Part shown: one piece after another, positions 1 to 64,000 of the stretch
Layout of the letters: every line of letters starts with the position of its first letter
Position numbering within the stretch: position 1 is the first letter of the stretch
Assembly: GCF_001971585.1 (NCBI RefSeq)
Contig: NZ_CP019323.1
Location: forward strand, 1,416,053-1,480,052
Reading direction: 5' to 3'
DNA length: 64,000 bases
Source: Companilactobacillus allii
GTDB lineage: Bacteria > Bacillota > Bacilli > Lactobacillales > Lactobacillaceae
The notes under the pieces: generated by a model
The model's database searches: none
Told to the model about the DNA's origin: nothing
The model's input: the letters and a program-made list of their open reading frames with translations, nothing else
Made by a program: the position numbers and the translations under genes

Positions 1-374
1 AAGCTACTTCAACAAAGAAGAAGTCAGCTGCAAAGAAGAAATCAACTAGCTTAACAGTTAAAGAGTCAAGTACAACAGGAACATATACAGTCACAAACTT
101 GCCAACTGATGGTGCTGATGTGACAGTTTCTGCTGACGGTGGACAAGCCTGGATTCAATTTGGTGAGGGTTCTGACACAACTTGGCAACAAGCTTTAAGC
201 TCTGGTGAGAAGAAGACAACTAAGATCACTAGTGACGTTACATCATTCTCAATTCAAACGGGTAATATTACTAATACCAAAGTAAGTATTGGTGGTAAAT
301 CTGTTGACTTGAGTAGTGTTAGTTCTGGTAGTTCAATTGTGCAAACTTTGACATTTAATGTTGAAAATGATTAA
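1..374 (+). CDS. rodZ: RodZ-like cell-shape protein, C-terminal part (partial)
   Basis: The reading frame is open from base 3 (codon phase 3) to the stop at 372-374, so the gene begins upstream of the window. The visible part starts with a Lys/Ser-rich linker followed by a beta-rich domain with a DGGQAWIQF-like strand, which resembles the periplasmic DUF4115 domain at the C-terminus of RodZ/YmfM proteins. In that family an N-terminal cytoplasmic HTH domain and one membrane helix precede this part; neither is visible here. Position directly before pgsA-cinA-recA-rny matches the usual ymfM-pgsA order in Bacillales and Lactobacillales. RodZ helps organise MreB and lateral wall synthesis. The TTG at 99 is an internal codon, not a start. 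Assignment rests on context plus domain flavour. Confidence 0.72.
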   Translation, partial: ATSTKKKSAAKKKSTSLTVKESSTTGTYTVTNLPTDGADVTVSADGGQAWIQFGEGSDTTWQQALSSGEKKTTKITSDVTSFSIQTGNITNTKVSIGGKSVDLSSVSSGSSIVQTLTFNVEND

Positions 375-381
375 AAATAAA

Positions 382-448
382 GAGGCTTAAACACTTTGTC
401 CTAGCCTGAAATATATGAGGCTAGGACAAAGTCCGGCCTCATTTTATT
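382..448 (+). terminator. Long hairpin between rodZ and pgsA
   Basis: Bases 393-407 (ACTTTGTCCTAGCCT) and 418-432 are perfect 15-bp reverse complements, closed further out by GAGGC (382-386) and GCCTC (436-440), and followed by a T-rich stretch at 442-450. It looks like an intrinsic terminator for rodZ, although pgsA follows only 27 nt after the T-rich stretch without an obvious promoter of its own, so partial readthrough is likely. Confidence 0.65.
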
Positions 449-474
449 TTGCTAAAAAACGGAGGAAATTAAAA

Positions 475-1059
475 ATGGTTTGGAATTTACCAAATAAACT
501 TACTATGTTACGTATCATCTTGATCCCTATATTCATAATTCTATTGGCGTTTAGCTGGGGAGGATTAGGTGATATCTATGTTGCCAATGACTTGATACCA
601 GTTAACCATGTACTCGCAACGGCGGTATTTATTATTGCCTCGTTAACAGATTTGGCTGATGGCAAAATTGCTCGTGCCAATCATCTTGTTACTAATTTTG
701 GTAAATTTGCTGATACTTTAGCAGATAAGATGCTTGTTATGACTGCCTTTATCTTTCTTGTAGAATTAAAAATGGCACCAGCTTGGGTAGTTGCAATTAT
801 CGTGTGTCGTGAATTAGCAGTTACAGGTCTTAGAATGATTGTTCTAGAAGAAGGCGGCAAAGTAATGGCTGCTCAAATGCCGGGTAAGATCAAGACAACG
901 ACTCAAATGTTGGCAATTATATTTTTACTTATGCACAATATCTTCTTCTCAGCTATTAATTTCCCAATAGGTCAAATATTGTTGTATATTTGTTTATTCT
1001 TCACTATATATTCAGGTGCTGATTATTTTATTCAATCAAGAGACATATTTAAAAAATAA
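475..1059 (+). CDS. pgsA: CDP-diacylglycerol--glycerol-3-phosphate 3-phosphatidyltransferase
   Basis: PgsA makes phosphatidylglycerophosphate from CDP-diacylglycerol and glycerol 3-phosphate, the committed step to phosphatidylglycerol and cardiolipin in the membrane. The 194-residue protein carries the CDP-alcohol phosphotransferase signature: D59, D62-G63, A66-R67, G76, D80 and D84 in the stretch DLADGKIARANHLVTNFG and just after. Hydrophobic segments at about 10-28, 45-60, 105-125, 145-160 and 165-185 suggest five or six membrane helices. I place the start at ATG 475 because a strong GGAGGA lies at 461-466; an in-frame codon at 415 would sit inside the upstream hairpin. Next gene is the CinA-like protein 23 nt downstream, probably co-transcribed. 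Confidence 0.93.
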   Translation: MVWNLPNKLTMLRIILIPIFIILLAFSWGGLGDIYVANDLIPVNHVLATAVFIIASLTDLADGKIARANHLVTNFGKFADTLADKMLVMTAFIFLVELKMAPAWVVAIIVCRELAVTGLRMIVLEEGGKVMAAQMPGKIKTTTQMLAIIFLLMHNIFFSAINFPIGQILLYICLFFTIYSGADYFIQSRDIFKK

Positions 1060-1082
1060 AACGTAATTTAGAAGTGAGAACA

Positions 1083-1637
1083 ATGAAAAAAGAAAAAGCT
1101 TTTGCTCAATATCGTGAAATGATTGAAGCTGCCGACTTTGAATCAGGTATTCCAGAAGAATTCAAATCAATACCTAAGGATACAGTGGAACAGCTTAAGA
1201 AACTTAATATGACTATTTCTGCCGCTGAAAGTTTAACTGCAGGATTATTTCAATCCTCAATTGCAGATATACCGGGTGCCTCGCAAGTTATGGAGGGTGG
1301 ATTTGTAACATATTCTGATGAAGCCAAGGCCAATTTGCTTCACATTAGTTCAGATATTATCAAGAAATATACAGTAGTTAGTCCTACAGTTGCTCAAGTT
1401 ATGTCTGAGTCGACTGCTAAGATAAATAGTGCTGATATTGGTGTTGGTCTGACTGGAGTTGCTGGACCTGATCCACTTGAAGGAAGCCCAGTGGGTACAG
1501 TCTTTATCGGTGTTTATGATAGAAAGATTGATTCATGCATAGTTAGAGAATTTCACTTTGAAGGTTCAAGACGTGCCGTTCGTTTAAAGTCAGTTATTAT
1601 AGCTTTTGTTCTCGTACAAAAACTCATTCAGGAGTAA
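1083..1637 (+). CDS. cinA: CinA/PncC-type nicotinamide-nucleotide amidase, C-terminal domain only
   Basis: The protein (184 residues) aligns with the C-terminal CinA domain: the ISAAESLTAGLFQSSIADIPGAS and VGLTGVAGPDP regions (residues about 42-65 and 120-131) match the PncC amidase, which converts NMN to nicotinate mononucleotide and ammonia in pyridine nucleotide salvage. Full-length CinA of Bacillales and most lactobacilli is about 410 residues with an N-terminal MoCF-like domain; that part is absent here, and an unrelated stretch of about 35 residues precedes the amidase domain. Start ATG 1083 is preferred over GTG 1074 because the GAAGTGAG ribosome site (1071-1078) overlaps the GTG. It lies between pgsA and recA, the normal cinA position, so the domain was probably lost in place. 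Confidence 0.85.
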   Translation: MKKEKAFAQYREMIEAADFESGIPEEFKSIPKDTVEQLKKLNMTISAAESLTAGLFQSSIADIPGASQVMEGGFVTYSDEAKANLLHISSDIIKKYTVVSPTVAQVMSESTAKINSADIGVGLTGVAGPDPLEGSPVGTVFIGVYDRKIDSCIVREFHFEGSRRAVRLKSVIIAFVLVQKLIQE

Positions 1638-1648
1638 TTATCTTTAAA

Positions 1649-1699
1649 CAAACATTTGTTCGCTTTTTTCTTGCTTTTTTGAATGATAACTAATAAGAT
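1649..1699 (+). promoter_or_regulatory. recA promoter with LexA (SOS) box
   Basis: CAAACATTTGTTCG at 1649-1662 matches the Gram-positive LexA/DinR box CGAACRNRYGTTYG at 12 of 14 positions. It is directly followed by a likely -35 TTGCTT (1671-1676) and -10 TAAGAT (1694-1699) with 17-bp spacing. LexA bound here would block recA transcription until DNA damage. Confidence 0.82.
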
Positions 1700-1731
1700 A
1701 CTAATGATGAATGCATTAGGAGGAAACTAAT

Positions 1732-2910
1732 TTGGCTAAAGAAGAGAAAAAAAGAATAGAAGATGAAGACGCACGTAAACAAGCACTAGACAAGGCTTTG
1801 AAATCAATTGAAAAAGACTTTGGTAAGGGTGCTATTATGCGCATGGGTGATGATGTTGACACTCGAATATCTACAATTTCATCTGGTTCTTTAGCATTAG
1901 ACAATGCTCTTGGCGTGGGTGGATTTCCACGTGGTAGAATTGTTGAAATTTATGGACCTGAAAGTTCTGGTAAGACTACTGTAGCGTTACACGCTGTTGC
2001 AGCAGTTCAAAAAGAGGGCGGAACAGCAGCATATATTGATGCTGAAAATGCCATGGATCCAGCATATGCAACTGCTCTAGGCGTTGATATTGATAATTTA
2101 CTACTTTCTCAACCTGACACAGGTGAACAAGGATTGGAAATTGCCGATGCCTTGGTTTCTAGTGGTGCGGTTGATATTGTTGTTGTCGATTCAGTTGCAG
2201 CTCTAGTACCACGTGCTGAAATTGAAGGTGACATGGGGGATGCCCATGTTGGTTTACAAGCACGTTTGATGTCACAAGCATTGCGTAAGTTATCAGGAAC
2301 AATAAATAAAACTAAGACAATCGCTTTGTTTATTAACCAAATTCGTGAAAAAGTTGGTATCATGTTTGGTAATCCTGAAACAACACCCGGTGGTCGTGCA
2401 TTGAAGTTTTATGCGACTGTACGTCTTGAAGTACGCCGTTCTGAGCAGATTAAAGATGGATCAGATGTAATTGGTAACAAGGTTAAAATCAAGGTCGTTA
2501 AGAACAAGGTTGCGCCACCATTTAAAGTTGCACTTGTTGATATCATGTATGGACATGGTATTTCACAGACTGGTGAATTGGTTGATATGGCCGTTGAAAA
2601 GGATATTGTTAATAAAGCCGGATCTTGGTACTCATATAAAGATGAGCGAATCGGTCAAGGTCGTGAGAATGCCAAGGCATTCTTGGCTGAGAATCCAGAA
2701 AAGATGGCTGAAATACGTAAACGAGTTCGAGACGCTTATGGTATGGATGGTAAACCTGCAGAAGACGAAGAGGATTCTAAGGACAAAAAAGATCCAAAAG
2801 ATAAAAAAGATTCTAATAAATCAAGTGATAAATCAAAAGATGAAAAGACTACCAAGACAGCTGATACAGTGTTGAACTTGGGAGCTTCTGAAGAAAAAGA
2901 GACCAAATAG
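1732..2910 (+). CDS. recA: Recombinase RecA
   Basis: RecA forms the ATP-dependent nucleoprotein filament for homologous recombination and is the co-protease for LexA. The 392-residue protein has the Walker A GPESSGKT (75-82), the LFINQIREK loop and the [17 protein letters not shown] region typical of RecA. The C-terminal 45 residues are a highly charged Lys/Asp/Glu tail, longer than in B. subtilis but common in lactobacilli. Translation starts at TTG 1732, with AGGAGG at 1718-1723. Expression is probably SOS-controlled through the LexA box at 1649. An intrinsic terminator overlaps the stop codon, so the gene is monocistronic. Confidence 0.98.
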
Positions 2911-2921
2911 GTCTCTTTTTT
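2898..2921 (+). terminator. recA terminator overlapping the stop codon
   Basis: AGAGACC (2898-2904) pairs with GGTCTCT (2910-2916), followed by T5. The left arm lies inside the last codons of recA and the loop contains part of the stop codon. Confidence 0.85.
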
Positions 2922-2934
2922 ACTTTTTGGTTGG

Positions 2935-2962
2935 TTGACAGGTGATATTTATTCTATAATAT
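2935..2962 (+). promoter_or_regulatory. Promoter of rny
   Basis: Consensus -35 TTGACA at 2935-2940. The -10 is TAATAT at 2957-2962 (16-bp spacing); an overlapping TATAAT at 2955-2960 would give only 14 bp. Confidence 0.65.
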
Positions 2963-3038
2963 AAACGTTGTATGTAAAAATTCTGTAATAATTGCTTTTA
3001 CAAACAAATACTTAAAGAAACGATTTGGAGGTGATGGC

Positions 3039-4604
3039 ATGTATCATGCTATCGTAACCTTCTCTTTCGCACTAATAACATTAATTGTGGGTATCTTCTT
3101 CGGATATGCATTCTGTAAGGATGCCTACGAAAAAAAACTTTCACAAGCTAAACAAACTGCTGAGGATATTGTTGTCGATGCTAAAAAGTCTGCAAAGTCT
3201 CTGAAAAAAGAGACTTTACTTGAAGCAAAAGACGAAATTCATAAGTATCGTGAAGGACAAGAAAACGAGTTGAAAGAACGTCGTCAAGATGTTCAGAAAC
3301 AAGAAAATCGTGCTCTTGAACGTCAAGATATTCTTGATAGAAAAGACCAATCGCTTGAAAAGCGTGAGGAAAATATCGAGAAGAATGAAAACAATATTAC
3401 AGCTAGGAAACGTAAACTTGATGATAAGGACAAACAATTGACCGCAACTCTTGAAGAACAAAAGGCGGAATTAACTAGAGTAAGTAATCTTACTAAAGAA
3501 CAAGGTAGAAAGATTATTCTAGGTGATTTAAATAAAGAGTTGACACATGAACGAGCTACGATGATTAATGATAGTAATGAGCAAGCAAGACAATATTCTG
3601 ATAAGGAAGCAAAAGCCCTTATCGTTGCTGCTATTCAACGTAGTGCGGCAGATACAGTTTCTGAATCTACCGTTACAACGGTCTCATTACCTAATGAAGA
3701 CATGAAGGGACGTATTATTGGTCGTGAAGGTAGAAATATCAGAACGATTGAGTCTCTAACAGGAATTGATTTGATTATTGATGATACTCCTGAAGCAGTT
3801 GCTCTAAGTGGATATGATCCAATTAGAAGAGAAATTGCTCGTATGGCTTTAGAGAAATTAATTGAGGATGGCCGTATCCATCCAGCTAGAATTGAGGAAA
3901 TGGTCGATAAAGCTAGAAAAGAAATGGATGATCACATTAGAGAGGTTGGAGAACAGACTATTTATAGTTTGGGAATCAGCTCAATAAATCCTGATCTTAT
4001 CAAGATTATCGGTCGTATGCAGTATCGTACAAGTTATGGTCAAAATGTTTTGAGTCATTCAATTGAGGTTGCTAAATTATCCGCCATAATGGCAGCCGAG
4101 TTGGGTGAAGATGTTATGCTGGCAAAACGAGCAGGGTTATTACACGATATAGGTAAAGCTATTGATCGTGAGGTTGACGGTTCACACGTAGAAATAGGTG
4201 TTGATATCGCAACTAAATATAAAGAACCAGAAGTAGTTGTTAATACAATTGCTTCGCATCATGGGGATGTAGAACCAACTTCTTTGATTGCAACCATTGT
4301 TGCTGCAGCTGATGCAATTTCAGCCGCTAGACCAGGGGCTAGATCAGAGTCTATGGAAAACTACATTCATCGACTTGAAAAACTGGAAGAAATTGCTAAT
4401 AAGCATGAGGGTGTTGATCATTGTTATGCTATTCAAGCAGGTCATGAAATTCGTGTTATGGTTAAACCTGAGCAGATTTCAGATGATCAAGCAGCAATTC
4501 TTTCTAGAGATATAAAGAATGAAATTGAAGAGAATCTTGAGTATCCAGGTCACATTAAGGTTACAGTGGTACGTGAGGTTAGAAAAGTTGAATTAGCCAA
4601 GTAG
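3039..4604 (+). CDS. rny: Ribonuclease Y
   Basis: RNase Y is the membrane-anchored endoribonuclease that starts bulk mRNA turnover in Firmicutes. The 521-residue protein shows the family layout: one N-terminal membrane helix (about 5-25), a long highly charged coiled coil (about 30-200), a KH RNA-binding domain ([15 protein letters not shown], about 225-239), and an HD metal-dependent domain with H369-D370 in [10 protein letters not shown] and the later SHHGD pair. Start ATG 3039 follows GGAGGTGATGGC; another ATG at 3034 is out of frame. It has its own promoter (2935) and terminator (4626). Confidence 0.97.
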
Positions 4605-4625
4605 TATTGGCTAATCAAATAGGGG

Positions 4626-4657
4626 GACTGTACTCATATTGAGCGCGGTCTTTTTTT
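4626..4657 (+). terminator. rny terminator
   Basis: GACTG (4626-4630) and CTC pair with GAG and CGGTC (4646-4650), followed by seven T (4651-4657). The stem includes a G-U pair and a 2-nt internal loop. Confidence 0.7.
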
Positions 4658-4666
4658 AATTTAGTT

Positions 4667-4694
4667 TTGGTATTGTAACCAATTATTGTATAAT
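4667..4694 (+). promoter_or_regulatory. Promoter of tagO
   Basis: Likely -35 TTGGTA (4667-4672) and perfect -10 TATAAT (4689-4694) with 16-bp spacing, 41 nt upstream of the tagO start. Confidence 0.65.
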
Positions 4695-4735
4695 TGAAAT
4701 ATTATGAGAAAGTGAGTTTCGGGGGTAATCCGTGT

Positions 4736-5821
4736 ATGTTTAATGTAATAGTGTATCTGTTTTTGACAATGATATTGTCTGCCATAATAACTCCGTTTGT
4801 AATTAAACTTGCTTACATTTTGGGTGCCGTAGATAATCCAAATGCTCGTCGTGTAAATAAAAAGCCAATGCCTACTATGGGTGGGCTGGCTATTTTTATT
4901 GCCTTTACATTTTCGACCTTTGTATTGTTGCGAAATCAAATTCCTAGCCATGAACTATTCAGTGTCTTCTTGGCAGAATGTATTATTATTTTGACAGGAA
5001 TTATTGATGATATTAGAGAATTATCGCCAAAAGCAAAAATGGCCGGAATATTCGCTGCAGCACTGGTGATTTATTTCTTAGCCGGAATCAGAATGAATGA
5101 AGTCGTAATACCTATATTTGGAACCTTTCAACTTGGCTGGTGGAGTTTCCCAGTTACGATCATTTGGATATTAGCTATAACTAATGCAGTTAATTTGATT
5201 GATGGACTTGATGGCCTTGCAACAGGTGTTTCAATAATCGCCTTGTTCACCATGGGAGTTGTTGGATATTTCTTTTTGAATATAACTAATGTCTATGTAT
5301 CAATTTGGATTTTTGCTTTAGTGGCAGCCTTACTAGGATTCTTACCACATAACTTCCATCCGGCCAGTATCTTCTTAGGTGATACTGGGGCGTTGTTTAT
5401 AGGATTCATGATGGCAGTATTTTCATTAAAGGGTTTGAAGAATGTGACCTTTATTACCATGTTGATTCCAGTAATTATCATGGGAGTTCCAATAACAGAC
5501 ACTGTATATGCAATGTTGAGAAGATTCTTGAATAAGAAACCAATCACTCAAGCTGATAAACATCATTTACATCATAGATTAATGCAATTAGGATTATCAC
5601 ATAGACAAACCGTTCTGGTTATTTATGGATTGTCATTGATATTTGCATTCATCTCATTGCTTTACCCACTATCAAGTTTGTGGGGCAGTGTTCTTTTGAC
5701 AATTGGTGTATTACTTGGTTTGGAACTGTTCGTTGAATCCATAGGCCTTCTTGGCGATAACCGACAGCCATTGTTAAGAACGATTCAGAAGTTTGTTAAA
5801 CGATTAGAAAAGAAAGATTGA
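4736..5821 (+). CDS. tagO: Undecaprenyl-phosphate GlcNAc-1-phosphate transferase (TagO/WecA)
   Basis: This integral membrane enzyme transfers GlcNAc-1-phosphate from UDP-GlcNAc to undecaprenyl phosphate, the first step of wall teichoic acid and related envelope glycopolymers. The 361-residue protein has the MraY/WecA superfamily motifs: GIIDDI with D91-D92, NAVNLIDGLDGLATG (150-164), GDTGALFIGF, and the C-terminal KHHLHHRL histidine cluster. About ten hydrophobic segments are visible. ATG 4736 follows CGGGGGTAAT; an in-frame ATG at 4694 lies inside the -10 box and lacks a ribosome site. A structured repeat element begins about 9 nt after the stop. Confidence 0.93.
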   Translation: MFNVIVYLFLTMILSAIITPFVIKLAYILGAVDNPNARRVNKKPMPTMGGLAIFIAFTFSTFVLLRNQIPSHELFSVFLAECIIILTGIIDDIRELSPKAKMAGIFAAALVIYFLAGIRMNEVVIPIFGTFQLGWWSFPVTIIWILAITNAVNLIDGLDGLATGVSIIALFTMGVVGYFFLNITNVYVSIWIFALVAALLGFLPHNFHPASIFLGDTGALFIGFMMAVFSLKGLKNVTFITMLIPVIIMGVPITDTVYAMLRRFLNKKPITQADKHHLHHRLMQLGLSHRQTVLVIYGLSLIFAFISLLYPLSSLWGSVLLTIGVLLGLELFVESIGLLGDNRQPLLRTIQKFVKRLEKKD

Positions 5822-5827
5822 TTCACG

Positions 5828-5967
5828 AAGTTGTACAAAACACGTTCAGTTTTCGAATATGGTACAAAAAAGAAGCCGGTATTTACGCAAGTAAATGTCG
5901 ACTTCTTTTTGGTTGATGGAGAAAATTGTGTTTTGGCACGTGTTTTTATTACAAATTTGAGTGAGAG
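5828..5967 (+). repeat. Structured repeat element, copy R1
   Basis: Member of the six-copy family described in the findings. The inner hairpin runs about 5871-5908, with a GCAA tetraloop at 5887-5890 closed by TTTAC/GTAAA. The outer stem is the weakest of the family: CAAAACAC (5836-5843) pairs with GTGTTTTG (5928-5935), with degenerate extension. The conserved TTTTCGA (5850-5856), GGAGAAAATTGTG (5918-5930) and tail AATTTGAGT (5953-5961) are present. It lies between convergent tagO and yigZ and could stop transcription from both sides, since A and T runs flank the inner stem. Confidence 0.8.
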
Positions 5968-5971
5968 AGTT

Positions 5972-6601
5972 TTAAATAGACACTTGTTTATAAGTTTGCT
6001 CGATCTCATTAAATACTATTTGATTTTGAAATTGGTTAGTAATATCTTGAATTATTTCTTGATGCTTTGCCAGATCTAGATATACATTGCAAGTGACATC
6101 AGTAGAGAAGGTCTTATTTTCTAGAATGATCTGCTCATTTTTGGCATAGTTTTCAAACTTGTCGTATAGGTGATAAGGAATGGTCAATTCATATCCTTGC
6201 TGTAAACGATTTTCAACTAGGCCAATTTCTTTAATGGCATCGGATGTAGTGGATGAGTAGGCACGAATTAGTCCTCCAGCACCTAATTTTATGCCACCAA
6301 AATATCTAGTTACGACTGCAGTAACGTTTTTTAAGTCGTTTTGTTGTAAGACATTCAGGATTGGGGAACCCGCAGTCCCACTAGGTTCTCCATCATCTGA
6401 CATGCGTTCTATTTCAACGTTTTCAAGAACTATAAAGGCCGTGCAATTATGTGTAGCACCAGATTCTTGCTTTTGGATTTTTGAAATAAATTGTTTGGCT
6501 TCATCTTCAGAAAAAGTTTGAGCAATGTGTGCAATGAAACGAGACTTTTTTATATCTTTTTCAAACGCTCCTGTTTGAGCAATTGTTTTATAATTTTGCA
6601 A
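5972..6601 (-). CDS. YigZ/IMPACT family protein
   Basis: The 209-residue protein has the UPF0029/IMPACT N-terminal domain with its signature DDGEPSGTAGSPIL and VVTRYFGGIKLGAGGLIRAY, and a shorter C-terminal DUF1949-like alpha/beta domain. E. coli YigZ and B. subtilis YvyE belong here; the biochemical role in bacteria is not settled, and eukaryotic IMPACT modulates the Gcn2 stress kinase. The start is TTG at 6601-6599, with AAAGGA nearby on the minus strand. It is convergent with tagO and divergent from comFA with only 28 bases between them. In many lactobacilli a YigZ gene also sits beside comFA. Confidence 0.9.
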   Translation of the reverse strand: MQNYKTIAQTGAFEKDIKKSRFIAHIAQTFSEDEAKQFISKIQKQESGATHNCTAFIVLENVEIERMSDDGEPSGTAGSPILNVLQQNDLKNVTAVVTRYFGGIKLGAGGLIRAYSSTTSDAIKEIGLVENRLQQGYELTIPYHLYDKFENYAKNEQIILENKTFSTDVTCNVYLDLAKHQEIIQDITNQFQNQIVFNEIEQTYKQVSI

Positions 6602-6629
6602 ATTTGTTATTCCTTTCGTAATTTAATTT

Positions 6630-7925
6630 ATGAATAATTTAAATGAATATTTAGGTGGTCGTATTTTTAATACGACGGAATTGAATGATGAACAGATAGA
6701 ATTATTGCTTAGTATCGGTGGCAAAAAAATAAATGCTATAGAGAATAATGTTTGCCAGAGATGCTTAATGATGGTGAAAAATAATTCAAAACTTATTTAT
6801 TGTCGAAGTTGTATCAACCTCGGCAGAATCAGTGAGCGTGACCAATTGATAATTTCACCAGCAGAAGCACTATTTAGCGATAGGAGTCCATCTTTACAGT
6901 GGTCCGGTGAATTAACCATTATGCAGAAAAAAGCTTCTGAGGAGCTTATTATGGCATATAATACGGGAGTTAATCACTTAGTTTGGGCGGTTACTGGTGC
7001 CGGTAAGACTGAAATGACGTATCCATTGATCGAACGTATTATTTCTGATGGTAAACGTGTGGCTTTTTGTTCTCCTAGAGTTGATGTTTGTATTGAACTA
7101 TTCCCTAGAATTCAAGCAGCCTTCCCACAAGTTAGTATTGGATTATTCCATGGTAAAAGTGAAGAAACGTATTCATTGACACAAATAATGATCTCCACTG
7201 TGCATCAACTAATAAAATTTGATAAGGCTTTTGATGTGTTGATAATAGACGAAGTGGATTCATATCCATTAGCGGGGAATGAAATGCTTGAAAAGGCCAT
7301 TTATAAAGCAAAGAGACCAACAGGTAATTTAGTATTTTTGTCAGCAACACCGCCAAAAAGGTTGATAAAAGATGTTGAAAACAAAAAAATCACTATATCT
7401 AAATTGTATCAAAGATTCCATACTTATCCATTACCACAGCCTAAGTGCCACATGTTATTCAAATCTAGTGATTATTTTAGGATAAATCCAAGAATAAAAT
7501 TAAAAATAAAAAAATTGATAGAAAATAATGAACGGTTTATGTTATTTTTTCCAAAAATTCCAGCGATGTTAAAATTTTCTGAGAGTTTAAAAATCATTTT
7601 TCCTGAATTAAGTTTTGTGGACGTTAGTTCAAAGGACGAACAAAGATTGGATAAGGTTTCTCAATTTAGAAAAAAAGAAATTCAAGCTATTTTAACGACT
7701 ACTATCTTGGAACGTGGAGTAACTTTTAAGAATATTACCGTGATAGTGATCGATGCGGATGCTAAAGAATTTTCTAAAACTGCACTAATTCAAATAGCTG
7801 GTAGAGCCGGTCGTGCTAAGGAATCTTATGATGATGAGGTGCATTTCTATTATCAAAGTTACAATCGACAAGTTAAACAGGCTTGTTCTGAAATAAAATA
7901 TCTGAATCGACAGGCCAGCAAATGA
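6630..7925 (+). CDS. comFA: Late competence DNA helicase ComFA
   Basis: ComFA is the DEAD-box-like ATPase that drives single-stranded DNA import during transformation. The 431-residue protein has the zinc-binding cysteines C42, C45, C58 and C61, Walker A TGAGKT (122-127), the DEVD Walker B box (207-210), SAT motif (LSATPP) and the C-terminal helicase motif QIAGRAGR. The frame is intact. No clear ribosome site precedes ATG 6630, unlike most genes here, which fits low translation or special induction. It overlaps comFC by 4 nt (ATGA), so the two are translationally coupled. Regulation by a ComX/SigH-type sigma factor is likely from family knowledge but I cannot point to a secure box. Confidence 0.94.
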   Translation: MNNLNEYLGGRIFNTTELNDEQIELLLSIGGKKINAIENNVCQRCLMMVKNNSKLIYCRSCINLGRISERDQLIISPAEALFSDRSPSLQWSGELTIMQKKASEELIMAYNTGVNHLVWAVTGAGKTEMTYPLIERIISDGKRVAFCSPRVDVCIELFPRIQAAFPQVSIGLFHGKSEETYSLTQIMISTVHQLIKFDKAFDVLIIDEVDSYPLAGNEMLEKAIYKAKRPTGNLVFLSATPPKRLIKDVENKKITISKLYQRFHTYPLPQPKCHMLFKSSDYFRINPRIKLKIKKLIENNERFMLFFPKIPAMLKFSESLKIIFPELSFVDVSSKDEQRLDKVSQFRKKEIQAILTTTILERGVTFKNITVIVIDADAKEFSKTALIQIAGRAGRAKESYDDEVHFYYQSYNRQVKQACSEIKYLNRQASK

Positions 7926-8602
7926 GATGTCTAAATTGTGGTAATAAAAGCATAAACGAGTTGAATTTAAAAATTATTTTTGGGTTTGAAGATTTCGTTC
8001 CAGATAATCTATGTGAACTTTGCAGAAGTCAGCTAAATCCACTCAATTATGATGAAGGTTGTATAAGATGTTATAAGAAAAATGATAGTAATATTTGCGA
8101 AGATTGCTTGTTGTGGGATAAAAAATATAATATTATCAATTGTCATCAGGCTTTGTTTGAGTATAATCAATTCATACATAGTTATTTTAAAAACTATAAA
8201 TGGTATGGCGATATTTTATTAGCAGAGTTGTTTTCTAAAGATTTATACAATTGGTCTAAATCTAATAAATTTGATTTAATTACATATATTCCTGCAAGCA
8301 ACGGACATTTAGAGGCAAGAGGCTTTGATCCTGTATGGGAAATGTATCATAAGGTGTTTGACTTAACGTCAATGCTTGTAAAAATTGATGCAGATAAACC
8401 TCAAGCTCAAAAGAACCGCTATGAAAGACTTCAAACGCCGCAAACCTTTTATTTTCATCCTGATAGACTTGATATACCAAGCGATAGTAGTATTTTGATT
8501 CTTGACGATGTTTATACTACAGGCCGAACTTTAATGCACGCGAGACAGGCTCTTGAGATAGTTGGTTTCAATAATATTTGTACTTTTTCATTATCTAGGT
8601 AG
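7922..8602 (+). CDS. comFC: ComFC competence phosphoribosyltransferase-like protein
   Basis: ComFC works with ComFA in DNA uptake. The 226-residue protein has the N-terminal double zinc finger (C3-C6, C31-C34, C47-C50, plus a further CEDC pair) and a type I phosphoribosyltransferase fold ending in the PRPP-binding loop DDVYTTGRT (195-203). The sequence is intact. It overlaps comFA by 4 nt and its stop codon abuts the cre box of the next promoter, so no terminator separates it from hpf. Confidence 0.93.
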   Translation: MRCLNCGNKSINELNLKIIFGFEDFVPDNLCELCRSQLNPLNYDEGCIRCYKKNDSNICEDCLLWDKKYNIINCHQALFEYNQFIHSYFKNYKWYGDILLAELFSKDLYNWSKSNKFDLITYIPASNGHLEARGFDPVWEMYHKVFDLTSMLVKIDADKPQAQKNRYERLQTPQTFYFHPDRLDIPSDSSILILDDVYTTGRTLMHARQALEIVGFNNICTFSLSR

Positions 8603-8639
8603 TGAAACCGTTGTCACATTCGCGGAAGAATTATATAAT
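8603..8639 (+). promoter_or_regulatory. hpf promoter with CcpA (cre) box over the -35
   Basis: TGAAACCGTTGTCA (8603-8616) matches the cre consensus TGNAANCGNWWNCA with a single mismatch. Its last six bases are the -35 TTGTCA (8611-8616), followed by -10 TATAAT (8634-8639) at exactly 17 bp. The cre starts one base after the comFC stop codon. CcpA bound here should repress hpf on preferred sugars. Confidence 0.85.
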
Positions 8640-8696
8640 TAGAGAGAAGAGTAGATACACTCTTTAATTTCCTATCGTCGAAAAGGAGAGATTCTT

Positions 8697-9245
8697 ATGT
8701 TAACAATTAATGTTCGTGGTGAAAATATCGAGGTAACACAATCGATTCGTGACTATGTTGAAAAAAGATTGTCAAAGATGGAAAAATATTTTAGTGACGG
8801 CAGCAATCCAATTGCTCACGTTAATTTGAAGACTTATCCATCAAAAGGTACAAAAGTCGAAGTAACTATTCCACTTCCATACATGACTCTTAGAGCTGAG
8901 GAAATAAATGATGACATGTATGCTGGAGTCGACTTAGTAATTGATAAGCTTGAAAGACAAGTTAAGAAGTTTAAGACACGTGTAAATCGTAAGGGACGTG
9001 AATCAGGTAGTATTAAGGATATTCCTTTGGATGATGTATCTGCTGAGGACGCAAAAGAAGACGAGACACAAATCGTTAGAACAAAGCGCCTATCATTGAA
9101 ACCTATGGACGCTGAAGAAGCAGTTCTACAAATGGAAATGCTTGGACATGAATTCTTCATTTTCGAAGATGCCGAAACAAATGGCGCAAGCATCGTATAT
9201 AAACGTAACGATGGTAAATATGGTTTGATCGAAACAAACGAATAG
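8697..9245 (+). CDS. hpf: Ribosome hibernation promoting factor, long form
   Basis: Long HPF (YfiA/YvyD type) dimerises 70S ribosomes into inactive 100S particles in stationary phase. The 182-residue length and two-part layout fit the long form: an N-terminal S30AE domain (about 1-100, ITVRGENIEVT-like start) and a C-terminal dimerisation domain (about 125-182, RTKRLSLKPMDAEEAVLQM and the HEFFIF segment). AAAGGAGAG precedes ATG 8697. The promoter overlaps a cre box, and a perfect-palindrome terminator follows, so it is transcribed alone from its own promoter in addition to possible comF readthrough. Confidence 0.96.
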   Translation: MLTINVRGENIEVTQSIRDYVEKRLSKMEKYFSDGSNPIAHVNLKTYPSKGTKVEVTIPLPYMTLRAEEINDDMYAGVDLVIDKLERQVKKFKTRVNRKGRESGSIKDIPLDDVSAEDAKEDETQIVRTKRLSLKPMDAEEAVLQMEMLGHEFFIFEDAETNGASIVYKRNDGKYGLIETNE

Positions 9246-9253
9246 AAAATATG

Positions 9254-9281
9254 AGCCAAGACAATTGTCTTGGCTTTTTTT
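9254..9281 (+). terminator. hpf terminator
   Basis: Bases 9254-9275 form a perfect 22-bp palindrome with arms AGCCAAGACA, followed by six T. Confidence 0.88.
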
Positions 9282-9437
9282 GTTGAACAGAAATTTATTG
9301 TGCAAAATACACCAAAAATATACAAATATGGTGTAGTATATTAACTCTGGAAGACTCTATATAATTCTGAGTTTAAAACAATCTAAAAAAATGCTACTAT
9401 TAAAAGTATGTTTAGTATTTAGGAGAGATTATTACAT

Positions 9438-11798
9438 ATGGCAAATCCATTAAGAAAATGGGTCGAAAGCGATAAAAGAGAAGTTAAACGTATGGGCAAA
9501 ATTGCCGATAAAGTTGAAAGTTATGCTGAAGATTTTAGCAAACTTTCAGATTCACAACTTCAAGCTAAGACTCCTGAATTTAAAGAAAGATTAAAAAAAG
9601 GCGAAACTTTAGATGATATTTTACCTGAAGCTTTTGCTACAGCCCGTGAGGGTGCTAAAAGAGTTCTTGGACTCTATCCATTTAGAGTTCAACTAATTGG
9701 TGGTATTACACTTCATGAAGGTAATATTGCTGAAATGAAAACTGGTGAAGGTAAGACTTTGACTGCCACATTACCAGTTTATTTGAATGCTCTTGCTGGA
9801 AAAGGTGTTCATGTTGTTACCGTTAACGAATATCTATCTTCTCGTGACGCTAAGGAGATGGGTGAGTTATACAACTGGTTAGGACTAACAGTAGGTCTTA
9901 ACATTAACAGCATGGATTCAGAAGAAAAAAGAGCAGCTTATAACTGTGATATTACTTATTCAACAAATAGTGAACTTGGTTTTGATTATTTGCGTGATAA
10001 CATGGTCGTTTACAAAGAACAAATGGTTCAACGTCCACTACATTATGCGATTGTCGATGAGGTTGATTCAATTTTGATTGATGAGGCTAGAACACCATTG
10101 ATTATTTCTGGAGCTGCTGAAAAATCTACAGCCATGTATGTTCGTGCAGATAGATTCTCAAAGACACTTGAAAAAGATGATTATAAGATTGATTGGCCAA
10201 CAAAGTCGATTAGTTTGACTGAAACGGGTATCAGAAAGTCTGAAGATTACTTCGGACTCGATAACTTATATGATATTGACAATACTGTTTTGAATCATCA
10301 TTTGGATCAAGCACTTCGTGCAAACTACATCATGACACTTGATATTGATTATGTTGTTCAAGATGGTGAAGTTAAGATCGTTGATCAGTTTACTGGTCGT
10401 GTTATGGATGGTCGTCGTTATTCTGATGGATTACATCAAGCTATTGAAGCTAAAGAAGGCGTTGAGATCCAAGACGAAACTAAGACCATGGCTAATATCA
10501 CTTATCAAAACTTCTTCCGTATGTACGATAAATTGTCTGGTATGACAGGTACAGCTAAGACAGAAGCAGAAGAATTCAGAGAAATTTACAACATGGAAGT
10601 TATCTCAATACCTACTAACAAGCCAGTTGTTCGTGATGATAAGGATGATTTATTATATCCAACATTGAAGAGTAAGTTTGCGGCTGTTGTTGAAGATATT
10701 AAGAGAAGACATGAAAAGGGACAACCTTTATTGGTTGGTACCGTTGCTGTTGAATCTTCTGAGTACTTATCTAAGTTATTGGATAAGGATGGTATTCCAC
10801 ATGCTGTCTTGAATGCTAAGAACCATGCAAAAGAAGCTGAAATCGTTATGAACGCTGGTCAACGTGGTGCTGTAACTATTGCCACTAATATGGCTGGTCG
10901 TGGTACTGATATTAAGCTTGGACCTGGTGTTAAAGAAGTCGGTGGATTGGCTGTTCTTGGTACAGAACGTCATGAGTCACGTCGTATTGATAACCAGCTT
11001 CGTGGTAGATCTGGTCGTCAAGGGGACCCTGGTGTGACACAATTCTATATGTCGCTTGAGGATGATTTGATGAAGCGTTTTGGTTCAGAGAGAATCAAGC
11101 GTGTTCTTAAGACCTTGAAGATCGAAGACGAAGATGCAGTTATTCAAAGTAAAATGATGACTCGTCAAGTTGAATCTGCTCAAAAACGTGTTGAAGGTAA
11201 TAACTACGATACACGTAAGAACACTCTACAATATGATGATGTTATGCGTGAACAACGTGAGGTTATCTATAAAGAGAGAATGGAAGTAATTACTGAAGAA
11301 AAAGATCTTGATCGTGTTCTTCTTCCAATGATTGAACGTACTATCAAAGCTACTGTTGATGTACATACACAAGGAAAAGAAGAAGATTGGGACCTTGCCG
11401 CTATTGCTGATTTTGCAACTTCAGCATTAGTTAGCGATAAGAACTTCAGTGTTGTTGACCTTCAACTTAAGACTTCAGAAGAAATTGTTAAGTATTTGAT
11501 GGACTTTGTTAATAAAAACTACGAAGACAAGAAAAAACAACTTGGAGATCCTTCTCAAATGTTAGAGTTTGAAAAGGTTGTTATCCTTAGAGTTGTTGAT
11601 GAGCACTGGACTGATCATATCGATGCAATGGATCAATTGCGTCAATCAATTGGTCTACGTGGTTATGGACAATTAAATCCACTTGTTGAATATCAAGAAG
11701 AAGGATATCGCATGTTTGAAGAAATGGTTTCAGATATTGAATATGATGTAACAAGATTATTCATGAAGGCCGAAATTAGACAAAATATGGAAAGATAA
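9438..11798 (+). CDS. secA: Preprotein translocase ATPase SecA
   Basis: SecA drives protein export through SecYEG. The 786-residue protein has Walker A GEGKT (103-107), the DEVDS Walker B box (207-211), the PPXD region, the second helicase fold ([31 protein letters not shown]) and the helical scaffold/wing. It ends at [10 protein letters not shown] and lacks the C-terminal cysteine-rich zinc domain seen in E. coli and B. subtilis SecA; this shortening is usual in lactobacilli. TAGGAGAGA precedes ATG 9438. It is followed by a strong terminator and then prfB, the order seen in most Firmicutes. Confidence 0.98.
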
Positions 11799-11801
11799 AT
11801 C

Positions 11802-11828
11802 GGCAGGCCGCTTGGCCTGCCCTTTTTT
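11802..11828 (+). terminator. secA terminator
   Basis: GGCAGGCC (11802-11809) pairs perfectly with GGCCTGCC (11814-11821) across a 4-nt loop, followed by T6. Confidence 0.88.
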
Positions 11829-11842
11829 ATAGGAGTGAGATT

Positions 11843-12959
11843 ATGGAATTTGGTGAAATAAAGACCAGAATAAGTAATATTGAAAGCAAAATAAGTCAAT
11901 TCAGGGGGTCTCTTTGACTTAGACGGTCTGGAAGAAGCAATTGCCGAAAATGAGGCGAAAATGGGTGACAATGACTTTTGGAATGATCATGAAAAAGCCC
12001 AAAAAGTCATTGATGCCAATAATGATTTAAAAGAAAAGTATGATAATTTCAAACAACTTGATGAAAGCTTTGAGAATTTACAGGTTTTGGCAGAACTTTA
12101 TCAAGATGATCCTGAAGAGGAATTAATCGTACAACTTGAAAATGATACGACAACTCTTGAAAAACAAATGCAATCTTATGAATTGACAATGTTGCTTTCT
12201 CAACCTTATGATTCTAATAATGCAATCCTTGAGATTCATCCCGGTGCTGGTGGTACAGAATCCCAAGATTGGGGAGCAATGTTATTGCGTATGTACCAAA
12301 GATGGTCTGATCAACATGGATTTTCTGTTGAAATTGAAGACTATCAACCAGGGGATGAAGCTGGAATCAAAAGTGTATCCATAATGATCAGTGGTAAGAA
12401 TGCATACGGACTTTTACGTTCTGAGCGTGGAGTTCACAGATTGGTTAGAATTTCACCTTTTGATTCTGCGGGACGTCGACATACTTCGTTTGCCTCTGTA
12501 GACGTTATGCCAGAACTTGATGATTCGATTGAAGTGGAGATTAACGATGATGATTTACGTGTTGATGTTTTCCGCTCGTCAGGTGCTGGTGGACAGCATA
12601 TCAATAAGACCTCATCAGCGGTAAGAATTACACATTTACCAACTGGTATAGTTGTTAGTTCACAGGCACAAAGGTCTCAACTTCAAAATAGACAAACAGC
12701 AATGAGTATGTTGAAAGCTAAGTTATATCAACGAGAACAAGAAGAACAAGCAAAGAAAAATGCCGAAATCAAAGGTGAACAAATGGATATTGGCTGGGGT
12801 TCGCAAATCAGATCGTATGTATTCCATCCATATACAATGGTAAAAGATCATCGTTCAAACTATGAATCTGGTAACGGACAAGCCGTTATGGATGGAGATT
12901 TGGATCCGTTTATTTATGCCTACTTGCAATGGAAGCTTCAAGAGGAGAATCCAGATTAA
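11843..12959 (+). CDS. prfB: Peptide chain release factor 2, expressed by programmed +1 frameshift
   Basis: RF2 ends translation at UGA and UAA. The gene starts at ATG 11843 (AGGAGTGAG upstream) and reads 24 codons to an in-frame TGA at 11915-11917. After a +1 shift on CTT-T, the frame runs from GAC 11916 to the stop at 12957-12959, giving a 371-residue protein, the normal RF2 length. The RF2 anticodon-like SPF motif is at residues 204-206 and the GGQ hydrolysis motif at 249-251. An ORF call from 11961 alone would miss the N-terminus. One nucleotide separates it from the response regulator gene, so prfB and the two-component genes form one transcription unit. Confidence 0.96.
11901..11918 (+). 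other. RF2 autoregulatory +1 frameshift site
   Basis: An internal Shine-Dalgarno-like AGGGGG (11903-11908) lies just before the slippery CTT and the poor-context stop TGA followed by C (11912-11918). This is the classic prfB arrangement: when RF2 is scarce the ribosome pauses at UGA and shifts +1 to make full-length RF2. Confidence 0.95.
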
Positions 12960-12960
12960 T

Positions 12961-13623
12961 ATGCAAAAAAGAATTTTGATTGTAGATGATGAGCCATCAA
13001 TTCTAGAATTGATTGAGTACAATTTAACGTCCAAAGGATATGATACAGACGTCGCCGACAACGGAGAAGATGCTCTAAATAAAATCCTAATGGAAAAGTT
13101 TGACTTAGTCTTGCTTGATCAAATGCTTCCTAAACTAAGTGGTATTGAGATCCTTAAAAAGATTCGTTCCGTGGGAAACTTGACTCCAGTAATATTTTTG
13201 ACGGCGGTAGATGCTGAAGAAAATAAAATTGAGGGCCTTGTCAGTGGGGCTGATGATTATATTACAAAACCGTTTAGTATTAAGGAACTTTTGGCGAGGA
13301 TAGAAGTAGTTTTACGTCGGACTGCAAGTTCTGAAAAAACAAAATTTGCTTTAAATAAAGCCGCAAAGAGTTTAACCATTAATGGAATTGAAATAACTTT
13401 GACACGTAAAGAGTATCAATTATTAGAGTTCTTATTGGATAACAAGGGAATTGTGGTTTCGCGGGATCAGATCTTTGATAATGTGTGGGGATTGAACTCA
13501 AACTCACAATTAAGGATGGTCGATATTCAAATCAGTCATCTTCGTGATAAAATTGAAAAGGATACTAAAGATCCGCAAATAATAAAAACCGTACACGGAT
13601 TCGGTTACGTCTTAGAGGTGTGA
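12961..13623 (+). CDS. phoP: PhoP/PhoB-type response regulator
   Basis: OmpR-family response regulator of 220 residues. The receiver domain has the acidic pair D9-D10, phospho-acceptor D53 in LLDQMLP, the later T (FLTAV) and K (ITKPF). The C-terminal winged helix (about 125-220) has the KEYQLLEFL and VHGFGYVLEV signatures. ATG 12961 lies one base after prfB; a GAGGAG site is inside the prfB end. It is paired with the kinase at 13625 and lies upstream of the pst operon, which supports a phosphate-sensing PhoP role; a WalR-like identity is less likely because no walH/walI genes follow. The symbol is inferred from context. Confidence 0.85.
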   Translation: MQKRILIVDDEPSILELIEYNLTSKGYDTDVADNGEDALNKILMEKFDLVLLDQMLPKLSGIEILKKIRSVGNLTPVIFLTAVDAEENKIEGLVSGADDYITKPFSIKELLARIEVVLRRTASSEKTKFALNKAAKSLTINGIEITLTRKEYQLLEFLLDNKGIVVSRDQIFDNVWGLNSNSQLRMVDIQISHLRDKIEKDTKDPQIIKTVHGFGYVLEV

Positions 13624-13624
13624 T

Positions 13625-15274
13625 ATGAGGAAAAAATTAGGGCCATTAATTGCAATCGCTATTACTGTAATAATCTTTATCGTACTGTCGGTATTTGCCG
13701 ATAATATCTTGTCTCATTCTCAAAATGAAATGTTTGCGGATGAAACTGTGTCTTATCGAGAGCTCAAAAAGAATCATTCACAGTCCCAAGCAGCCAAATA
13801 TGCCAATTTGTCATATATTGATACTACAAAACGTGATACTTCCTTGGAAAAAGGTGCATATGATTTGATTCATCGTGGACACTTAACTCCTGGACAAAAT
13901 TATGTGACAAAAGATACCTTTGGAACTAGAACAATGTATTACATGCATGGATCTAGTAAGTATGTTGTTGCAAAGAAATATAAGAGACTTTGGAATCAAG
14001 ATACGTTCTCATTTTTGATGGTTGCATTCATTTACTTTATTGTGACTGACTTTATGATTCTATTCTTTTACCGTAAGCGTCAGATTCTTAGCAAGGATAT
14101 CAAGAGTGTTACTGAGAATTTGAAGCGGGTTAGAAAAAACAAAGAAATGGCATCACTGATTCTTTCACCAGATGATGAGTTATATGAGTTGGTTGAACAA
14201 ACTAATGATATTAGTATGGATATTAATGAATTGCGTGATAATGCTAGATTACGTGAAAGACGATTCAAGGGTTTGATAGGACATTTGCCAATTGGCGTTA
14301 TGCTGTTGAACTCACAAGGTGAAGTCTTGATGCACAATCAGGCAATGGCAGGATTGTTGGATGAGAATATTTCCAACGAAATACATCCCTTTATTGAAGA
14401 TGTTAAAACGTATAGTTTGAGTCGTATGATTGAACATACCTTGCGTAAGAACAAGAATCATCATCGTGAGATTCAACTAGTTGGTAATTCACAAAAGTAC
14501 GTTGACGCCAACGTCATTCGCTTGGTTCATTCACGTGAAGACTATGATCAACAAGTTCTGGTTATTTTATATGATTTGACTGAAAGTAGAAGATTTGAAC
14601 AGATTCAAGTGGATTTCGTTAATAATGTCAGCCATGAATTAAAGACTCCAATTACTTCAATCGAAGGGTTCTCTGAGACATTATTGAATGGTGCCAAAGA
14701 TGATCCAGAGAAATTGGATCATTTCTTACATATCATTAATGATGAAAGTGTTCGTTTGACGGAACTTATTCAAGATATTCTATCGTTATCTAAAGTTAAA
14801 AAGGATGCCCAAAAGGCGCAACTTGTTAACATGGAAGAAGACGTTGACAAGATATTAGAGCGCATGGAGATCCCAATTAAGAAGCATGGTATTCATGTTA
14901 AAAAAGAATTCTTTGGTAATGAGAATATAACTATTAACAAAGAAAAGATAAACTTGATACTTAGCAACCTGATTAAAAATGCTATTTCATATAACAAAGA
15001 AAATGGAACTATTGCTATGGAGTTCCATCATGATGAAATAGAAAACCGTATCAGATTTGTTATTCAAGATACTGGTATTGGAATTTCTGACGATGAACAA
15101 GATCGTGTATTTGAACGATTTTATCGTGTGGATAAATCAAGAAGCTTGGAAACAGGTGGTACTGGACTTGGTTTAGCTATTGTCAAAGAAACAGTTGATA
15201 ATATGAATGGGACAATAAATATGGAGTCTCATAAGGGTCTGGGCTCCACATTTACAGTAAATATTCCTTTATAA
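13625..15274 (+). CDS. phoR: PhoR-type sensor histidine kinase
   Basis: Membrane sensor kinase of 549 residues, partner of the preceding regulator (start one base after its stop). Visible parts in order: membrane helix at about 7-27, extracytoplasmic segment to about 120, second helix at about 125-150, HAMP-like linker, PAS-like segment (about 215-320, with HLPIGVMLLN), HisKA domain with phospho-acceptor H337 in SHELKTP, and HATPase_c with N box (NLIKNAISYNKENG), G1 box (DTGIGIS) and G2 box (GGTGLGLAIV). The architecture and the pst operon just downstream fit PhoR. A terminator follows at 15286. Confidence 0.87.
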   Translation: MRKKLGPLIAIAITVIIFIVLSVFADNILSHSQNEMFADETVSYRELKKNHSQSQAAKYANLSYIDTTKRDTSLEKGAYDLIHRGHLTPGQNYVTKDTFGTRTMYYMHGSSKYVVAKKYKRLWNQDTFSFLMVAFIYFIVTDFMILFFYRKRQILSKDIKSVTENLKRVRKNKEMASLILSPDDELYELVEQTNDISMDINELRDNARLRERRFKGLIGHLPIGVMLLNSQGEVLMHNQAMAGLLDENISNEIHPFIEDVKTYSLSRMIEHTLRKNKNHHREIQLVGNSQKYVDANVIRLVHSREDYDQQVLVILYDLTESRRFEQIQVDFVNNVSHELKTPITSIEGFSETLLNGAKDDPEKLDHFLHIINDESVRLTELIQDILSLSKVKKDAQKAQLVNMEEDVDKILERMEIPIKKHGIHVKKEFFGNENITINKEKINLILSNLIKNAISYNKENGTIAMEFHHDEIENRIRFVIQDTGIGISDDEQDRVFERFYRVDKSRSLETGGTGLGLAIVKETVDNMNGTINMESHKGLGSTFTVNIPL

Positions 15275-15285
15275 TAATTATTTGG

Positions 15286-15322
15286 GATTGTGACAAAGAT
15301 TTTTAGGTCACAATCTTTTTTT
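15286..15322 (+). terminator. phoPR terminator
   Basis: GATTGTGAC (15286-15294) pairs perfectly with GTCACAATC (15307-15315), followed by seven T. Confidence 0.88.
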
Positions 15323-15487
15323 GTGCAAAAAATCCTTATGGTAAAACAAAAAGCTCTTTCAATTACCTTGATTGTTGCAGAAATGTTACATAATGTTTAG
15401 TTTCTGTTACAGAATCCAAGATTCATTGAATATGGTCTTTTTAAATAGTAATCTGGTACGTAGATACTTATATAGGGGGATCTTTCA

Positions 15488-16456
15488 ATGAATAAAAAAG
15501 TGCTGTTAACAAGCGTTGCCGTTCTTAACACACTAGCTGCCGTCGCTGCTCCAACGGTTGCTTCCGCTGCCACGGACACTACAAGTGTTCCGGAAAGTTC
15601 AGAACAAGTAAATAATTCAGATCAAAATAATAATGATACAGATGTAATTTCAGGATCAGACGTTCAAAAGGCTGATACAACAGTTGCTCATACAGCTACT
15701 GTTCAATCAGAATCTTCAACAAAGGCTATCGTTCAAGCTACAAGTAGTGGTGTAACATCATCACAACAACAACAATTCTTGTCAGAAGCTGTTCCAATGG
15801 CTCAACAAGCTGCTTCAAAGTATAATTTATATACTTCAGTTATGTTAGCTCAAGCTATTCTTGAAAGTGGATGGGGTGCTTCAACTCTAGCTACTCAAGG
15901 CCATAACTTGTTTGGTATCAAGGGTGACTATAATGGTGCCTACGTATCAATGCCGACTTCTGAATGGAGTTCATCACAAGGTTGGTATACAATTTATGCC
16001 AACTTTAGAAAATATCCAAGTTATTATGAATCATTCTTAGATAATGGTGATAAGTTACGTAATGGTGTTTCATGGAATTCTAGCTACTATTCAGGTACAT
16101 GGAAAGAAAATACATCATCATATAAAGATGCTACCGCTTGGTTGCAAGGCAGATATGCTACTGCACCTAACTATGCTTCATCATTGAACAGCTTGATTTC
16201 AACATACAACTTGACTCAATATGATGGTAATGCAGAAACAAACAGTGGTTCTGACAATAATTCAGATACAGTACACGTAAATGCTACACCATACGCTAGA
16301 TTACAAGATAGCAATGGTAAAGAAGTTAAGAATCGTGCCTTAGCTACAAATACTGATTGGTATTTCAATAAGACTAAGACTGCTTCTGACGGTACTGTTT
16401 GGTATCATGTTGCAACTAACGAATGGGTTAGTGCAAGTGACATTTCAGTTAAATAA
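15488..16456 (+). CDS. Secreted N-acetylglucosaminidase (GH73) with C-terminal wall-binding domain
   Basis: Predicted cell-wall hydrolase of 322 residues that cleaves the glycan strand of peptidoglycan. It begins with a signal peptide (about 1-27, ending VASAA), then a Ser/Asn/Thr-rich linker to about 90, a GH73 glucosaminidase domain (about 92-250) with AQAILESGWG (catalytic Glu candidate), HNLFGIKG and NFRKYPSYYESF, and a C-terminal domain of about 60 residues (VHVNATPYARLQDSNGK ... WYHVATNEWVSASDI) that resembles the S-layer/SLAP-type wall-binding repeats of lactobacilli. AGGGGGATC precedes ATG 15488. It sits alone between terminator-bounded phoPR and pst; a role in phosphate-linked wall turnover would be speculation. 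Element R2 follows the stop. Confidence 0.88.
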   Translation: MNKKVLLTSVAVLNTLAAVAAPTVASAATDTTSVPESSEQVNNSDQNNNDTDVISGSDVQKADTTVAHTATVQSESSTKAIVQATSSGVTSSQQQQFLSEAVPMAQQAASKYNLYTSVMLAQAILESGWGASTLATQGHNLFGIKGDYNGAYVSMPTSEWSSSQGWYTIYANFRKYPSYYESFLDNGDKLRNGVSWNSSYYSGTWKENTSSYKDATAWLQGRYATAPNYASSLNSLISTYNLTQYDGNAETNSGSDNNSDTVHVNATPYARLQDSNGKEVKNRALATNTDWYFNKTKTASDGTVWYHVATNEWVSASDISVK

Positions 16457-16470
16457 TTAGTGAAATTTTA

Positions 16471-16612
16471 AGAGCGTGGCAAAATGTGCTTAGCTTTCGA
16501 GTATAGTTGCGAAAAAAGTCCAGTATTTACGTAAGTAAATACTGGGCTTTTTTTGAACTAGACGGAGAAAATCGTGTTTTGTCACGCGTTTTTACTGCAA
16601 GTTTGAGTAGAA
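16471..16612 (+). repeat. Structured repeat element, copy R2
   Basis: The outer stem pairs GCGTGGCAAAATGTG (16474-16488) with the segment ending GTTTTGTCACGC at 16587, about 15 bp with some G-U pairs. The inner hairpin (about 16514-16552) carries GTATTTAC/GTAAATAC and a GTAA tetraloop at 16531-16534, flanked by A6 and T7. Conserved TTTCGAG (16496-16502), CGGAGAAAATCGTG and tail GCAAGTTTGAGTAG (16597-16610) are present. It starts 15 nt after the glucosaminidase stop and is a likely terminator before pstS. Confidence 0.85.
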
Positions 16613-16716
16613 ACAAAGTTATGTACAACTACTTTATGAATTTTTTTGTTTCAACGTCCATTTTTATACAAAAAATATACATTGTTATATTAATATTGGT
16701 TAGATAGAGGTGAAAA

Positions 16717-17589
16717 ATGTTGAAGAAAAGAATTTTTGCGTTGTTTGCTGTAATTTTTGGCGCAATTTTTGTTTTATCTGGCTGCTCCGGGAGTGGTAGT
16801 CAAAAAACAATAACCGCTGTAGGTTCCTCTGCGGCCCAACCATTGGTTGAACTTGCGGGTGAGGAATTCTCAAAAGATAATCCAAATGAATACGTCAATG
16901 TTCAAGGTGGTGGTACTGGTCTTAGTCAGATACAACAAGGTGCTGTCGATATTGGTAATTCTGATTTGTACGCTGAACAAAAGAGTGGTATTGATGCCAG
17001 TAAACTGGTAGATCATCGTATTGCTGCAGTGGGAATGGTTCCTATTGTAAATAAAGACGTTAAAGTGGATTCTTTAACTATTAAACAGTTAAGACAGATA
17101 TTTTCTGGGGAAGTAACTAATTGGAAACAAGTCGGTGGACAAGATCTTAAAATTACGATTATAAATCGTGCCGATGGAAGTGGAACCAGATCTGCATTTG
17201 AAGATGATGTAATGGAGAATGTTCCATTTGCTAGTTCACAAGAACAAGACTCAAGTGGGATGGTACGTCAAATTGTTTACAATACTGATGGTGCAATCAG
17301 TTATTTGGCGATGCCATATTTAAATAACACCGTGAAGACATTGAATGTAAATGGTGTAAAACCAACTATTAAGAATATTGAGAATAATACTTGGAAGATT
17401 TGGTCATATGAGCATTTGTATACAAAGGGTAATCCTAAAGGGATGACCAAAGAATTCTTGAGTTATATTATGACGGATAAAATTCAAAACCAAGTAGTTA
17501 AAAAGCTACAATATGTTCCAATAAAAGATATGAAGTATCAAAAAGATTACAAGGGTAACGTAACGCCTGTTTCAAAGGGGGAAGTTTAA
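16717..17589 (+). CDS. pstS: Phosphate ABC transporter substrate-binding lipoprotein PstS
   Basis: Extracellular phosphate-binding component of the high-affinity Pst importer. The 290-residue protein has a lipoprotein signal with lipobox LSGC (lipid-modified C23), then the PstS fold with VGSSAAQPL, GGGTGLSQIQQGAVDIGNSD and the phosphate-contact segment RADGSGTR. AGAGGTG precedes ATG 16717. It heads the operon pstS-C-A-B-B-phoU, whose genes are all within 15 nt or overlapping. Induction by PhoP at low phosphate is expected from the family and the neighbouring two-component genes. Confidence 0.95.
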   Translation: MLKKRIFALFAVIFGAIFVLSGCSGSGSQKTITAVGSSAAQPLVELAGEEFSKDNPNEYVNVQGGGTGLSQIQQGAVDIGNSDLYAEQKSGIDASKLVDHRIAAVGMVPIVNKDVKVDSLTIKQLRQIFSGEVTNWKQVGGQDLKITIINRADGSGTRSAFEDDVMENVPFASSQEQDSSGMVRQIVYNTDGAISYLAMPYLNNTVKTLNVNGVKPTIKNIENNTWKIWSYEHLYTKGNPKGMTKEFLSYIMTDKIQNQVVKKLQYVPIKDMKYQKDYKGNVTPVSKGEV

Positions 17590-17590
17590 T

Positions 17591-18511
17591 ATGAAAGATC
17601 CGATTAGAGAAAGTCTAACTAAAAAATCTGTATCAGCTAAAAGAGAAACTCGTGGAAAAATAATTTCGTTCAGTTTTACCGCAGTTATCGTAATTTTAGT
17701 TGTAACAATAATTGGATTCGTTGCTTCGAGAGGATTAGTTATCTTCTTTAAGGATGGAGTTAATCCTATTAACTTCTTAACTAATTCAGTTTGGTCCCCC
17801 AGCAAACTAGATAGTGCAGGTCATCCTATTGTTGGTGCCGCACCAATGATCGTTGGTTCGTTTGCTGTTACTTTTATTGCCGCTTTGATTGGGACACCTT
17901 TTGCAATTGCAGCAGCATTATTTATGACTGAGATATCTCCAAAATGGGGACGTAAAATTTTGCAACCAGTAATTGAATTATTGGTCGGAATTCCCTCAGT
18001 TGTTTATGGTTTCATCGGTTTAACAGTAGTTGTTCCATTTGTACGAAAGATAGCCGGCGGAAGTGGGTTTGGTATTTTGGCTGGTTCTTTTGTATTATTC
18101 GTTATGATTTTACCGACTATAACGTCAATGTCAGTCGATGCACTACGTGCAGTGCCAAGATATTATCGTGAGGCATCACTAGCACTAGGTGCTACTCGTT
18201 GGCAAACTATTCATAAAGTTATATTACGTGCCGCTACACCAGGGCTTTTGACAGCCGTAGTGTTTGGTATGTCACGTGCCTTTGGTGAAGCGTTAGCCGT
18301 TCAAATGGTCATTGGTAATGCAATGTTGTTACCAGAAAATTTGGTATCACCATCTGCTACTTTGACTAGTGTTCTTACAATGAATATGGGAAATACAATT
18401 ATGGGGTCAACAGCCAATAATGCCTTGTGGTCGCTAGCATTATTACTACTTCTTATGTCGTTGCTATTTAACTTTGTAATTAGAATTATCGCAAAGAGAG
18501 GTAAGATGTAA
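17591..18511 (+). CDS. pstC: Phosphate ABC transporter permease PstC
   Basis: One of the two membrane permeases of the Pst importer. The 306-residue protein has about six membrane helices, with the ABC-permease coupling motif EASLALGATRWQTIHKV (EAA loop) at about residues 196-212. Start ATG 17591 lies one base after the pstS stop and AAGGGGGAAG precedes it. The order PstC before PstA and the overlap of its last base with pstA are normal. Confidence 0.94.
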   Translation: MKDPIRESLTKKSVSAKRETRGKIISFSFTAVIVILVVTIIGFVASRGLVIFFKDGVNPINFLTNSVWSPSKLDSAGHPIVGAAPMIVGSFAVTFIAALIGTPFAIAAALFMTEISPKWGRKILQPVIELLVGIPSVVYGFIGLTVVVPFVRKIAGGSGFGILAGSFVLFVMILPTITSMSVDALRAVPRYYREASLALGATRWQTIHKVILRAATPGLLTAVVFGMSRAFGEALAVQMVIGNAMLLPENLVSPSATLTSVLTMNMGNTIMGSTANNALWSLALLLLLMSLLFNFVIRIIAKRGKM

Positions 18512-19398
18512 TGCTTAATGAAAAAGTAAAAGATAAAATTGCTACAGGCGTTATTTATACCATGTCAGGAATTATCGTACTTATTTTGGCAGGATTACTA
18601 CTATACATTTTGGGAAGTGGCTTACGCTATGTTAATTGGCACTTTCTAACTTCTGGATCAAAGGCTTTCCAGGCTGGTAGTGGTGTTGGTATTCAGTTGT
18701 TCAATTCCTTTTTCTTGTTGATACTTTCAATGCTTATTTCTATACCTATTTCGATCTCGGCTGGTATTTATCTATCTGAATATGCTGGGAAGAACAAGCT
18801 AGTGGAGATCATTAGAATTTCAATTGAAGTCCTAAGTTCACTACCATCGATCGTTGTTGGGTTGTTTGGATTTTTGATCTTTGTAATTAGTTTTAAATTT
18901 GGATTTTCAATTCTTTCTGGTGCATTGACTTTGACAGTGTTCAATTTGCCAATTTTAACTAGAAATGTTGAAGATTCATTGAGGTCAGTTGCTCAATCAC
19001 AACGTGAAGCTGGATTGGCATTAGGCTTATCCAAGTGGGAAACAGTTATACATGTAATTATTCCCGATGGACTTCCAGGAATCATTACCGGGATGATCAT
19101 CGGGGCCGGTAGAGTCTTTGGTGAAGCCGCTGCACTTATTTATACAGCAGGTCAAAGTGCACCGCCACTAGACTTTACTAACTTCAATATTTTCAGTATT
19201 ACTAGTCCTTTGAATTTAATGCGTCCTGCTGAAACTTTGGCTGTACATATCTGGAAGGTCAATTCTGAAGGATTGATTCCTGATGCTGTTCAAGTCTCAG
19301 CTGGTGCATCTGCAGTTTTGATTATTGCGGTATTACTATTTAATTTACTATCAAGATATATTGGTAATTTGGTTTATAAAAAGATGACTGGAGAATAA
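18511..19398 (+). CDS. pstA: Phosphate ABC transporter permease PstA
   Basis: Second permease of the Pst importer, 295 residues, about six membrane helices, with the coupling loop REAGLALGLSKWETVIHV at about 167-184 and a PstA-type C-terminus. The ATG shares its first base with the last base of the pstC stop codon (TAATG), giving tight translational coupling. Confidence 0.94.
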   Translation: MLNEKVKDKIATGVIYTMSGIIVLILAGLLLYILGSGLRYVNWHFLTSGSKAFQAGSGVGIQLFNSFFLLILSMLISIPISISAGIYLSEYAGKNKLVEIIRISIEVLSSLPSIVVGLFGFLIFVISFKFGFSILSGALTLTVFNLPILTRNVEDSLRSVAQSQREAGLALGLSKWETVIHVIIPDGLPGIITGMIIGAGRVFGEAAALIYTAGQSAPPLDFTNFNIFSITSPLNLMRPAETLAVHIWKVNSEGLIPDAVQVSAGASAVLIIAVLLFNLLSRYIGNLVYKKMTGE

Positions 19399-19402
19399 TT
19401 TT

Positions 19403-20212
19403 ATGGATGTACAAAAAAATGAAGAACAATTTATTCATCAATTAGATGAAAAAGATCATGAAATAGCTATGTCCACTAAAGACTTGCAAGTATTCTACGG
19501 TGAAAAAGAAGCAATGCACAAAGCCAGTCTCCAATTTGAAAGATATAAAATAACTTCTTTAATTGGTGCTTCTGGATCAGGAAAGTCAACTTTCTTGCGG
19601 TCATTGAATAGAATGAACGATAATGTACCCGGAGCACTAGTTAAGGGCCAGATAATGTATCGTGGCCTTGATATAAACAAAAATGATGTAGATATTTATG
19701 AAACAAGAAAACATATTGGAATGGTGTTCCAGCGTCCAAATCCGTTTGCAAAATCAATTTATAATAATATAACTTTTGCGCTAAAACGGCATGGATTACA
19801 TGATAAAAATAAACTGGATGAAATTGTCGAAACAACTTTGAAGCAGGCTTCACTATGGGATCAAGTTAAAGATGATCTTAACAAGAGTGCCATGGCTTTA
19901 TCCGGTGGACAGCAACAACGTTTGTGCATTGCACGTGCGATTGCTATGAAACCTGATATTTTGTTAATGGATGAACCAGCTAGTGCTCTGGATCCTATTT
20001 CCACTTCAAATATTGAAGAGACAATGCTCAATCTTAAAGAACAATTTACAATTATTATCGTGACACATAATATGCAGCAAGCGGCTAGAATCAGTGATTA
20101 TACAGCATTTTTCCATATGGGACATGTAGTAGAATTCAATGAAACTAGAAAAATCTTCACACGTCCTAAGATTAAGACGACAGAAGATTACGTTTCAGGA
20201 CATTTCGGGTAG
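19403..20212 (+). CDS. pstB: Phosphate ABC transporter ATPase PstB (first copy)
   Basis: ATPase of the Pst importer, 269 residues: Walker A GASGSGKS (55-62), Q-loop FQRPNPF, signature ALSGGQQQR, Walker B ILLMDEPASALDP and switch H in [10 protein letters not shown]. It has an N-terminal extension of about 20 charged residues compared with the second copy. Two tandem pstB genes are common in lactobacilli and streptococci; whether the copies are specialised is not visible from sequence. Confidence 0.95.
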   Translation: MDVQKNEEQFIHQLDEKDHEIAMSTKDLQVFYGEKEAMHKASLQFERYKITSLIGASGSGKSTFLRSLNRMNDNVPGALVKGQIMYRGLDINKNDVDIYETRKHIGMVFQRPNPFAKSIYNNITFALKRHGLHDKNKLDEIVETTLKQASLWDQVKDDLNKSAMALSGGQQQRLCIARAIAMKPDILLMDEPASALDPISTSNIEETMLNLKEQFTIIIVTHNMQQAARISDYTAFFHMGHVVEFNETRKIFTRPKIKTTEDYVSGHFG

Positions 20213-20224
20213 GAGGCTCCACTT

Positions 20225-20983
20225 TTGGGAGAAAAAATTTTAACATCTTCGGATGTACATTTATTTTATGGAAAAAAAGAAGCTTTGCAAGGTATCAACC
20301 TAGATTTCAATAAGAATGAAATTACTGCTTTGATTGGACCTTCAGGATGTGGTAAATCTACATATCTTCGTTGCTTGAATCGAATGAATGATTTAATTCC
20401 TAACGTAACAATCACTGGAACAATTTCTTTAAATGGTAAAAACATTTACGCACCTAACATTGATACGGTAGAATTAAGGAAGCAGGTCGGAATGGTTTTT
20501 CAACAACCCAATCCGTTCCCGTTCTCAGTTTATGACAATGTGATATATGGATTACGTTTGGCTGGAGTCAAAGATAAGTCAGTATTAGATGAAGCAGTTG
20601 AGACTAGTTTACAAAATGCCGCTGTTTGGGATGATGTTAAAGATAAGTTACATCAAAGTGCTTTATCTCTATCTGGTGGACAGCAACAAAGAGTCTGTAT
20701 TGCTAGAGTCTTAGCGGTTAAGCCAGATATTATTCTCTTAGATGAACCAACTTCAGCACTTGATCCAATATCTTCAGCAAAGGTTGAGGATACATTACTT
20801 AATTTGCGTGAAGATTATACAATCATTACCGTTACACATAATATGCAACAGGCCTCAAGAATTTCAGATCGCACAGCTTTCTTCTTAAATGGAGAATTAA
20901 TTGAAGCTGATAAAACAAAAAATATATTCTTAAATCCAAAAGAAAAGCAAACTGAGGACTATATCTCAGGTAAATTCGGATAG
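20225..20983 (+). CDS. pstB: Phosphate ABC transporter ATPase PstB (second copy)
   Basis: Second PstB ATPase, 252 residues, with Walker A GPSGCGKS (38-45), [38 protein letters not shown] and [10 protein letters not shown]. It starts at TTG 20225 with AGGAGG at 20211-20216, which overlaps the stop codon of the first copy. The two copies are clearly divergent from each other, so this is an old duplication and not a recent repeat. Confidence 0.95.
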
Positions 20984-20993
20984 GGGGAAAATT

Positions 20994-21671
20994 ATGCGTA
21001 GTACTTTTGAAGAACAACTTAACGACTTACATTTACGATTTTCAGAAATGGGAATGATGGCTAGTGAGGCAATTATGAAGTCTGTTAAAGCCTATATCAA
21101 TCACGATAAAGCATTAGCTAAAGAAGTTATCGAGAAGGATGTTTATATAAATAAACGAGAGACTGATCTTGAAAAGGATTCCTTTGAAATGATAGCTCTA
21201 CAACAACCCGTTACTTCGGATTTACGTATGATCGTTACAGTATTGAAAGCTAGTTCAGATCTTGAACGTATGGGAGATCACGCTGTAAGTATTGCCCAAG
21301 AAACAATCAGAGTTAAAGGTAAGACACGTATACCAGAAATGGAAAAGTTGATCAGTGAAATGGGTGACATGAGCACAAGTATCGTTGAAGATTCACTAGA
21401 AGCATATTTAAAACGAGACGATAAGATGGCTGAAGATGTTGCACGTCGTGATATTGAGATCGATGAAAAGAGTAAAATGATCAACGAACTGTGTATCAAG
21501 GATATGCAAAAAACGGCTGATAATATCTTGAGTGGTACTTCATATATGCTAGTAGCCAGTTATCTTGAACGTGTTGGAGATTACTCAACTAATATTTGTG
21601 AATGGGTAGTTTACTTAAATAGTGGTCACGTGATTGAATTAAATCGTAAGCATATGGCTGAACAGGATTAA
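20994..21671 (+). CDS. phoU: Phosphate signalling protein PhoU
   Basis: PhoU couples Pst transport to the PhoR kinase, keeping the Pho response off when phosphate is plentiful. The 225-residue all-helical protein holds two PhoU three-helix repeats with the metal-binding patterns EKDVYINKRETDLEKD and RRDIEIDEKSKMINE and DLERMGDHA / LERVGDYSTNI. AGGGGGAAA precedes ATG 20994. It ends the pst operon. Confidence 0.95.
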   Translation: MRSTFEEQLNDLHLRFSEMGMMASEAIMKSVKAYINHDKALAKEVIEKDVYINKRETDLEKDSFEMIALQQPVTSDLRMIVTVLKASSDLERMGDHAVSIAQETIRVKGKTRIPEMEKLISEMGDMSTSIVEDSLEAYLKRDDKMAEDVARRDIEIDEKSKMINELCIKDMQKTADNILSGTSYMLVASYLERVGDYSTNICEWVVYLNSGHVIELNRKHMAEQD

Positions 21672-21733
21672 GTTGTTGGTTGCAGTTCCCACGGCTATGT
21701 TGTATATTTTTAACAAAGTTGAGGTGAGATTTC

Positions 21734-22015
21734 TTGAAAGAACGTATCACAAGATCTAGTAAGGATAGAATGATTGCTGGTGTTTGTGGTGGTTTAGGAG
21801 AACATTTTGGAATAGACTCGACTTGGATTAGATTGGCGTTTATATTTGTATCGCCATTCAGTTATTTCTTAACGATTCTAGTCTATGCAATCTGTGTATT
21901 TTCATTTCCAGAAAAACGTAACATTCAGCAAACAGATTTTGATGAACCATATAATCCGTATGTAAGAATTAATAAGAAAAATCGTAAAATAAATAAAAAA
22001 GGAGATAAGGTATAA
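21734..22015 (+). CDS. PspC-domain membrane protein
   Basis: Small protein of 93 residues with a PspC domain: a basic start (KERITRSSKDRMIAGVCGGLGEHFGID), one strong membrane helix (about 33-58) and a very basic C-terminal tail (NKKNRKINKKGDK). PspC proteins take part in envelope stress responses, for example with phage-shock or LiaFSR systems. Start is TTG 21734, with GAGGTGAGA upstream. It is followed after 6 bases by another small membrane protein and the pair is conserved before hprK in lactobacilli. Confidence 0.88.
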   Translation: MKERITRSSKDRMIAGVCGGLGEHFGIDSTWIRLAFIFVSPFSYFLTILVYAICVFSFPEKRNIQQTDFDEPYNPYVRINKKNRKINKKGDKV

Positions 22016-22021
22016 AAACAA

Positions 22022-22387
22022 ATGAGACTATTAATTAAAATGGCAATTTACACTGTACTATTTTTAGCAATAGCTAGATTGATTCCGAATATGTTCTATG
22101 TTGATAGTTTGACTACGGCAATTATAGCTAGTTTTGTTTTAATTGTTCTTAACTGGACTATAAAACCAATTTTGCACCTTATTTCATTGCCAATAACATT
22201 CATTACGTTTGGATTATTCTCATTCGTAATTAGTGCGGCTACTTTAGAGATAACATCGTCATTAATGGGACCAACAACATTTTATTTCAGTAGTTTTGGC
22301 GCTGCCATTGTAGTGGCAATTATCTTAGCCATTTGTAATTCGGTTATTAATCGATACACGACGGATAACTTTAACAAACGAGTATAG
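22022..22387 (+). CDS. Phage-holin-4-like (PF04020 type) membrane protein
   Basis: A 121-residue protein with four predicted membrane helices (about 3-20, 27-48, 53-80, 88-112), matching the YvlD / Phage_holin_4_2 family. Despite the family name these are chromosomal envelope proteins; no prophage genes are near. It probably forms an operon with the PspC protein, as in the B. subtilis yvlC-yvlD pair. GGAGATAAGG lies upstream of ATG 22022. Confidence 0.85.
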   Translation: MRLLIKMAIYTVLFLAIARLIPNMFYVDSLTTAIIASFVLIVLNWTIKPILHLISLPITFITFGLFSFVISAATLEITSSLMGPTTFYFSSFGAAIVVAIILAICNSVINRYTTDNFNKRV

Positions 22388-22402
22388 ATATTTTAAGTAC
22401 AT

Positions 22403-22447
22403 AAAGGGTTGGTATTTACTTTGTAAACGTAAATATCGATCCTTTTT
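22403..22447 (+). terminator. Terminator after the PspC/YvlD pair
   Basis: AAAGG...GTATTTAC pairs with GTAAATAT...CCTTT, followed by T5. The GTATTTAC stem recalls the R elements but the loop is not GNRA and no other family motif is present. Confidence 0.75.
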
Positions 22448-22532
22448 GCTTTTTCTTGATACAGCTCAATTCTTTTATTGTCATTATAATGATAGAATTG
22501 ATGTAAGAATAAATATTAGTGAGGAATGCTTT

Positions 22533-23483
22533 ATGACAAGTTTTGTTACGGTATCTGAATTAGTAAAAGAAAATGATCTGAAAGTTTATGGTGGTAAGGA
22601 ATTACTAGATGACAGAAAAGTTACTACTAGTGATATCTCACGTCCGGGAATTGAACTAACAGGTTACTTTGATTATTATCCAAGTGAACGTATTCAATTA
22701 TTCGGTCAAACTGAATCAGCTTATTCACATTCAATGACGGCTAATAATCGCTACAAGGTAATGCTAGAGATTTGTAGAGAAGATACACCAGCATTATTGA
22801 TTTCACGTAATATTAAGCCTAGTGCTGAATTGTTACGTGCTGCCAAAGAACATAAGGTGCCAGTTATTGGTTCTGAGTTACCAACTACGAGACTTTCAAG
22901 TATGGTAACTGAGTTCTTGGATCAAAAATTAGCACCAAGAGAGTCAATCCACGGTGTGTTAGTTGATGTGTATGGTATTGGTATATTATTAACGGGACAT
23001 TCTGGTATTGGTAAGAGTGAGACTGCTCTAGAATTAGTTAAAAGAGGTCACAGACTTATTGCTGATGATCGTGTTGATGTTTATCAGCAAGATGAAAAAA
23101 CAATCGTTGGTGAAGCACCTAAGATATTGAATCACCTACTTGAAATTCGTGGTATTGGAATCATTGATATGATGAATTTGTTTGGTGCAGGTGCAGTTAG
23201 ATCTGAGAGTGATATTCAATTGATCATCAATCTTGAAGATTGGTCTCCTGATAAGAATTACGATCGTATTGGAACAATGGAGAACAAACGTGCTATTTTT
23301 GATGTAAAAGTCCCTCAAATTACCGTTCCAGTTAAAGTTGGTCGTAATATTTCTATTATCATCGAAGTTGCAGCAATGAACTTCCGTGCTAAGAATATGG
23401 GATATGACGCTACTAAGAAGTTCGAAGAGAATTTAGGTTCATTAATTAAAGAAAATACACAAAACGAAGAAGGTAACAAATGA
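22533..23483 (+). CDS. hprK: HPr kinase/phosphorylase
   Basis: HprK phosphorylates and dephosphorylates HPr at Ser46, making the co-repressor that loads CcpA onto cre sites. The 316-residue protein has Walker A GHSGIGKS (155-162), the second family signature [21 protein letters not shown] region and the DDRVDV segment. I place the start at ATG 22533 (GAGGAATGC upstream); the frame is open 29 codons further up, but that stretch contains the promoter -10 (TATAAT, 22485-22490). It overlaps lgt by 4 nt. Its targets probably include the two cre-type promoters seen in this window at hpf and the alpha-glucoside PTS operon. Confidence 0.96.
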
Positions 23484-24295
23484 GTTTATTAGCCTTAAAT
23501 CCAATTGCCTTTAATATTGGAGCACTGGAAATACACTGGTATGGAATTATTATTGCATTAGGAGCTCTAGTTGGTGTAATTATGGCAATGTCTGAAGCAA
23601 AAAAACGTGGCATTGATCCAGACAATATATTGGATTTAGTTTTATGGGGAGTTCCCATTGCATTAGTTGGGGCCAGAATATATTATGTGATTTTTGAATT
23701 ACCATTTTATTTGGCTAACCCAAGCGAGATCATTAAGATATGGCATGGTGGAATTGCTATATATGGTGGTTTGATAGCTGCTTTTATCGTGTTGATAGTA
23801 TTGTGTAAACGTCGTAAATTATCAATTTGGTTAATGTTAGATATAGCTGCGCCATCCGTGTTATTTGGTCAAATAGTTGGTCGCTGGGGTAATTTTATGA
23901 ACCAAGAAGCTTTTGGTGCCAAGACTAGTTTGGGATTTTTACAATCATTACATCTACCACAATTTGTTATCGAGCAAATGTACATCAATGGATCATACCG
24001 CCAGCCTACATTCTTATATGAATCATTTTTCAATTTGATTGGGTTGATCATCATTTTGGCCATACGTCATAGAAAACAACTACTCAAGCAAGGCGAAGTA
24101 TTTCTATCATATTTGATTTGGTATCCAGCAGTTAGATTCTTCGTTGAAGGGATGCGTACGGATAGTTTATACATTATGCCTGGCATCAGAGTTTCACAGG
24201 TGTTGTCAGTAGTGCTATTCGTTGTGGCTATTGGGGTCTTTGTCTATCGTAGACGTAATGTTTATAAGTTACCGTGGTATGTTGAAGCAAAATAA
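23480..24295 (+). CDS. lgt: Prolipoprotein diacylglyceryl transferase
   Basis: Lgt attaches diacylglycerol to the lipobox cysteine of prolipoproteins such as PstS in this window. The 271-residue membrane protein has about seven hydrophobic segments and the Lgt signature [10 protein letters not shown] (134-143), as well as the HGGIAIYGG segment. ATG 23480 overlaps the hprK stop (ATGA). The hprK-lgt pair is conserved in Firmicutes. Confidence 0.96.
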
Positions 24296-24354
24296 TGGAT
24301 TTTTATTTTTAAAATGGTAAGATTTTACAAGTTGATACAGATAGGTACATACGT

Positions 24355-25342
<988 letters not shown>

Positions 25343-25356
25343 TTATATTAATTTAA

Positions 25357-25387
25357 AAAAGGGTGGATAAATTTCCACTCTTTTTTT
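25357..25387 (+). terminator. trxB terminator
   Basis: GGGTGGA (25361-25367) pairs with TCCACTC (25374-25380, one G-U), preceded by an A run and followed by T7. Confidence 0.82.
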
Positions 25388-25490
25388 GTTGCATAATCAT
25401 AAAAATATTTTTACAAATATTGACTCATATAGAGACCTGTTTAAACATATAATAAGACGTGAAATAAAGAAACGGATTGGAGTGTTTTAT

Positions 25491-25742
25491 ATGCGCGAAT
25501 TAGTTAAGGAAAAAAATCAAATATATCAAGAATCAGAATTAAACATCCACACGAACTTAAAATTACTCCGCCAGAAATTCGGAGTAACACAAAAGCAAGT
25601 GGCAGAGGTATTACACGTCGATGTAACGACACTATCTCATTATGAGACAGGTATTAGAATTCCAGATATTGAAACCCTAATTAGACTGGCTGATTATTAT
25701 GGAACAACTGTAAATTGTATAATAAGCTATGAAGCTATTTAA
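25491..25742 (+). CDS. Small XRE-family HTH regulator
   Basis: An 83-residue DNA-binding protein. Residues about 21-78 form an HTH_3/XRE domain (LRQKFGVTQKQVAEVL, then TTLSHYETGIRIPDIETLIRLADYYG), followed by only five residues, so there is no effector domain. A GGAG lies 9 nt upstream of ATG 25491. In-frame codons upstream reach 25386, but that region overlaps the trxB terminator. Terminators on both sides show it is a monocistronic gene. Targets are unknown. Confidence 0.8.
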   Translation: MRELVKEKNQIYQESELNIHTNLKLLRQKFGVTQKQVAEVLHVDVTTLSHYETGIRIPDIETLIRLADYYGTTVNCIISYEAI

Positions 25743-25745
25743 TAA

Positions 25746-25779
25746 AAATGACTCGTTATTTCGGTAGCGGGTTATTTTT
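25746..25779 (+). terminator. Terminator of the HTH gene
   Basis: AATGACTCG pairs with CGGGTTATT across the loop ttatttcggtag (with G-U pairs), followed by a T run. Confidence 0.7.
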
Positions 25780-25784
25780 ATTGG

Positions 25785-25810
25785 TATAATATAGTTGTGT
25801 AAGTACTTAC
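25785..25810 (+). promoter_or_regulatory. pgm promoter -10 and palindromic operator candidate
   Basis: TATAAT at 25785-25790 is the likely -10. GTAAGTACTTAC (25799-25810) is a perfect 12-bp palindrome near the expected transcription start. The same half-sites reappear in front of the next gene at 27614-27629. Confidence 0.5.
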
Positions 25811-25830
25811 AAATTAGGAGGACAATTTTA

Positions 25831-27549
25831 ATGTCTTGGCAAAATACATTACAGGAATGGCTTGATTATAAGGAATTAGATCCTGAATTGAAATCACAAT
25901 TGATGGATTTACAAAAGAATCCTGATGAGACTGAGGAAGCATTCTATGCTCCAATGGAATTTGGAACTGCAGGAATGCGTGGATTACTTGGACCTGGTAT
26001 CAATCGTATGAATATTTATACGGTTAGACAGGCTGCACAAGGATTGGCATCATTTATGGATACTTTAGATGAGTCAGATAAATCCAAAGGAGTTGCAATC
26101 AGTTACGATTCACGTTATTACTCACAAGAGTTCGCTTATGAGTCAGCTAAAGTGCTTGGTGCACATGGTATTCACAGTTATGTATTCGATAGTTTACGTC
26201 CAACTCCTGAATTGTCGTTTGCTGTAAGAAGCCTTCATACATATGCTGGTATTATGATCACAGCTAGTCATAATCCTAAACAATATAATGGTTTCAAAAT
26301 ATACGGTCCAGATGGTGGTCAAATGCCACCCGTTGAATCAGATAATATTACTAGTTTTGCACGTAAAGCTAGTGACCTATTTGCTATTGAAACAGTGTCT
26401 GTACAACAACTCCGTGTGGATAAATTATTGACTTTGATTGGTGAAGATGTTGATTTAGATTATTTAGATAAATTAGATACAGTTGTTGTTAATCATGATC
26501 TTATTAAGAATTACGGAAACAAAATGAATTTTGTTTATACACCACTTCATGGTACAGGTAAGATGATTGCTCCAAGAATTTTTCAAAAATTAGGTTTCAA
26601 GAATTTCTCAATGGTAGCAAAACAAGCCATTCTTGATCCTGAATTTGAGACAACTCCATTTCCTAATCCTGAATTTGCCCAAACATTTGATTTAGCGATT
26701 GAACAGGGTAAAAAAATCGGCGCTAATATCTTGATCGCGACTGATCCAGATGCTGACAGACTTGGTGCTGCAGTACGTCAGCCAGATGGTTCATATGAAT
26801 TAATGACTGGTAATCAGATTGCTTCAGTATTGCTTAACTATATTTTGAATGCCAAAAAGGAATTGGGAGTTCTACCAGAAAACGGTGCTGTTGTTAAATC
26901 AATTGTTTCAACTGAATTGGCAACTGCTATCGCTAATAAATATAACGTTAAGATGTTCAATGTATTGACTGGATTCAAATATATCGCAGAAAAAATTCAA
27001 AACTTTCAAGATACAGGTAGTAATGAATTCTTGTTTGGTTTTGAAGAGAGTTATGGTTATTTAGTTAAACCATTTGTTCGTGACAAAGATGCAATGCAAT
27101 CAACAATTCTTCTTGCTGAAGCAGCAGCTTATTATGAATCAAAAGGTAAAACAATTTATGACGCTCTAGAAGACTTATATCAAGAGTTTGGATATTATCG
27201 TGAAAAGACGATTTCTAAGACTTTTGATGGTATTTCTGGAAAAGATAAAATGGCTGCAATTATGAAGAAGTTACGTGAAGAAGGATTTGAAGAGATCGGT
27301 GGATTAAAAGTCGTTAAATCACTAGATTATCTCAAACAAACTCTTAAAACTGACAGTGGTACAGAAAGTACTGGTCTTCCTAAAGCAGATGCCTTGAAGT
27401 TTATTTTGGAAGATGGTACTTGGGTGGCAGTTCGTCCATCAGGTACTGAACCTAAAATGAAATTCTATATAGGAATTACAAGTGATAGTGATGATCATGC
27501 GGCTACAAAACTTGAGAAATTTGCTAAAGAAGTAAGTGGCTGGGAATAA
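25831..27549 (+). CDS. pgm: Alpha-phosphoglucomutase / phospho-sugar mutase
   Basis: Interconverts glucose 1-phosphate and glucose 6-phosphate, linking glycolysis to UDP-glucose and envelope sugars; phosphomannomutase activity is possible in this family. The 572-residue protein shows the active-site phosphoserine motif TASHNP (S146), the metal loop DPDADR, the sugar-binding GFEESYG and the phosphate-binding RPSGTEPK near the C-terminus. Length and motifs match the PgcA-type enzymes of Firmicutes. AGGAGGAC precedes ATG 25831; a longer frame to 25795 would run through the GTAAGTACTTAC palindrome. A terminator follows. Confidence 0.94.
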   Translation: MSWQNTLQEWLDYKELDPELKSQLMDLQKNPDETEEAFYAPMEFGTAGMRGLLGPGINRMNIYTVRQAAQGLASFMDTLDESDKSKGVAISYDSRYYSQEFAYESAKVLGAHGIHSYVFDSLRPTPELSFAVRSLHTYAGIMITASHNPKQYNGFKIYGPDGGQMPPVESDNITSFARKASDLFAIETVSVQQLRVDKLLTLIGEDVDLDYLDKLDTVVVNHDLIKNYGNKMNFVYTPLHGTGKMIAPRIFQKLGFKNFSMVAKQAILDPEFETTPFPNPEFAQTFDLAIEQGKKIGANILIATDPDADRLGAAVRQPDGSYELMTGNQIASVLLNYILNAKKELGVLPENGAVVKSIVSTELATAIANKYNVKMFNVLTGFKYIAEKIQNFQDTGSNEFLFGFEESYGYLVKPFVRDKDAMQSTILLAEAAAYYESKGKTIYDALEDLYQEFGYYREKTISKTFDGISGKDKMAAIMKKLREEGFEEIGGLKVVKSLDYLKQTLKTDSGTESTGLPKADALKFILEDGTWVAVRPSGTEPKMKFYIGITSDSDDHAATKLEKFAKEVSGWE

Positions 27550-27554
27550 GTTGT

Positions 27555-27592
27555 AAAATGGAAGTTATCATAATTGATAGTTTCCATTTTTT
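27555..27592 (+). terminator. pgm terminator
   Basis: AAAATGGAA and TTATCA pair with TGATAG and TTTCCATTTT across a short loop, ending in T6. Confidence 0.85.
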
Positions 27593-27613
27593 ATTTTCTC
27601 AAAAATTATTTTG

Positions 27614-27641
27614 GTAAGTAATCACTTACTTGCGGTATAAT
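27614..27641 (+). promoter_or_regulatory. Promoter with GTAAGT-N4-ACTTAC operator candidate
   Basis: GTAAGT (27614-27619) and ACTTAC (27624-27629) are inverted repeats lying where a -35 would be, 7 bp before -10 TATAAT (27636-27641). The half-sites equal those of the palindrome at 25799 with four extra bases between them. Confidence 0.45.
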
Positions 27642-27669
27642 ATCACATATGAGAGCGAGGGGTTTTATT

Positions 27670-28959
27670 TTGACAACAAATAAACATATGGTAGTAATCT
27701 CCCTAGATTCATTAGGATTTAGAGATATTCGCGAACATCAAGAGGAATTACCAACATTAAATGAGTTAGTTAACTCTGGAACATGGGTCAAGTCAGTTAC
27801 TGGTATTTATCCGACATTGACCTATCCATCACATACCACAATCGTTACGGGACAATATCCCAATGTCCATGGAATTGTTAACAATACAAAGATTCAACCA
27901 GATCGTAGATCACCTGACTGGTATTGGTATCAAAAAGATGTTAAATCAACGACTTTGTATGATTTGGCACGTCAAAAGAAGATGACTACTGCAGCATTTT
28001 TGTGGCCAGTTACTGCTGGAAGTAAGATCAATTATAATTTGGCAGAAATCTTCCCTAATCGAATTTGGACTAATCAAGTTCTGGTTTCATTAAAGGCTAG
28101 TTCACCATTATTCTTACTAGAAATGAATCATAAATATGGAAAATTAAGAAACGGTATAAAACAACCACAATTGGATGATTTCATTACTGCTTGTGCAGTG
28201 GATACGATCGAAAATAAAAAGCCTAACTTAACTTTGTTACATTTGGTCGATATGGATAGTATGCGCCATCGCTATGGAGTGCGTTCTACTGAAGCAATCC
28301 AAGCACTACATAGACTAGATGCACATGTTGCTCAAGTTATTGAGGCAACTAAAAAGGCAGGAACATTTTACGATACTAACTTTGTAATATTAGGTGACCA
28401 TTATCAAATAAACGTTGATACTATGATACATTTGAATACATTGTTTGCCCACAAGGGATGGTTGACACCAAAGGATGATCAAACGTATGAGAAAGATTGG
28501 CGAGTAATGGCCAAAACTTGTGATGGTTCAACTTATATTTATACACGAGACTTTAATGATAAAGATGAACTAGAAAAGTTGATCAGTGAGGTTGAAGGAG
28601 TCGAGAAAGTTTATCCACGCTATCGCGCTATTGAACGTGGTGCTGATCCGGCATGTACATTTATGGTTGAAGCAAAGGAAGGGGATTATTTCACTGACGA
28701 AAGTAGTCGCAGTGAGGTAGTGGAAAAGGTTGATCCTGATACATTGGGACAAGCTGACCGTTATCATGGTGTTCATGGTTATGATCCTGACAAACCAGAT
28801 TATCAAACGACTATTTTGTTCAATGGTCCTGCTGTAAATGAAGGACAAACAGTTGAGCATGCTAATTTAGTTGATGAAGCACCAACATTTGCACGTTTAT
28901 TAGGTCTTGAGTTTAAAGAAGAGATTGCTGGTAAATGTATTAAGGGAGTTATTAAATGA
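27670..28959 (+). CDS. Type I phosphodiesterase/nucleotide pyrophosphatase family protein
   Basis: Alkaline-phosphatase superfamily enzyme of 429 residues. The first metal ligand is in VVISLDSLG (about residue 12), the nucleophile threonine in TLTYPSHTTIVTGQYPNVHG, then LLHLVDMDSMRHRYG, LGDHYQI and a late HG motif complete the two-metal site of PF01663 enzymes, which hydrolyse nucleotide pyrophosphates or phosphodiesters. No signal peptide is visible, so it probably acts in the cytoplasm. I prefer TTG 27670, which has GAGGGG 8 nt upstream, over ATG 27649. It overlaps the MFS gene by 4 nt (ATGA), suggesting a transporter-hydrolase unit; the substrate is unknown. Confidence 0.82.
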   Translation: MTTNKHMVVISLDSLGFRDIREHQEELPTLNELVNSGTWVKSVTGIYPTLTYPSHTTIVTGQYPNVHGIVNNTKIQPDRRSPDWYWYQKDVKSTTLYDLARQKKMTTAAFLWPVTAGSKINYNLAEIFPNRIWTNQVLVSLKASSPLFLLEMNHKYGKLRNGIKQPQLDDFITACAVDTIENKKPNLTLLHLVDMDSMRHRYGVRSTEAIQALHRLDAHVAQVIEATKKAGTFYDTNFVILGDHYQINVDTMIHLNTLFAHKGWLTPKDDQTYEKDWRVMAKTCDGSTYIYTRDFNDKDELEKLISEVEGVEKVYPRYRAIERGADPACTFMVEAKEGDYFTDESSRSEVVEKVDPDTLGQADRYHGVHGYDPDKPDYQTTILFNGPAVNEGQTVEHANLVDEAPTFARLLGLEFKEEIAGKCIKGVIK

Positions 28960-30203
28960 GATTTAATAAACAACAATGGAGTTGGATTTTCTATGATTGG
29001 GCTAATTCTGGTTATGGAATCATTGTTACAACTGCGGTTTTACCAGTATATTTTAAAGCCGTTGCTCAAGGTAATGGTGTAAGTGCCGCCAACTCGACTG
29101 CGTATTGGGGTTATGCCAATAGTTTTGGTACATTATTAGTGTCTATTTTGGCTCCTGTATTGGGAGCATTGGCAGATTATCCTGGTTATAAAAAGAGGAT
29201 GCTGAATATCTTTGCACTTGTCGGTGTAGTTATGACACTCTTGTTAAGTGTTGTACCGACTAGTCAGTGGTCATGGTTATTGGTAGTATATATTCTATCT
29301 ATCATAGGGTATTCTGGTGGTAACTTATTCTATGACAGTTTCTTGACTGATGTTTCTGATAATAAAGATATGGATAAAGTATCGTCATATGGATATGGAT
29401 TCGGTTATTTAGGCGGAGTTTTAGCATTTATATTATTCCTTATACTTCAATTAACAAGTGGATTTGGGATGTTATCGAGTTATGGAGTAGCAAAGTGGAG
29501 TTTTGTATTGGCAGCTGTTTGGTGGATAATTTTTTATATTCCCTTAATTAGAAATGTAAAACAAGTCTACTCTGTGAAGGCTAATGCACACCCTATCACC
29601 TCCAGCTTTAAACGAGTGTTAGAAACGTTGAAACACATTAAGAAGTATAAAGCAGTAGCGTGGTTTCTAGTTGCGTATTTCTTCTATATTGATGGGGTCG
29701 ATACCATTTTTACTATGGCGACTTCGATTGGTATGGATATGGGTATAACAACGACCACGTTGATGTTAGTATTACTAGTTGTTCAGTTAGTGGCATTTCC
29801 ATTCTCGATTCTTTATGGGTGGTTAGCTGATAAAACATCAACTAGGACTGGTATCTTCATTGGTATAATTTTGTATTTAGGAATTTGTCTGTACGCATTG
29901 AAGTTAACTACCGTGACTGATTTTTGGATTTTAGCTGTGTTAGTTGGAACTAGTCAAGGTGGTATTCAAGCTTTGAGTCGTTCTTACTTTGGTAGATTAA
30001 TTCCTAAAGAATCAGGTAGTGAGTTTTTTGGATTCTATAATATTCTAGGTAAATTCTCAGCCGTTATGGGTCCTGTATTGGTTGGAATAGTGACGCAAAT
30101 CACTGGTAAATCAACAATTGGTGCAGCATCGTTGAGTATTCTCTTTTTGATTGGCCTTGTAATATTTAGTTATTTACCTAAGCTTTCAAAAGTAAAAATA
30201 TAG
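28956..30203 (+). CDS. MFS transporter, UMF1/Atg22-like
   Basis: Membrane protein of 415 residues with about 12 predicted helices. The start SWIFYDWANSGYG and the FYDSFLTDVSD segment are characteristic of the UMF1 (Atg22-like) branch of the major facilitator superfamily. Substrates of bacterial UMF1 proteins are mostly unknown; the eukaryotic Atg22 exports amino acids from the vacuole. Its coupling with the phosphodiesterase suggests a related substrate, perhaps a hydrolysis product. The LexA box of uvrB starts immediately after the stop codon. Confidence 0.83.
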   Translation: MRFNKQQWSWIFYDWANSGYGIIVTTAVLPVYFKAVAQGNGVSAANSTAYWGYANSFGTLLVSILAPVLGALADYPGYKKRMLNIFALVGVVMTLLLSVVPTSQWSWLLVVYILSIIGYSGGNLFYDSFLTDVSDNKDMDKVSSYGYGFGYLGGVLAFILFLILQLTSGFGMLSSYGVAKWSFVLAAVWWIIFYIPLIRNVKQVYSVKANAHPITSSFKRVLETLKHIKKYKAVAWFLVAYFFYIDGVDTIFTMATSIGMDMGITTTTLMLVLLVVQLVAFPFSILYGWLADKTSTRTGIFIGIILYLGICLYALKLTTVTDFWILAVLVGTSQGGIQALSRSYFGRLIPKESGSEFFGFYNILGKFSAVMGPVLVGIVTQITGKSTIGAASLSILFLIGLVIFSYLPKLSKVKI

Positions 30204-30217
30204 CGAAAGTACGTTCG
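30204..30217 (+). promoter_or_regulatory. LexA (SOS) box upstream of uvrB
   Basis: CGAAAGTACGTTCG matches CGAACRNRYGTTYG at 13 of 14 positions. It directly follows the stop codon of the MFS gene; a -10-like TTAATATAA follows at about 30222-30230. Confidence 0.82.
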
Positions 30218-30247
30218 GTATGTTAATATAAAGGCAATATATTTGTG

Positions 30248-30292
30248 CCTAACGCAAATTACATCTAATTCGTTGAGTTAGGTGTATTTTTT
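30248..30292 (+). terminator. Hairpin with T-run in the uvrB leader
   Basis: CCTAAC (30248-30253) with CAA pairs with TTG and GTTAGG (30277-30282), followed shortly by T6. It can terminate the MFS transcript, but it also lies downstream of the probable SOS promoter of uvrB, so the uvrB mRNA must read through it. The upstream arm overlaps a smaller AGGCA/TGCCT hairpin (30231-30249), giving two exclusive folds. Confidence 0.6.
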
Positions 30293-30313
30293 GGCTTTAT
30301 GGAGGATGAATTC

Positions 30314-32323
30314 TTGATAGATAGAGTAGACGATAATAAGTTTGATTTGGTTTCTAAATATTCACCAGCGGGGGATCAACAACAGGCAATTGACAAAATT
30401 ACCAATGATTTCAAAGCTGGGGATAAAGAGGTCATACTTGAGGGAGCAACTGGTACTGGTAAGACTTTTACAATGGCAAATGTTATTAAAAATTTGAATA
30501 AACCAACGTTGATTCTTTCCCATAATAAAACTTTGGCGGGACAGTTGTATGGTGAGTTCAAAGAGTTCTTTCCTAACAACGCTGTTGAATACTTTGTTAG
30601 TTATTATGACTATTATCAACCTGAAGCTTATGTTCCATCTAGTGATACTTATATTGAAAAGGACTCAAGTATTAATGATGAAATAGACAAACTACGTCAT
30701 TCTGCCACTAGTTCATTGTTAGAGCGAAATGATGTGATCGTTGTAGCCTCAGTTTCTTGTATATTTGGTTTAGGTGATCCTAAAGAATATTCTGACAGTA
30801 TTATTTCATTGCGGGTTGGTCAGGAGATAGGTCGTAATGAGTTACTTGAAAAGTTAGTGGATAATCAATTTGAACGTAATGATATTGACTTTCAACGTGG
30901 ACGTTTCCGTGTACGTGGGGATGTTGTGGATATCTTCCCAGCTTCACGTGATGACAATGCTATTCGTGTGGAATTTTTTGGTGATGAAATTGATCGAATC
31001 GTTGAAATGGACGCTTTAACTGGTGAAATAAAAGGCCAAATGGACCATATCGGTATTTTTCCAGCTACTCACTTTATGATCAGTGATTCCAAAATGGAAG
31101 ATGCGCTGGATCGTATCCAAAAGGAAATGGATATACAAGTAGCACAATTTACCAAAGAAGGTAAGTTACTTGAAGCTCAACGTATTAAACAACGTACTGA
31201 ATATGATATTGAAATGATGCGTGAGATGGGTTATACATCTGGAATTGAGAATTATTCTCGTCATATGGAAGGACGTGCTGAAGGTGAACCACCTTTCACA
31301 TTGATAGATTTCTTCCCCAAGGACTTTAATATTATGGTTGATGAATCCCACGTTACTATGCCACAAGTTCGTGGTATGTATAATGGTGATCGTGCCAGAA
31401 AGCAAATGTTGGTCAACTATGGATTCCGTTTACCTAGTGCACTAGATAATCGTCCGTTAAAACTAGAAGAGTTTGAAAAGCACGTTAATCGTATTCTTTA
31501 CGTTTCAGCTACACCGGGTCCTTATGAGATGGATAGAACAGATCATTTGGCTACTCAGATCATTCGACCAACTGGACTATTAGATCCAAGAATCGAGGTT
31601 CGTCCTATAATGGGACAGATCGATGATTTAGTTGGAGAGATCAATGATCGAGTTGAAAAACATGAACGTGTTTTTGTCACAACATTGACTAAGAAAATGG
31701 CAGAAGATTTAACTGATTATTTCAAAGATCTGGGTATTAAAGTTAGATATTTACATAGTGATATCAAAACATTGGAGCGTACAAAAATAATTCGTGATCT
31801 ACGTCTTGGTAAGTTTGACGTGTTGATCGGTATTAATTTGTTGCGTGAAGGTATTGATGTTCCCGAAGTTTCATTGATTGCTATTTTGGATGCTGATAAA
31901 GAAGGATTCTTACGTTCAGAAAGATCTCTTGTTCAAATTATCGGACGTGCATCTCGTAATGAACATGGTAAGGTTATCATGTATGCTGATTCTATAACGG
32001 AATCAATGAAAGGTGCCATTTCTAAGACGAAGCATCGTCGTGAGTTGCAAGAGAAGTTTAATGAAGAACATAACATCACTCCTACAACTATTGTTAAGCC
32101 GATTCGTGATGCAATTTCAATGTTCCAAAAAGTTGATAATACAGCGTCTGAATCTGAAAAAATAGATGATGATTTGAAATTTGAGGATATGTCGAAAAAG
32201 GAACAAAAGGACTTACTCAAAAACTTACAAGAACAAATGGAAGCTGCAGCTTCAAAACTAGACTTTGAAGCCGCTGCTAATTTGCGTGATACAATTCTAG
32301 ATTTAAAGGCGGAAATGAAGTAA
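30314..32323 (+). CDS. uvrB: Excinuclease ABC subunit B
   Basis: UvrB is the damage-verifying helicase of nucleotide excision repair. The 669-residue protein has Walker A GATGTGKT (44-51), the [10 protein letters not shown] beta-hairpin for damage strand insertion, helicase motifs ([33 protein letters not shown]) and a C-terminal UVR domain that binds UvrC. I choose TTG 30314 because GGAGGATG (30301-30308) is an ideal ribosome site for it; ATG 30299 would place that site inside the gene. Expression is likely LexA-controlled. uvrA follows after 2 bases. Confidence 0.97.
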
Positions 32324-32325
32324 TT

Positions 32326-35202
32326 ATGTTAAACGATAAAATTGTAATTCACGGAGCTCGTGCACATAATCTCAAAAATGTGGACGTTACAATTCCGCGT
32401 GATAAATTAGTAGTAATGACTGGATTATCTGGATCTGGTAAGAGTTCTCTAGCGTTTGATACGTTATATGCTGAAGGACAAAGACGTTATGTTGAAAGCT
32501 TGTCGTCTTATGCTAGACAATTTTTGGGACAGATGGATAAGCCTGATGTTGATTCGATCGATGGGTTAAGTCCAGCTATATCAATTGACCAAAAAACCAC
32601 TTCAAAAAACCCTAGATCAACTGTTGGTACTGTTACAGAGATCAATGATTATCTTCGCTTGTTGTGGGCTCGTGTTGGGACGCCGATTTGTCCAAACGAT
32701 GGGACAGTTATCACTAGTCAATCAGCACAACAGATGGTTGATGCTGTATTGAAGCTTGATGAGGGAACTAAGTTACAAGTTCTTTCTCCAGTTATCCGTG
32801 CTAAAAAAGGTCAACACAAAAAGGCACTAGCTCAAATTCAAAAGCAAGGTTATGTAAGAATTAGAGTTGATGGTGAAATTCATGATATAAGTGAAGATAT
32901 TGAACTCGACAAGAATAAGAAGCATGATATTGATGTCATTGTTGATAGAATTGTTATTAATGATCATATCAAGTCACGTTTGTTTGATTCCGTAGAAGCA
33001 GCGCTTCGTTTGTCAGATGGATATATGAACATTGATGTTATTGGTAAAGAGGCAATGGTCTTCTCTGAAAAGAATGCTTGTCCAATATGTGGTTTCACTG
33101 TTGGTGAACTTGAACCTAGATTGTTCTCATTTAATGCTCCTTTTGGTGCTTGTGACAACTGTGATGGTTTAGGAATCAAGCTAGAAGTCGATATTGATTT
33201 GGTGATTCCTGATCAATCTAAGACTTTGAAACAAGGCGCAATTCTACCTTGGAATCCTATTAGTTCACAATATTATCCAGCAATGCTAGAGCAAGCATGT
33301 AATGAATTCAAGATAGATATGGATACACCATTTGAAAAAATGTCAGAACATGATAAGAATATTGTGCTCTATGGCTCAGATGGTAAGAACTTTCATTTTC
33401 ATTATGAGAATGACTTTGGTAATGTCCGTGATGTTGATGTGCCATTTGAGGGAGTAATTCCTAATATCAATCGTCGTTATCACGAAACAAGTAGTGATTT
33501 CACACGTGAAGTTATGCGTAAGTACATGACAGAGTTAACTTGTCCAGTTTGTCATGGTAAGAGATTGAATCGTAAGGCACTTGCTGTAAAGGTAGATGGT
33601 CAAGATATTGCTGATGTTTCGGCTATGTCAATTAAAAATGAACTTCCATTCTTTAAAGAAATAACTTTAGGTGAACAAAATACAGTTATTGCTAAGCCGA
33701 TATTGAAAGAGGTCAAAGATCGTCTGTCTTTCTTGATCAATGTTGGTTTGGATTATTTAACTTTGTCACGTTCTGCCGGCACATTATCCGGTGGTGAGGC
33801 GCAAAGAATCCGTTTAGCAACACAGATCGGTTCTAATTTATCCGGAGTTATGTATATTCTTGATGAACCCTCTATTGGACTTCATCAACGTGATAATAAT
33901 CGTTTGATTAGTTCGTTAAAGAAGATGCGGGACCTAGGTAATACTTTGATTGTTGTTGAGCATGATGAAGACACTATGTTAGCAGCTGATTACTTGATAG
34001 ATGTTGGACCTGGTGCAGGTGAAAAGGGTGGACAGATTGTGGCTGCCGGAACTCCTAAGCAAGTTATGCGCAGCAAAAAGTCTCTAACTGGACAATATTT
34101 GTCTGGCAAAAAATTTATTCCAGTGCCACTGGACCGTAAAGCTGGTAGTGGAGATTATATTGAGGTTTTTGGTGCAGCAGAGAATAATCTGAAGAAGATA
34201 AATGTTAAGTTCCCATTGGGCAAGTTCATTTCTGTTACAGGTGTATCTGGATCAGGTAAATCAACGTTAGTAAATACGATACTCAAACGTGCTTTGGCAC
34301 AAAAGATGAATCGTAATTCACATAAACCAGGTAAGTATAAGAAGATAACTGGCTATGATAAGTTAGAGAAGATGATAGCTATTGATCAAAGTCCTATCGG
34401 TAGAACACCTAGAAGTAATCCAGCAACTTATACTGGTGTCTTTGATAATATCCGTGATTTATTTGCTCAAACAAATGAAGCCAAGCTTCGTGGTTATAAA
34501 AAGGGTAGATTTTCATTCAATGTCAAAGGTGGACGTTGTGAGAATTGTCATGGTGACGGAATCATTAAAATTGAAATGAATTTCTTGCCTGACGTTTATG
34601 TACCTTGTGAAGTTTGTCATGGTACGCGCTATAACTCAGAGACTCTTGAAGTTACATATAAAGATAAAAATATTGCTGAAATTTTGGATATGAAGGTTGA
34701 AGATGCACTTGTATTCTTCAATAACATTCCAAAGATAAGACGTAAGTTGCAGACTATAGTGGATGTTGGTCTTGGATATGTCTCAATGGGACAATCCGCC
34801 ACACAGTTATCTGGTGGTGAGGCTCAACGTATGAAGCTTGCTTCAGAATTATATAAGAAATCTTCTGGACACAATTTCTATATTCTTGATGAGCCAACAA
34901 CAGGATTGCATACTGACGATATCAAACGATTATTGGCAGTTTTGCAACGTCTTGTAGATGAAGGTAATACTGTTTTGGTTATTGAACATAACTTGGATGT
35001 TATCAAATCATCTGATTGGGTCATTGACCTTGGACCAGAAGGTGGAGAAGGTGGTGGACAAGTTGTTGCCACTGGTACACCTGAAGATATCTGTGAGGTT
35101 AAAGAAAGTTACACTGGTCAATATTTGAAGCCAGTGTTAGAACGTGATACTAAACGTACAATTGATGCTGAAGAGAAATCTAAAGTAAAAACTGCAAAAT
35201 AG
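32326..35202 (+). CDS. uvrA: Excinuclease ABC subunit A
   Basis: UvrA is the dimeric damage sensor of nucleotide excision repair, which loads UvrB. The 958-residue protein has two ABC ATPase halves: Walker A GLSGSGKS near residue 33 and GVSGSGKS near 640, each with an LSGGEAQR signature, and two CxxC...CxxC zinc sites (CPIC/CDNC and CENC/CEVC). It is co-transcribed with uvrB (2-base gap) and ends before a terminator. Confidence 0.98.
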
Positions 35203-35210
35203 GTATACAA

Positions 35211-35242
35211 AAAATACAACCATAATTGGCTGTATTTTTTTT
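35211..35242 (+). terminator. uvrBA terminator
   Basis: AAAATACAACC pairs with GGCTGTATTTT (one mismatch) across ATAATT, ending in a T8 run. Confidence 0.85.
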
Positions 35243-35329
35243 GTGTCTAAAAGTTAAAGCTATTCAAGGATTTTGAAATGACACGCCAGGAGTGTTGTGG
35301 TATGCTTATATCTGAATGCGAGGTGCACT

Positions 35330-36244
35330 ATGTCAAAAGACATGCTAAGTTTGGTGATCGTAACTGGTATGAGTGGTGCTGGTAAGACTGTAGCAATGCA
35401 ATCTTTCGAAGATCTGGGATATTTTTGTATTGATAATATGCCACCGAATCTTCTTCCCAAGTTTTGGGAACTAGTCCATGAATCTGGAACGATAAAAAAA
35501 GTTGCATTGGTTGTGGATATTCGCTCCCGTGCATTTTATGATGAAATTTTTTCTATGATTTCTCAAATGGATGAAGATGAACAAGAGAAGCAACAAAAAG
35601 TTGATATGAAGATCTTGTTTTTAAATGCTTCGGATGAAGAGCTAGTTTCGCGATATAAAGAGACTCGTCGGAGTCACCCTCTAGCAATGGAAGGGCGTTT
35701 ACTTGATGGAATTCATAAGGAACGTGAGTTACTTTCTGAGATAAGAGGCCGTGCTCAAGTAGAAATTGAAACAACTGATTTAACTCCAAGGCAACTTCGT
35801 GAAGAAATATTTAATAACTTCCAAGAGAGTACTAATACTCCGGTATTTCATATTGAAGTTATGTCGTTTGGATTTAAGTATGGTTTGCCGATAGATGCTG
35901 ATATAGTAATGGATGTCAGATTTTTGAAGAATCCATATTATATTGACGATCTTAAAGCCAAAACAGGTATGGATAAACCAGTATATGATTATGTGATGGA
36001 TGATCCAGTAACTAAGAATTTCTATCAGAAATTGTATGATTTATTAAAAGATATTATTCCTGGATATGAAAAAGAAGGGAAAACAAGCCTAACTATTGCC
36101 ATTGGGTGTACTGGCGGACAACACAGATCCGTTGCCATTGCCCAGAAGTTAGGAACAGATCTTAGTGACAACTACTACGTCGATATCACGCATCGTGATA
36201 TGGACAAATCGCAAAAGAAGGTAATTGAAGATGCCAACAAATAG
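35330..36244 (+). CDS. rapZ: RapZ/YvcJ nucleotide-binding protein
   Basis: The 304-residue protein has an N-terminal P-loop GMSGAGKT (13-20) and the RapZ C-terminal domain with SFGFKYGLP and [11 protein letters not shown]. coli RapZ controls GlmS via small RNA decay; Firmicute YvcJ binds GTP and affects competence, with a less clear role. GAGGTGC precedes ATG 35330. It starts the conserved trio rapZ-yvcK-whiA, in which neighbours overlap. Confidence 0.94.
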
Positions 36245-37265
36245 GATAGTTCGTGTTGTAAAGGGACGTCGTCCAAAAGTAGTTGTTATAGGTGGGGGAA
36301 CTGGTTTACCAGTTGTATTAAACAGTTTAAGAAATAAAGATGCAGATATCACAGCTATTGTGACCGTTGCCGATGATGGTGGTTCGTCTGGTGTATTAAG
36401 AGATTACATCAACGTTGTTCCACCTGGGGACATTAGAAACGTTCTTGCATCTTTGTCAGATTTACCAAAGGTCGATTTGGATGTTTTCCAATATCGATTT
36501 AATAGTGACGATGACTTCTTCTCTGGTCATGCCATTGGTAATCTAATTATTGCTGCATTATCTGAAATGTCACCTAATATTTTTGACGCAGTTCAAGAAT
36601 TATCCAAAATGATGCGTGTTGATGGCCGAGTGTATCCAGCAAGTAACACGAAGTTGACCTTGAATGCGGAGTTCACTGATGGAACTACGATATCAGGTGA
36701 ACATGAAATAACTCACTCAGGTAAGCACGTTAAGCGTGTCTGGGTAACTAACTCAGATGAGCCAGACAAGACACCACAGTCGCTTTTACCAGTCGTAGCT
36801 TCAATTATGCAAGCAGATGTCGTGGTACTTGGACCTGGTAGTTTATTTACAAGTATTCTTCCTAATCTTATGATTGGAGACCTTGGTGAGGCAGTCCGTC
36901 AGACGCCTGCTGAAGTGGTCTATATTTGTAATATTATGACTCAGATCGGTGAGACTGAAGGTTTCACTGATGCTGACCATGTTAATGTTTTGAATGAACA
37001 TTTGGGTGGTAACTTCGTCGATACTGTACTTGTTAATACAAGACATGTCCCAGAAGGTTATATGGATCATAAGAAGTATGATGAATATGTCAGTCAAGTA
37101 AAATCGGATTTCCCAAGTTTGAGAAATATGGGATGTCGTGTTATTTCAGATGACTTCTTATCACTACATGATAATGGAGCCTTTCATGATGGAACTAAAA
37201 TTGGTCGTGAAATTTTGAATTTGGCATTTCAAGCCGGAAATAGAAAAAATGAGGTGAGACACTAG
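36231..37265 (+). CDS. yvcK: YvcK/CofD-like gluconeogenesis and morphogenesis factor
   Basis: A 344-residue UPF0052 protein with the nucleotide-binding GGGTG (21-25) and the ADDGGSSG and PPGDIRN motifs. In B. subtilis YvcK binds UDP-sugars and is needed for growth and shape on gluconeogenic carbon. ATG 36231 has AGAAGG 9 nt upstream, better spaced than the TTG at 36225; the gene overlaps rapZ by 14 nt and whiA by one base. Confidence 0.93.
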
Positions 37266-38197
37266 TGGCTTCTTACGCAAGTGAAGTAAAAAAGGAACTC
37301 ACTGGTTTAGAAGTTCATCCCGAACATGCCCGTGTAGAGCTATCTGCTTTACTGAGAATGAATGGTTCATTAAGTTTATACAACCATCAATTTGTTCTAA
37401 CGGCGCAAACGGAGAATCCTGCGATTGCTCGTAGGATTTTTTCACTCATTAAATTGCGTTATGGGATGGAATCAGAACTATTAGTTCGTAAAAAAATGAA
37501 GTTAAAAAAGAACAATCAATATCTTGTTCGTCTTAAACATGATACAAATAAAGTCTTACAGGACTTAGGTATTTTGGATGAGACTGGTTTATCGATCAAT
37601 ACTGATGTACCCGAAGATATTCTTGATGAAGATCAAAGGATGCGCTCATATCTACGTGGAGCATTTCTAGCTACAGGTAGTGTCAATAACCCAGAGACAT
37701 CAAGATATCATTTGGAAATTTACTCATTATACGAGACACACAATGATGGAATCGCTCAGATGATGAATCATTTTAATTTGAATGCTCGAGTTACACAACG
37801 CAGAAATGGCTATATTGTTTATTTGAAGGAAGCAGAAAAAATTGCTGACTTCTTACAAGTAATTGGGGCCACTAATGCAATGTTAAAATTCGAAGATATT
37901 AGAATCGTGCGTGACATGCGTAATTCAGTTAATCGTTTGGTAAACTGTGAGAACGCTAATATTAATAAGACAGTCGCAGCAGCACAAAGACAAGTTGATA
38001 ATATTAAGCATCTTCAAAGTACAGTTGGCTTAGATTCTTTGCCAGCTAAGTTACAAGAAATCGCCGTATTAAGACTTGAGAACCCAGATGTTTCATTAAA
38101 AGAGCTCAGTGAAATGGTACCAAGTGGTGCCATTTCAAAGTCAGGTATTAACCATAGACTACGTAAGCTTAATCAAATCGCTGAAGAAGCCGTGTAG
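37265..38197 (+). CDS. whiA: DNA-binding protein WhiA
   Basis: A 310-residue protein with an N-terminal LAGLIDADG-homing-endonuclease-like fold (about 1-210, including [17 protein letters not shown]) and a C-terminal HTH ([25 protein letters not shown]). WhiA affects division and chromosome segregation in Firmicutes and sporulation in actinomycetes. GTG 37265 shares a base with the yvcK stop; GAGGTGAG is upstream. Element R3 begins 7 nt after the stop. Confidence 0.95.
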
Positions 38198-38204
38198 GAT
38201 AAAT

Positions 38205-38345
38205 GAGAGTGTGAAAATGCACGGATAATTTTCGAGCATTAACGTAAATAATTTCGGTATTCACGGAAGTGAATATCGGAATTATTTTTGTTAAGCGGAA
38301 AAAATTGTGCATTTTCACACGTTTTCACTGCAAGTTTGAGTAGAA
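38205..38345 (+). repeat. Structured repeat element, copy R3
   Basis: The outer stem is a perfect 14 bp: GTGTGAAAATGCAC (38209-38222) with GTGCATTTTCACAC (38307-38320). The inner hairpin (about 38247-38288) has a GGAA tetraloop at 38265-38268 closed by TTCAC/GTGAA. Conserved TTTTCGAG (38230-38237), CGGAAAAAATTGTG (38296-38309) and tail GCAAGTTTGAGTAG (38330-38343) are present. It is about 92 percent identical by eye to R6. It lies between convergent whiA and the ABC permease. Confidence 0.88.
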
Positions 38346-38375
38346 AAATTTCCGCGTGTTATTACACTCTTTTAA

Positions 38376-39488
38376 TTAAACCTTACGATAACGTCTCAAA
38401 CCAACGATATTTAAGATAGTTAATACTACTAAAATCCCCAGCAGAACAGATATATCAAACCCCAATGACCAGATACTTGTGCCTTTCATAATGATATCTG
38501 ACACAGCATCACCGGAATATTTAATAGGGATGACATATGAAATATCACTGACCCATTTGGCCATGGAATCCAACGGAACGATTCCGGAGAAGAATACTTG
38601 AGGAATAACCACAATGGGAATGAATTGCATCATTTGAAATTCTGATTTGGCAAAAGTCGAAAGTAAAATACCAAATGCTAGAGCTACCAAGGCTAAGATT
38701 AAGTTGATTATGATAACTGAGATTATGTTACCTTTAATTTGAATCCCTAACATCCATACAGTAGCAAGGACAATAATCACAGTTTGAACGACTGCAAGGA
38801 TTCCGTAACTCAACATATATCCAAAGACGATTTCAAAACGTTTGACTGGAGTAGCCAATAATCGATCTAGTGTTCCACTTGTACGTTCTTTGAGAAGAGC
38901 CATCCCAGAAATTAAGAATACGAAGAAGAATACAAAGAATCCCATTAATACTGGAAGGATTTTGTCAAAGAATCCAGTATCCTTGTTACCATAAACGTAG
39001 TGATTAGTTATTTTTGGCGTTGAAATTTTTGTATTTATTGGAACAGTTTGTCCGGTTAGTTTGGCCAAGGCTGTAGTAGTTGTCACAAGCTGTTTCTTCA
39101 TTTTACTGACGTTGGTTTTGGTCATTGAAGCATTGAAAACTTGTTTAACAGCAGCAGTTTTAGTTGAATCGGTATTAGCATAAGTTAAGTCATAATTGTC
39201 ATTCTTTTTTTGAATGATGGCATCAATTGTGTCGTTATTCAAAGCCCTTTTAGCAGCTTTTTTATTACTGTATTTATAAACATCCACATGTTTCATATCA
39301 TTTACATTATTATATAAAGCACTTGGTAAATCTACGGTGGCAATGTTCACATTAGTGGATGAGTTAGAGTTGAAAATGAAACTCAATAACAATAAAATCA
39401 CGACCGGTGCAATAAACATTAGTGCTAGTGTCCTTTTATCTCTTATGAGTTCTTTTAGAACTCTAGTCATAATTGCAATTGTACGCAT
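38376..39488 (-). CDS. ABC-2 type exporter permease
   Basis: Membrane subunit of an ABC exporter, 370 residues: one N-terminal helix (about 18-38), a large extracytoplasmic part (about 40-170) rich in Lys, Asn and Thr, then five to six helices from about 178 to 365 with LKERTSGTLDRLLATPVKR, the ABC-2 coupling segment. It starts at 39488, overlapping the ATPase stop by one base, so both are translated together. Architecture matches drug or antimicrobial peptide exporters of the YhgE/LinR-like ABC-2 group; the substrate is unknown. Confidence 0.88.
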   Translation of the reverse strand: MRTIAIMTRVLKELIRDKRTLALMFIAPVVILLLLSFIFNSNSSTNVNIATVDLPSALYNNVNDMKHVDVYKYSNKKAAKRALNNDTIDAIIQKKNDNYDLTYANTDSTKTAAVKQVFNASMTKTNVSKMKKQLVTTTTALAKLTGQTVPINTKISTPKITNHYVYGNKDTGFFDKILPVLMGFFVFFFVFLISGMALLKERTSGTLDRLLATPVKRFEIVFGYMLSYGILAVVQTVIIVLATVWMLGIQIKGNIISVIIINLILALVALAFGILLSTFAKSEFQMMQFIPIVVIPQVFFSGIVPLDSMAKWVSDISYVIPIKYSGDAVSDIIMKGTSIWSLGFDISVLLGILVVLTILNIVGLRRYRKV

Positions 39489-40210
39489 TATTCAACACCC
39501 TCAGCTTTCAAGAATACATCTTCAATTGAATCAACCTTGTATTGCATTTTTAATACATCTGGTTTATCAAACGCCATTACTTTGCCATCTAATAATAGTG
39601 CCACACGATCACATAATTCTGCTTCATCCATGACGTGTGTTGTTATCAGGATGCTGCGACCTTCGTCTCTAATACTGGATAATTCTTTCCATATTTGGCG
39701 GCGAAGTGCGGGATCGATACCGACGGTTGGTTCATCTAAAATCAATAACTTTGGATTTCCAAGTAGGGCGATAGCAAGTGAAAGACGTCTCATCATGCCA
39801 CCTGAATAACCACTGACACGTTTATTTAAGTCATCTTTTAAATCAACAACGCTAGCAACGTGTTCAATTTCGTTATTTAATTCTGACTTTTTAAGCCCTT
39901 TCATTTTGGCATAAAAGATAAGATTCTCTTTACCACTTAGTGCGTCGTATAGGGCGTCTGTTTGTGCCATATAGCCAATATTTGCCAGCAATTGTCTATT
40001 GGGCATTGTTTTGTCAAAGACAGTAGCGATACCACCATCAGTAACTTCCATGCCCAAAGTGGTTTTAATTACAGTAGACTTACCAGCCCCAGAAGGTCCG
40101 ATCAATCCGACTATTTCACCAGAAAGAACATCTAAATTAACATCTTTTAGAACAGTTTGATTACCGAATTTTTTTACAAGATGTTTTAGACTGATCATTG
40201 TATTTTCCAT
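39488..40210 (-). CDS. ABC exporter ATP-binding protein
   Basis: ATPase of 240 residues with Walker A GPSGAGKS (38-45), signature SGYSGGMMRR, Walker B LLILDEPTVGIDP and switch H in ITTHVMDEAE. It pairs with the ABC-2 permease directly downstream. Start ATG 40210 lies behind GAGGAGAT on the minus strand. Transcription starts from a consensus promoter at 40297-40270, with a dyad operator between promoter and gene. Confidence 0.9.
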   Translation of the reverse strand: MENTMISLKHLVKKFGNQTVLKDVNLDVLSGEIVGLIGPSGAGKSTVIKTTLGMEVTDGGIATVFDKTMPNRQLLANIGYMAQTDALYDALSGKENLIFYAKMKGLKKSELNNEIEHVASVVDLKDDLNKRVSGYSGGMMRRLSLAIALLGNPKLLILDEPTVGIDPALRRQIWKELSSIRDEGRSILITTHVMDEAELCDRVALLLDGKVMAFDKPDVLKMQYKVDSIEDVFLKAEGVE

Positions 40211-40238
40211 GTGGGTATCTCCTCAAAAAGCTTTTTAA

Positions 40239-40297
40239 TGAGTGATTGGTCACTCACCTTTCAAAAACAATAATAGCATGCTTAAATTAATTGTCAA
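40239..40297 (-). promoter_or_regulatory. ABC exporter promoter with TetR-type operator
   Basis: On the minus strand, -35 TTGACA (40297-40292) and -10 TATTAT (40275-40270) are 16 bp apart. Just downstream TGAGTGA (40239-40245) and TCACTCA (40250-40256) form a perfect 7-bp inverted repeat with a 4-base spacer, a form typical of TetR-family operators. No TetR gene lies next to the exporter. Confidence 0.72.
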
Positions 40298-40301
40298 TAC
40301 A

Positions 40302-40430
40302 AAGAGCGTGACAGAATACGTTCAGTTTTCATATATAAGCCAAAAAACGATATTTACGTGAGTAAATATCGCTTTTTAGATTTAAATTGAGAGAATTGTA
40401 TTTTGACACGCGTTTTCACTGAAATTTACG
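40302..40430 (+). repeat. Structured repeat element, copy R4
   Basis: The outer stem pairs GCGTGACAGAATAC (40306-40319) with GTATTTTGACACGC (40398-40411), 13 of 14 positions. The inner hairpin (about 40341-40377) has a GTGA tetraloop at 40358-40361 closed by TTTAC/GTAAA. The tail is short (TTTTCACTGAAATTTA). By its GNRA loop and motif order it is on the plus strand, although both flanking genes are on the minus strand; it is the only copy not following a sense stop codon. Confidence 0.8.
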
Positions 40431-42132
40431 ATCTATAAATAACATAACCAATCAGTGCAATGAAAAGAACAAATGAAAACCAAATCATATATGGATAAAT
40501 ATGAGGATAATAACTGGCTACAGAAATATTAACAGTGTTAGCTTTTGAAGGGTTATAAATAGCTATGAATCCTAAGTCGTCAGTGGTCCATTTAACTGAC
40601 TTGTTGTTTACTTTGATGTCATATTTAAGTGATGAATAGCCGAATATTGGTAATTGGACATTGCCACGTTTGATGTTTTTGCCACGATAATTAACACTGT
40701 TTGTCGTAGAGCTAGTTTTCTTTAGATTTGTTGTTTTGTTATTTTGACTAGCAGTGTGATGAATCAATAAATTCTGAACTTCAGGTGAAAGAAATTGGCC
40801 ATTTGAGTTAGGATCAATAGCAACTTTATCTGGAGCATAATCAGGTATCAGAGTTCGTAGTATTTTCTCACTGTTGATGCCACTGGAAGTGAGTTTAACA
40901 TCTGTATTAGGTGATAGATCAGTCTTTGTTTTGGCAGTCATAGTTGTTAAAGTAGTTCCGTGATTATAGATATAGTTTGTCGTGACTTGTATTGCTGCTG
41001 ACAAGGAGAGTATAGACATCAATACTAGGATATACTTACTAGTTTGAGCCTTGAAGTTCTCTAATAACAAAATAATTGGGACGATACCTAAAAATAGAGC
41101 AAATCTCCAACTTGATTCTTGGAAGTTATTGAGAATCGGAATGTGATTAAAAATTGCCCAAGGAGTTAAATCAGTGCTAAATATTACTAGAACTGATTCC
41201 ACTAATAACCAAGGAAGAAGTTTGTTTGTTTTTTTCTTATCGAATCCAACCAATACTATCAACAACACAATCAATGATAAAGTTGAAAAACTGGTTTTGG
41301 CATTCCATTTAACATTGGTGAATAGTATTGATATTGGGTCAGCAATCACATTCCCCTTACCAAATGGTGGCAATAGTCCAGTTTTTGAAATAGTCATTAG
41401 TCGATAGATTAATGGAAGACACAATACCACAGCGATTAATCCTGAAATAACTAGGTTAATAAAGGGAATAAGGGTTCTATTTTTAATTGAACAAACAATT
41501 AAGAAGACACCTGCGACCATGGAGATCGCAACGGCACTCAATAAATGTGAATTGATAACTATAGTCATTAAAAGTCCGACTTTAATTGCCAGAATATAGT
41601 CAATTCTTTTACTTTCGAGAATATCTTTAAAAGTAAAGATCAGTGGAAAAGAAAAGGCTAGAACAATTGCCACTCCCGGTTGAAACTCGGTTGTAATGCC
41701 TCTAAGAACAGCACCAGAATACGTATATATCAATGCTGCCATACTTGAATTCAAACTGCTGTAGCGCTTATTTAAAGATAAAAATGTTACAACAAAAGTC
41801 ATCATCGCAATCATAACTTTTATAGCGATGATTTGATGAATTGGAGATAACATATCTGTAATAAAAATAAATGGCCAAAGTGTGAAATCAGGATACATAC
41901 CATTGACAGCTTGACCTGAAGAAAAGAAGGTATCAAAGTTCAACCAACTTGGTAAATTACCGTTAATAAAAGCTTGGCGGATTTCATAAATTCTTTGCGT
42001 GTGGAAAAAAGTATCACTTCCAGCAATCATATAATTAAGATGAAATTGCCAAAGCATCCAGATGATGATTGAGATAAAGAACAGTAAAATAACTGAAATA
42101 GTTTTTTTGTTAATATGATTTTGAGTATTCAT
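40426..42132 (-). CDS. YfhO-like polytopic membrane protein
   Basis: A 568-residue membrane protein with about 11 helices in the first 390 residues, a Ser/Thr/Asn-rich extracytoplasmic region (about 390-540) and a final helix. The GSDTFFHTQRIYEIRQAF start and NINGMYPDFTLWP-like stretch resemble the YfhO / 6-pyruvoyl-tetrahydropterin-synthase-related membrane proteins, a group with a GT-C-like fold that in B. subtilis and lactobacilli acts in lipoteichoic acid glycosylation. I cannot identify catalytic residues securely. ATG 42132 has GGGGAG directly upstream; the in-frame codon at 42144 overlaps that site. It follows the MFS gene by 18 bases. Confidence 0.7.
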   Translation of the reverse strand: MNTQNHINKKTISVILLFFISIIIWMLWQFHLNYMIAGSDTFFHTQRIYEIRQAFINGNLPSWLNFDTFFSSGQAVNGMYPDFTLWPFIFITDMLSPIHQIIAIKVMIAMMTFVVTFLSLNKRYSSLNSSMAALIYTYSGAVLRGITTEFQPGVAIVLAFSFPLIFTFKDILESKRIDYILAIKVGLLMTIVINSHLLSAVAISMVAGVFLIVCSIKNRTLIPFINLVISGLIAVVLCLPLIYRLMTISKTGLLPPFGKGNVIADPISILFTNVKWNAKTSFSTLSLIVLLIVLVGFDKKKTNKLLPWLLVESVLVIFSTDLTPWAIFNHIPILNNFQESSWRFALFLGIVPIILLLENFKAQTSKYILVLMSILSLSAAIQVTTNYIYNHGTTLTTMTAKTKTDLSPNTDVKLTSSGINSEKILRTLIPDYAPDKVAIDPNSNGQFLSPEVQNLLIHHTASQNNKTTNLKKTSSTTNSVNYRGKNIKRGNVQLPIFGYSSLKYDIKVNNKSVKWTTDDLGFIAIYNPSKANTVNISVASYYPHIYPYMIWFSFVLFIALIGYVIYRS

Positions 42133-42150
42133 GTTTCTCCCCAATGAAGA

Positions 42151-43533
42151 TTAGTTTTCTTTATTCTTGATCAATAGAGCAAATATGAAGCCGACAATCG
42201 CCATTGCACAGAAGAATCCGAATACATAATGATAACCAATTAATCCAAGGTTGGGTGATAACCCGTGATTTTGATTGGCAGTGACAAGAATCAATGTCGC
42301 AAGTGAAACACCTAGTGATCCTAGTAATTGTCTGACGGTAGTAATTATTGCAGTTCCATGTGGAATTAAACTTTCAGGAAGGGAATTACCACCAAGAGTA
42401 GTTGCCGGCATCATAACAAAGGCATTACCACCTTCTATTAGCATGGCAATGAGGATCATTGGTAGTAAGCCTAACTTAGTATTTAATACAAACAATAACA
42501 TCCAACCAAGTACTATCATTGACATACCTGATATCAGTGTCTTCTTGAAACCGATTTTATCGGCTAGTTTACCAGTTAGTGGATTGAGAATACTGAGAAG
42601 GATTGCTGGTGGAACTAATGCCAATCCAGAGACTAGAACAGAAGTATGTAATATGTTTTGATAATAAAGTGGATAAATTATTGTCACAACAATAAGTGAG
42701 ATATAAGAGAATCCCGTTAGCAAAACGGAAAGGTCAAAGTTGAAATTCTTCATGACCTTTAGGTCTAGTAATGGTTGATCCTTAGTTAATTGACGATGAA
42801 CAAATAATACGGATAGGATTAAGCTGACGACAAACAAAATAATTAGGTTTGTAGATAGGCTATGCTGGCTTCCGGCTTGATTTACAACATAGAGTAAGCC
42901 GATTATTCCTAATAGATAAATAATTGACAGTGAGTCTAATTTCACCTTTTGACGAGGCATAACGTCTTTGATATAGATTAATCCTGTAATAAAAATGACG
43001 ATCATTATTAGTAGAAAAATAACGAATAATCCTTGCCATTGTAGAAAGTTTAGAACAATACCAGAAATAATGGGTCCAGATGCCAAGGCAGATCCCATGA
43101 CTAATCCGGCGAACCCCATAGTTGTACCACGTTGTTCTTCAGGAGTGATGGTCAAAAGGACTGATTGAAACGATGGGAAAAGTATCCCGACACCAACTGC
43201 TTCCAAAGCTCTACCAAGCATTGCCATGGCAAAATTTTGAGCGATAATAATGATGAATGTTCCAATTGCAAATATAGCCACGACACTTAAAAATATCTTT
43301 TTGAATGAGATATTGTTAAGTAGCCAGGGACTGATCGGCATCATGATACTCATTATTAACATGAATCCAGTTGTTAACCATTGAATGGTTGGTGCACTAA
43401 CACCGAAAAATTTCATTAATGTTGGGTAAGCAGTCGATAATGATGATTGACTGATGGACATTGTGAATGTACCCGATAGAAGTGTAATGATAAAAAGCTT
43501 GCGCTTAAGTTTATTGTTAATTGTGTTTTCCAT
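42151..43533 (-). CDS. MFS exporter, DHA2 (EmrB/QacA-like) type
   Basis: A 460-residue protein with about 14 predicted helices. It has the DHA2 features: SQSSLSTAYPTLMKFFGVS and IQWLTTGFMLIMSIMMPIS in helices 1-2 and LGRALEAVGVGILFPSFQSVLL in helix 4. Such proteins export drugs or lipophilic compounds by proton antiport. ATG 43533 has GGAGG 9 nt upstream on the minus strand; the TTG at 43548 overlaps it. It is probably co-transcribed with the YfhO-like gene. No regulator is adjacent. Confidence 0.87.
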   Translation of the reverse strand: MENTINNKLKRKLFIITLLSGTFTMSISQSSLSTAYPTLMKFFGVSAPTIQWLTTGFMLIMSIMMPISPWLLNNISFKKIFLSVVAIFAIGTFIIIIAQNFAMAMLGRALEAVGVGILFPSFQSVLLTITPEEQRGTTMGFAGLVMGSALASGPIISGIVLNFLQWQGLFVIFLLIMIVIFITGLIYIKDVMPRQKVKLDSLSIIYLLGIIGLLYVVNQAGSQHSLSTNLIILFVVSLILSVLFVHRQLTKDQPLLDLKVMKNFNFDLSVLLTGFSYISLIVVTIIYPLYYQNILHTSVLVSGLALVPPAILLSILNPLTGKLADKIGFKKTLISGMSMIVLGWMLLFVLNTKLGLLPMILIAMLIEGGNAFVMMPATTLGGNSLPESLIPHGTAIITTVRQLLGSLGVSLATLILVTANQNHGLSPNLGLIGYHYVFGFFCAMAIVGFIFALLIKNKEN

Positions 43534-43658
43534 ATATTTAACCTCCAATAATTAGAATAAACTTATTTCTATTTCTCGTCCATTCAGTATGATATACGTG
43601 ATGTTAAGTTGCCTTGAATTTTTAAAGGCTTAAAGAGATTGGTGCTTGTCTTGAATGT

Positions 43659-43790
43659 TACTCAAACTTGTAGCGCAAACGCGAGCTAAGACACAATTTC
43701 TTCCGTATAACGCAAAAAAATGGTCTTCACTTTCGTGAAGGCCATTTTTTAGTGTTATTACTCGGAAATTAACCGTGTCTTAGCTCGCTC
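43659..43790 (-). repeat. Structured repeat element, copy R5 (minus strand)
   Basis: Perfect 14-bp outer arms GCGAGCTAAGACAC (43681-43694) and GTGTCTTAGCTCGC (43775-43788). Their sequence is largely different from the other copies while pairing is complete. The inner hairpin (about 43712-43752) has TTTC at 43731-43734, which reads GAAA on the minus strand. The minus strand also shows the TTTCCGAG and CGGAAGAAATTGTG motifs and the tail CAAGTTTGAGTA (43659-43670). It starts immediately after the clpP stop codon, in the direction of clpP transcription. Confidence 0.87.
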
Positions 43791-44377
43791 TATTTTGCGG
43801 GGCTATTTGTCATGATTTCATCAATCAAACCGTAATCTTTGGCTTCTTGTGATGTCATGTAATTGTCACGATCGGTATCCTTTTGAAGTTTTTCAAATGA
43901 TTGACCGGAGTTATCAGCTAACATGTGGTTCAATCTCTTTCTTGTCTTCAAAATCTCTTGGGCAGCAATTTCAATTTCTGTTTGTTGACCTTGAGCACCA
44001 CCTAATGGTTGGTGAATAAGGATTGTTGAATTTGGTAGGGCAAAACGTTTGCCTTTTGTACCTGATGAAAGGATAACTGAACCCATTGAGGCTGCTAATC
44101 CAGTTGCGATTGTTGTAACATCAGATTTAACGAAATTCATTGTATCAACAATAGCCAATCCGTCGGTAACTGAACCACCGGGTGAGTTGATATACATTGA
44201 AATATCTTTCTCTGAGTCTTGAGCATCAAGGAATAGTAATTCAGCAATAACTGTATTAGCCATTTGGCTGTTAACTTCACCTGATAACATAATAATTCTA
44301 TCTTTTAGTAATCTTGAATAAATATCATAGGCACGTTCGCCACGTGAGCTTTGTTCAATAACTGTAGGAACTAACAT
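43790..44377 (-). CDS. clpP: ATP-dependent Clp protease proteolytic subunit
   Basis: ClpP forms the tetradecameric peptidase barrel fed by ClpX, ClpC or ClpE. The 195-residue protein has the catalytic triad S97 (GLAASMGS), H122 (LIHQPLGG) and D171 (TDRDNYMT). TAGGAGGC precedes ATG 44377 on the minus strand. The promoter carries a CIRCE element, and R5 directly follows the stop codon as probable terminator. Confidence 0.97.
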
Positions 44378-44410
44378 AAACTGCCTCCTAATTAATTAGT
44401 ACTTTTTGTT

Positions 44411-44464
44411 TTAGCACTCTTAATAGTACAGTGCTAATTTAGCATACAATTGGTATCGGGTCAA
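44411..44464 (-). promoter_or_regulatory. clpP promoter with CIRCE element
   Basis: TTAGCACTC (44411-44419), nine bases, then CAGTGCTAA (44429-44437) equals the CIRCE consensus except one base. The minus-strand promoter is -35 TTGACC (44464-44459) and -10 TAAATT (44441-44436), 17 bp apart, so the -10 overlaps the edge of CIRCE. HrcA should repress clpP and heat should release it. Confidence 0.88.
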
Positions 44465-44489
44465 CAAACAAACCTCGAAATATAAAAAT

Positions 44490-44540
44490 AAATAAGATTT
44501 GTGTGATAACTTTTTTCATTATCGCACAAATCTTATTTTT
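44490..44540 (-). terminator. Terminator of the acyltransferase gene
   Basis: AAATAAGATTTGTG (44490-44503) and CACAAATCTTATTT (44525-44538) are perfect 14-bp reverse complements, extended inward by GATAA/TTATC with one mismatch in between. A runs on the left and T runs on the right make it usable in both directions. Confidence 0.85.
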
Positions 44541-44547
44541 TTAAGCA

Positions 44548-45672
44548 TTATTTGACCTGTTCTACAACTTCTTTAGAAGAGAATCCACTCTTAACACGTG
44601 CCCAAATAATGTGGAAAGTGTAAGCAGATGTGAATGCCAAGCACCATGTAATTAAGTAACAAACGATAATGGCAACTAGGGGATGGTCTAAGGCAAGATT
44701 ATGTCCAAAGATTCTCCAGATAATTTGGAACCAGAATACGTTTGATAGATATGCACGGTATGCATAAATGGCTAAGAAATGAAATACAGGTAAAGCTTTG
44801 GAATTGTTACGTAAGTGATGCATTGATAATGCAGCAACTAAACCAATAACTAGTAGTGCATAAAGTGTCATTGATGGTTTGTAGTAAGGGGCATTTGTCA
44901 ATTGAACTGGGAATCCGAAGGCTGACAATTCGCTATTTGTCCAATAATAAACAGCAATAATTGCGATGACTAGAATAATCCAAGTTTTCTTGAGGAATGT
45001 TTCGAATTGTTCACGATAAACCCAGGCAATAACACCAAAAATCCCGTAAATAACAAAACTTACAAATAATCTATCTAACAAGTACCAATTAGTAGCCTGT
45101 GGGCCATGGAATACGTTGGAATCATAGAAGAAAATCCATGCCGCATAACCAACAATAGTCAATCCAATTGCCCAAAATGCATTAGTAACACTTCTTTTGA
45201 CCCAGTGACCTAGTGCCCAGAAGAATGGCATTAAAATAATGAACTGTAACATCATAGTGTTATACCACAGATGAGGTGCAGCATTACCATTTATAAAATG
45301 CCACAAAAAACTAGCAACTCCATTGAATTTGTTAACTTGTTGAACATCTGGAAATACTACTAGATATGCAAGTGTCCACCAGATCGTAGGTACAAAAAGA
45401 GCAGACCATTGTTTCTTCATGTATCCGCCATAGTTACTCCATGTATTATCACCAGTAGTTCTGGTAGTAGTGTATAAAATACCAAAAATAAAGGCTGGTG
45501 CCGTGAATTTGACTAAGTTATAGATAATTCCAATGATAGATTGGGCATTATCAGGTGGATTAGTGCTGAGAACAACACCAAGGACAGTCTGCATCATAAC
45601 GGCAGTACAAGCAAAGACCTTCATGTAGTCACCAACATCGGCTGGTCTTGTATTGTCTAATCTTGAATTCAT
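44548..45672 (-). CDS. Membrane acyltransferase (acyltransferase 3 family)
   Basis: A 374-residue protein with about ten membrane helices, starting RPADVGDYMKVFACTAVMMQ, with the pattern of PF01757 O-acyltransferases (OatA/WecH-like) which acylate wall or polysaccharide sugars across the membrane. Key catalytic residues cannot be named with certainty. No extracellular SGNH domain is fused, unlike OatA. AAAAGGGGA precedes ATG 45672 on the minus strand. Just upstream lies a copy of a 14-bp motif that also occurs before mdcH, so it may share a regulator with the malonate operon. Confidence 0.75.
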   Translation of the reverse strand: MNSRLDNTRPADVGDYMKVFACTAVMMQTVLGVVLSTNPPDNAQSIIGIIYNLVKFTAPAFIFGILYTTTRTTGDNTWSNYGGYMKKQWSALFVPTIWWTLAYLVVFPDVQQVNKFNGVASFLWHFINGNAAPHLWYNTMMLQFIILMPFFWALGHWVKRSVTNAFWAIGLTIVGYAAWIFFYDSNVFHGPQATNWYLLDRLFVSFVIYGIFGVIAWVYREQFETFLKKTWIILVIAIIAVYYWTNSELSAFGFPVQLTNAPYYKPSMTLYALLVIGLVAALSMHHLRNNSKALPVFHFLAIYAYRAYLSNVFWFQIIWRIFGHNLALDHPLVAIIVCYLITWCLAFTSAYTFHIIWARVKSGFSSKEVVEQVK

Positions 45673-45683
45673 TTAGTTTTTCC

Positions 45684-45714
45684 CCTTTTATTTGATTGTG
45701 AGATCAACAAAAGG
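45684..45714. promoter_or_regulatory. Putative operator, copy A of a shared dyad motif
   Basis: TGATTGTGAGATCA at 45693-45706 is identical to the core of copy B (46718-46731). In both copies CCTTTT lies to the left and AAAAGG to the right, but at different distances. Here the CCTTTT coincides with the acyltransferase ribosome site on the minus strand. TTGAT and ATCAA give the core dyad symmetry. Confidence 0.5.
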
Positions 45715-45758
45715 ATTTCTTATTTGTTAATATAATCGCTTCCAAAATAAAATGCAAC

Positions 45759-46634
45759 TTAAATTTTTAATTCTGATCTTTGAAAACTCAAAAATAACTT
45801 GATTAATTCGTTACTTATTTCCCTTTGAATATCAGTTAAGTTCATAGACGGTGAGCTTAGAAAAATGGTGCGTTGCAAGGGTTCTGGAGTAAGTCTGGCT
45901 AGTTGGACCTGAGAATCTATAGTCTGCCAAGTTACTGATGGTATAAAACTTAACCCGATTCCAGCTTCAATCAAGCCTCGAATAGTAGCTGGATCGTCAG
46001 TTTCATACATATAGTTCAAAGAAATGCCACGGTCATTAAAATATTTATCAGTGGTATTTCGTAATGGATTATTTTTGGTCAAACCAACAAACTTCTCATC
46101 TTTGACTTCTTTGGGATCGATGAATTCTTTGGTATATCCAAATTTTGAATTCCAACCAACGAATATTTCTTCTTTTAATACAGGTACATTCGTTAGGTCC
46201 TTTAATGGATGACTAGTAACTATAAAGTCAAATTGTTTAAAATCAGCCTCTCTAACAGTGTGCTGGGCGATACTTAGTCGCACGTTAGGGAACTTATCTT
46301 TGATATTTCCTACAATACTGGGAATAAAGGGGGAAGCAACTTCCATCAGTATTGAGATGGGTTGTTCTGAATTATCAACACCACCTTGAACAGCGTTTAT
46401 TCCTCTATCTAATTCCTTTAAGCTGTCATTAACATAGCTGAAGAACAATCTTCCAGCACGATTTAACTTTAAGGTGCGACCAGTTCTGTCGAATAACTGC
46501 ACATGTAATTCATCTTCTAGTTGTCTAATTGTTTTACTAACTGCAGGTTGAGAAATATAGAGGATCTCAGCGGCCTTAGTGATACTTTCTTGATTGGCTA
46601 CGATGGCAAAACACTTTAATTGTGTCAGGTTCAT
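45759..46634 (-). CDS. LysR-family regulator, probably of malonate decarboxylase
   Basis: A 291-residue LysR-type regulator with the N-terminal winged HTH (LKCFAIVANQESITKAAEILYISQPAVSKTIRQLEDEL) and a periplasmic-binding-protein-like effector domain. Its position divergent from mdcH, with only 126 bases between the starts, suggests it activates the mdc operon in response to malonate, as MdcR does in other bacteria; this function is inferred from context. ATG 46634 has GGAG 8 nt upstream; the GTG at 46643 overlaps that site. Confidence 0.87.
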   Translation of the reverse strand: MNLTQLKCFAIVANQESITKAAEILYISQPAVSKTIRQLEDELHVQLFDRTGRTLKLNRAGRLFFSYVNDSLKELDRGINAVQGGVDNSEQPISILMEVASPFIPSIVGNIKDKFPNVRLSIAQHTVREADFKQFDFIVTSHPLKDLTNVPVLKEEIFVGWNSKFGYTKEFIDPKEVKDEKFVGLTKNNPLRNTTDKYFNDRGISLNYMYETDDPATIRGLIEAGIGLSFIPSVTWQTIDSQVQLARLTPEPLQRTIFLSSPSMNLTDIQREISNELIKLFLSFQRSELKI

Positions 46635-46703
46635 TTTATCCACTCCAATTCATAACTATTTGGTTATGTACCATTCAATTTATGTATTATACACGCTTAC
46701 TTT

Positions 46704-46743
46704 ATCCTTTTATACTGTGATTGTGAGATCAGTGAAAAAGGAT
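46704..46743. promoter_or_regulatory. Putative operator, copy B of a shared dyad motif
   Basis: Within the lysR-mdcH intergenic region, ATCCTTTT (46704-46711) and AAAAGGAT (46736-46743) are inverted repeats flanking the core TGATTGTGAGATCA (46718-46731). The core is identical to copy A at 45693. Confidence 0.5.
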
Positions 46744-46760
46744 GATCTGGAGGTGAATAT

Positions 46761-47669
46761 ATGCGTACTTTATGGATATTCCCAGGACAAGGTGGACAAC
46801 GTCCTGGAATGTTAAGTAATGTACCACGGGATTTGTTGACTAAGGTCAAAGACTTGACCGGTGTGACGTTAAATGATGACGAAGAATCTTATAAAGATTC
46901 TATACAGATTCAATTAGGTATTTTAATTTTACAGCTACAAAACATTAGACAATTAAAGTCTATTGAAGAAGTTCCTGATGTTGTTGCAGGTCACTCTTTA
47001 GGGGTGTTTGGAGCAGCAGTTGCCGCTGGGGTTTTAACTGAAGAAGATGCAATTAAAACTGTTTTTCTTCGTTCTACTAAAATGAAAGAGGCTTATCCAG
47101 TTGGATACGGCATGGGTGCAATAGTTGGATTAACTAGAAAGGAAGTTACTTCCTTAGTTGAAAAGGCTAATTTACCTGATGTTTATGTATCAAACCAAAA
47201 TTCTGAGTTACAGACAGCATTGTCTGGATCCTTAGATGGTATCAACAAGATTTTGGCTTTAGCAAAAGATAATGGAGCTCAAAAGGCTGTGATCTTAAAG
47301 GTACCAAATCCGTCTCATTCACCATTAATGCAATCGGCAGCAACTGCTTTGGATAGTGCATTTGAAACAATCGATCTAAAGAAACCCAAGTGTACTTATT
47401 TAACTAATTACAATGGGCATGCTGTACAAAGTGTTGATGAGGTCAAAAAGGACATGGTCAATAATCTGATATATCCAGTTTATTGGGACACGATGATGAG
47501 TGTTGCTAGTGAACTAGGTATTGATACAACGGTAGAAGTAATGCCGGGACATGCATTCACCAAATTGATTCACACCAAATTTCCTGATCTGAGAAATATT
47601 ACCATGAGTGAAATGGGAATTGATGATACTGAATTTCTATTAAAAAAATGGAGGAAAATAAATGACTAA
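46761..47669 (+). CDS. mdcH: Malonate decarboxylase, malonyl-CoA:ACP transacylase subunit (MdcH)
   Basis: MdcH starts the malonate decarboxylase cycle by moving malonyl from malonyl-CoA to the acyl carrier subunit MdcC, to activate the enzyme. The 302-residue protein has the acyltransferase nucleophile elbow GHSLG with S79, the FPGQGGQ start and the PSHSPLM histidine motif of FabD-type folds. TGGAGGTGA precedes ATG 46761. It is the first gene of a tightly packed operon; each mdc gene overlaps or touches the next. In Klebsiella mdcH is late in the operon, so the order is rearranged here. Confidence 0.92.
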   Translation: MRTLWIFPGQGGQRPGMLSNVPRDLLTKVKDLTGVTLNDDEESYKDSIQIQLGILILQLQNIRQLKSIEEVPDVVAGHSLGVFGAAVAAGVLTEEDAIKTVFLRSTKMKEAYPVGYGMGAIVGLTRKEVTSLVEKANLPDVYVSNQNSELQTALSGSLDGINKILALAKDNGAQKAVILKVPNPSHSPLMQSAATALDSAFETIDLKKPKCTYLTNYNGHAVQSVDEVKKDMVNNLIYPVYWDTMMSVASELGIDTTVEVMPGHAFTKLIHTKFPDLRNITMSEMGIDDTEFLLKKWRKIND

Positions 47670-49302
47670 CAGAAGTTGGACTACACATCGTGATGCAAAA
47701 AACGCTAAGTTAGAAAAAATTGCACCAATGATGGATGGTAAATTTGTAAAAACAGAAAACGCTAAGGAATTGTTGGAGAACCTTATAACTCCTGGCGACA
47801 AAGTTGTATTGGAAGGGGATAACCAAAAACAAGCTAGTTTCTTGTCAAAGGTTTTGGCCTCAGTTGATCCAGAAAAAGTTCATGACTTACATATGATCAT
47901 GTCTAGTGTTTCACGTCCTGAACATTTGGATATTTTTGAAACAGGTATTGCTAGTAAATTGGACTTTTCATTTGCTGGACCACAAAGTACTCGTATTTCC
48001 CAAATGATTGCTGACGGAACAATGAATGTCGGTGATATCCATACATATCTTGAATTATATGCACGTCTATATGTTGATTTGATTCCAAACGTTGTCTTAG
48101 TTGCTGCTGATAAGGTTGATCATGATGGTAATCTTTATACTGGCGCTAATACTGAAGAGACACCTGTTATTGTTGAATCAGCAGCATTTAAAGATGGTAT
48201 TGTTATCGTTCAAGCTAATGAGATCGTTGATAAAGTTCCACGTGTTGATATTCCTGGTGATTGGGTTGATGTTGTTGTTCAAGCCGACCAACCATATCAG
48301 TTGGAACCACTATTCACACGTGATCCACAAAATATTACTGAACTACAAATTCTTATGGGTATGATGGCTATTCGTGGTATTTATGAGAAGCATAATGTAC
48401 AAACAGTTAACCATGGTGTTGGATTTAATACTGCAGCTATTGAATTACTGCTTCCTACATATGGTGAACAACTAGGCTTGAAGGGTAAGATCGTTCCTAA
48501 CTGGGAAGTTAACCCTACACCTACATTGATTCCTGCTATTGAAAGTGGCTGGGTCAAGACTATTCATTCATTCGGTGGAGAAGTTGGTATGGAGAACTAT
48601 ATCGCTCACCGTCCTGATATCTTCTTTGTTGGTAAAGATGGAACTATGAGATCTAACCGTGCTTTTGGTCAGATGGCTGGTCAATATGCACTTGACATGT
48701 TCGTTGGTTCAACTTTACAAATTGATAAATATGGTAATTCTTCAACTGTTACAAATGGTCGTTTATCTGGATTCGGTGGTGCTCCTAACATGGGAAGTAA
48801 CCCAACAGGACGTCGTCACTCAACACCAGCATGGCAAAGTCTTAGACCAGATAATGATCCATTAGGCAAAGGACAAAAGTTAGTCGTACAAATGGTTGAA
48901 ACATTTGGTTCAAATAAGAAACCTGTCTTTGTTGATCATTTGGATGCTGAAGAAGTTAGAGGAGAAGCTAAGTTAGCTAATGTTCCTATCATGATTTATT
49001 CAGAAGATACTACTCATATCGTTACTGAAGAAGGTATTGCATACTTGTACAAGACAGATAGCATGGCTGAAAGACAAGCCGCTATCGAAGCCATTGCCGG
49101 AGTTACACCAGTTGGATTGAGAAGTAATCCTAAACAATTAGCTGATTTACGTGCACGTGGTATTGTTGCATTGCCAGAAGATTTACATGTACATCGTAAC
49201 GAAGCTAAGCGTTCACTTCTTGCCGCACAAACAATGGATGACTTAGTAAGTTGGTCAGATGGACTATACAATCCACCAGCTAAATTCAGAAGTTGGTCAT
49301 AA
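47662..49302 (+). CDS. mdcA: Malonate decarboxylase subunit alpha
   Basis: MdcA exchanges acetyl for malonyl on the carrier protein (acetyl-ACP:malonate ACP transferase), releasing acetate. The 546-residue protein begins with WTTHRDAKNAKL and has the CoA-transferase-like fold with segments such as HGVGFNTAAIELLLPTYG and SFGGEVGMENY, typical of MdcA. GGAGG precedes ATG 47662, which lies 8 nt inside the end of mdcH. Confidence 0.95.
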   Translation: MTNRSWTTHRDAKNAKLEKIAPMMDGKFVKTENAKELLENLITPGDKVVLEGDNQKQASFLSKVLASVDPEKVHDLHMIMSSVSRPEHLDIFETGIASKLDFSFAGPQSTRISQMIADGTMNVGDIHTYLELYARLYVDLIPNVVLVAADKVDHDGNLYTGANTEETPVIVESAAFKDGIVIVQANEIVDKVPRVDIPGDWVDVVVQADQPYQLEPLFTRDPQNITELQILMGMMAIRGIYEKHNVQTVNHGVGFNTAAIELLLPTYGEQLGLKGKIVPNWEVNPTPTLIPAIESGWVKTIHSFGGEVGMENYIAHRPDIFFVGKDGTMRSNRAFGQMAGQYALDMFVGSTLQIDKYGNSSTVTNGRLSGFGGAPNMGSNPTGRRHSTPAWQSLRPDNDPLGKGQKLVVQMVETFGSNKKPVFVDHLDAEEVRGEAKLANVPIMIYSEDTTHIVTEEGIAYLYKTDSMAERQAAIEAIAGVTPVGLRSNPKQLADLRARGIVALPEDLHVHRNEAKRSLLAAQTMDDLVSWSDGLYNPPAKFRSWS

Positions 49303-49303
49303 A

Positions 49304-50095
49304 ATGCAAATTAAAACATCTATTGCACAACTAGCAGTTGATGCTCTGAAGTGGGAAGTTAATTTTACTCCCAAACCTGGATTAGTAGATGCATTGTCTA
49401 ATGGTTCACACGATGATATGGACCTTAGTTTGTTCTTGAAATCAGCCGATAGTTTGTTAGATGGTTTCCAAAAAATTTCAGATGTTAGTTTTAATCGAGA
49501 AATCGACGTTGCACTACGTGAAGATATCGGTGCAATCGGCAGACAAACAGAGTCTGATATGTTCCAAGCAACCGGTGGGATCAATACACATAAAGGTGCC
49601 ATTTGGACAATGAGTTTGTTGATAAGTGCAGCTAGTTCTTTGCAGACAGGAGATCTGGAACAAATACTTTTGTCGGCACAAAAGTTAGCTAATTTACCAG
49701 ATAAATATATTCCACAAACTGCTAAGAGAACTCATGGTATGGAAACTAAGAAAAAGTATGCTTTGTCAGGTGCTAAAGGTGAAGCCCAAGCAGGTTTCCC
49801 TAACATCAGAAAAGTTTTGAACTATGAACAAGATGTAGATGACTTGTGGATGCGTAGATTGATGTTGTTATATGGCAACGTTAACGATACTAATATTGTT
49901 TATCGCAGTAACTTAAAAGTTTTAGAAACATTACAAAGTATTTCAAAAGAGATATTTGAAAGTAACGTACCGGTAATTGAGAATGCAGAATTCATCGAAC
50001 TGGAAAAGTTCGTCAATGAATACAATATTTCTCCAGGTGGTTGTGCAGATTTATTTGCAGCAAGTTATTTTTTAATTAATTTAGGAGAAGAATAA
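49304..50095 (+). CDS. mdcB: Triphosphoribosyl-dephospho-CoA synthase MdcB
   Basis: MdcB makes 2'-(5''-triphosphoribosyl)-3'-dephospho-CoA from ATP and dephospho-CoA, the precursor of the MdcC prosthetic group. The 263-residue protein has the CitG/MdcB signatures KPGLVD, TGGINTHKGAIW, HG near the centre and SPGGCADLFAASYFL at the C-terminus. ATG 49304 starts one base after the mdcA stop with only a weak ribosome site, implying translational coupling; the frame extends upstream into mdcA but that part has no MdcB-like sequence. CitG of citrate lyase is a homologue; the context settles MdcB. Confidence 0.93.
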   Translation: MQIKTSIAQLAVDALKWEVNFTPKPGLVDALSNGSHDDMDLSLFLKSADSLLDGFQKISDVSFNREIDVALREDIGAIGRQTESDMFQATGGINTHKGAIWTMSLLISAASSLQTGDLEQILLSAQKLANLPDKYIPQTAKRTHGMETKKKYALSGAKGEAQAGFPNIRKVLNYEQDVDDLWMRRLMLLYGNVNDTNIVYRSNLKVLETLQSISKEIFESNVPVIENAEFIELEKFVNEYNISPGGCADLFAASYFLINLGEE

Positions 50096-50395
50096 ATGGA
50101 AAAATTACATTATAAATTTGAAACTAAAAATCCTATTAAAAAACCAATTCATATTGGTGTAGTTGCTTCAGGGGATCTTGAAGTAATCTTTCGTCCAACA
50201 GATTCAGACGAAACTGTCGTTAACATTGTGACTGGTAGTGATGGTTTTAAAGAAGTTTGGCAAAATGTTTTGGATAGATTCTTTGCAAGATATCCAATTC
50301 AAGCAGATATTGAAATAAATGACTTCGGCTCAACACCTGGTGTTGTAAACCTACGTTTAACACAAGCAATGGAGGCATTACAGGATGAAAAATAG
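50096..50395 (+). CDS. mdcC: Malonate decarboxylase acyl carrier protein (delta subunit)
   Basis: MdcC carries the acetyl/malonyl thioester on a phosphoribosyl-dephospho-CoA arm. The 99-residue protein has the attachment motif VASGDLEV with S25, at the same residue number as the modified serine of Klebsiella MdcC. It starts right after the mdcB stop (TAAATG) behind AGGAGAAG. Confidence 0.93.
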   Translation: MEKLHYKFETKNPIKKPIHIGVVASGDLEVIFRPTDSDETVVNIVTGSDGFKEVWQNVLDRFFARYPIQADIEINDFGSTPGVVNLRLTQAMEALQDEK

Positions 50396-52049
50396 TTTTG
50401 TTGAATTACATGCACGTGAACGTGCTGAGGCATTACTTGACGGAAAGGTCCGTGAGTTAGTTGGACCACTTGATAATATGATTTCACCACATCTAGAACC
50501 ACAAGGTATCGTCCCTGAAAGTGACGATGGTGTTGTCTTGATGCGTGGTACTATCAATGGTAAAAACGCTTTGGTTATTTCTATTGAAGGTAAATTCCAA
50601 GGTGGTGGTATTGGTGAAGTTAGTGGTGCCAAGATCGTTGCTGCTTTAGAGAAGGCATTGGAAGATAATAAAGCTGGAAAGACTATCTATCCAGTTATCG
50701 TTCTTGATACTGGTGGTGTTCGTTTGCAAGAAGCTAATTATGGTTTGCTTTCAATTTCAGAGATCCATAACGCCGTTATTGCCTTGAAGAATTATGTTCC
50801 AGTTATTGGATTGGTTCCAGGACGTGTTGGTTCATTTGGTGGGATGTCTATTACTGCCTCGATTCTTTCTTACTTAATTGCTACTAAGAAAGCTAGAATC
50901 GCTTTGAATGGTCCAGAAGTTATTGAACAAGAAGCCGGTGTTCGTGAGTTTGATTCTAGTGATAAAGATTTGATCTGGAATACATTGGGTACAAAGCAAA
51001 GACTAGCAACTGGATTAGTTGATGAAGTCGTTGAAGATACAGTTGATGACATCAAGAAGTCAGTTTCAGAAGCTATTGATGAGAAGAAAGATGCTCATAG
51101 AACTGAACATGCTGACTTCTATCTTTCATTGTTAGATAAGCTTGATTTAACTAAGAAACTTGATATAAAGGAATATCGTAAACTTTATCCAGAAGTTAAA
51201 ACACAAAAGCATGTTATTGCCGATGCAACTGAAAGTGACAAGCCAGGAACAAAGAGTCGTGGTCGTTTATGGTTTGAAAAACTTACAGGAATTAAGAACG
51301 CAAAGAGTTCTGTACCAACAGTTTTGCATGCTGAAAAAGACGGTAAGGAATATGTTGCCATTGTCCCAGATGCTGATAACAAGTTCCCACGTGTTCGTGA
51401 TGGTGAAGTTGGTCTTGAAGAAGGATTTGCTGTTGCAAGTATCGTTAACAAAGTTGTCGCAGAAGATGCTGATAAGGATGTAAAACGTCCAATTATTATG
51501 GTTGTTGATGTTCCTAGTCAAGCTTATGGTTATCAAGAAGAATTGATTGGTATTCATGTTTCTCTTGGTTCAAGTGCTGCTGCATATGCTAAAGCACGTC
51601 AAGCAGGACATCCAGTTATTGCCTTTATTCCAGGGGATGCTGTATCTGGTGGATTCTTAGCACATGGTTTGCAATCAAATAGATTAATCGCTTTAGACGA
51701 TACATCAATTACCATTCAAGCTATGTCAAAGGCTAGTGCCGCACGTATTACACAACGTACTATTGCTGAACTAGAAGAAGCCACAAAGCATGTTCCAGCT
51801 ATGGCTTATGATATTGATAACTATGAAAAGCTTGGTGCCTTGTACAAACTAGTCAAGGGCATTGGTTCATATGATGCCAGTGATGAGAATGTTTCTAAGA
51901 TCAAAGATATTATTGATGAGGCCATTAAGAGTACTGTTGGAAAGCCAGCAGACTTACATTTCCGTTATGAGACTCCTATCGCTGTAGAGAGTGGTCGTAA
52001 GGCAACAAACGCCGTTCGTAAAGCTGTTTTTGAACAATGGGACGTATAG
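50385..52049 (+). CDS. mdcDE: Fused malonate decarboxylase beta-gamma subunit (MdcD-MdcE)
   Basis: The carboxyltransferase-type subunits that decarboxylate malonyl-S-ACP to acetyl-S-ACP and CO2 are one 554-residue chain here. Residues about 1-250 match MdcD (ARERAEALLD start, GKFQGGGIGEVSGAKIV, DTGGVRLQEANYGL, GRVGSFGGMSITASIL); residues about 300-554 match MdcE (RPIIMVVDVPSQAYGYQEELIG, GDAVSGGFLAHGLQSNR, MSKASAARITQR). A charged linker of about 40 residues joins them. In Klebsiella and Pseudomonas MdcD and MdcE are separate proteins. It overlaps mdcC by 11 nt; GGAGG lies upstream of ATG 50385. Confidence 0.93.
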   Translation: MKNSFVELHARERAEALLDGKVRELVGPLDNMISPHLEPQGIVPESDDGVVLMRGTINGKNALVISIEGKFQGGGIGEVSGAKIVAALEKALEDNKAGKTIYPVIVLDTGGVRLQEANYGLLSISEIHNAVIALKNYVPVIGLVPGRVGSFGGMSITASILSYLIATKKARIALNGPEVIEQEAGVREFDSSDKDLIWNTLGTKQRLATGLVDEVVEDTVDDIKKSVSEAIDEKKDAHRTEHADFYLSLLDKLDLTKKLDIKEYRKLYPEVKTQKHVIADATESDKPGTKSRGRLWFEKLTGIKNAKSSVPTVLHAEKDGKEYVAIVPDADNKFPRVRDGEVGLEEGFAVASIVNKVVAEDADKDVKRPIIMVVDVPSQAYGYQEELIGIHVSLGSSAAAYAKARQAGHPVIAFIPGDAVSGGFLAHGLQSNRLIALDDTSITIQAMSKASAARITQRTIAELEEATKHVPAMAYDIDNYEKLGALYKLVKGIGSYDASDENVSKIKDIIDEAIKSTVGKPADLHFRYETPIAVESGRKATNAVRKAVFEQWDV

Positions 52050-52675
52050 AATTCTTACCTCATAATTTAATTAAAATTGATCCAAAGGGATTTTTAAGTG
52101 AAAATGAAATTCCTGATTGGGTTATTGATAGTTTGGAGAAGACTCCATTAGTAATAGTTCGTCGTGGTGAGATTATTGATAATAAGGTGCCAGTAGGTGT
52201 TAGAGGTGTTAAACGAGAACAAAGATTTGCTGGATTCATATTAATTGATTCAGTAATCGATGTGTTAACACCACAGTCTTTGGTAAATAATTCTTGGGAT
52301 AAGTTATCTGAGGATAGGTTTGAATTACCAGCAATCAAGGCTTTAGATCAAGTCTCAAAAATACTAAAGGACTACAACTTTGGAATTGGTGGAAGTGTCG
52401 GTTTCGAGTTGGCAAGTGGACAAGCTACTGCTAAGATGACTAGTGACTTAGATTTAATTTGGTATGAGAGCACACGATTGTCTCATGAGGAAGCCTTTAA
52501 GTTATTGAAGAAGTTGAATCAGTTTGGAGTCCATGCTGATTTCCAAGTTGTTCATGGTCAAAAGGGATTTTCACTCGAAGAATTTGTTAATAGTTCAAGT
52601 GATACAATATTAGTTAAAACTGCCAATGGACCTATATTGTCAAATGATCCATGGTCAGAAATAGAGAAGGATTAA
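52037..52675 (+). CDS. mdcG: Phosphoribosyl-dephospho-CoA transferase MdcG
   Basis: MdcG attaches the prosthetic group made by MdcB to Ser25 of MdcC. The 212-residue protein has the family patterns PHNLIKI near the start and GGSVGFELASGQATAKMTSDLDL (nucleotidyltransferase-like, about residues 115-137). It overlaps mdcDE by 13 nt. A strong terminator begins at its stop codon, closing the operon. No malonate transporter gene (mdcF, madLM or other) is present in the operon. Confidence 0.92.
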   Translation: MGRIEFLPHNLIKIDPKGFLSENEIPDWVIDSLEKTPLVIVRRGEIIDNKVPVGVRGVKREQRFAGFILIDSVIDVLTPQSLVNNSWDKLSEDRFELPAIKALDQVSKILKDYNFGIGGSVGFELASGQATAKMTSDLDLIWYESTRLSHEEAFKLLKKLNQFGVHADFQVVHGQKGFSLEEFVNSSSDTILVKTANGPILSNDPWSEIEKD

Positions 52676-52706
52676 AAAATCTTGGATTAATATCCAAGAT
52701 TTTTTT
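52674..52706 (+). terminator. mdc operon terminator
   Basis: ATCTTGGAT (52679-52687) pairs perfectly with ATCCAAGAT (52692-52700), with A5 before and T6-7 after. It ends only 8 bases before the next start codon. Confidence 0.88.
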
Positions 52707-52714
52707 GGTAGATT

Positions 52715-53503
52715 ATGAAATTTTTAACAGATGATAAAATTGAACTGGATTATAACATTTATGGGTCAGGTAAACCGGTCATACTTATTGCTGGATTTGG
52801 TGGTTATCAAGAGATATGGCAACTACAAGTAAAATATTTACTTGATATGAATTATCAGGTGATAACTTATGATCATAGGAATCATGGTGCTTCACAACGT
52901 ACTGACTCACAATTAAATATGGCAAGATTAATTACGGATCTACATGAATTAATTGAATTTTTAAAGCTGGATAAGCCACTTTTAGTTGGTCATTCAATGG
53001 GAGCTAGTGTTTGTTACGGATATTTATCAAGATATGACAACGTTGCTGGCGTCATGGGAGTTGATCAGACTACTAAGATGCTGAATGATTCTATTTGGCA
53101 TTATGGTTTTATGGATATTAATCAAAGCAATTATAAAGAGAAAACCACTAATGTTAATGTTCATGAGACATTGCATGGTTTAGACAAGCGGGTAATTACT
53201 AAGTTAAATGACGCTAAGAATAAATATCCATTCAATCGAGTTAGTAATTTGCCACTGCTATATGATCATGTTACTAAGGATTGGACCAAAGCTGTTGAGA
53301 CTAGTAGTCATCCAGTGATGATTTTGGCTGCTAAAGATAGTCCTTATTACAACTCTGGTTTTGCTAAGGTGGTTGCTGATTTAAGTGAGAATGTGACATT
53401 TTCTGTGATGGATAATTCAGGTCACGACATTATGGCTGAAGTACCTGATCAGTTCAATCAGTTGTTACGACATTTTGTATTATCTAATCAACGCTATCAG
53501 TGA
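52715..53503 (+). CDS. Alpha/beta hydrolase
   Basis: A 262-residue alpha/beta-hydrolase with nucleophile elbow GHSMGAS (S at about 91), an acid candidate in AAKDSPYY and the histidine in NSGHDIMAE near the C-terminus; oxyanion-type GFGGYQE follows the first strand. Substrate unknown. It follows the mdc terminator by 8 bases with no promoter and only a poor ribosome site (TTGGTAG), so it is probably expressed weakly by readthrough. A role in malonate metabolism is not supported beyond proximity. Confidence 0.82.
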   Translation: MKFLTDDKIELDYNIYGSGKPVILIAGFGGYQEIWQLQVKYLLDMNYQVITYDHRNHGASQRTDSQLNMARLITDLHELIEFLKLDKPLLVGHSMGASVCYGYLSRYDNVAGVMGVDQTTKMLNDSIWHYGFMDINQSNYKEKTTNVNVHETLHGLDKRVITKLNDAKNKYPFNRVSNLPLLYDHVTKDWTKAVETSSHPVMILAAKDSPYYNSGFAKVVADLSENVTFSVMDNSGHDIMAEVPDQFNQLLRHFVLSNQRYQ

Positions 53504-53541
53504 GAAACACTAATTAAATTAAAATTTTTCAAATCTTTTTA

Positions 53542-53570
53542 TTGACAAACACCTCAAATAGTCTTATTGT
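53542..53570 (+). promoter_or_regulatory. trp operon promoter
   Basis: -35 TTGACA (53542-53547) and -10 TATTGT (53565-53570), 17-bp spacing, directly upstream of the T-box leader. Confidence 0.75.
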
Positions 53571-53576
53571 CTGTAT

Positions 53577-53894
53577 CAACAAAACAAATTCGTCCATAAA
53601 CCGTTGAGATGGAGATCAAGACTATTGTGCATGTAAAGAGAGTTTCCGTTGGTGAGAGTGCAATCAAACGCAGATAGTTAAATGGACCATCGAGGGTTCT
53701 CTCAAAAATTTTTAACTGAATCAGTACAGAGAAACGTCAGGCATACGTAAGTTGTCGGAAGGGTGATTGCCCTTTGCTAAGAGTAATGGATTGTAGTGTT
53801 ATTTGTTATACACTACCAGTCTATTAAAATAAGGTGGCACCGCGGAAATTCCGTCCTTAAACTTTTAATTAAGTTTATGGGCGGATTTTTTTTG
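53577..53894 (+). ncRNA. T-box riboswitch, tryptophan-specific
   Basis: A leader of about 318 nt that senses uncharged tRNA. Stem I spans about 53635-53705 (arms GAGAG/CTCTC) with the specifier codon TGG (Trp) at 53683-53685. The conserved T-box AAGGTGGCACCGCGG is at 53831-53845; its bulge TGGC pairs with an acceptor end GCCA, matching the G discriminator expected of tRNA-Trp. The terminator TCCGTCC (53850-53856) / GGGCGGA with T8 follows; the T-box segment overlaps the antiterminator side. Uncharged tRNA-Trp should allow transcription of trpDCFBA. This leader fills the gap 53504-53922. Confidence 0.93.
53850..53893 (+). terminator. Regulated terminator of the T-box
   Basis: TCCGTCC pairs with GGGCGGA (one G-U), extended by TTAAACTT/AAGTTTA inside, followed by T8. 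Confidence 0.88.
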
Positions 53895-53922
53895 TGATCA
53901 AATTGAAGCGGAGGAACCAAAA

Positions 53923-54942
53923 ATGATTGAAAATGCTATTAAAGAATTAGTTAACGGAAAGAATCTAACTTTTAAAGAAACGAATCAAGTAATTGACGAG
54001 ATCATGAGTGGGGAAACAAGTGATATTCAAATTTCGAGTTTCCTAACAGCCTTGTCGATTAGAAAAGAAACAGTTGAAGAAATAGCTGGTGCAGCTAATG
54101 CAATGCGTGCCCATGCCTTAGAGTTTGAAGCTGATGAACCAGTACTTGAAATTGTCGGAACTGGTGGTGATCATTCGAATTCATTCAATATTTCAACGAC
54201 TTCAGCATTAGTAGTTTCAGCAACCGGGATTCCAGTTGCTAAGCATGGTAATCGTGCTGCATCTTCGAAAAGCGGTGCCGCAGATGTACTTGAAGCATTA
54301 GGTATCCAAATCAATATTGATCCTAAGCAAAGTGAGTCAGTATTGAACAAAATAGGTATTTGTTTTCTTTATGCACAGGAATATCACAGGGCAATGAAGT
54401 ATGTTGCTCCAATCAGAAAAGAGCTTGGAATTAGAACGTTATTCAATATACTTGGACCACTAGCCAATCCAGCCCATGCCACATCACAATTATTAGGAGT
54501 ATACGATGAAGAATTAGTCGTTTCCATGGCCGAGGTTTTGAGAAAACTTGGTGTCAAAAATGTCACAGTCATTCATGGTCAAGATGGATTCGACGAGGTT
54601 TCAGCCTCTGCCTCAACTACCGTGGCAGAAATCAAAAATGGCGAGATTAATAAATATGAAATAACCCCAGAAGAATTTGGAATTAAGCGTTGTAAAAAAG
54701 ATGAAGTTATCGGTGGAACTCCGATTGAGAATGCACAAATTACTAGAGATATTTTAAATGGAAAAGTTGGTGCCAAACGAGATATTGTTCTGATGAATGC
54801 AGGAGTTGCTATTCATACTGCTAATCCATCACTAAGTATTGCTAAAGGAATTGAAATGGCAAGACAAGTTATTGACGACGGATCAGCCAAAAGAAAATTG
54901 GAAGAATTCATTAATCTAACTCAAGTTGGCATGGTCGCATGA
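53923..54942 (+). CDS. trpD: Anthranilate phosphoribosyltransferase
   Basis: TrpD joins anthranilate and PRPP in tryptophan synthesis. The 339-residue protein has the PRPP-binding GTGGD motif (about 77-81), [31 protein letters not shown] and the conserved [15 protein letters not shown]. No glutamine amidotransferase (TrpG) domain is fused. CGGAGGA precedes ATG 53923. It is the first gene after the T-box; the anthranilate synthase genes trpE and trpG that normally come first are missing from the operon. Confidence 0.96.
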
Positions 54943-55673
54943 TCTTAGATGATCTGGTTGAATCCACCAAGAAGAGGATTGCTGATGAGAAGAGCAATAA
55001 TAATATTCAAGAAATTATAGATAAGTTTTTAAAGTCAAAAATGGGATTCATTGGTGAAGTAAAGCATGCATCTCCATCAAAAGGTGAAATCGTTAAAGAC
55101 TTCCCGTATATACAAATTGCAAAAGAATATTCAAATGCCGGAATTGATGCCATTTCAGTATTGACTGAACCCACGTACTTCCAAGGTAAATTAGAATATT
55201 TATCTGATATAGCAAAGAATGTTGATGTACCGGTATTGAGAAAGGACTTTGTGATCGATCCATATATGATTTATCAAGCCAAGTTTGCTGGCGCAAAAAT
55301 AATTTTGTTGATCGTTTCAATTTTGACTCCAGAAAAGTTGAAACAATTCCAAAATTTGGCTAATGAATTGGATCTAGCAGCTATTGTGGAAGTCCATTCA
55401 ACAGAAGAATTACAAATCGCCTTAGATTCTGGTGCAAGAATCATTGGAGTCAATAATCGTAATTTAAAAGATTTCACGGTTGATTTGAATAATAGCTTGA
55501 AATTACGGCCATTGGTTCCATCTCAAATACCGTTTATTGCTGAAAGTGGCATCAAGACGGTTGAAGATATTAAGTTATTAAAAGCAGCGAATATCAATGA
55601 AGTATTGATCGGCGAGACTTTTATGAAGGCCGAAGACAAGTCATTGATTATTAGAGAATTCAAAGAAGCATGA
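54939..55673 (+). CDS. trpC: Indole-3-glycerol phosphate synthase
   Basis: TrpC closes the indole ring to form indole-3-glycerol phosphate. The 244-residue TIM barrel has [11 protein letters not shown] (catalytic Lys), [40 protein letters not shown] and AESGI motifs. It is slightly shorter at the N-terminus than the usual 255-260 residues. It overlaps trpD by 4 nt (ATGA). Confidence 0.95.
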
Positions 55674-55677
55674 TAGT

Positions 55678-56244
55678 ATGACAAAAATTAAAATATGTGG
55701 ATTGATGACTATAGAAGATATTGATGCAGTGAATCAAGCCAAGCCTGATTTTGCAGGATTCATTTTTGCAGGTGGCAGACATCATATCGACTTAGATCAA
55801 GCAATTAAATTAAGAGAACATTTGGATCCACGAATAATCAGTGTTGGAGTGTTCGTTGACGCTCCAATCGAGGAAATACTTAAGGCCGTGAATAGTGGGG
55901 CAATATCAATTGTCCAACTCCATGGCAATGAGTCAGAAGAGGTAGTTGATTATTTGCATGATAAGAATATAAAGGTTATCCAAGTATTTAACCCCACCGA
56001 TGAAAAGTTCAATACTGGCGCTGACTACACAATGTTAGATAGTGATAGTGGTGAAATATTGGATTGGAAGAATTTGTTGATAATTCCGGATATTTTAGCT
56101 GGATCAATTAATTCAGCTAATGTTGATAAAGCAATTAAGATAGTAAAACCCAAAATAATCGATGTTTCGCGTGGTGTTGAAACTAACGGAAAAAAAGATA
56201 TTAACAAGATAAGACAAATCGTAAACGAAGTACATAATTCTTAA
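55678..56244 (+). CDS. trpF: Phosphoribosylanthranilate isomerase
   Basis: TrpF isomerises phosphoribosylanthranilate to CdRP. The 188-residue TIM barrel starts with KIKICGLMT (catalytic Cys), and has [25 protein letters not shown] and DVSRGVET. It is somewhat shorter than typical (about 200), mainly in the central loops. It begins 4 bases after trpC. Confidence 0.94.
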
Positions 56245-56257
56245 GGAGTGTTCAACT

Positions 56258-57466
56258 ATGAAAGAAATGCAAAAAAAGAGTCAAGAGTCTCATTATTATG
56301 GTGAATTTGGAGGACAATTCATTCCTGAAACTTTAATGACGGCACTAAATGCAGTATCTAAGGCGTATGACAAATACAAAGATGATCCAGACTTTTTAGA
56401 TGAATTTCATACGTTATTAAGAGATTACGCTAATCGACCATCGCTTCTATATTATGCAAAGAATATGACAGAGGACTTAGGCGGTGCCAAGATTTATTTT
56501 AAACGAGAGGATTTGAATCACACTGGCGCTCACAAAATTAATAATGTTATTGGACAAGCATTGATTGCCAAACGTATGGGGAAGACTAGATTGATTGCTG
56601 AAACAGGTGCTGGACAACATGGAGTCGCTACAGCAACTATTGCCGCATTGTTTGGGATGGAATGTGAAATCTATATGGGAAAAATAGACACAGAACGCCA
56701 AAAACTCAATGTCTATCGTATGGAATTACTTGGTGCAAAGGTCCATCCAGTTACAAGTGGTTCAATGGTTCTAAAAGATGCTGTTAATGCAGCCTTACAA
56801 GCATGGACTAAGCGAATCGATGATACGTTTTACGTTATGGGTTCTGCTGTAGGGCCATACCCATATCCAGAAATGGTACATGACTTTCAAAGTGTCATAA
56901 GTAAAGAGTCTAAACAACAAATCTTGGCTGATGAAGGAAGACTTCCTGATGCAATAGTAGCCTGTGTCGGTGGTGGAAGTAACGCAATCGGGAGTTTTGC
57001 CCAATATATTGATGATAAAAATGTTGAGTTAATTGGCTGTGAAGCTGCAGGTAAAGGTGTTGATACTGACCAAACTGCTGCTACGATCGAACGTGGGTCG
57101 ACTGGTATATTTCACGGGATGAAATCACTCTTTCTACAAGATAAAGATGGGCAGATCGATAAGGTATATTCGATCTCTGCAGGTCTCGACTATCCCGGTG
57201 TTGGTCCAGAACACGCTCATCTAGCTATTACTAAACGTGCTAAATACGTGGGTATAACAGACGATGAAGCTGTCGATGCTTTTGAATATATTGCCAAAAC
57301 AGAAGGAATAATCGCTGCAATCGAGAGTTGTCATGCAGTGGCCTACGTTAGGAAACTAGCTCCAACTATGTCAAAGGACAAAATAATTATCTGTACATTA
57401 TCTGGTCGTGGTGATAAAGATGTTGCCGCAATTGCAAAATATAGGGGGAAAGATATCGATGAATAA
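56258..57466 (+). CDS. trpB: Tryptophan synthase beta chain
   Basis: TrpB condenses indole with serine using pyridoxal phosphate. The 402-residue protein has the PLP lysine in [10 protein letters not shown], the AETGAGQHG loop, GGGSNAIG phosphate-binding motif and ESCHAVAY near the end. TAAGGAGTG precedes ATG 56258. It overlaps trpA by 8 nt. Confidence 0.97.
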
Positions 57467-58211
57467 ATTAGAAGAAGTATTTAAAAATAAAAAAGCTTTC
57501 ATTCCATTCGTTGTAGCAGATGATCCTAATTTTGATGAAACGGTGGCTAACGTTTTAACATTAGCCGATAATGGCGCTGATATTATTGAATTGGGTATTC
57601 CTTTTTCTGATCCGGTAGCCGATGGTCCAATTATCCAAAAAGCTGATCTTCGTGCGTTCAGTGCTGGAGTTAATACAGATGTTGTTTTTGATATTGTTGA
57701 AAAAATTCGAGAATCAACACAGGTACCGATTATTTTTCTTACCTATACTAATATTGTTTATAAGTATGGTTATGAAAACTTCTGTCGTAAATGTTCAGAG
57801 TTAAACATCAGCGGATTAGTGATCCCGGATCTGCCATTAGAGGAACAAGATGAATTACGTGAAATTAGTGATTCATATGATATTTCATTGATTCAATTGA
57901 TTGCACCAACATCTGGGAAACGTGTTGCTAAAATTGCCTCTCAGGCCAAAGGCTTCATTTATATGGTATCTTCAATAGGCGTTACCGGGAAAAGAGAAGA
58001 TTTTTCCAATGAATTAGGAAGTACTATAGAAGAGATTAGAAAAGTTACGAATGTTCCGATTGCCATTGGATTTGGGATCCATTCAGTTCAACAGGCCAAA
58101 GACCTGTCACAAATCGCCGACGGAATTATTATTGGTAGTGCTGTTGTTGAGGTAATTAATAAAGGTGAGAATTTAGCTAAATATTCTCAGTTGATCAGTT
58201 CAGCTATTTAA
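57459..58211 (+). CDS. trpA: Tryptophan synthase alpha chain
   Basis: TrpA cleaves indole-3-glycerol phosphate and channels indole to TrpB. The 250-residue TIM barrel keeps both catalytic acids: Glu in [10 protein letters not shown] and Asp in [11 protein letters not shown] 57459 follows AGGGGGAAAG inside the end of trpB; the upstream in-frame codons lie within trpB. Element R6 directly follows the stop codon. Confidence 0.96.
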
Positions 58212-58348
58212 GAGTGTGAAAATGCACGGGTAATTTCCGAGCATTAACGAAAATAATTTCGGTATTCACGAAAGTGAATGTCGAAATTATTTTTGTTAGG
58301 CGGAAGAAATTGTGCATTTTCACACGTTTTCACTGCACGTTTGAGTAC
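58211..58348 (+). repeat. Structured repeat element, copy R6
   Basis: Perfect 14-bp outer stem GTGTGAAAATGCAC (58214-58227) with GTGCATTTTCACAC (58312-58325). The inner hairpin (about 58252-58293) has a GAAA tetraloop at 58270-58273 closed by TTCAC/GTGAA. Conserved CCGAGCATTAACG, CGGAAGAAATTGTG and tail TTTGAGTA are present. It starts at the trpA stop codon and is probably the trp operon terminator. Near-identical to R3. Confidence 0.88.
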
Positions 58349-58384
58349 AAAAAGAGTTATGTCTCAGACTATTTTTGGTTACAT

Positions 58385-59170
58385 TTATTTATTTAGGAAG
58401 GCTGTCAATGTTTGTTTCCCCCAAGTATGTGTGATTAGATTGGGTGTAACTTTCATTAGTTGACGTAATAACTTTGTGAATCCAACGTCAATTTGTGGCT
58501 TGTTTTTCTCCATTCCTTTAATACCAGCATCTACCAATTTTGATAGTGGAGAACTTATTATTTTGGTTAGAACGGCATTGTCATATTGGGTCGTTAGATT
58601 AGTTTCGGTCACTAATGGTGGAAGAAGTTCGACTATGTGAATATTTGCACCGCTAAAACGGACTTGTTCTCTTAAAGCAACGGTATACATATGTATACCT
58701 GCTTTTGTAGCTGAATAAATAGGTGAGTCAGAAACTGGTAATAGTGAAAGTAGCGAGCTGATATTGACTATCATTGATTCATTTTGCTTCCTTAAAATAG
58801 GTAGTAATGACTTTGTAATGTATATTGTTCCATTCAAGTTTGTTTGGATTTCAGCTGTTAATTCAGTTATAGGTAGATTTTCGTCGAATAAATCATATTG
58901 ACGCATGATCCCTGCTGAGTTTAGGACTATGTTGAGGTCTGGAAAGTCCTTTTTTATTTTATCAGTCAATATTTGGACATCCAAAGGGTCACTGATATCG
59001 GCAGCTATACCACTTAGTTTTGGATGCTCATTCAATAATTTATCAATTTTCTTTTGAGATCTTCCAACGATTATTACGTTGTTATTCATATTCATTAGCC
59101 TTAACGCGAATGATAAACCGATCCCAGATGTTCCACCAGTTACTAAAATAGTATTGTTATTAAGCTTCAT
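58385..59170 (-). CDS. Short-chain dehydrogenase/reductase (DltE-like)
   Basis: A 261-residue SDR oxidoreductase with the NAD(P)-binding TGGTSGIG (11-18), NSAG (NAG-type motif), the catalytic Ser in NISSLLSLLP and YSATK (Tyr-x3-Lys). It resembles the DltE branch of SDR proteins; its substrate is unknown. ATG 59170 has AGAGGAT 6 nt upstream on the minus strand; the TTG at 59188 overlaps that site. It is divergent from a TetR gene, which probably controls it. Confidence 0.88.
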   Translation of the reverse strand: MKLNNNTILVTGGTSGIGLSFALRLMNMNNNVIIVGRSQKKIDKLLNEHPKLSGIAADISDPLDVQILTDKIKKDFPDLNIVLNSAGIMRQYDLFDENLPITELTAEIQTNLNGTIYITKSLLPILRKQNESMIVNISSLLSLLPVSDSPIYSATKAGIHMYTVALREQVRFSGANIHIVELLPPLVTETNLTTQYDNAVLTKIISSPLSKLVDAGIKGMEKNKPQIDVGFTKLLRQLMKVTPNLITHTWGKQTLTAFLNK

Positions 59171-59209
59171 AGTTATCCTCTTTTTCAATGAATTTATTTT
59201 CTAAGTGAG

Positions 59210-59232
59210 GTAACTATAATTCATTTAGTTAC
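59210..59232. promoter_or_regulatory. Operator candidate between the SDR and TetR genes
   Basis: GTAACT (59210-59215) and AGTTAC (59227-59232) are inverted repeats 11 bases apart, and another half-site AGTAACC lies at 59246-59252. The position between divergent genes fits autoregulation by the TetR protein. Confidence 0.5.
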
Positions 59233-59308
59233 AAAAGTCAATAAAAGTAACCAAAGCTGTTTTGTGATAGAATTGATTTAATAAATCAAATTCAAAGAGA
59301 GATTACGA

Positions 59309-59848
59309 ATGAATAAAATAACTAATGAGAAGATAATTGAAACAGCAGAGGAACTTTTAAAAAATAATTCAGACGTAACACTGTACGATATAGGTAAAGA
59401 ATTAAATATCACTCATGCAGCACTGTATAAGCATTTTAAAAATAAAGATGAGTTGTGGACAGCTGTATTGATACATTGGTTTGACACTGAAATCTTTAAT
59501 AAAATAGAAGTACATATGGAATATAAAGAACCAAAATTGATACTTAAGAATTGGATATGGCAGTTTATTAATGCAAAGAAGAATGTTTATAACATTAATA
59601 AAAGAATGTTTATTTTGAATACACAATATATCGATAATAGGCCGATAGTTTTGAGAGAAGTCCTTGAGAGTTCTTATGCAACTATTAATAATATAATGGG
59701 GTATGAAGATAACGACTATAAAACTGCTGAAGCCATTATGTCAGTATTCTCAGTATTTATAATCCCGAGTTTTGCGGAAACATGGAATTTGCCAGATTAT
59801 GAGGAACGCTTTGAGAATATTTGGAATTTGATTGCTGGTGGAATTTAA
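59309..59848 (+). CDS. TetR-family transcriptional regulator
   Basis: A 179-residue protein with a TetR_N HTH (about 1-50, DVTLYDIGKELNITHAALYKHFKNKDELW) and a C-terminal ligand/dimer domain of the kind found in DltE-linked regulators. It is divergent from the SDR gene and likely represses it. AAAGAGAG lies upstream of ATG 59309. A terminator follows. Confidence 0.9.
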   Translation: MNKITNEKIIETAEELLKNNSDVTLYDIGKELNITHAALYKHFKNKDELWTAVLIHWFDTEIFNKIEVHMEYKEPKLILKNWIWQFINAKKNVYNINKRMFILNTQYIDNRPIVLREVLESSYATINNIMGYEDNDYKTAEAIMSVFSVFIIPSFAETWNLPDYEERFENIWNLIAGGI

Positions 59849-59850
59849 TC

Positions 59851-59888
59851 AAAAAAGTTTCTGTCAAAAAAATGATAGAAACTTTTTT
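59851..59888 (+). terminator. Terminator of the TetR gene
   Basis: AAAAAAGTTTCT (59851-59862) pairs perfectly with AGAAACTTTTTT (59877-59888). Confidence 0.88.
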
Positions 59889-59913
59889 GTTTTATATTGA
59901 AATATAAATATTA

Positions 59914-59942
59914 CAAAAAAAGCATCCCAGATTTGGAATGCT
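59914..59942 (-). terminator. Terminator of the alpha-glucoside PTS operon
   Basis: On the minus strand AGCATTCC (59942-59935) pairs with GGGATGCT (59928-59921, one G-U), followed by T7. Confidence 0.82.
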
Positions 59943-59949
59943 CATTATT

Positions 59950-60432
59950 CTAATTTAAAATTATATCTGCAACGTCTTCTGAAATATTTGTATTACCTGA
60001 TTTGGGATTAAATTCTTTGATTTTTTCTGAGGAATTAGTAAATAATGTCATAACCACGGGATCTTTTTTTGCTTCTTGGATTTGTTCTATATCCATAGAA
60101 GCTATAGGTTGTCCAGCTTTTACAATTGCTCCATTTGTTACTTCCATTTTAAATGGGGAGCCATTGAGTTCAACGGTATCAATTCCTAGATGAAGGATTA
60201 CTTCCAAACCATTTTTTGTTGTGATTCCTAGTGCATGCTTGGTATCTGCAATCATCCCAATGGTTCCGTCTACAGGACTAACTATTTGACCATCGTTAGG
60301 AATTATTGCAATTCCATCACCCATCATTTTTTGAGCGAATACCTCATCACTAACGCTTTCTAAAGGAATTATTTTACCAGAAACAGGGGCTTTTATTGCT
60401 ATTTTTTTTGAGGATTTAAATAGTTTTATCAT
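59950..60432 (-). CDS. PTS glucose-type EIIA protein
   Basis: Phosphocarrier of the PTS, 160 residues, which takes phosphate from HPr and gives it to EIIB. The active His is H81 in LHLGIDTVEL, with auxiliary H66 in TKHALG, equivalent to H90 and H75 of E. coli EIIA-Glc; APVSGKIIPLESVSD is the typical start of the fold. It is the last gene of the operon (12 bases after the phosphoglucosidase) and supplies the A domain that the EIICB gene lacks. Confidence 0.93.
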   Translation of the reverse strand: MIKLFKSSKKIAIKAPVSGKIIPLESVSDEVFAQKMMGDGIAIIPNDGQIVSPVDGTIGMIADTKHALGITTKNGLEVILHLGIDTVELNGSPFKMEVTNGAIVKAGQPIASMDIEQIQEAKKDPVVMTLFTNSSEKIKEFNPKSGNTNISEDVADIILN

Positions 60433-60444
60433 TATGGATTCTCC

Positions 60445-63454
<3,010 letters not shown>

Positions 63455-63490
63455 AATAAGTAACATCTCCTTTACTTGAGTTCATAAGTG

Positions 63491-63527
63491 AGTATATACA
63501 AAAACAAGCTCCATGAAAACGCTTTTA
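63491..63527 (-). promoter_or_regulatory. PTS operon promoter with cre site
   Basis: On the minus strand -35 TTTTCA (63519-63514) and -10 TATACT (63496-63491) are 17 bp apart. TGAAAACGCTTTTA (63514-63527, plus strand) matches cre TGNAANCGNWWNCA with one mismatch and covers the -35. CcpA repression is expected. Confidence 0.7.
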
Positions 63528-63606
63528 TAAAGTTTGGAAACAGGTTACTGAACAATAAAACTTGTTTCGTAGAAAATAAAGAGCTTGTGACATAACTCTA
63601 CATTAA

Positions 63607-63651
63607 AAGAGCCTTCATACAGAAACGTTCGGTTTCCGTATGAAGGCTCTT
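63607..63651 (+). terminator. Long hairpin upstream of the insertion sequence
   Basis: AAGAGCCTTCATAC (63607-63620) is a perfect reverse complement of 63638-63651, extended inward by GAAAC/GTTTC with one mismatch; the loop is GTTCG. It is not a GNRA element. It lies between two divergent units and may be a remnant terminator. Confidence 0.55.
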
Positions 63652-63738
63652 CTTGTATAATAAAAGAATAATAAAAAAAGAGCACCGGTCCGAACACCGA
63701 TACTCCACGAAATCACCCTCGAAAGGATGTTCCAAATT

Positions 63739-64000
63739 ATGTTCAATAATTATAACATAAATCAGACAAGTTTAAATATGGCAATCGAATTTATTCCAGA
63801 GAAAGATCACGAAGCGTATTATATCAATGAATTAGTGGAATCTATTGAGTTTCACGATAGTTATGAGACAGGACGTCCGCGTGAATATGATTTGCGGGCC
63901 GTCCTAAAATTAGTACTATTTTCATATCTTAGAGGTCGCTACACTTGTCGCCAAATTGAGCGAGAAGCTCGCGAGAATATCTATGCACGTTGGTTGACTC
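63739..64000 (+). mobile_element. IS1182-type transposase, N-terminal part
   Basis: An open frame from ATG 63739 runs off the window end (87 codons seen). The start MFNNYNINQTSLNMAIEFIP and the segment GRPREYDLRAVLKLVLFSYL followed by RGRYTCRQIEREA match the N-terminal DUF772-type domain of IS1182-family (IS5-like) transposases common in lactobacilli. Catalytic DDE residues lie outside the window. The left end of the element is probably near 63680, where GAGCACCGGTCC begins, but I cannot see the right inverted repeat to prove it. Confidence 0.83.

Follow-up and report, generated by a model that had tools for sequence, protein, structure and literature searches.

Six hairpin elements in the window

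The window, a 64,000-nucleotide stretch of Companilactobacillus allii DNA (NZ_CP019323.1, positions 1,416,053 to 1,480,052), contains six related elements, R1 to R6, at the coordinates and, as judged by folding, in the orientations proposed by the first-pass annotation. Each forms one long imperfect hairpin of -34.7 to -60.0 kcal/mol on the given strand. The opposite strands gave -29.9 to -60.4 kcal/mol, with R5 folding slightly better there.

R1 (5828..5967, plus strand; covariance model [CM] score of 124.0 bits) is a subtype A element with a diverged start that begins 5 nt past the same-strand stop codon and is flanked by convergent ORFs, 4694-5821(+) and 5972-6601(-). R2 (16471..16612, plus; 152.1 bits) lies downstream of ORF 15488-16456(+) and starts 14 nt past the stop. 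R3 (38205..38345, plus; 163.4 bits) is again flanked by convergent ORFs, 37265-38197(+) and 38376-39488(-), and starts 8 nt past the same-strand stop. R4 (40302..40430, plus; 123.8 bits) is the antisense exception, its 3' end adjoining the stop of the minus-strand ORF 40426-42144 at a distance of 10 nt. The first AG of R5 (43659..43790, minus; 148.7 bits) completes the TAG stop of ORF 43790-44377(-), an offset of -2 nt, and R6 (58211..58348, plus; 164.0 bits) has one A in common with the TAA stop of ORF 57408-58211(+), an offset of -1 nt. The earlier description of five of the six elements as beginning 0 to 15 nt after a stop codon is therefore accurate for R1, R2 and R3, but R5 and R6 overlap the stop itself. 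Downstream of R6 lie a second, imperfect stem and a run of T (58349..58377, plus), read from sequence as similar to the tails of other subtype A elements and constituting a putative terminator.

A dispersed family with a covarying fold

A CM search at an E value of ≤1 returned approximately 148 family matches in this genome, bearing out the proposal that the element spreads. The family was present in at least 34 of 36 genomes of the genus, with at least 863 matches in total (possibly including reverse-strand echoes), and in 109 of 251 Lactobacillaceae genomes representing 20 of 40 genera. Element-rich genomes included G012 with 90 matches, at least 10 of which were reverse-strand echoes, and G032 with at least 77. 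The family was also found on two C. allii plasmids, and an annotated plasmid gene likewise has its end inside an element; a plasmid search using the elements of loci L194 and L369 as queries found none. Carriage by phages was rejected, since there was no match in INPHARED and none in IMG/VR by exact pattern. The window had no Rfam match, and among 11 family loci there were four matches at an E value of ≤1, all below the gathering score; one was a T-box lying outside the element, and we read the other three as chance. The initial failure to recognize a named family was thus confirmed. Among the literature matches listed, from searches that also targeted stem-loop surveys and were in part broad, the family was not described. 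It is a large family of folding repeats across the Lactobacillaceae for which we found no earlier description.

The unit extends from AGAGYG, at or just past the stop codon, to CRCGTTT, and only these ends are constant between copies while the arms differ. On the sense strand, the fold comprises an outer stem whose sequence is particular to each copy, an asymmetric core that is conserved (5' UGAGCAUUARC and 3' GYUAAGCGGAAG, with a bulged GA and a bulged A) and a variable apical hairpin. The internal loops are conserved across many genera. When the six window elements were aligned with MAFFT from sequence alone, 92.2% of cells were paired and 21 of 50 pairs showed double-sided changes. Neither the paired fraction nor the double-change count was matched in 500 shuffles (the number of pair types was matched in 14), and sliding the partners reduced pairing to 38 to 55%. 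Two further alignments were fitted to the model structure, one of 111 rows from this genome (100 sources out of 145 loci and the window; one row is a reverse-strand echo) and one of 108 rows from many genera (77 of 361 loci; seven rows are echoes). The larger family alignment also had 92.2% of cells paired (0/500 shuffles; slid controls, 42 to 52%), with 39 of 49 pairs double changed (1/500 shuffles as high), and the alignment over many genera had 44 of 49 pairs double changed. The claim of pairing arms with covariation was therefore upheld in the six copies, the whole genome and many genera. The accompanying claim of a GNRA tetraloop was correct for all six window elements, but the apical loop was GNRA in just 65 of the 111 genome-wide rows, and GNRA was rejected as a defining feature. 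After removal of two constitutive G.U columns, G.U cells outnumbered A.C cells by 316 to 174 in the 111 rows and by 439 to 179 in the 108 rows, an excess that fits sense-strand folding, although model-fitted alignments lean the same way.

In copies with a near-identical centre, 86 of 96 arm changes were matched on the opposite arm. Ordinary compensatory evolution would not produce changes this concerted, and the covariation is not simple slow compensation. An arm-module parse, which covered 128 of the 148 copies, found the 3' arm repeated downstream with ≤3 mismatches in 31; by a stricter count there were eight downstream modules, each within one mismatch of the copy's own arm. Tandem arrays of the element were also present.

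Gene ends, termination and turnover

Using crude longest-ORF calls, by which 11 of the 148 copies lay inside a longer ORF call, the 5' neighbour was a same-strand (sense) ORF for 131 copies. Of these, 53 overlapped the stop codon, 64 started 0 to 20 nt past it and 14 were further off, compared with a background in which, outside the elements, 8.4% of the window's intergenic position and strand combinations had a same-strand stop 0 to 20 nt upstream. The suggested excess at gene 3' ends in the sense orientation was thus evident across the genome. Orientation agreed with the gene in 131 of 148 copies and with replication in 107 (replichore borders set by eye), so that strand-specific insertion at replication is the weaker explanation of the bias. 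Among 102 elements found by regular expression in named genomes, 75 had an ORF end within 200 nt, 34 of them within 20 nt; this low share is partly due to tandem arrays.

A T run beside the apical hairpin was present in 89 of the 111 rows from this genome and in 29 of 34 further rows from the genus, versus 24 of 74 outside it. The sequence pattern of an intrinsic terminator, a GC-containing stem followed by a T run, was found as a property of subtypes. A pattern scan detected a terminator-like stem on both strands at R4 and R5 and none at R3. To judge from these patterns, the inner hairpin in this genome looks like a bidirectional terminator. Since the T run is common here and mostly absent in other genera, termination would be an added role. 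Termination as a family-wide function was rejected because 50 of the 74 rows from outside the genus had no T run and an intact terminator follows some of the elements. Moreover, firing of an apical terminator would leave the 3' outer arm untranscribed, which fits badly with covariation of the outer arms at the RNA level.

Orthologous sites revealed gain or loss of the element between sister species, each of the six window sites having a plain terminator instead in at least one compared relative. A plain terminator was found at the R1 and R5 sites in all four relatives compared (for R1, G012, G014, G024 and G013) and at the R6 site in both (G012 and G014), and the R4 site held a plain hairpin in G012 and G014. 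At the R3 site, four relatives were compared: G014 and G013 had a plain terminator, G012 had a short remnant and a terminator, and G024 had a divergent element lying between the stop codon and an intact terminator. R2 was missing, as read by eye, at 29 other loci of the genus, one of which, in G030, had a related divergent element. For G032, 13 gene ends were queried and 12 were read, the end at L379 being left out as weakly matched; four other weak hits, L422 to L425, were likewise left out. The 24 orthologous ends of these 12 elements, also read by eye, comprised 14 plain terminators, three sense elements, two inverted elements, three members of a second hairpin family, one remnant and one unclear case. 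Old shared insertions may account for some of the three sense elements. Some elements lie between the stop codon and an intact native terminator. At the sites occupied by the element in G000 and G032, native terminators were absent. Only 4 of 29 G012 host genes had a close relative among the 122 G000 host genes, against approximately 1.5 expected by our own estimate (assuming 2,400 genes), and conserved position is not claimed as proof of function. Neither a target duplication nor a precise empty site was seen, the element-free orthologous sites being too diverged to show a duplication.

Relation to known repeats and possible origin

Several known systems resemble this family. BOX elements of Streptococcus pneumoniae are also high-copy structured intergenic repeats whose end modules make a stem, and in the available text of their description they form the extreme 3' end of 36 annotated genes, encoding the stop codon (PMC3049150). 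In the present family it is the 3' module that repeats, not the middle one, and the arms are copy specific. Homology to BOX was rejected, as the R2 model, at an E value of ≤10 with default filters, matched none of eight loci identified through the BOX primer pattern. SPRITE, also from S. pneumoniae, is outlined in the same text as a terminator-like repeat enriched near the 3' ends of convergent genes, with an 18-bp duplex and a U-rich tract (PMC3049150), which by that outline sets it apart from the family seen here, whose hairpin is longer, has two stages and contains a conserved core. REP/BIME sequences with RAYT are likewise palindromic, extragenic and often at gene 3' ends, but REPs are given as 20 to 40 bp in the portion of the source available (PMC3733652), compared with approximately 140 nt for the elements here, which show no association with a Y1 transposase. 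MITEs share the short, non-coding, foldable and mobile character; as summarized for them, they carry terminal inverted repeats and generate duplications of the target (PMC3049150). In the present family, AGAGYG and CRCGTTT are the sole constant parts and the arms vary from copy to copy, with no duplication seen at the diverged sites compared. The intergenic structured repeat Efa-1 of Enterococcus faecalis, 163 nt long, differs in being a pair of adjacent stem-loops according to its description, and Lac-1 of L. johnsonii, the Lactobacillus family in the table of the same paper, is placed within coding genes (PMC2267715).

In this genome, the elements have a common structure, covary and lie in the sense orientation past stop codons. 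We consider it probable that the family consists of non-autonomous mobile repeats acting as structured 3'-UTR hairpins, along the lines of BOX, SPRITE and REP. The first-pass interpretation of an RNA-level element that spreads is thereby partly supported: covariation, spread, the sense 3'-end excess and the lack of an Rfam family speak for it, and the GNRA cap as a family feature has to be given up. Terminator, mRNA stabiliser and regulator target, the three functions it offered, all stay candidates. Copies would enter between the stop codon and the native terminator, and Companilactobacillus copies with T runs in the apical hairpin and tail may take over termination, after which a deletion joining two T runs could remove the native terminator. 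The RNA hairpin may also shield the mRNA 3' end. Recombination would reshuffle centres and arms among copies, and selection would presumably remove mismatched arms.

It is possible, though unlikely, that the repeats are purely selfish DNA with no host function, tolerated past stop codons where little is disrupted and owing their sense bias to the insertion mechanism. The fast turnover, the poorly conserved host genes and the stop codons supplied by the element are consistent with this, and the BOX and SPRITE authors read their own repeats in this way in the available text (PMC3049150). Against it stand the strength of the sense bias, the conservation of the internal loops over many genera and the missing native terminators at element sites in G000 and G032, which suggest that hosts may depend on the element. 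The concerted arm changes and repeated 3' arms described above would also be expected if arm complementarity arose by a mutational process, such as template switching in a quasi-palindrome or fold-back synthesis, rather than by selection; this appears improbable, as the asymmetric internal loops persist across genera, although such a process would erase them too if they were not under selection. That the relevant folded strand is a single-stranded DNA hairpin read by a transposase or recombinase, as with IS200/IS605, REP/RAYT or attC, we regard as very doubtful: the one-sided bulges (attC sites also have bulged bases on one side), the tandem arrays, the repeated 3' modules and the outer arms left untranscribed if the inner terminator fires are compatible with it, but orientation tracks genes more than replication, and the Y1 transposase domain PF01797 was not associated with the element, occurring in 35 of 109 element-positive versus 33 of 142 negative genomes (Fisher p=0.15; 251 genomes) and giving no match at an E value of ≤1E−10 in the element-rich G012 and G032.

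Apart from the favoured reading of mobile 3'-UTR hairpins, there is the puzzle of how both stem arms change jointly while the centre stays. As a long shot, each new copy may obtain new outer arms in one step, with the 3' arm written from the 5' arm by fold-back synthesis of a hairpin intermediate, such that the stem diversifies at each jump, the core is kept and entry occurs precisely at stop codons. If true, fold-back arm writing would represent a mode of movement not yet described for bacterial repeats. Because the repeats bring stop codons with them, recognition of the family would also benefit annotation. At lactobacillus gene ends, mobile hairpins and plain terminators take each other's place, and the hundreds of natural stem variants on one fixed core offer material for tests of RNA structure, of how terminators evolve and of how small bacterial repeats move.

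Fold and modular build of the element

The first-pass annotation had described six hairpin elements with covarying arms, namely, R1 (5828..5967, + strand), R2 (16471..16612, +), R3 (38205..38345, +), R4 (40302..40430, +), R5 (43659..43790, −), and R6 (58211..58348, +). All six were confirmed in the claimed orientation, each as one long imperfect hairpin with a sense-strand folding energy of −34.7 to −60.0 kcal/mol; for R5, the opposite-strand fold was slightly more stable than the sense-strand fold. The covariation was also borne out: in a sequence-only alignment of the six, both partners had changed in 21 of 50 pairs, 92.2% of cells were paired, and for either measure 0 of 500 shuffles were as high.

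Read by eye across Lactobacillaceae, the unit runs from AGAGYG through a copy-specific arm and about GYTTAGCTTCTGAGCATTARC to a variable apical hairpin, followed by GYTAAGCGGAAGAAGYTG, the matching arm, and CRCGTTT. The 5′ side of the core carries a bulged GA and A, and subtypes A and B are distinguished by core and tail. An alignment of 111 rows from the source genome, G000, had a GNRA apical loop in 65 rows, 39 of 49 pairs double-changed, and 92.2% of cells paired, compared with 42 to 52% in a control with partners slid. The corresponding values for 108 rows from many genera were 44 of 49 pairs and 87.9% of cells; both alignments were model-fitted and included 1 and 7 reverse-strand echo rows, respectively. 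With two constitutive G.U columns excluded, G.U exceeded A.C cells (316 versus 174 in the 111 rows and 439 versus 179 in the 108 rows), which would fit folding of the sense strand, the model-fitted alignments being biased in the same direction.

Arms were compared over 14 pair positions of the 5′ arm in 39 row pairs that had at most two differences in about 80 positions of the center (the part between the arms). In these pairs, which are not independent because rows recur, the arms were identical in 7, and 86 of the 96 differences in the 5′ arm were matched on the 3′ arm, with 4 remaining G.U and 6 breaking the pair. Loci L076 and L114:3048 had identical centers and seven matched arm changes, while copies 841059 and 843349 had arms and tail in common and a different apical hairpin. 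One to three extra downstream 3′ modules, their arm differing from that of the copy by at most 3 mismatches, were found in 31 of 128 parsed copies. Since arms vary with near-identical centers, centers vary with common arms, and 3′ modules repeat, arms and centers behave as separate modules. Tandem 3′ half-modules repeating each copy's own 3′ arm were observed at G000:C1:91454, 298935, 953177, and 1315826, which would give the 5′ arm a choice of downstream pairing partners. We favor recombination between copies, combined with selection on pairing, as the explanation of the arm matching; fold-back copying of one arm is a less likely alternative.

Copy number and distribution

In agreement with the proposal that the element spreads in the genome, a covariance model built from R1 to R6 gave at least 148 matches at an E value of ≤1 in G000 (2.53 Mb, 2 contigs), the weakest of those listed being fragments; further copies are possible because 150 of 1,301 candidates were scored. 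BLAST with R3 alone gave 70 matches at an E value of ≤10, some of them reverse-strand echoes.

Two plasmid records of Companilactobacillus allii match the element, as do at least 34 of 36 Companilactobacillus genomes (up to 83 candidates scored per genome). Under strict filters, with 11 candidates scored per genome, at least 109 of 251 Lactobacillaceae genomes and at least 20 of 40 genera had a match (E ≤ 1e−5). A scan of named genomes gave at least 120 stretches; the 80 loci listed among them were all from Lactobacillaceae and represented nine genera: Lapidilactobacillus, Levilactobacillus, Pediococcus, Loigolactobacillus, Latilactobacillus, Paucilactobacillus, Ligilactobacillus, Lactiplantibacillus, and Companilactobacillus. 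An order-level search found matches in 14 of 198 genomes, 6 of them outside Lactobacillaceae. The 13 loci from these 6 genomes are probably distant relatives of the element, as they keep its plan though the sequence has diverged. An element-like build, in some cases in tandem, was seen at loci L365 to L369 and L374 (genomes G344 and G384) in another family of the order, f9.

Rfam gave no hit in the window and none above the gathering score in 11 element loci, and covariance model R2 had no match in 8 BOX loci. The presence of a Y1 transposase was not linked to that of the element in Lactobacillaceae genomes. Among the papers listed in a literature search that covered mainly open-access work and, for broad queries, part of the hits, none was on the family; those consulted were PMC3049150 (BOX/SPRITE), PMC2267715 (a stem-loop family), PMC1590033, and PMC3733652 (REP).

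Placement at gene ends and exchange with terminators

The suggested sense placement after genes held across G000, where crude ORF calls put a same-strand ORF 5′ of 131 of the 148 copies. The stop is overlapped by 53 of these and followed at 0 to 20 nt by another 64, with the remaining 14 at a greater distance; the commonest start offset relative to the stop is −2 (37 copies), the AG of the element completing a TAG stop. The background, taken from the window's other intergenic DNA, was a same-strand stop 0 to 20 nt upstream for 8.4% of position/strand combinations. By neighbors, 73 copies lie between convergent ORFs and 58 between tandem ORFs, 14 have an antisense 5′ ORF, and 3 have no 5′ ORF; 11 of the 148 fall within a longer ORF call, and 107 share the direction of replication as estimated from skew.

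Among the copies listed for a relative, G012, 25 of 30 begin within 13 nt of a stop and 29 have an ORF. At 14 of 20 loci from nine genera, the predicted start of the element lay no more than 7 nt from the end of an ORF of ≥130 codons, the remaining 6 having ORFs of <130 codons. By contrast, in the named genomes an ORF end lay within 200 nt of 75 of 102 elements, and within 20 nt for only 34 of the 75; tandem arrays that repeat about every 126 nt account for some of this looser placement. Whole elements in tandem, about 126 nt apart, were seen at Lapidilactobacillus loci L218, L245, L284, and L285. On a C. allii plasmid (NZ_CP099483.1, 13688-16242), the annotated end of a MetQ/NlpA family gene overlaps the start of an R3 match.

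Plain terminators occupy the R1 and R5 sites in the four nearest relatives, the R4 and R6 sites in both relatives compared, and the R3 site in 2 of 4 relatives. At the R3 site of G024, the stop is followed first by a divergent element and then by an intact terminator; in G012, a short remnant precedes the terminator. Among 30 loci inspected by eye for the R2 site, G000 alone had the element; in most of the others the stop was followed by a plain hairpin with a T run, a few had a second hairpin family, and G030 had a related divergent element. This second, larger family was observed at gene 3′ ends at L407, L406, and L414 (G002/G015) and at L165 and L168 (G011, G010). Its core resembles GCTATGCGACCGGT...GAGCCAAGGTCTCGC..., its variable outer arms look like the stem of the terminator native to the host, as would be seen after insertion in the terminator loop, and six of its loci had no Rfam match at an E value of ≤0.1.

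Twelve elements of G032 corresponded to 24 orthologous gene ends in G002 and G015, which were classed by eye: 14 had a plain terminator, 3 had the element in sense orientation, 2 had it inverted (in sense with the convergent gene), 3 had a member of the second hairpin family, 1 had a remnant, and 1 was unclear. Where the element is present and the relative has a plain terminator, G032 lacks the native stem, and the right junction of the element can fall in a T run (L380). Both features would be compatible with insertion of the element, followed by a deletion between T runs that removes the native terminator; we infer this order of events.

Possible roles

A T run flanks the apical hairpin in 89 of 111 G000 rows and in 24 of 74 rows from other genera. 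A pattern scan of one stretch found terminator-like stems on both strands at R4 and R5 and none at R3. Because the T run is common in G000 and in the minority elsewhere, termination is predicted to be a role of some subtypes. As other hairpins are known to protect mRNA 3′ ends, our guess is that the element may do the same.
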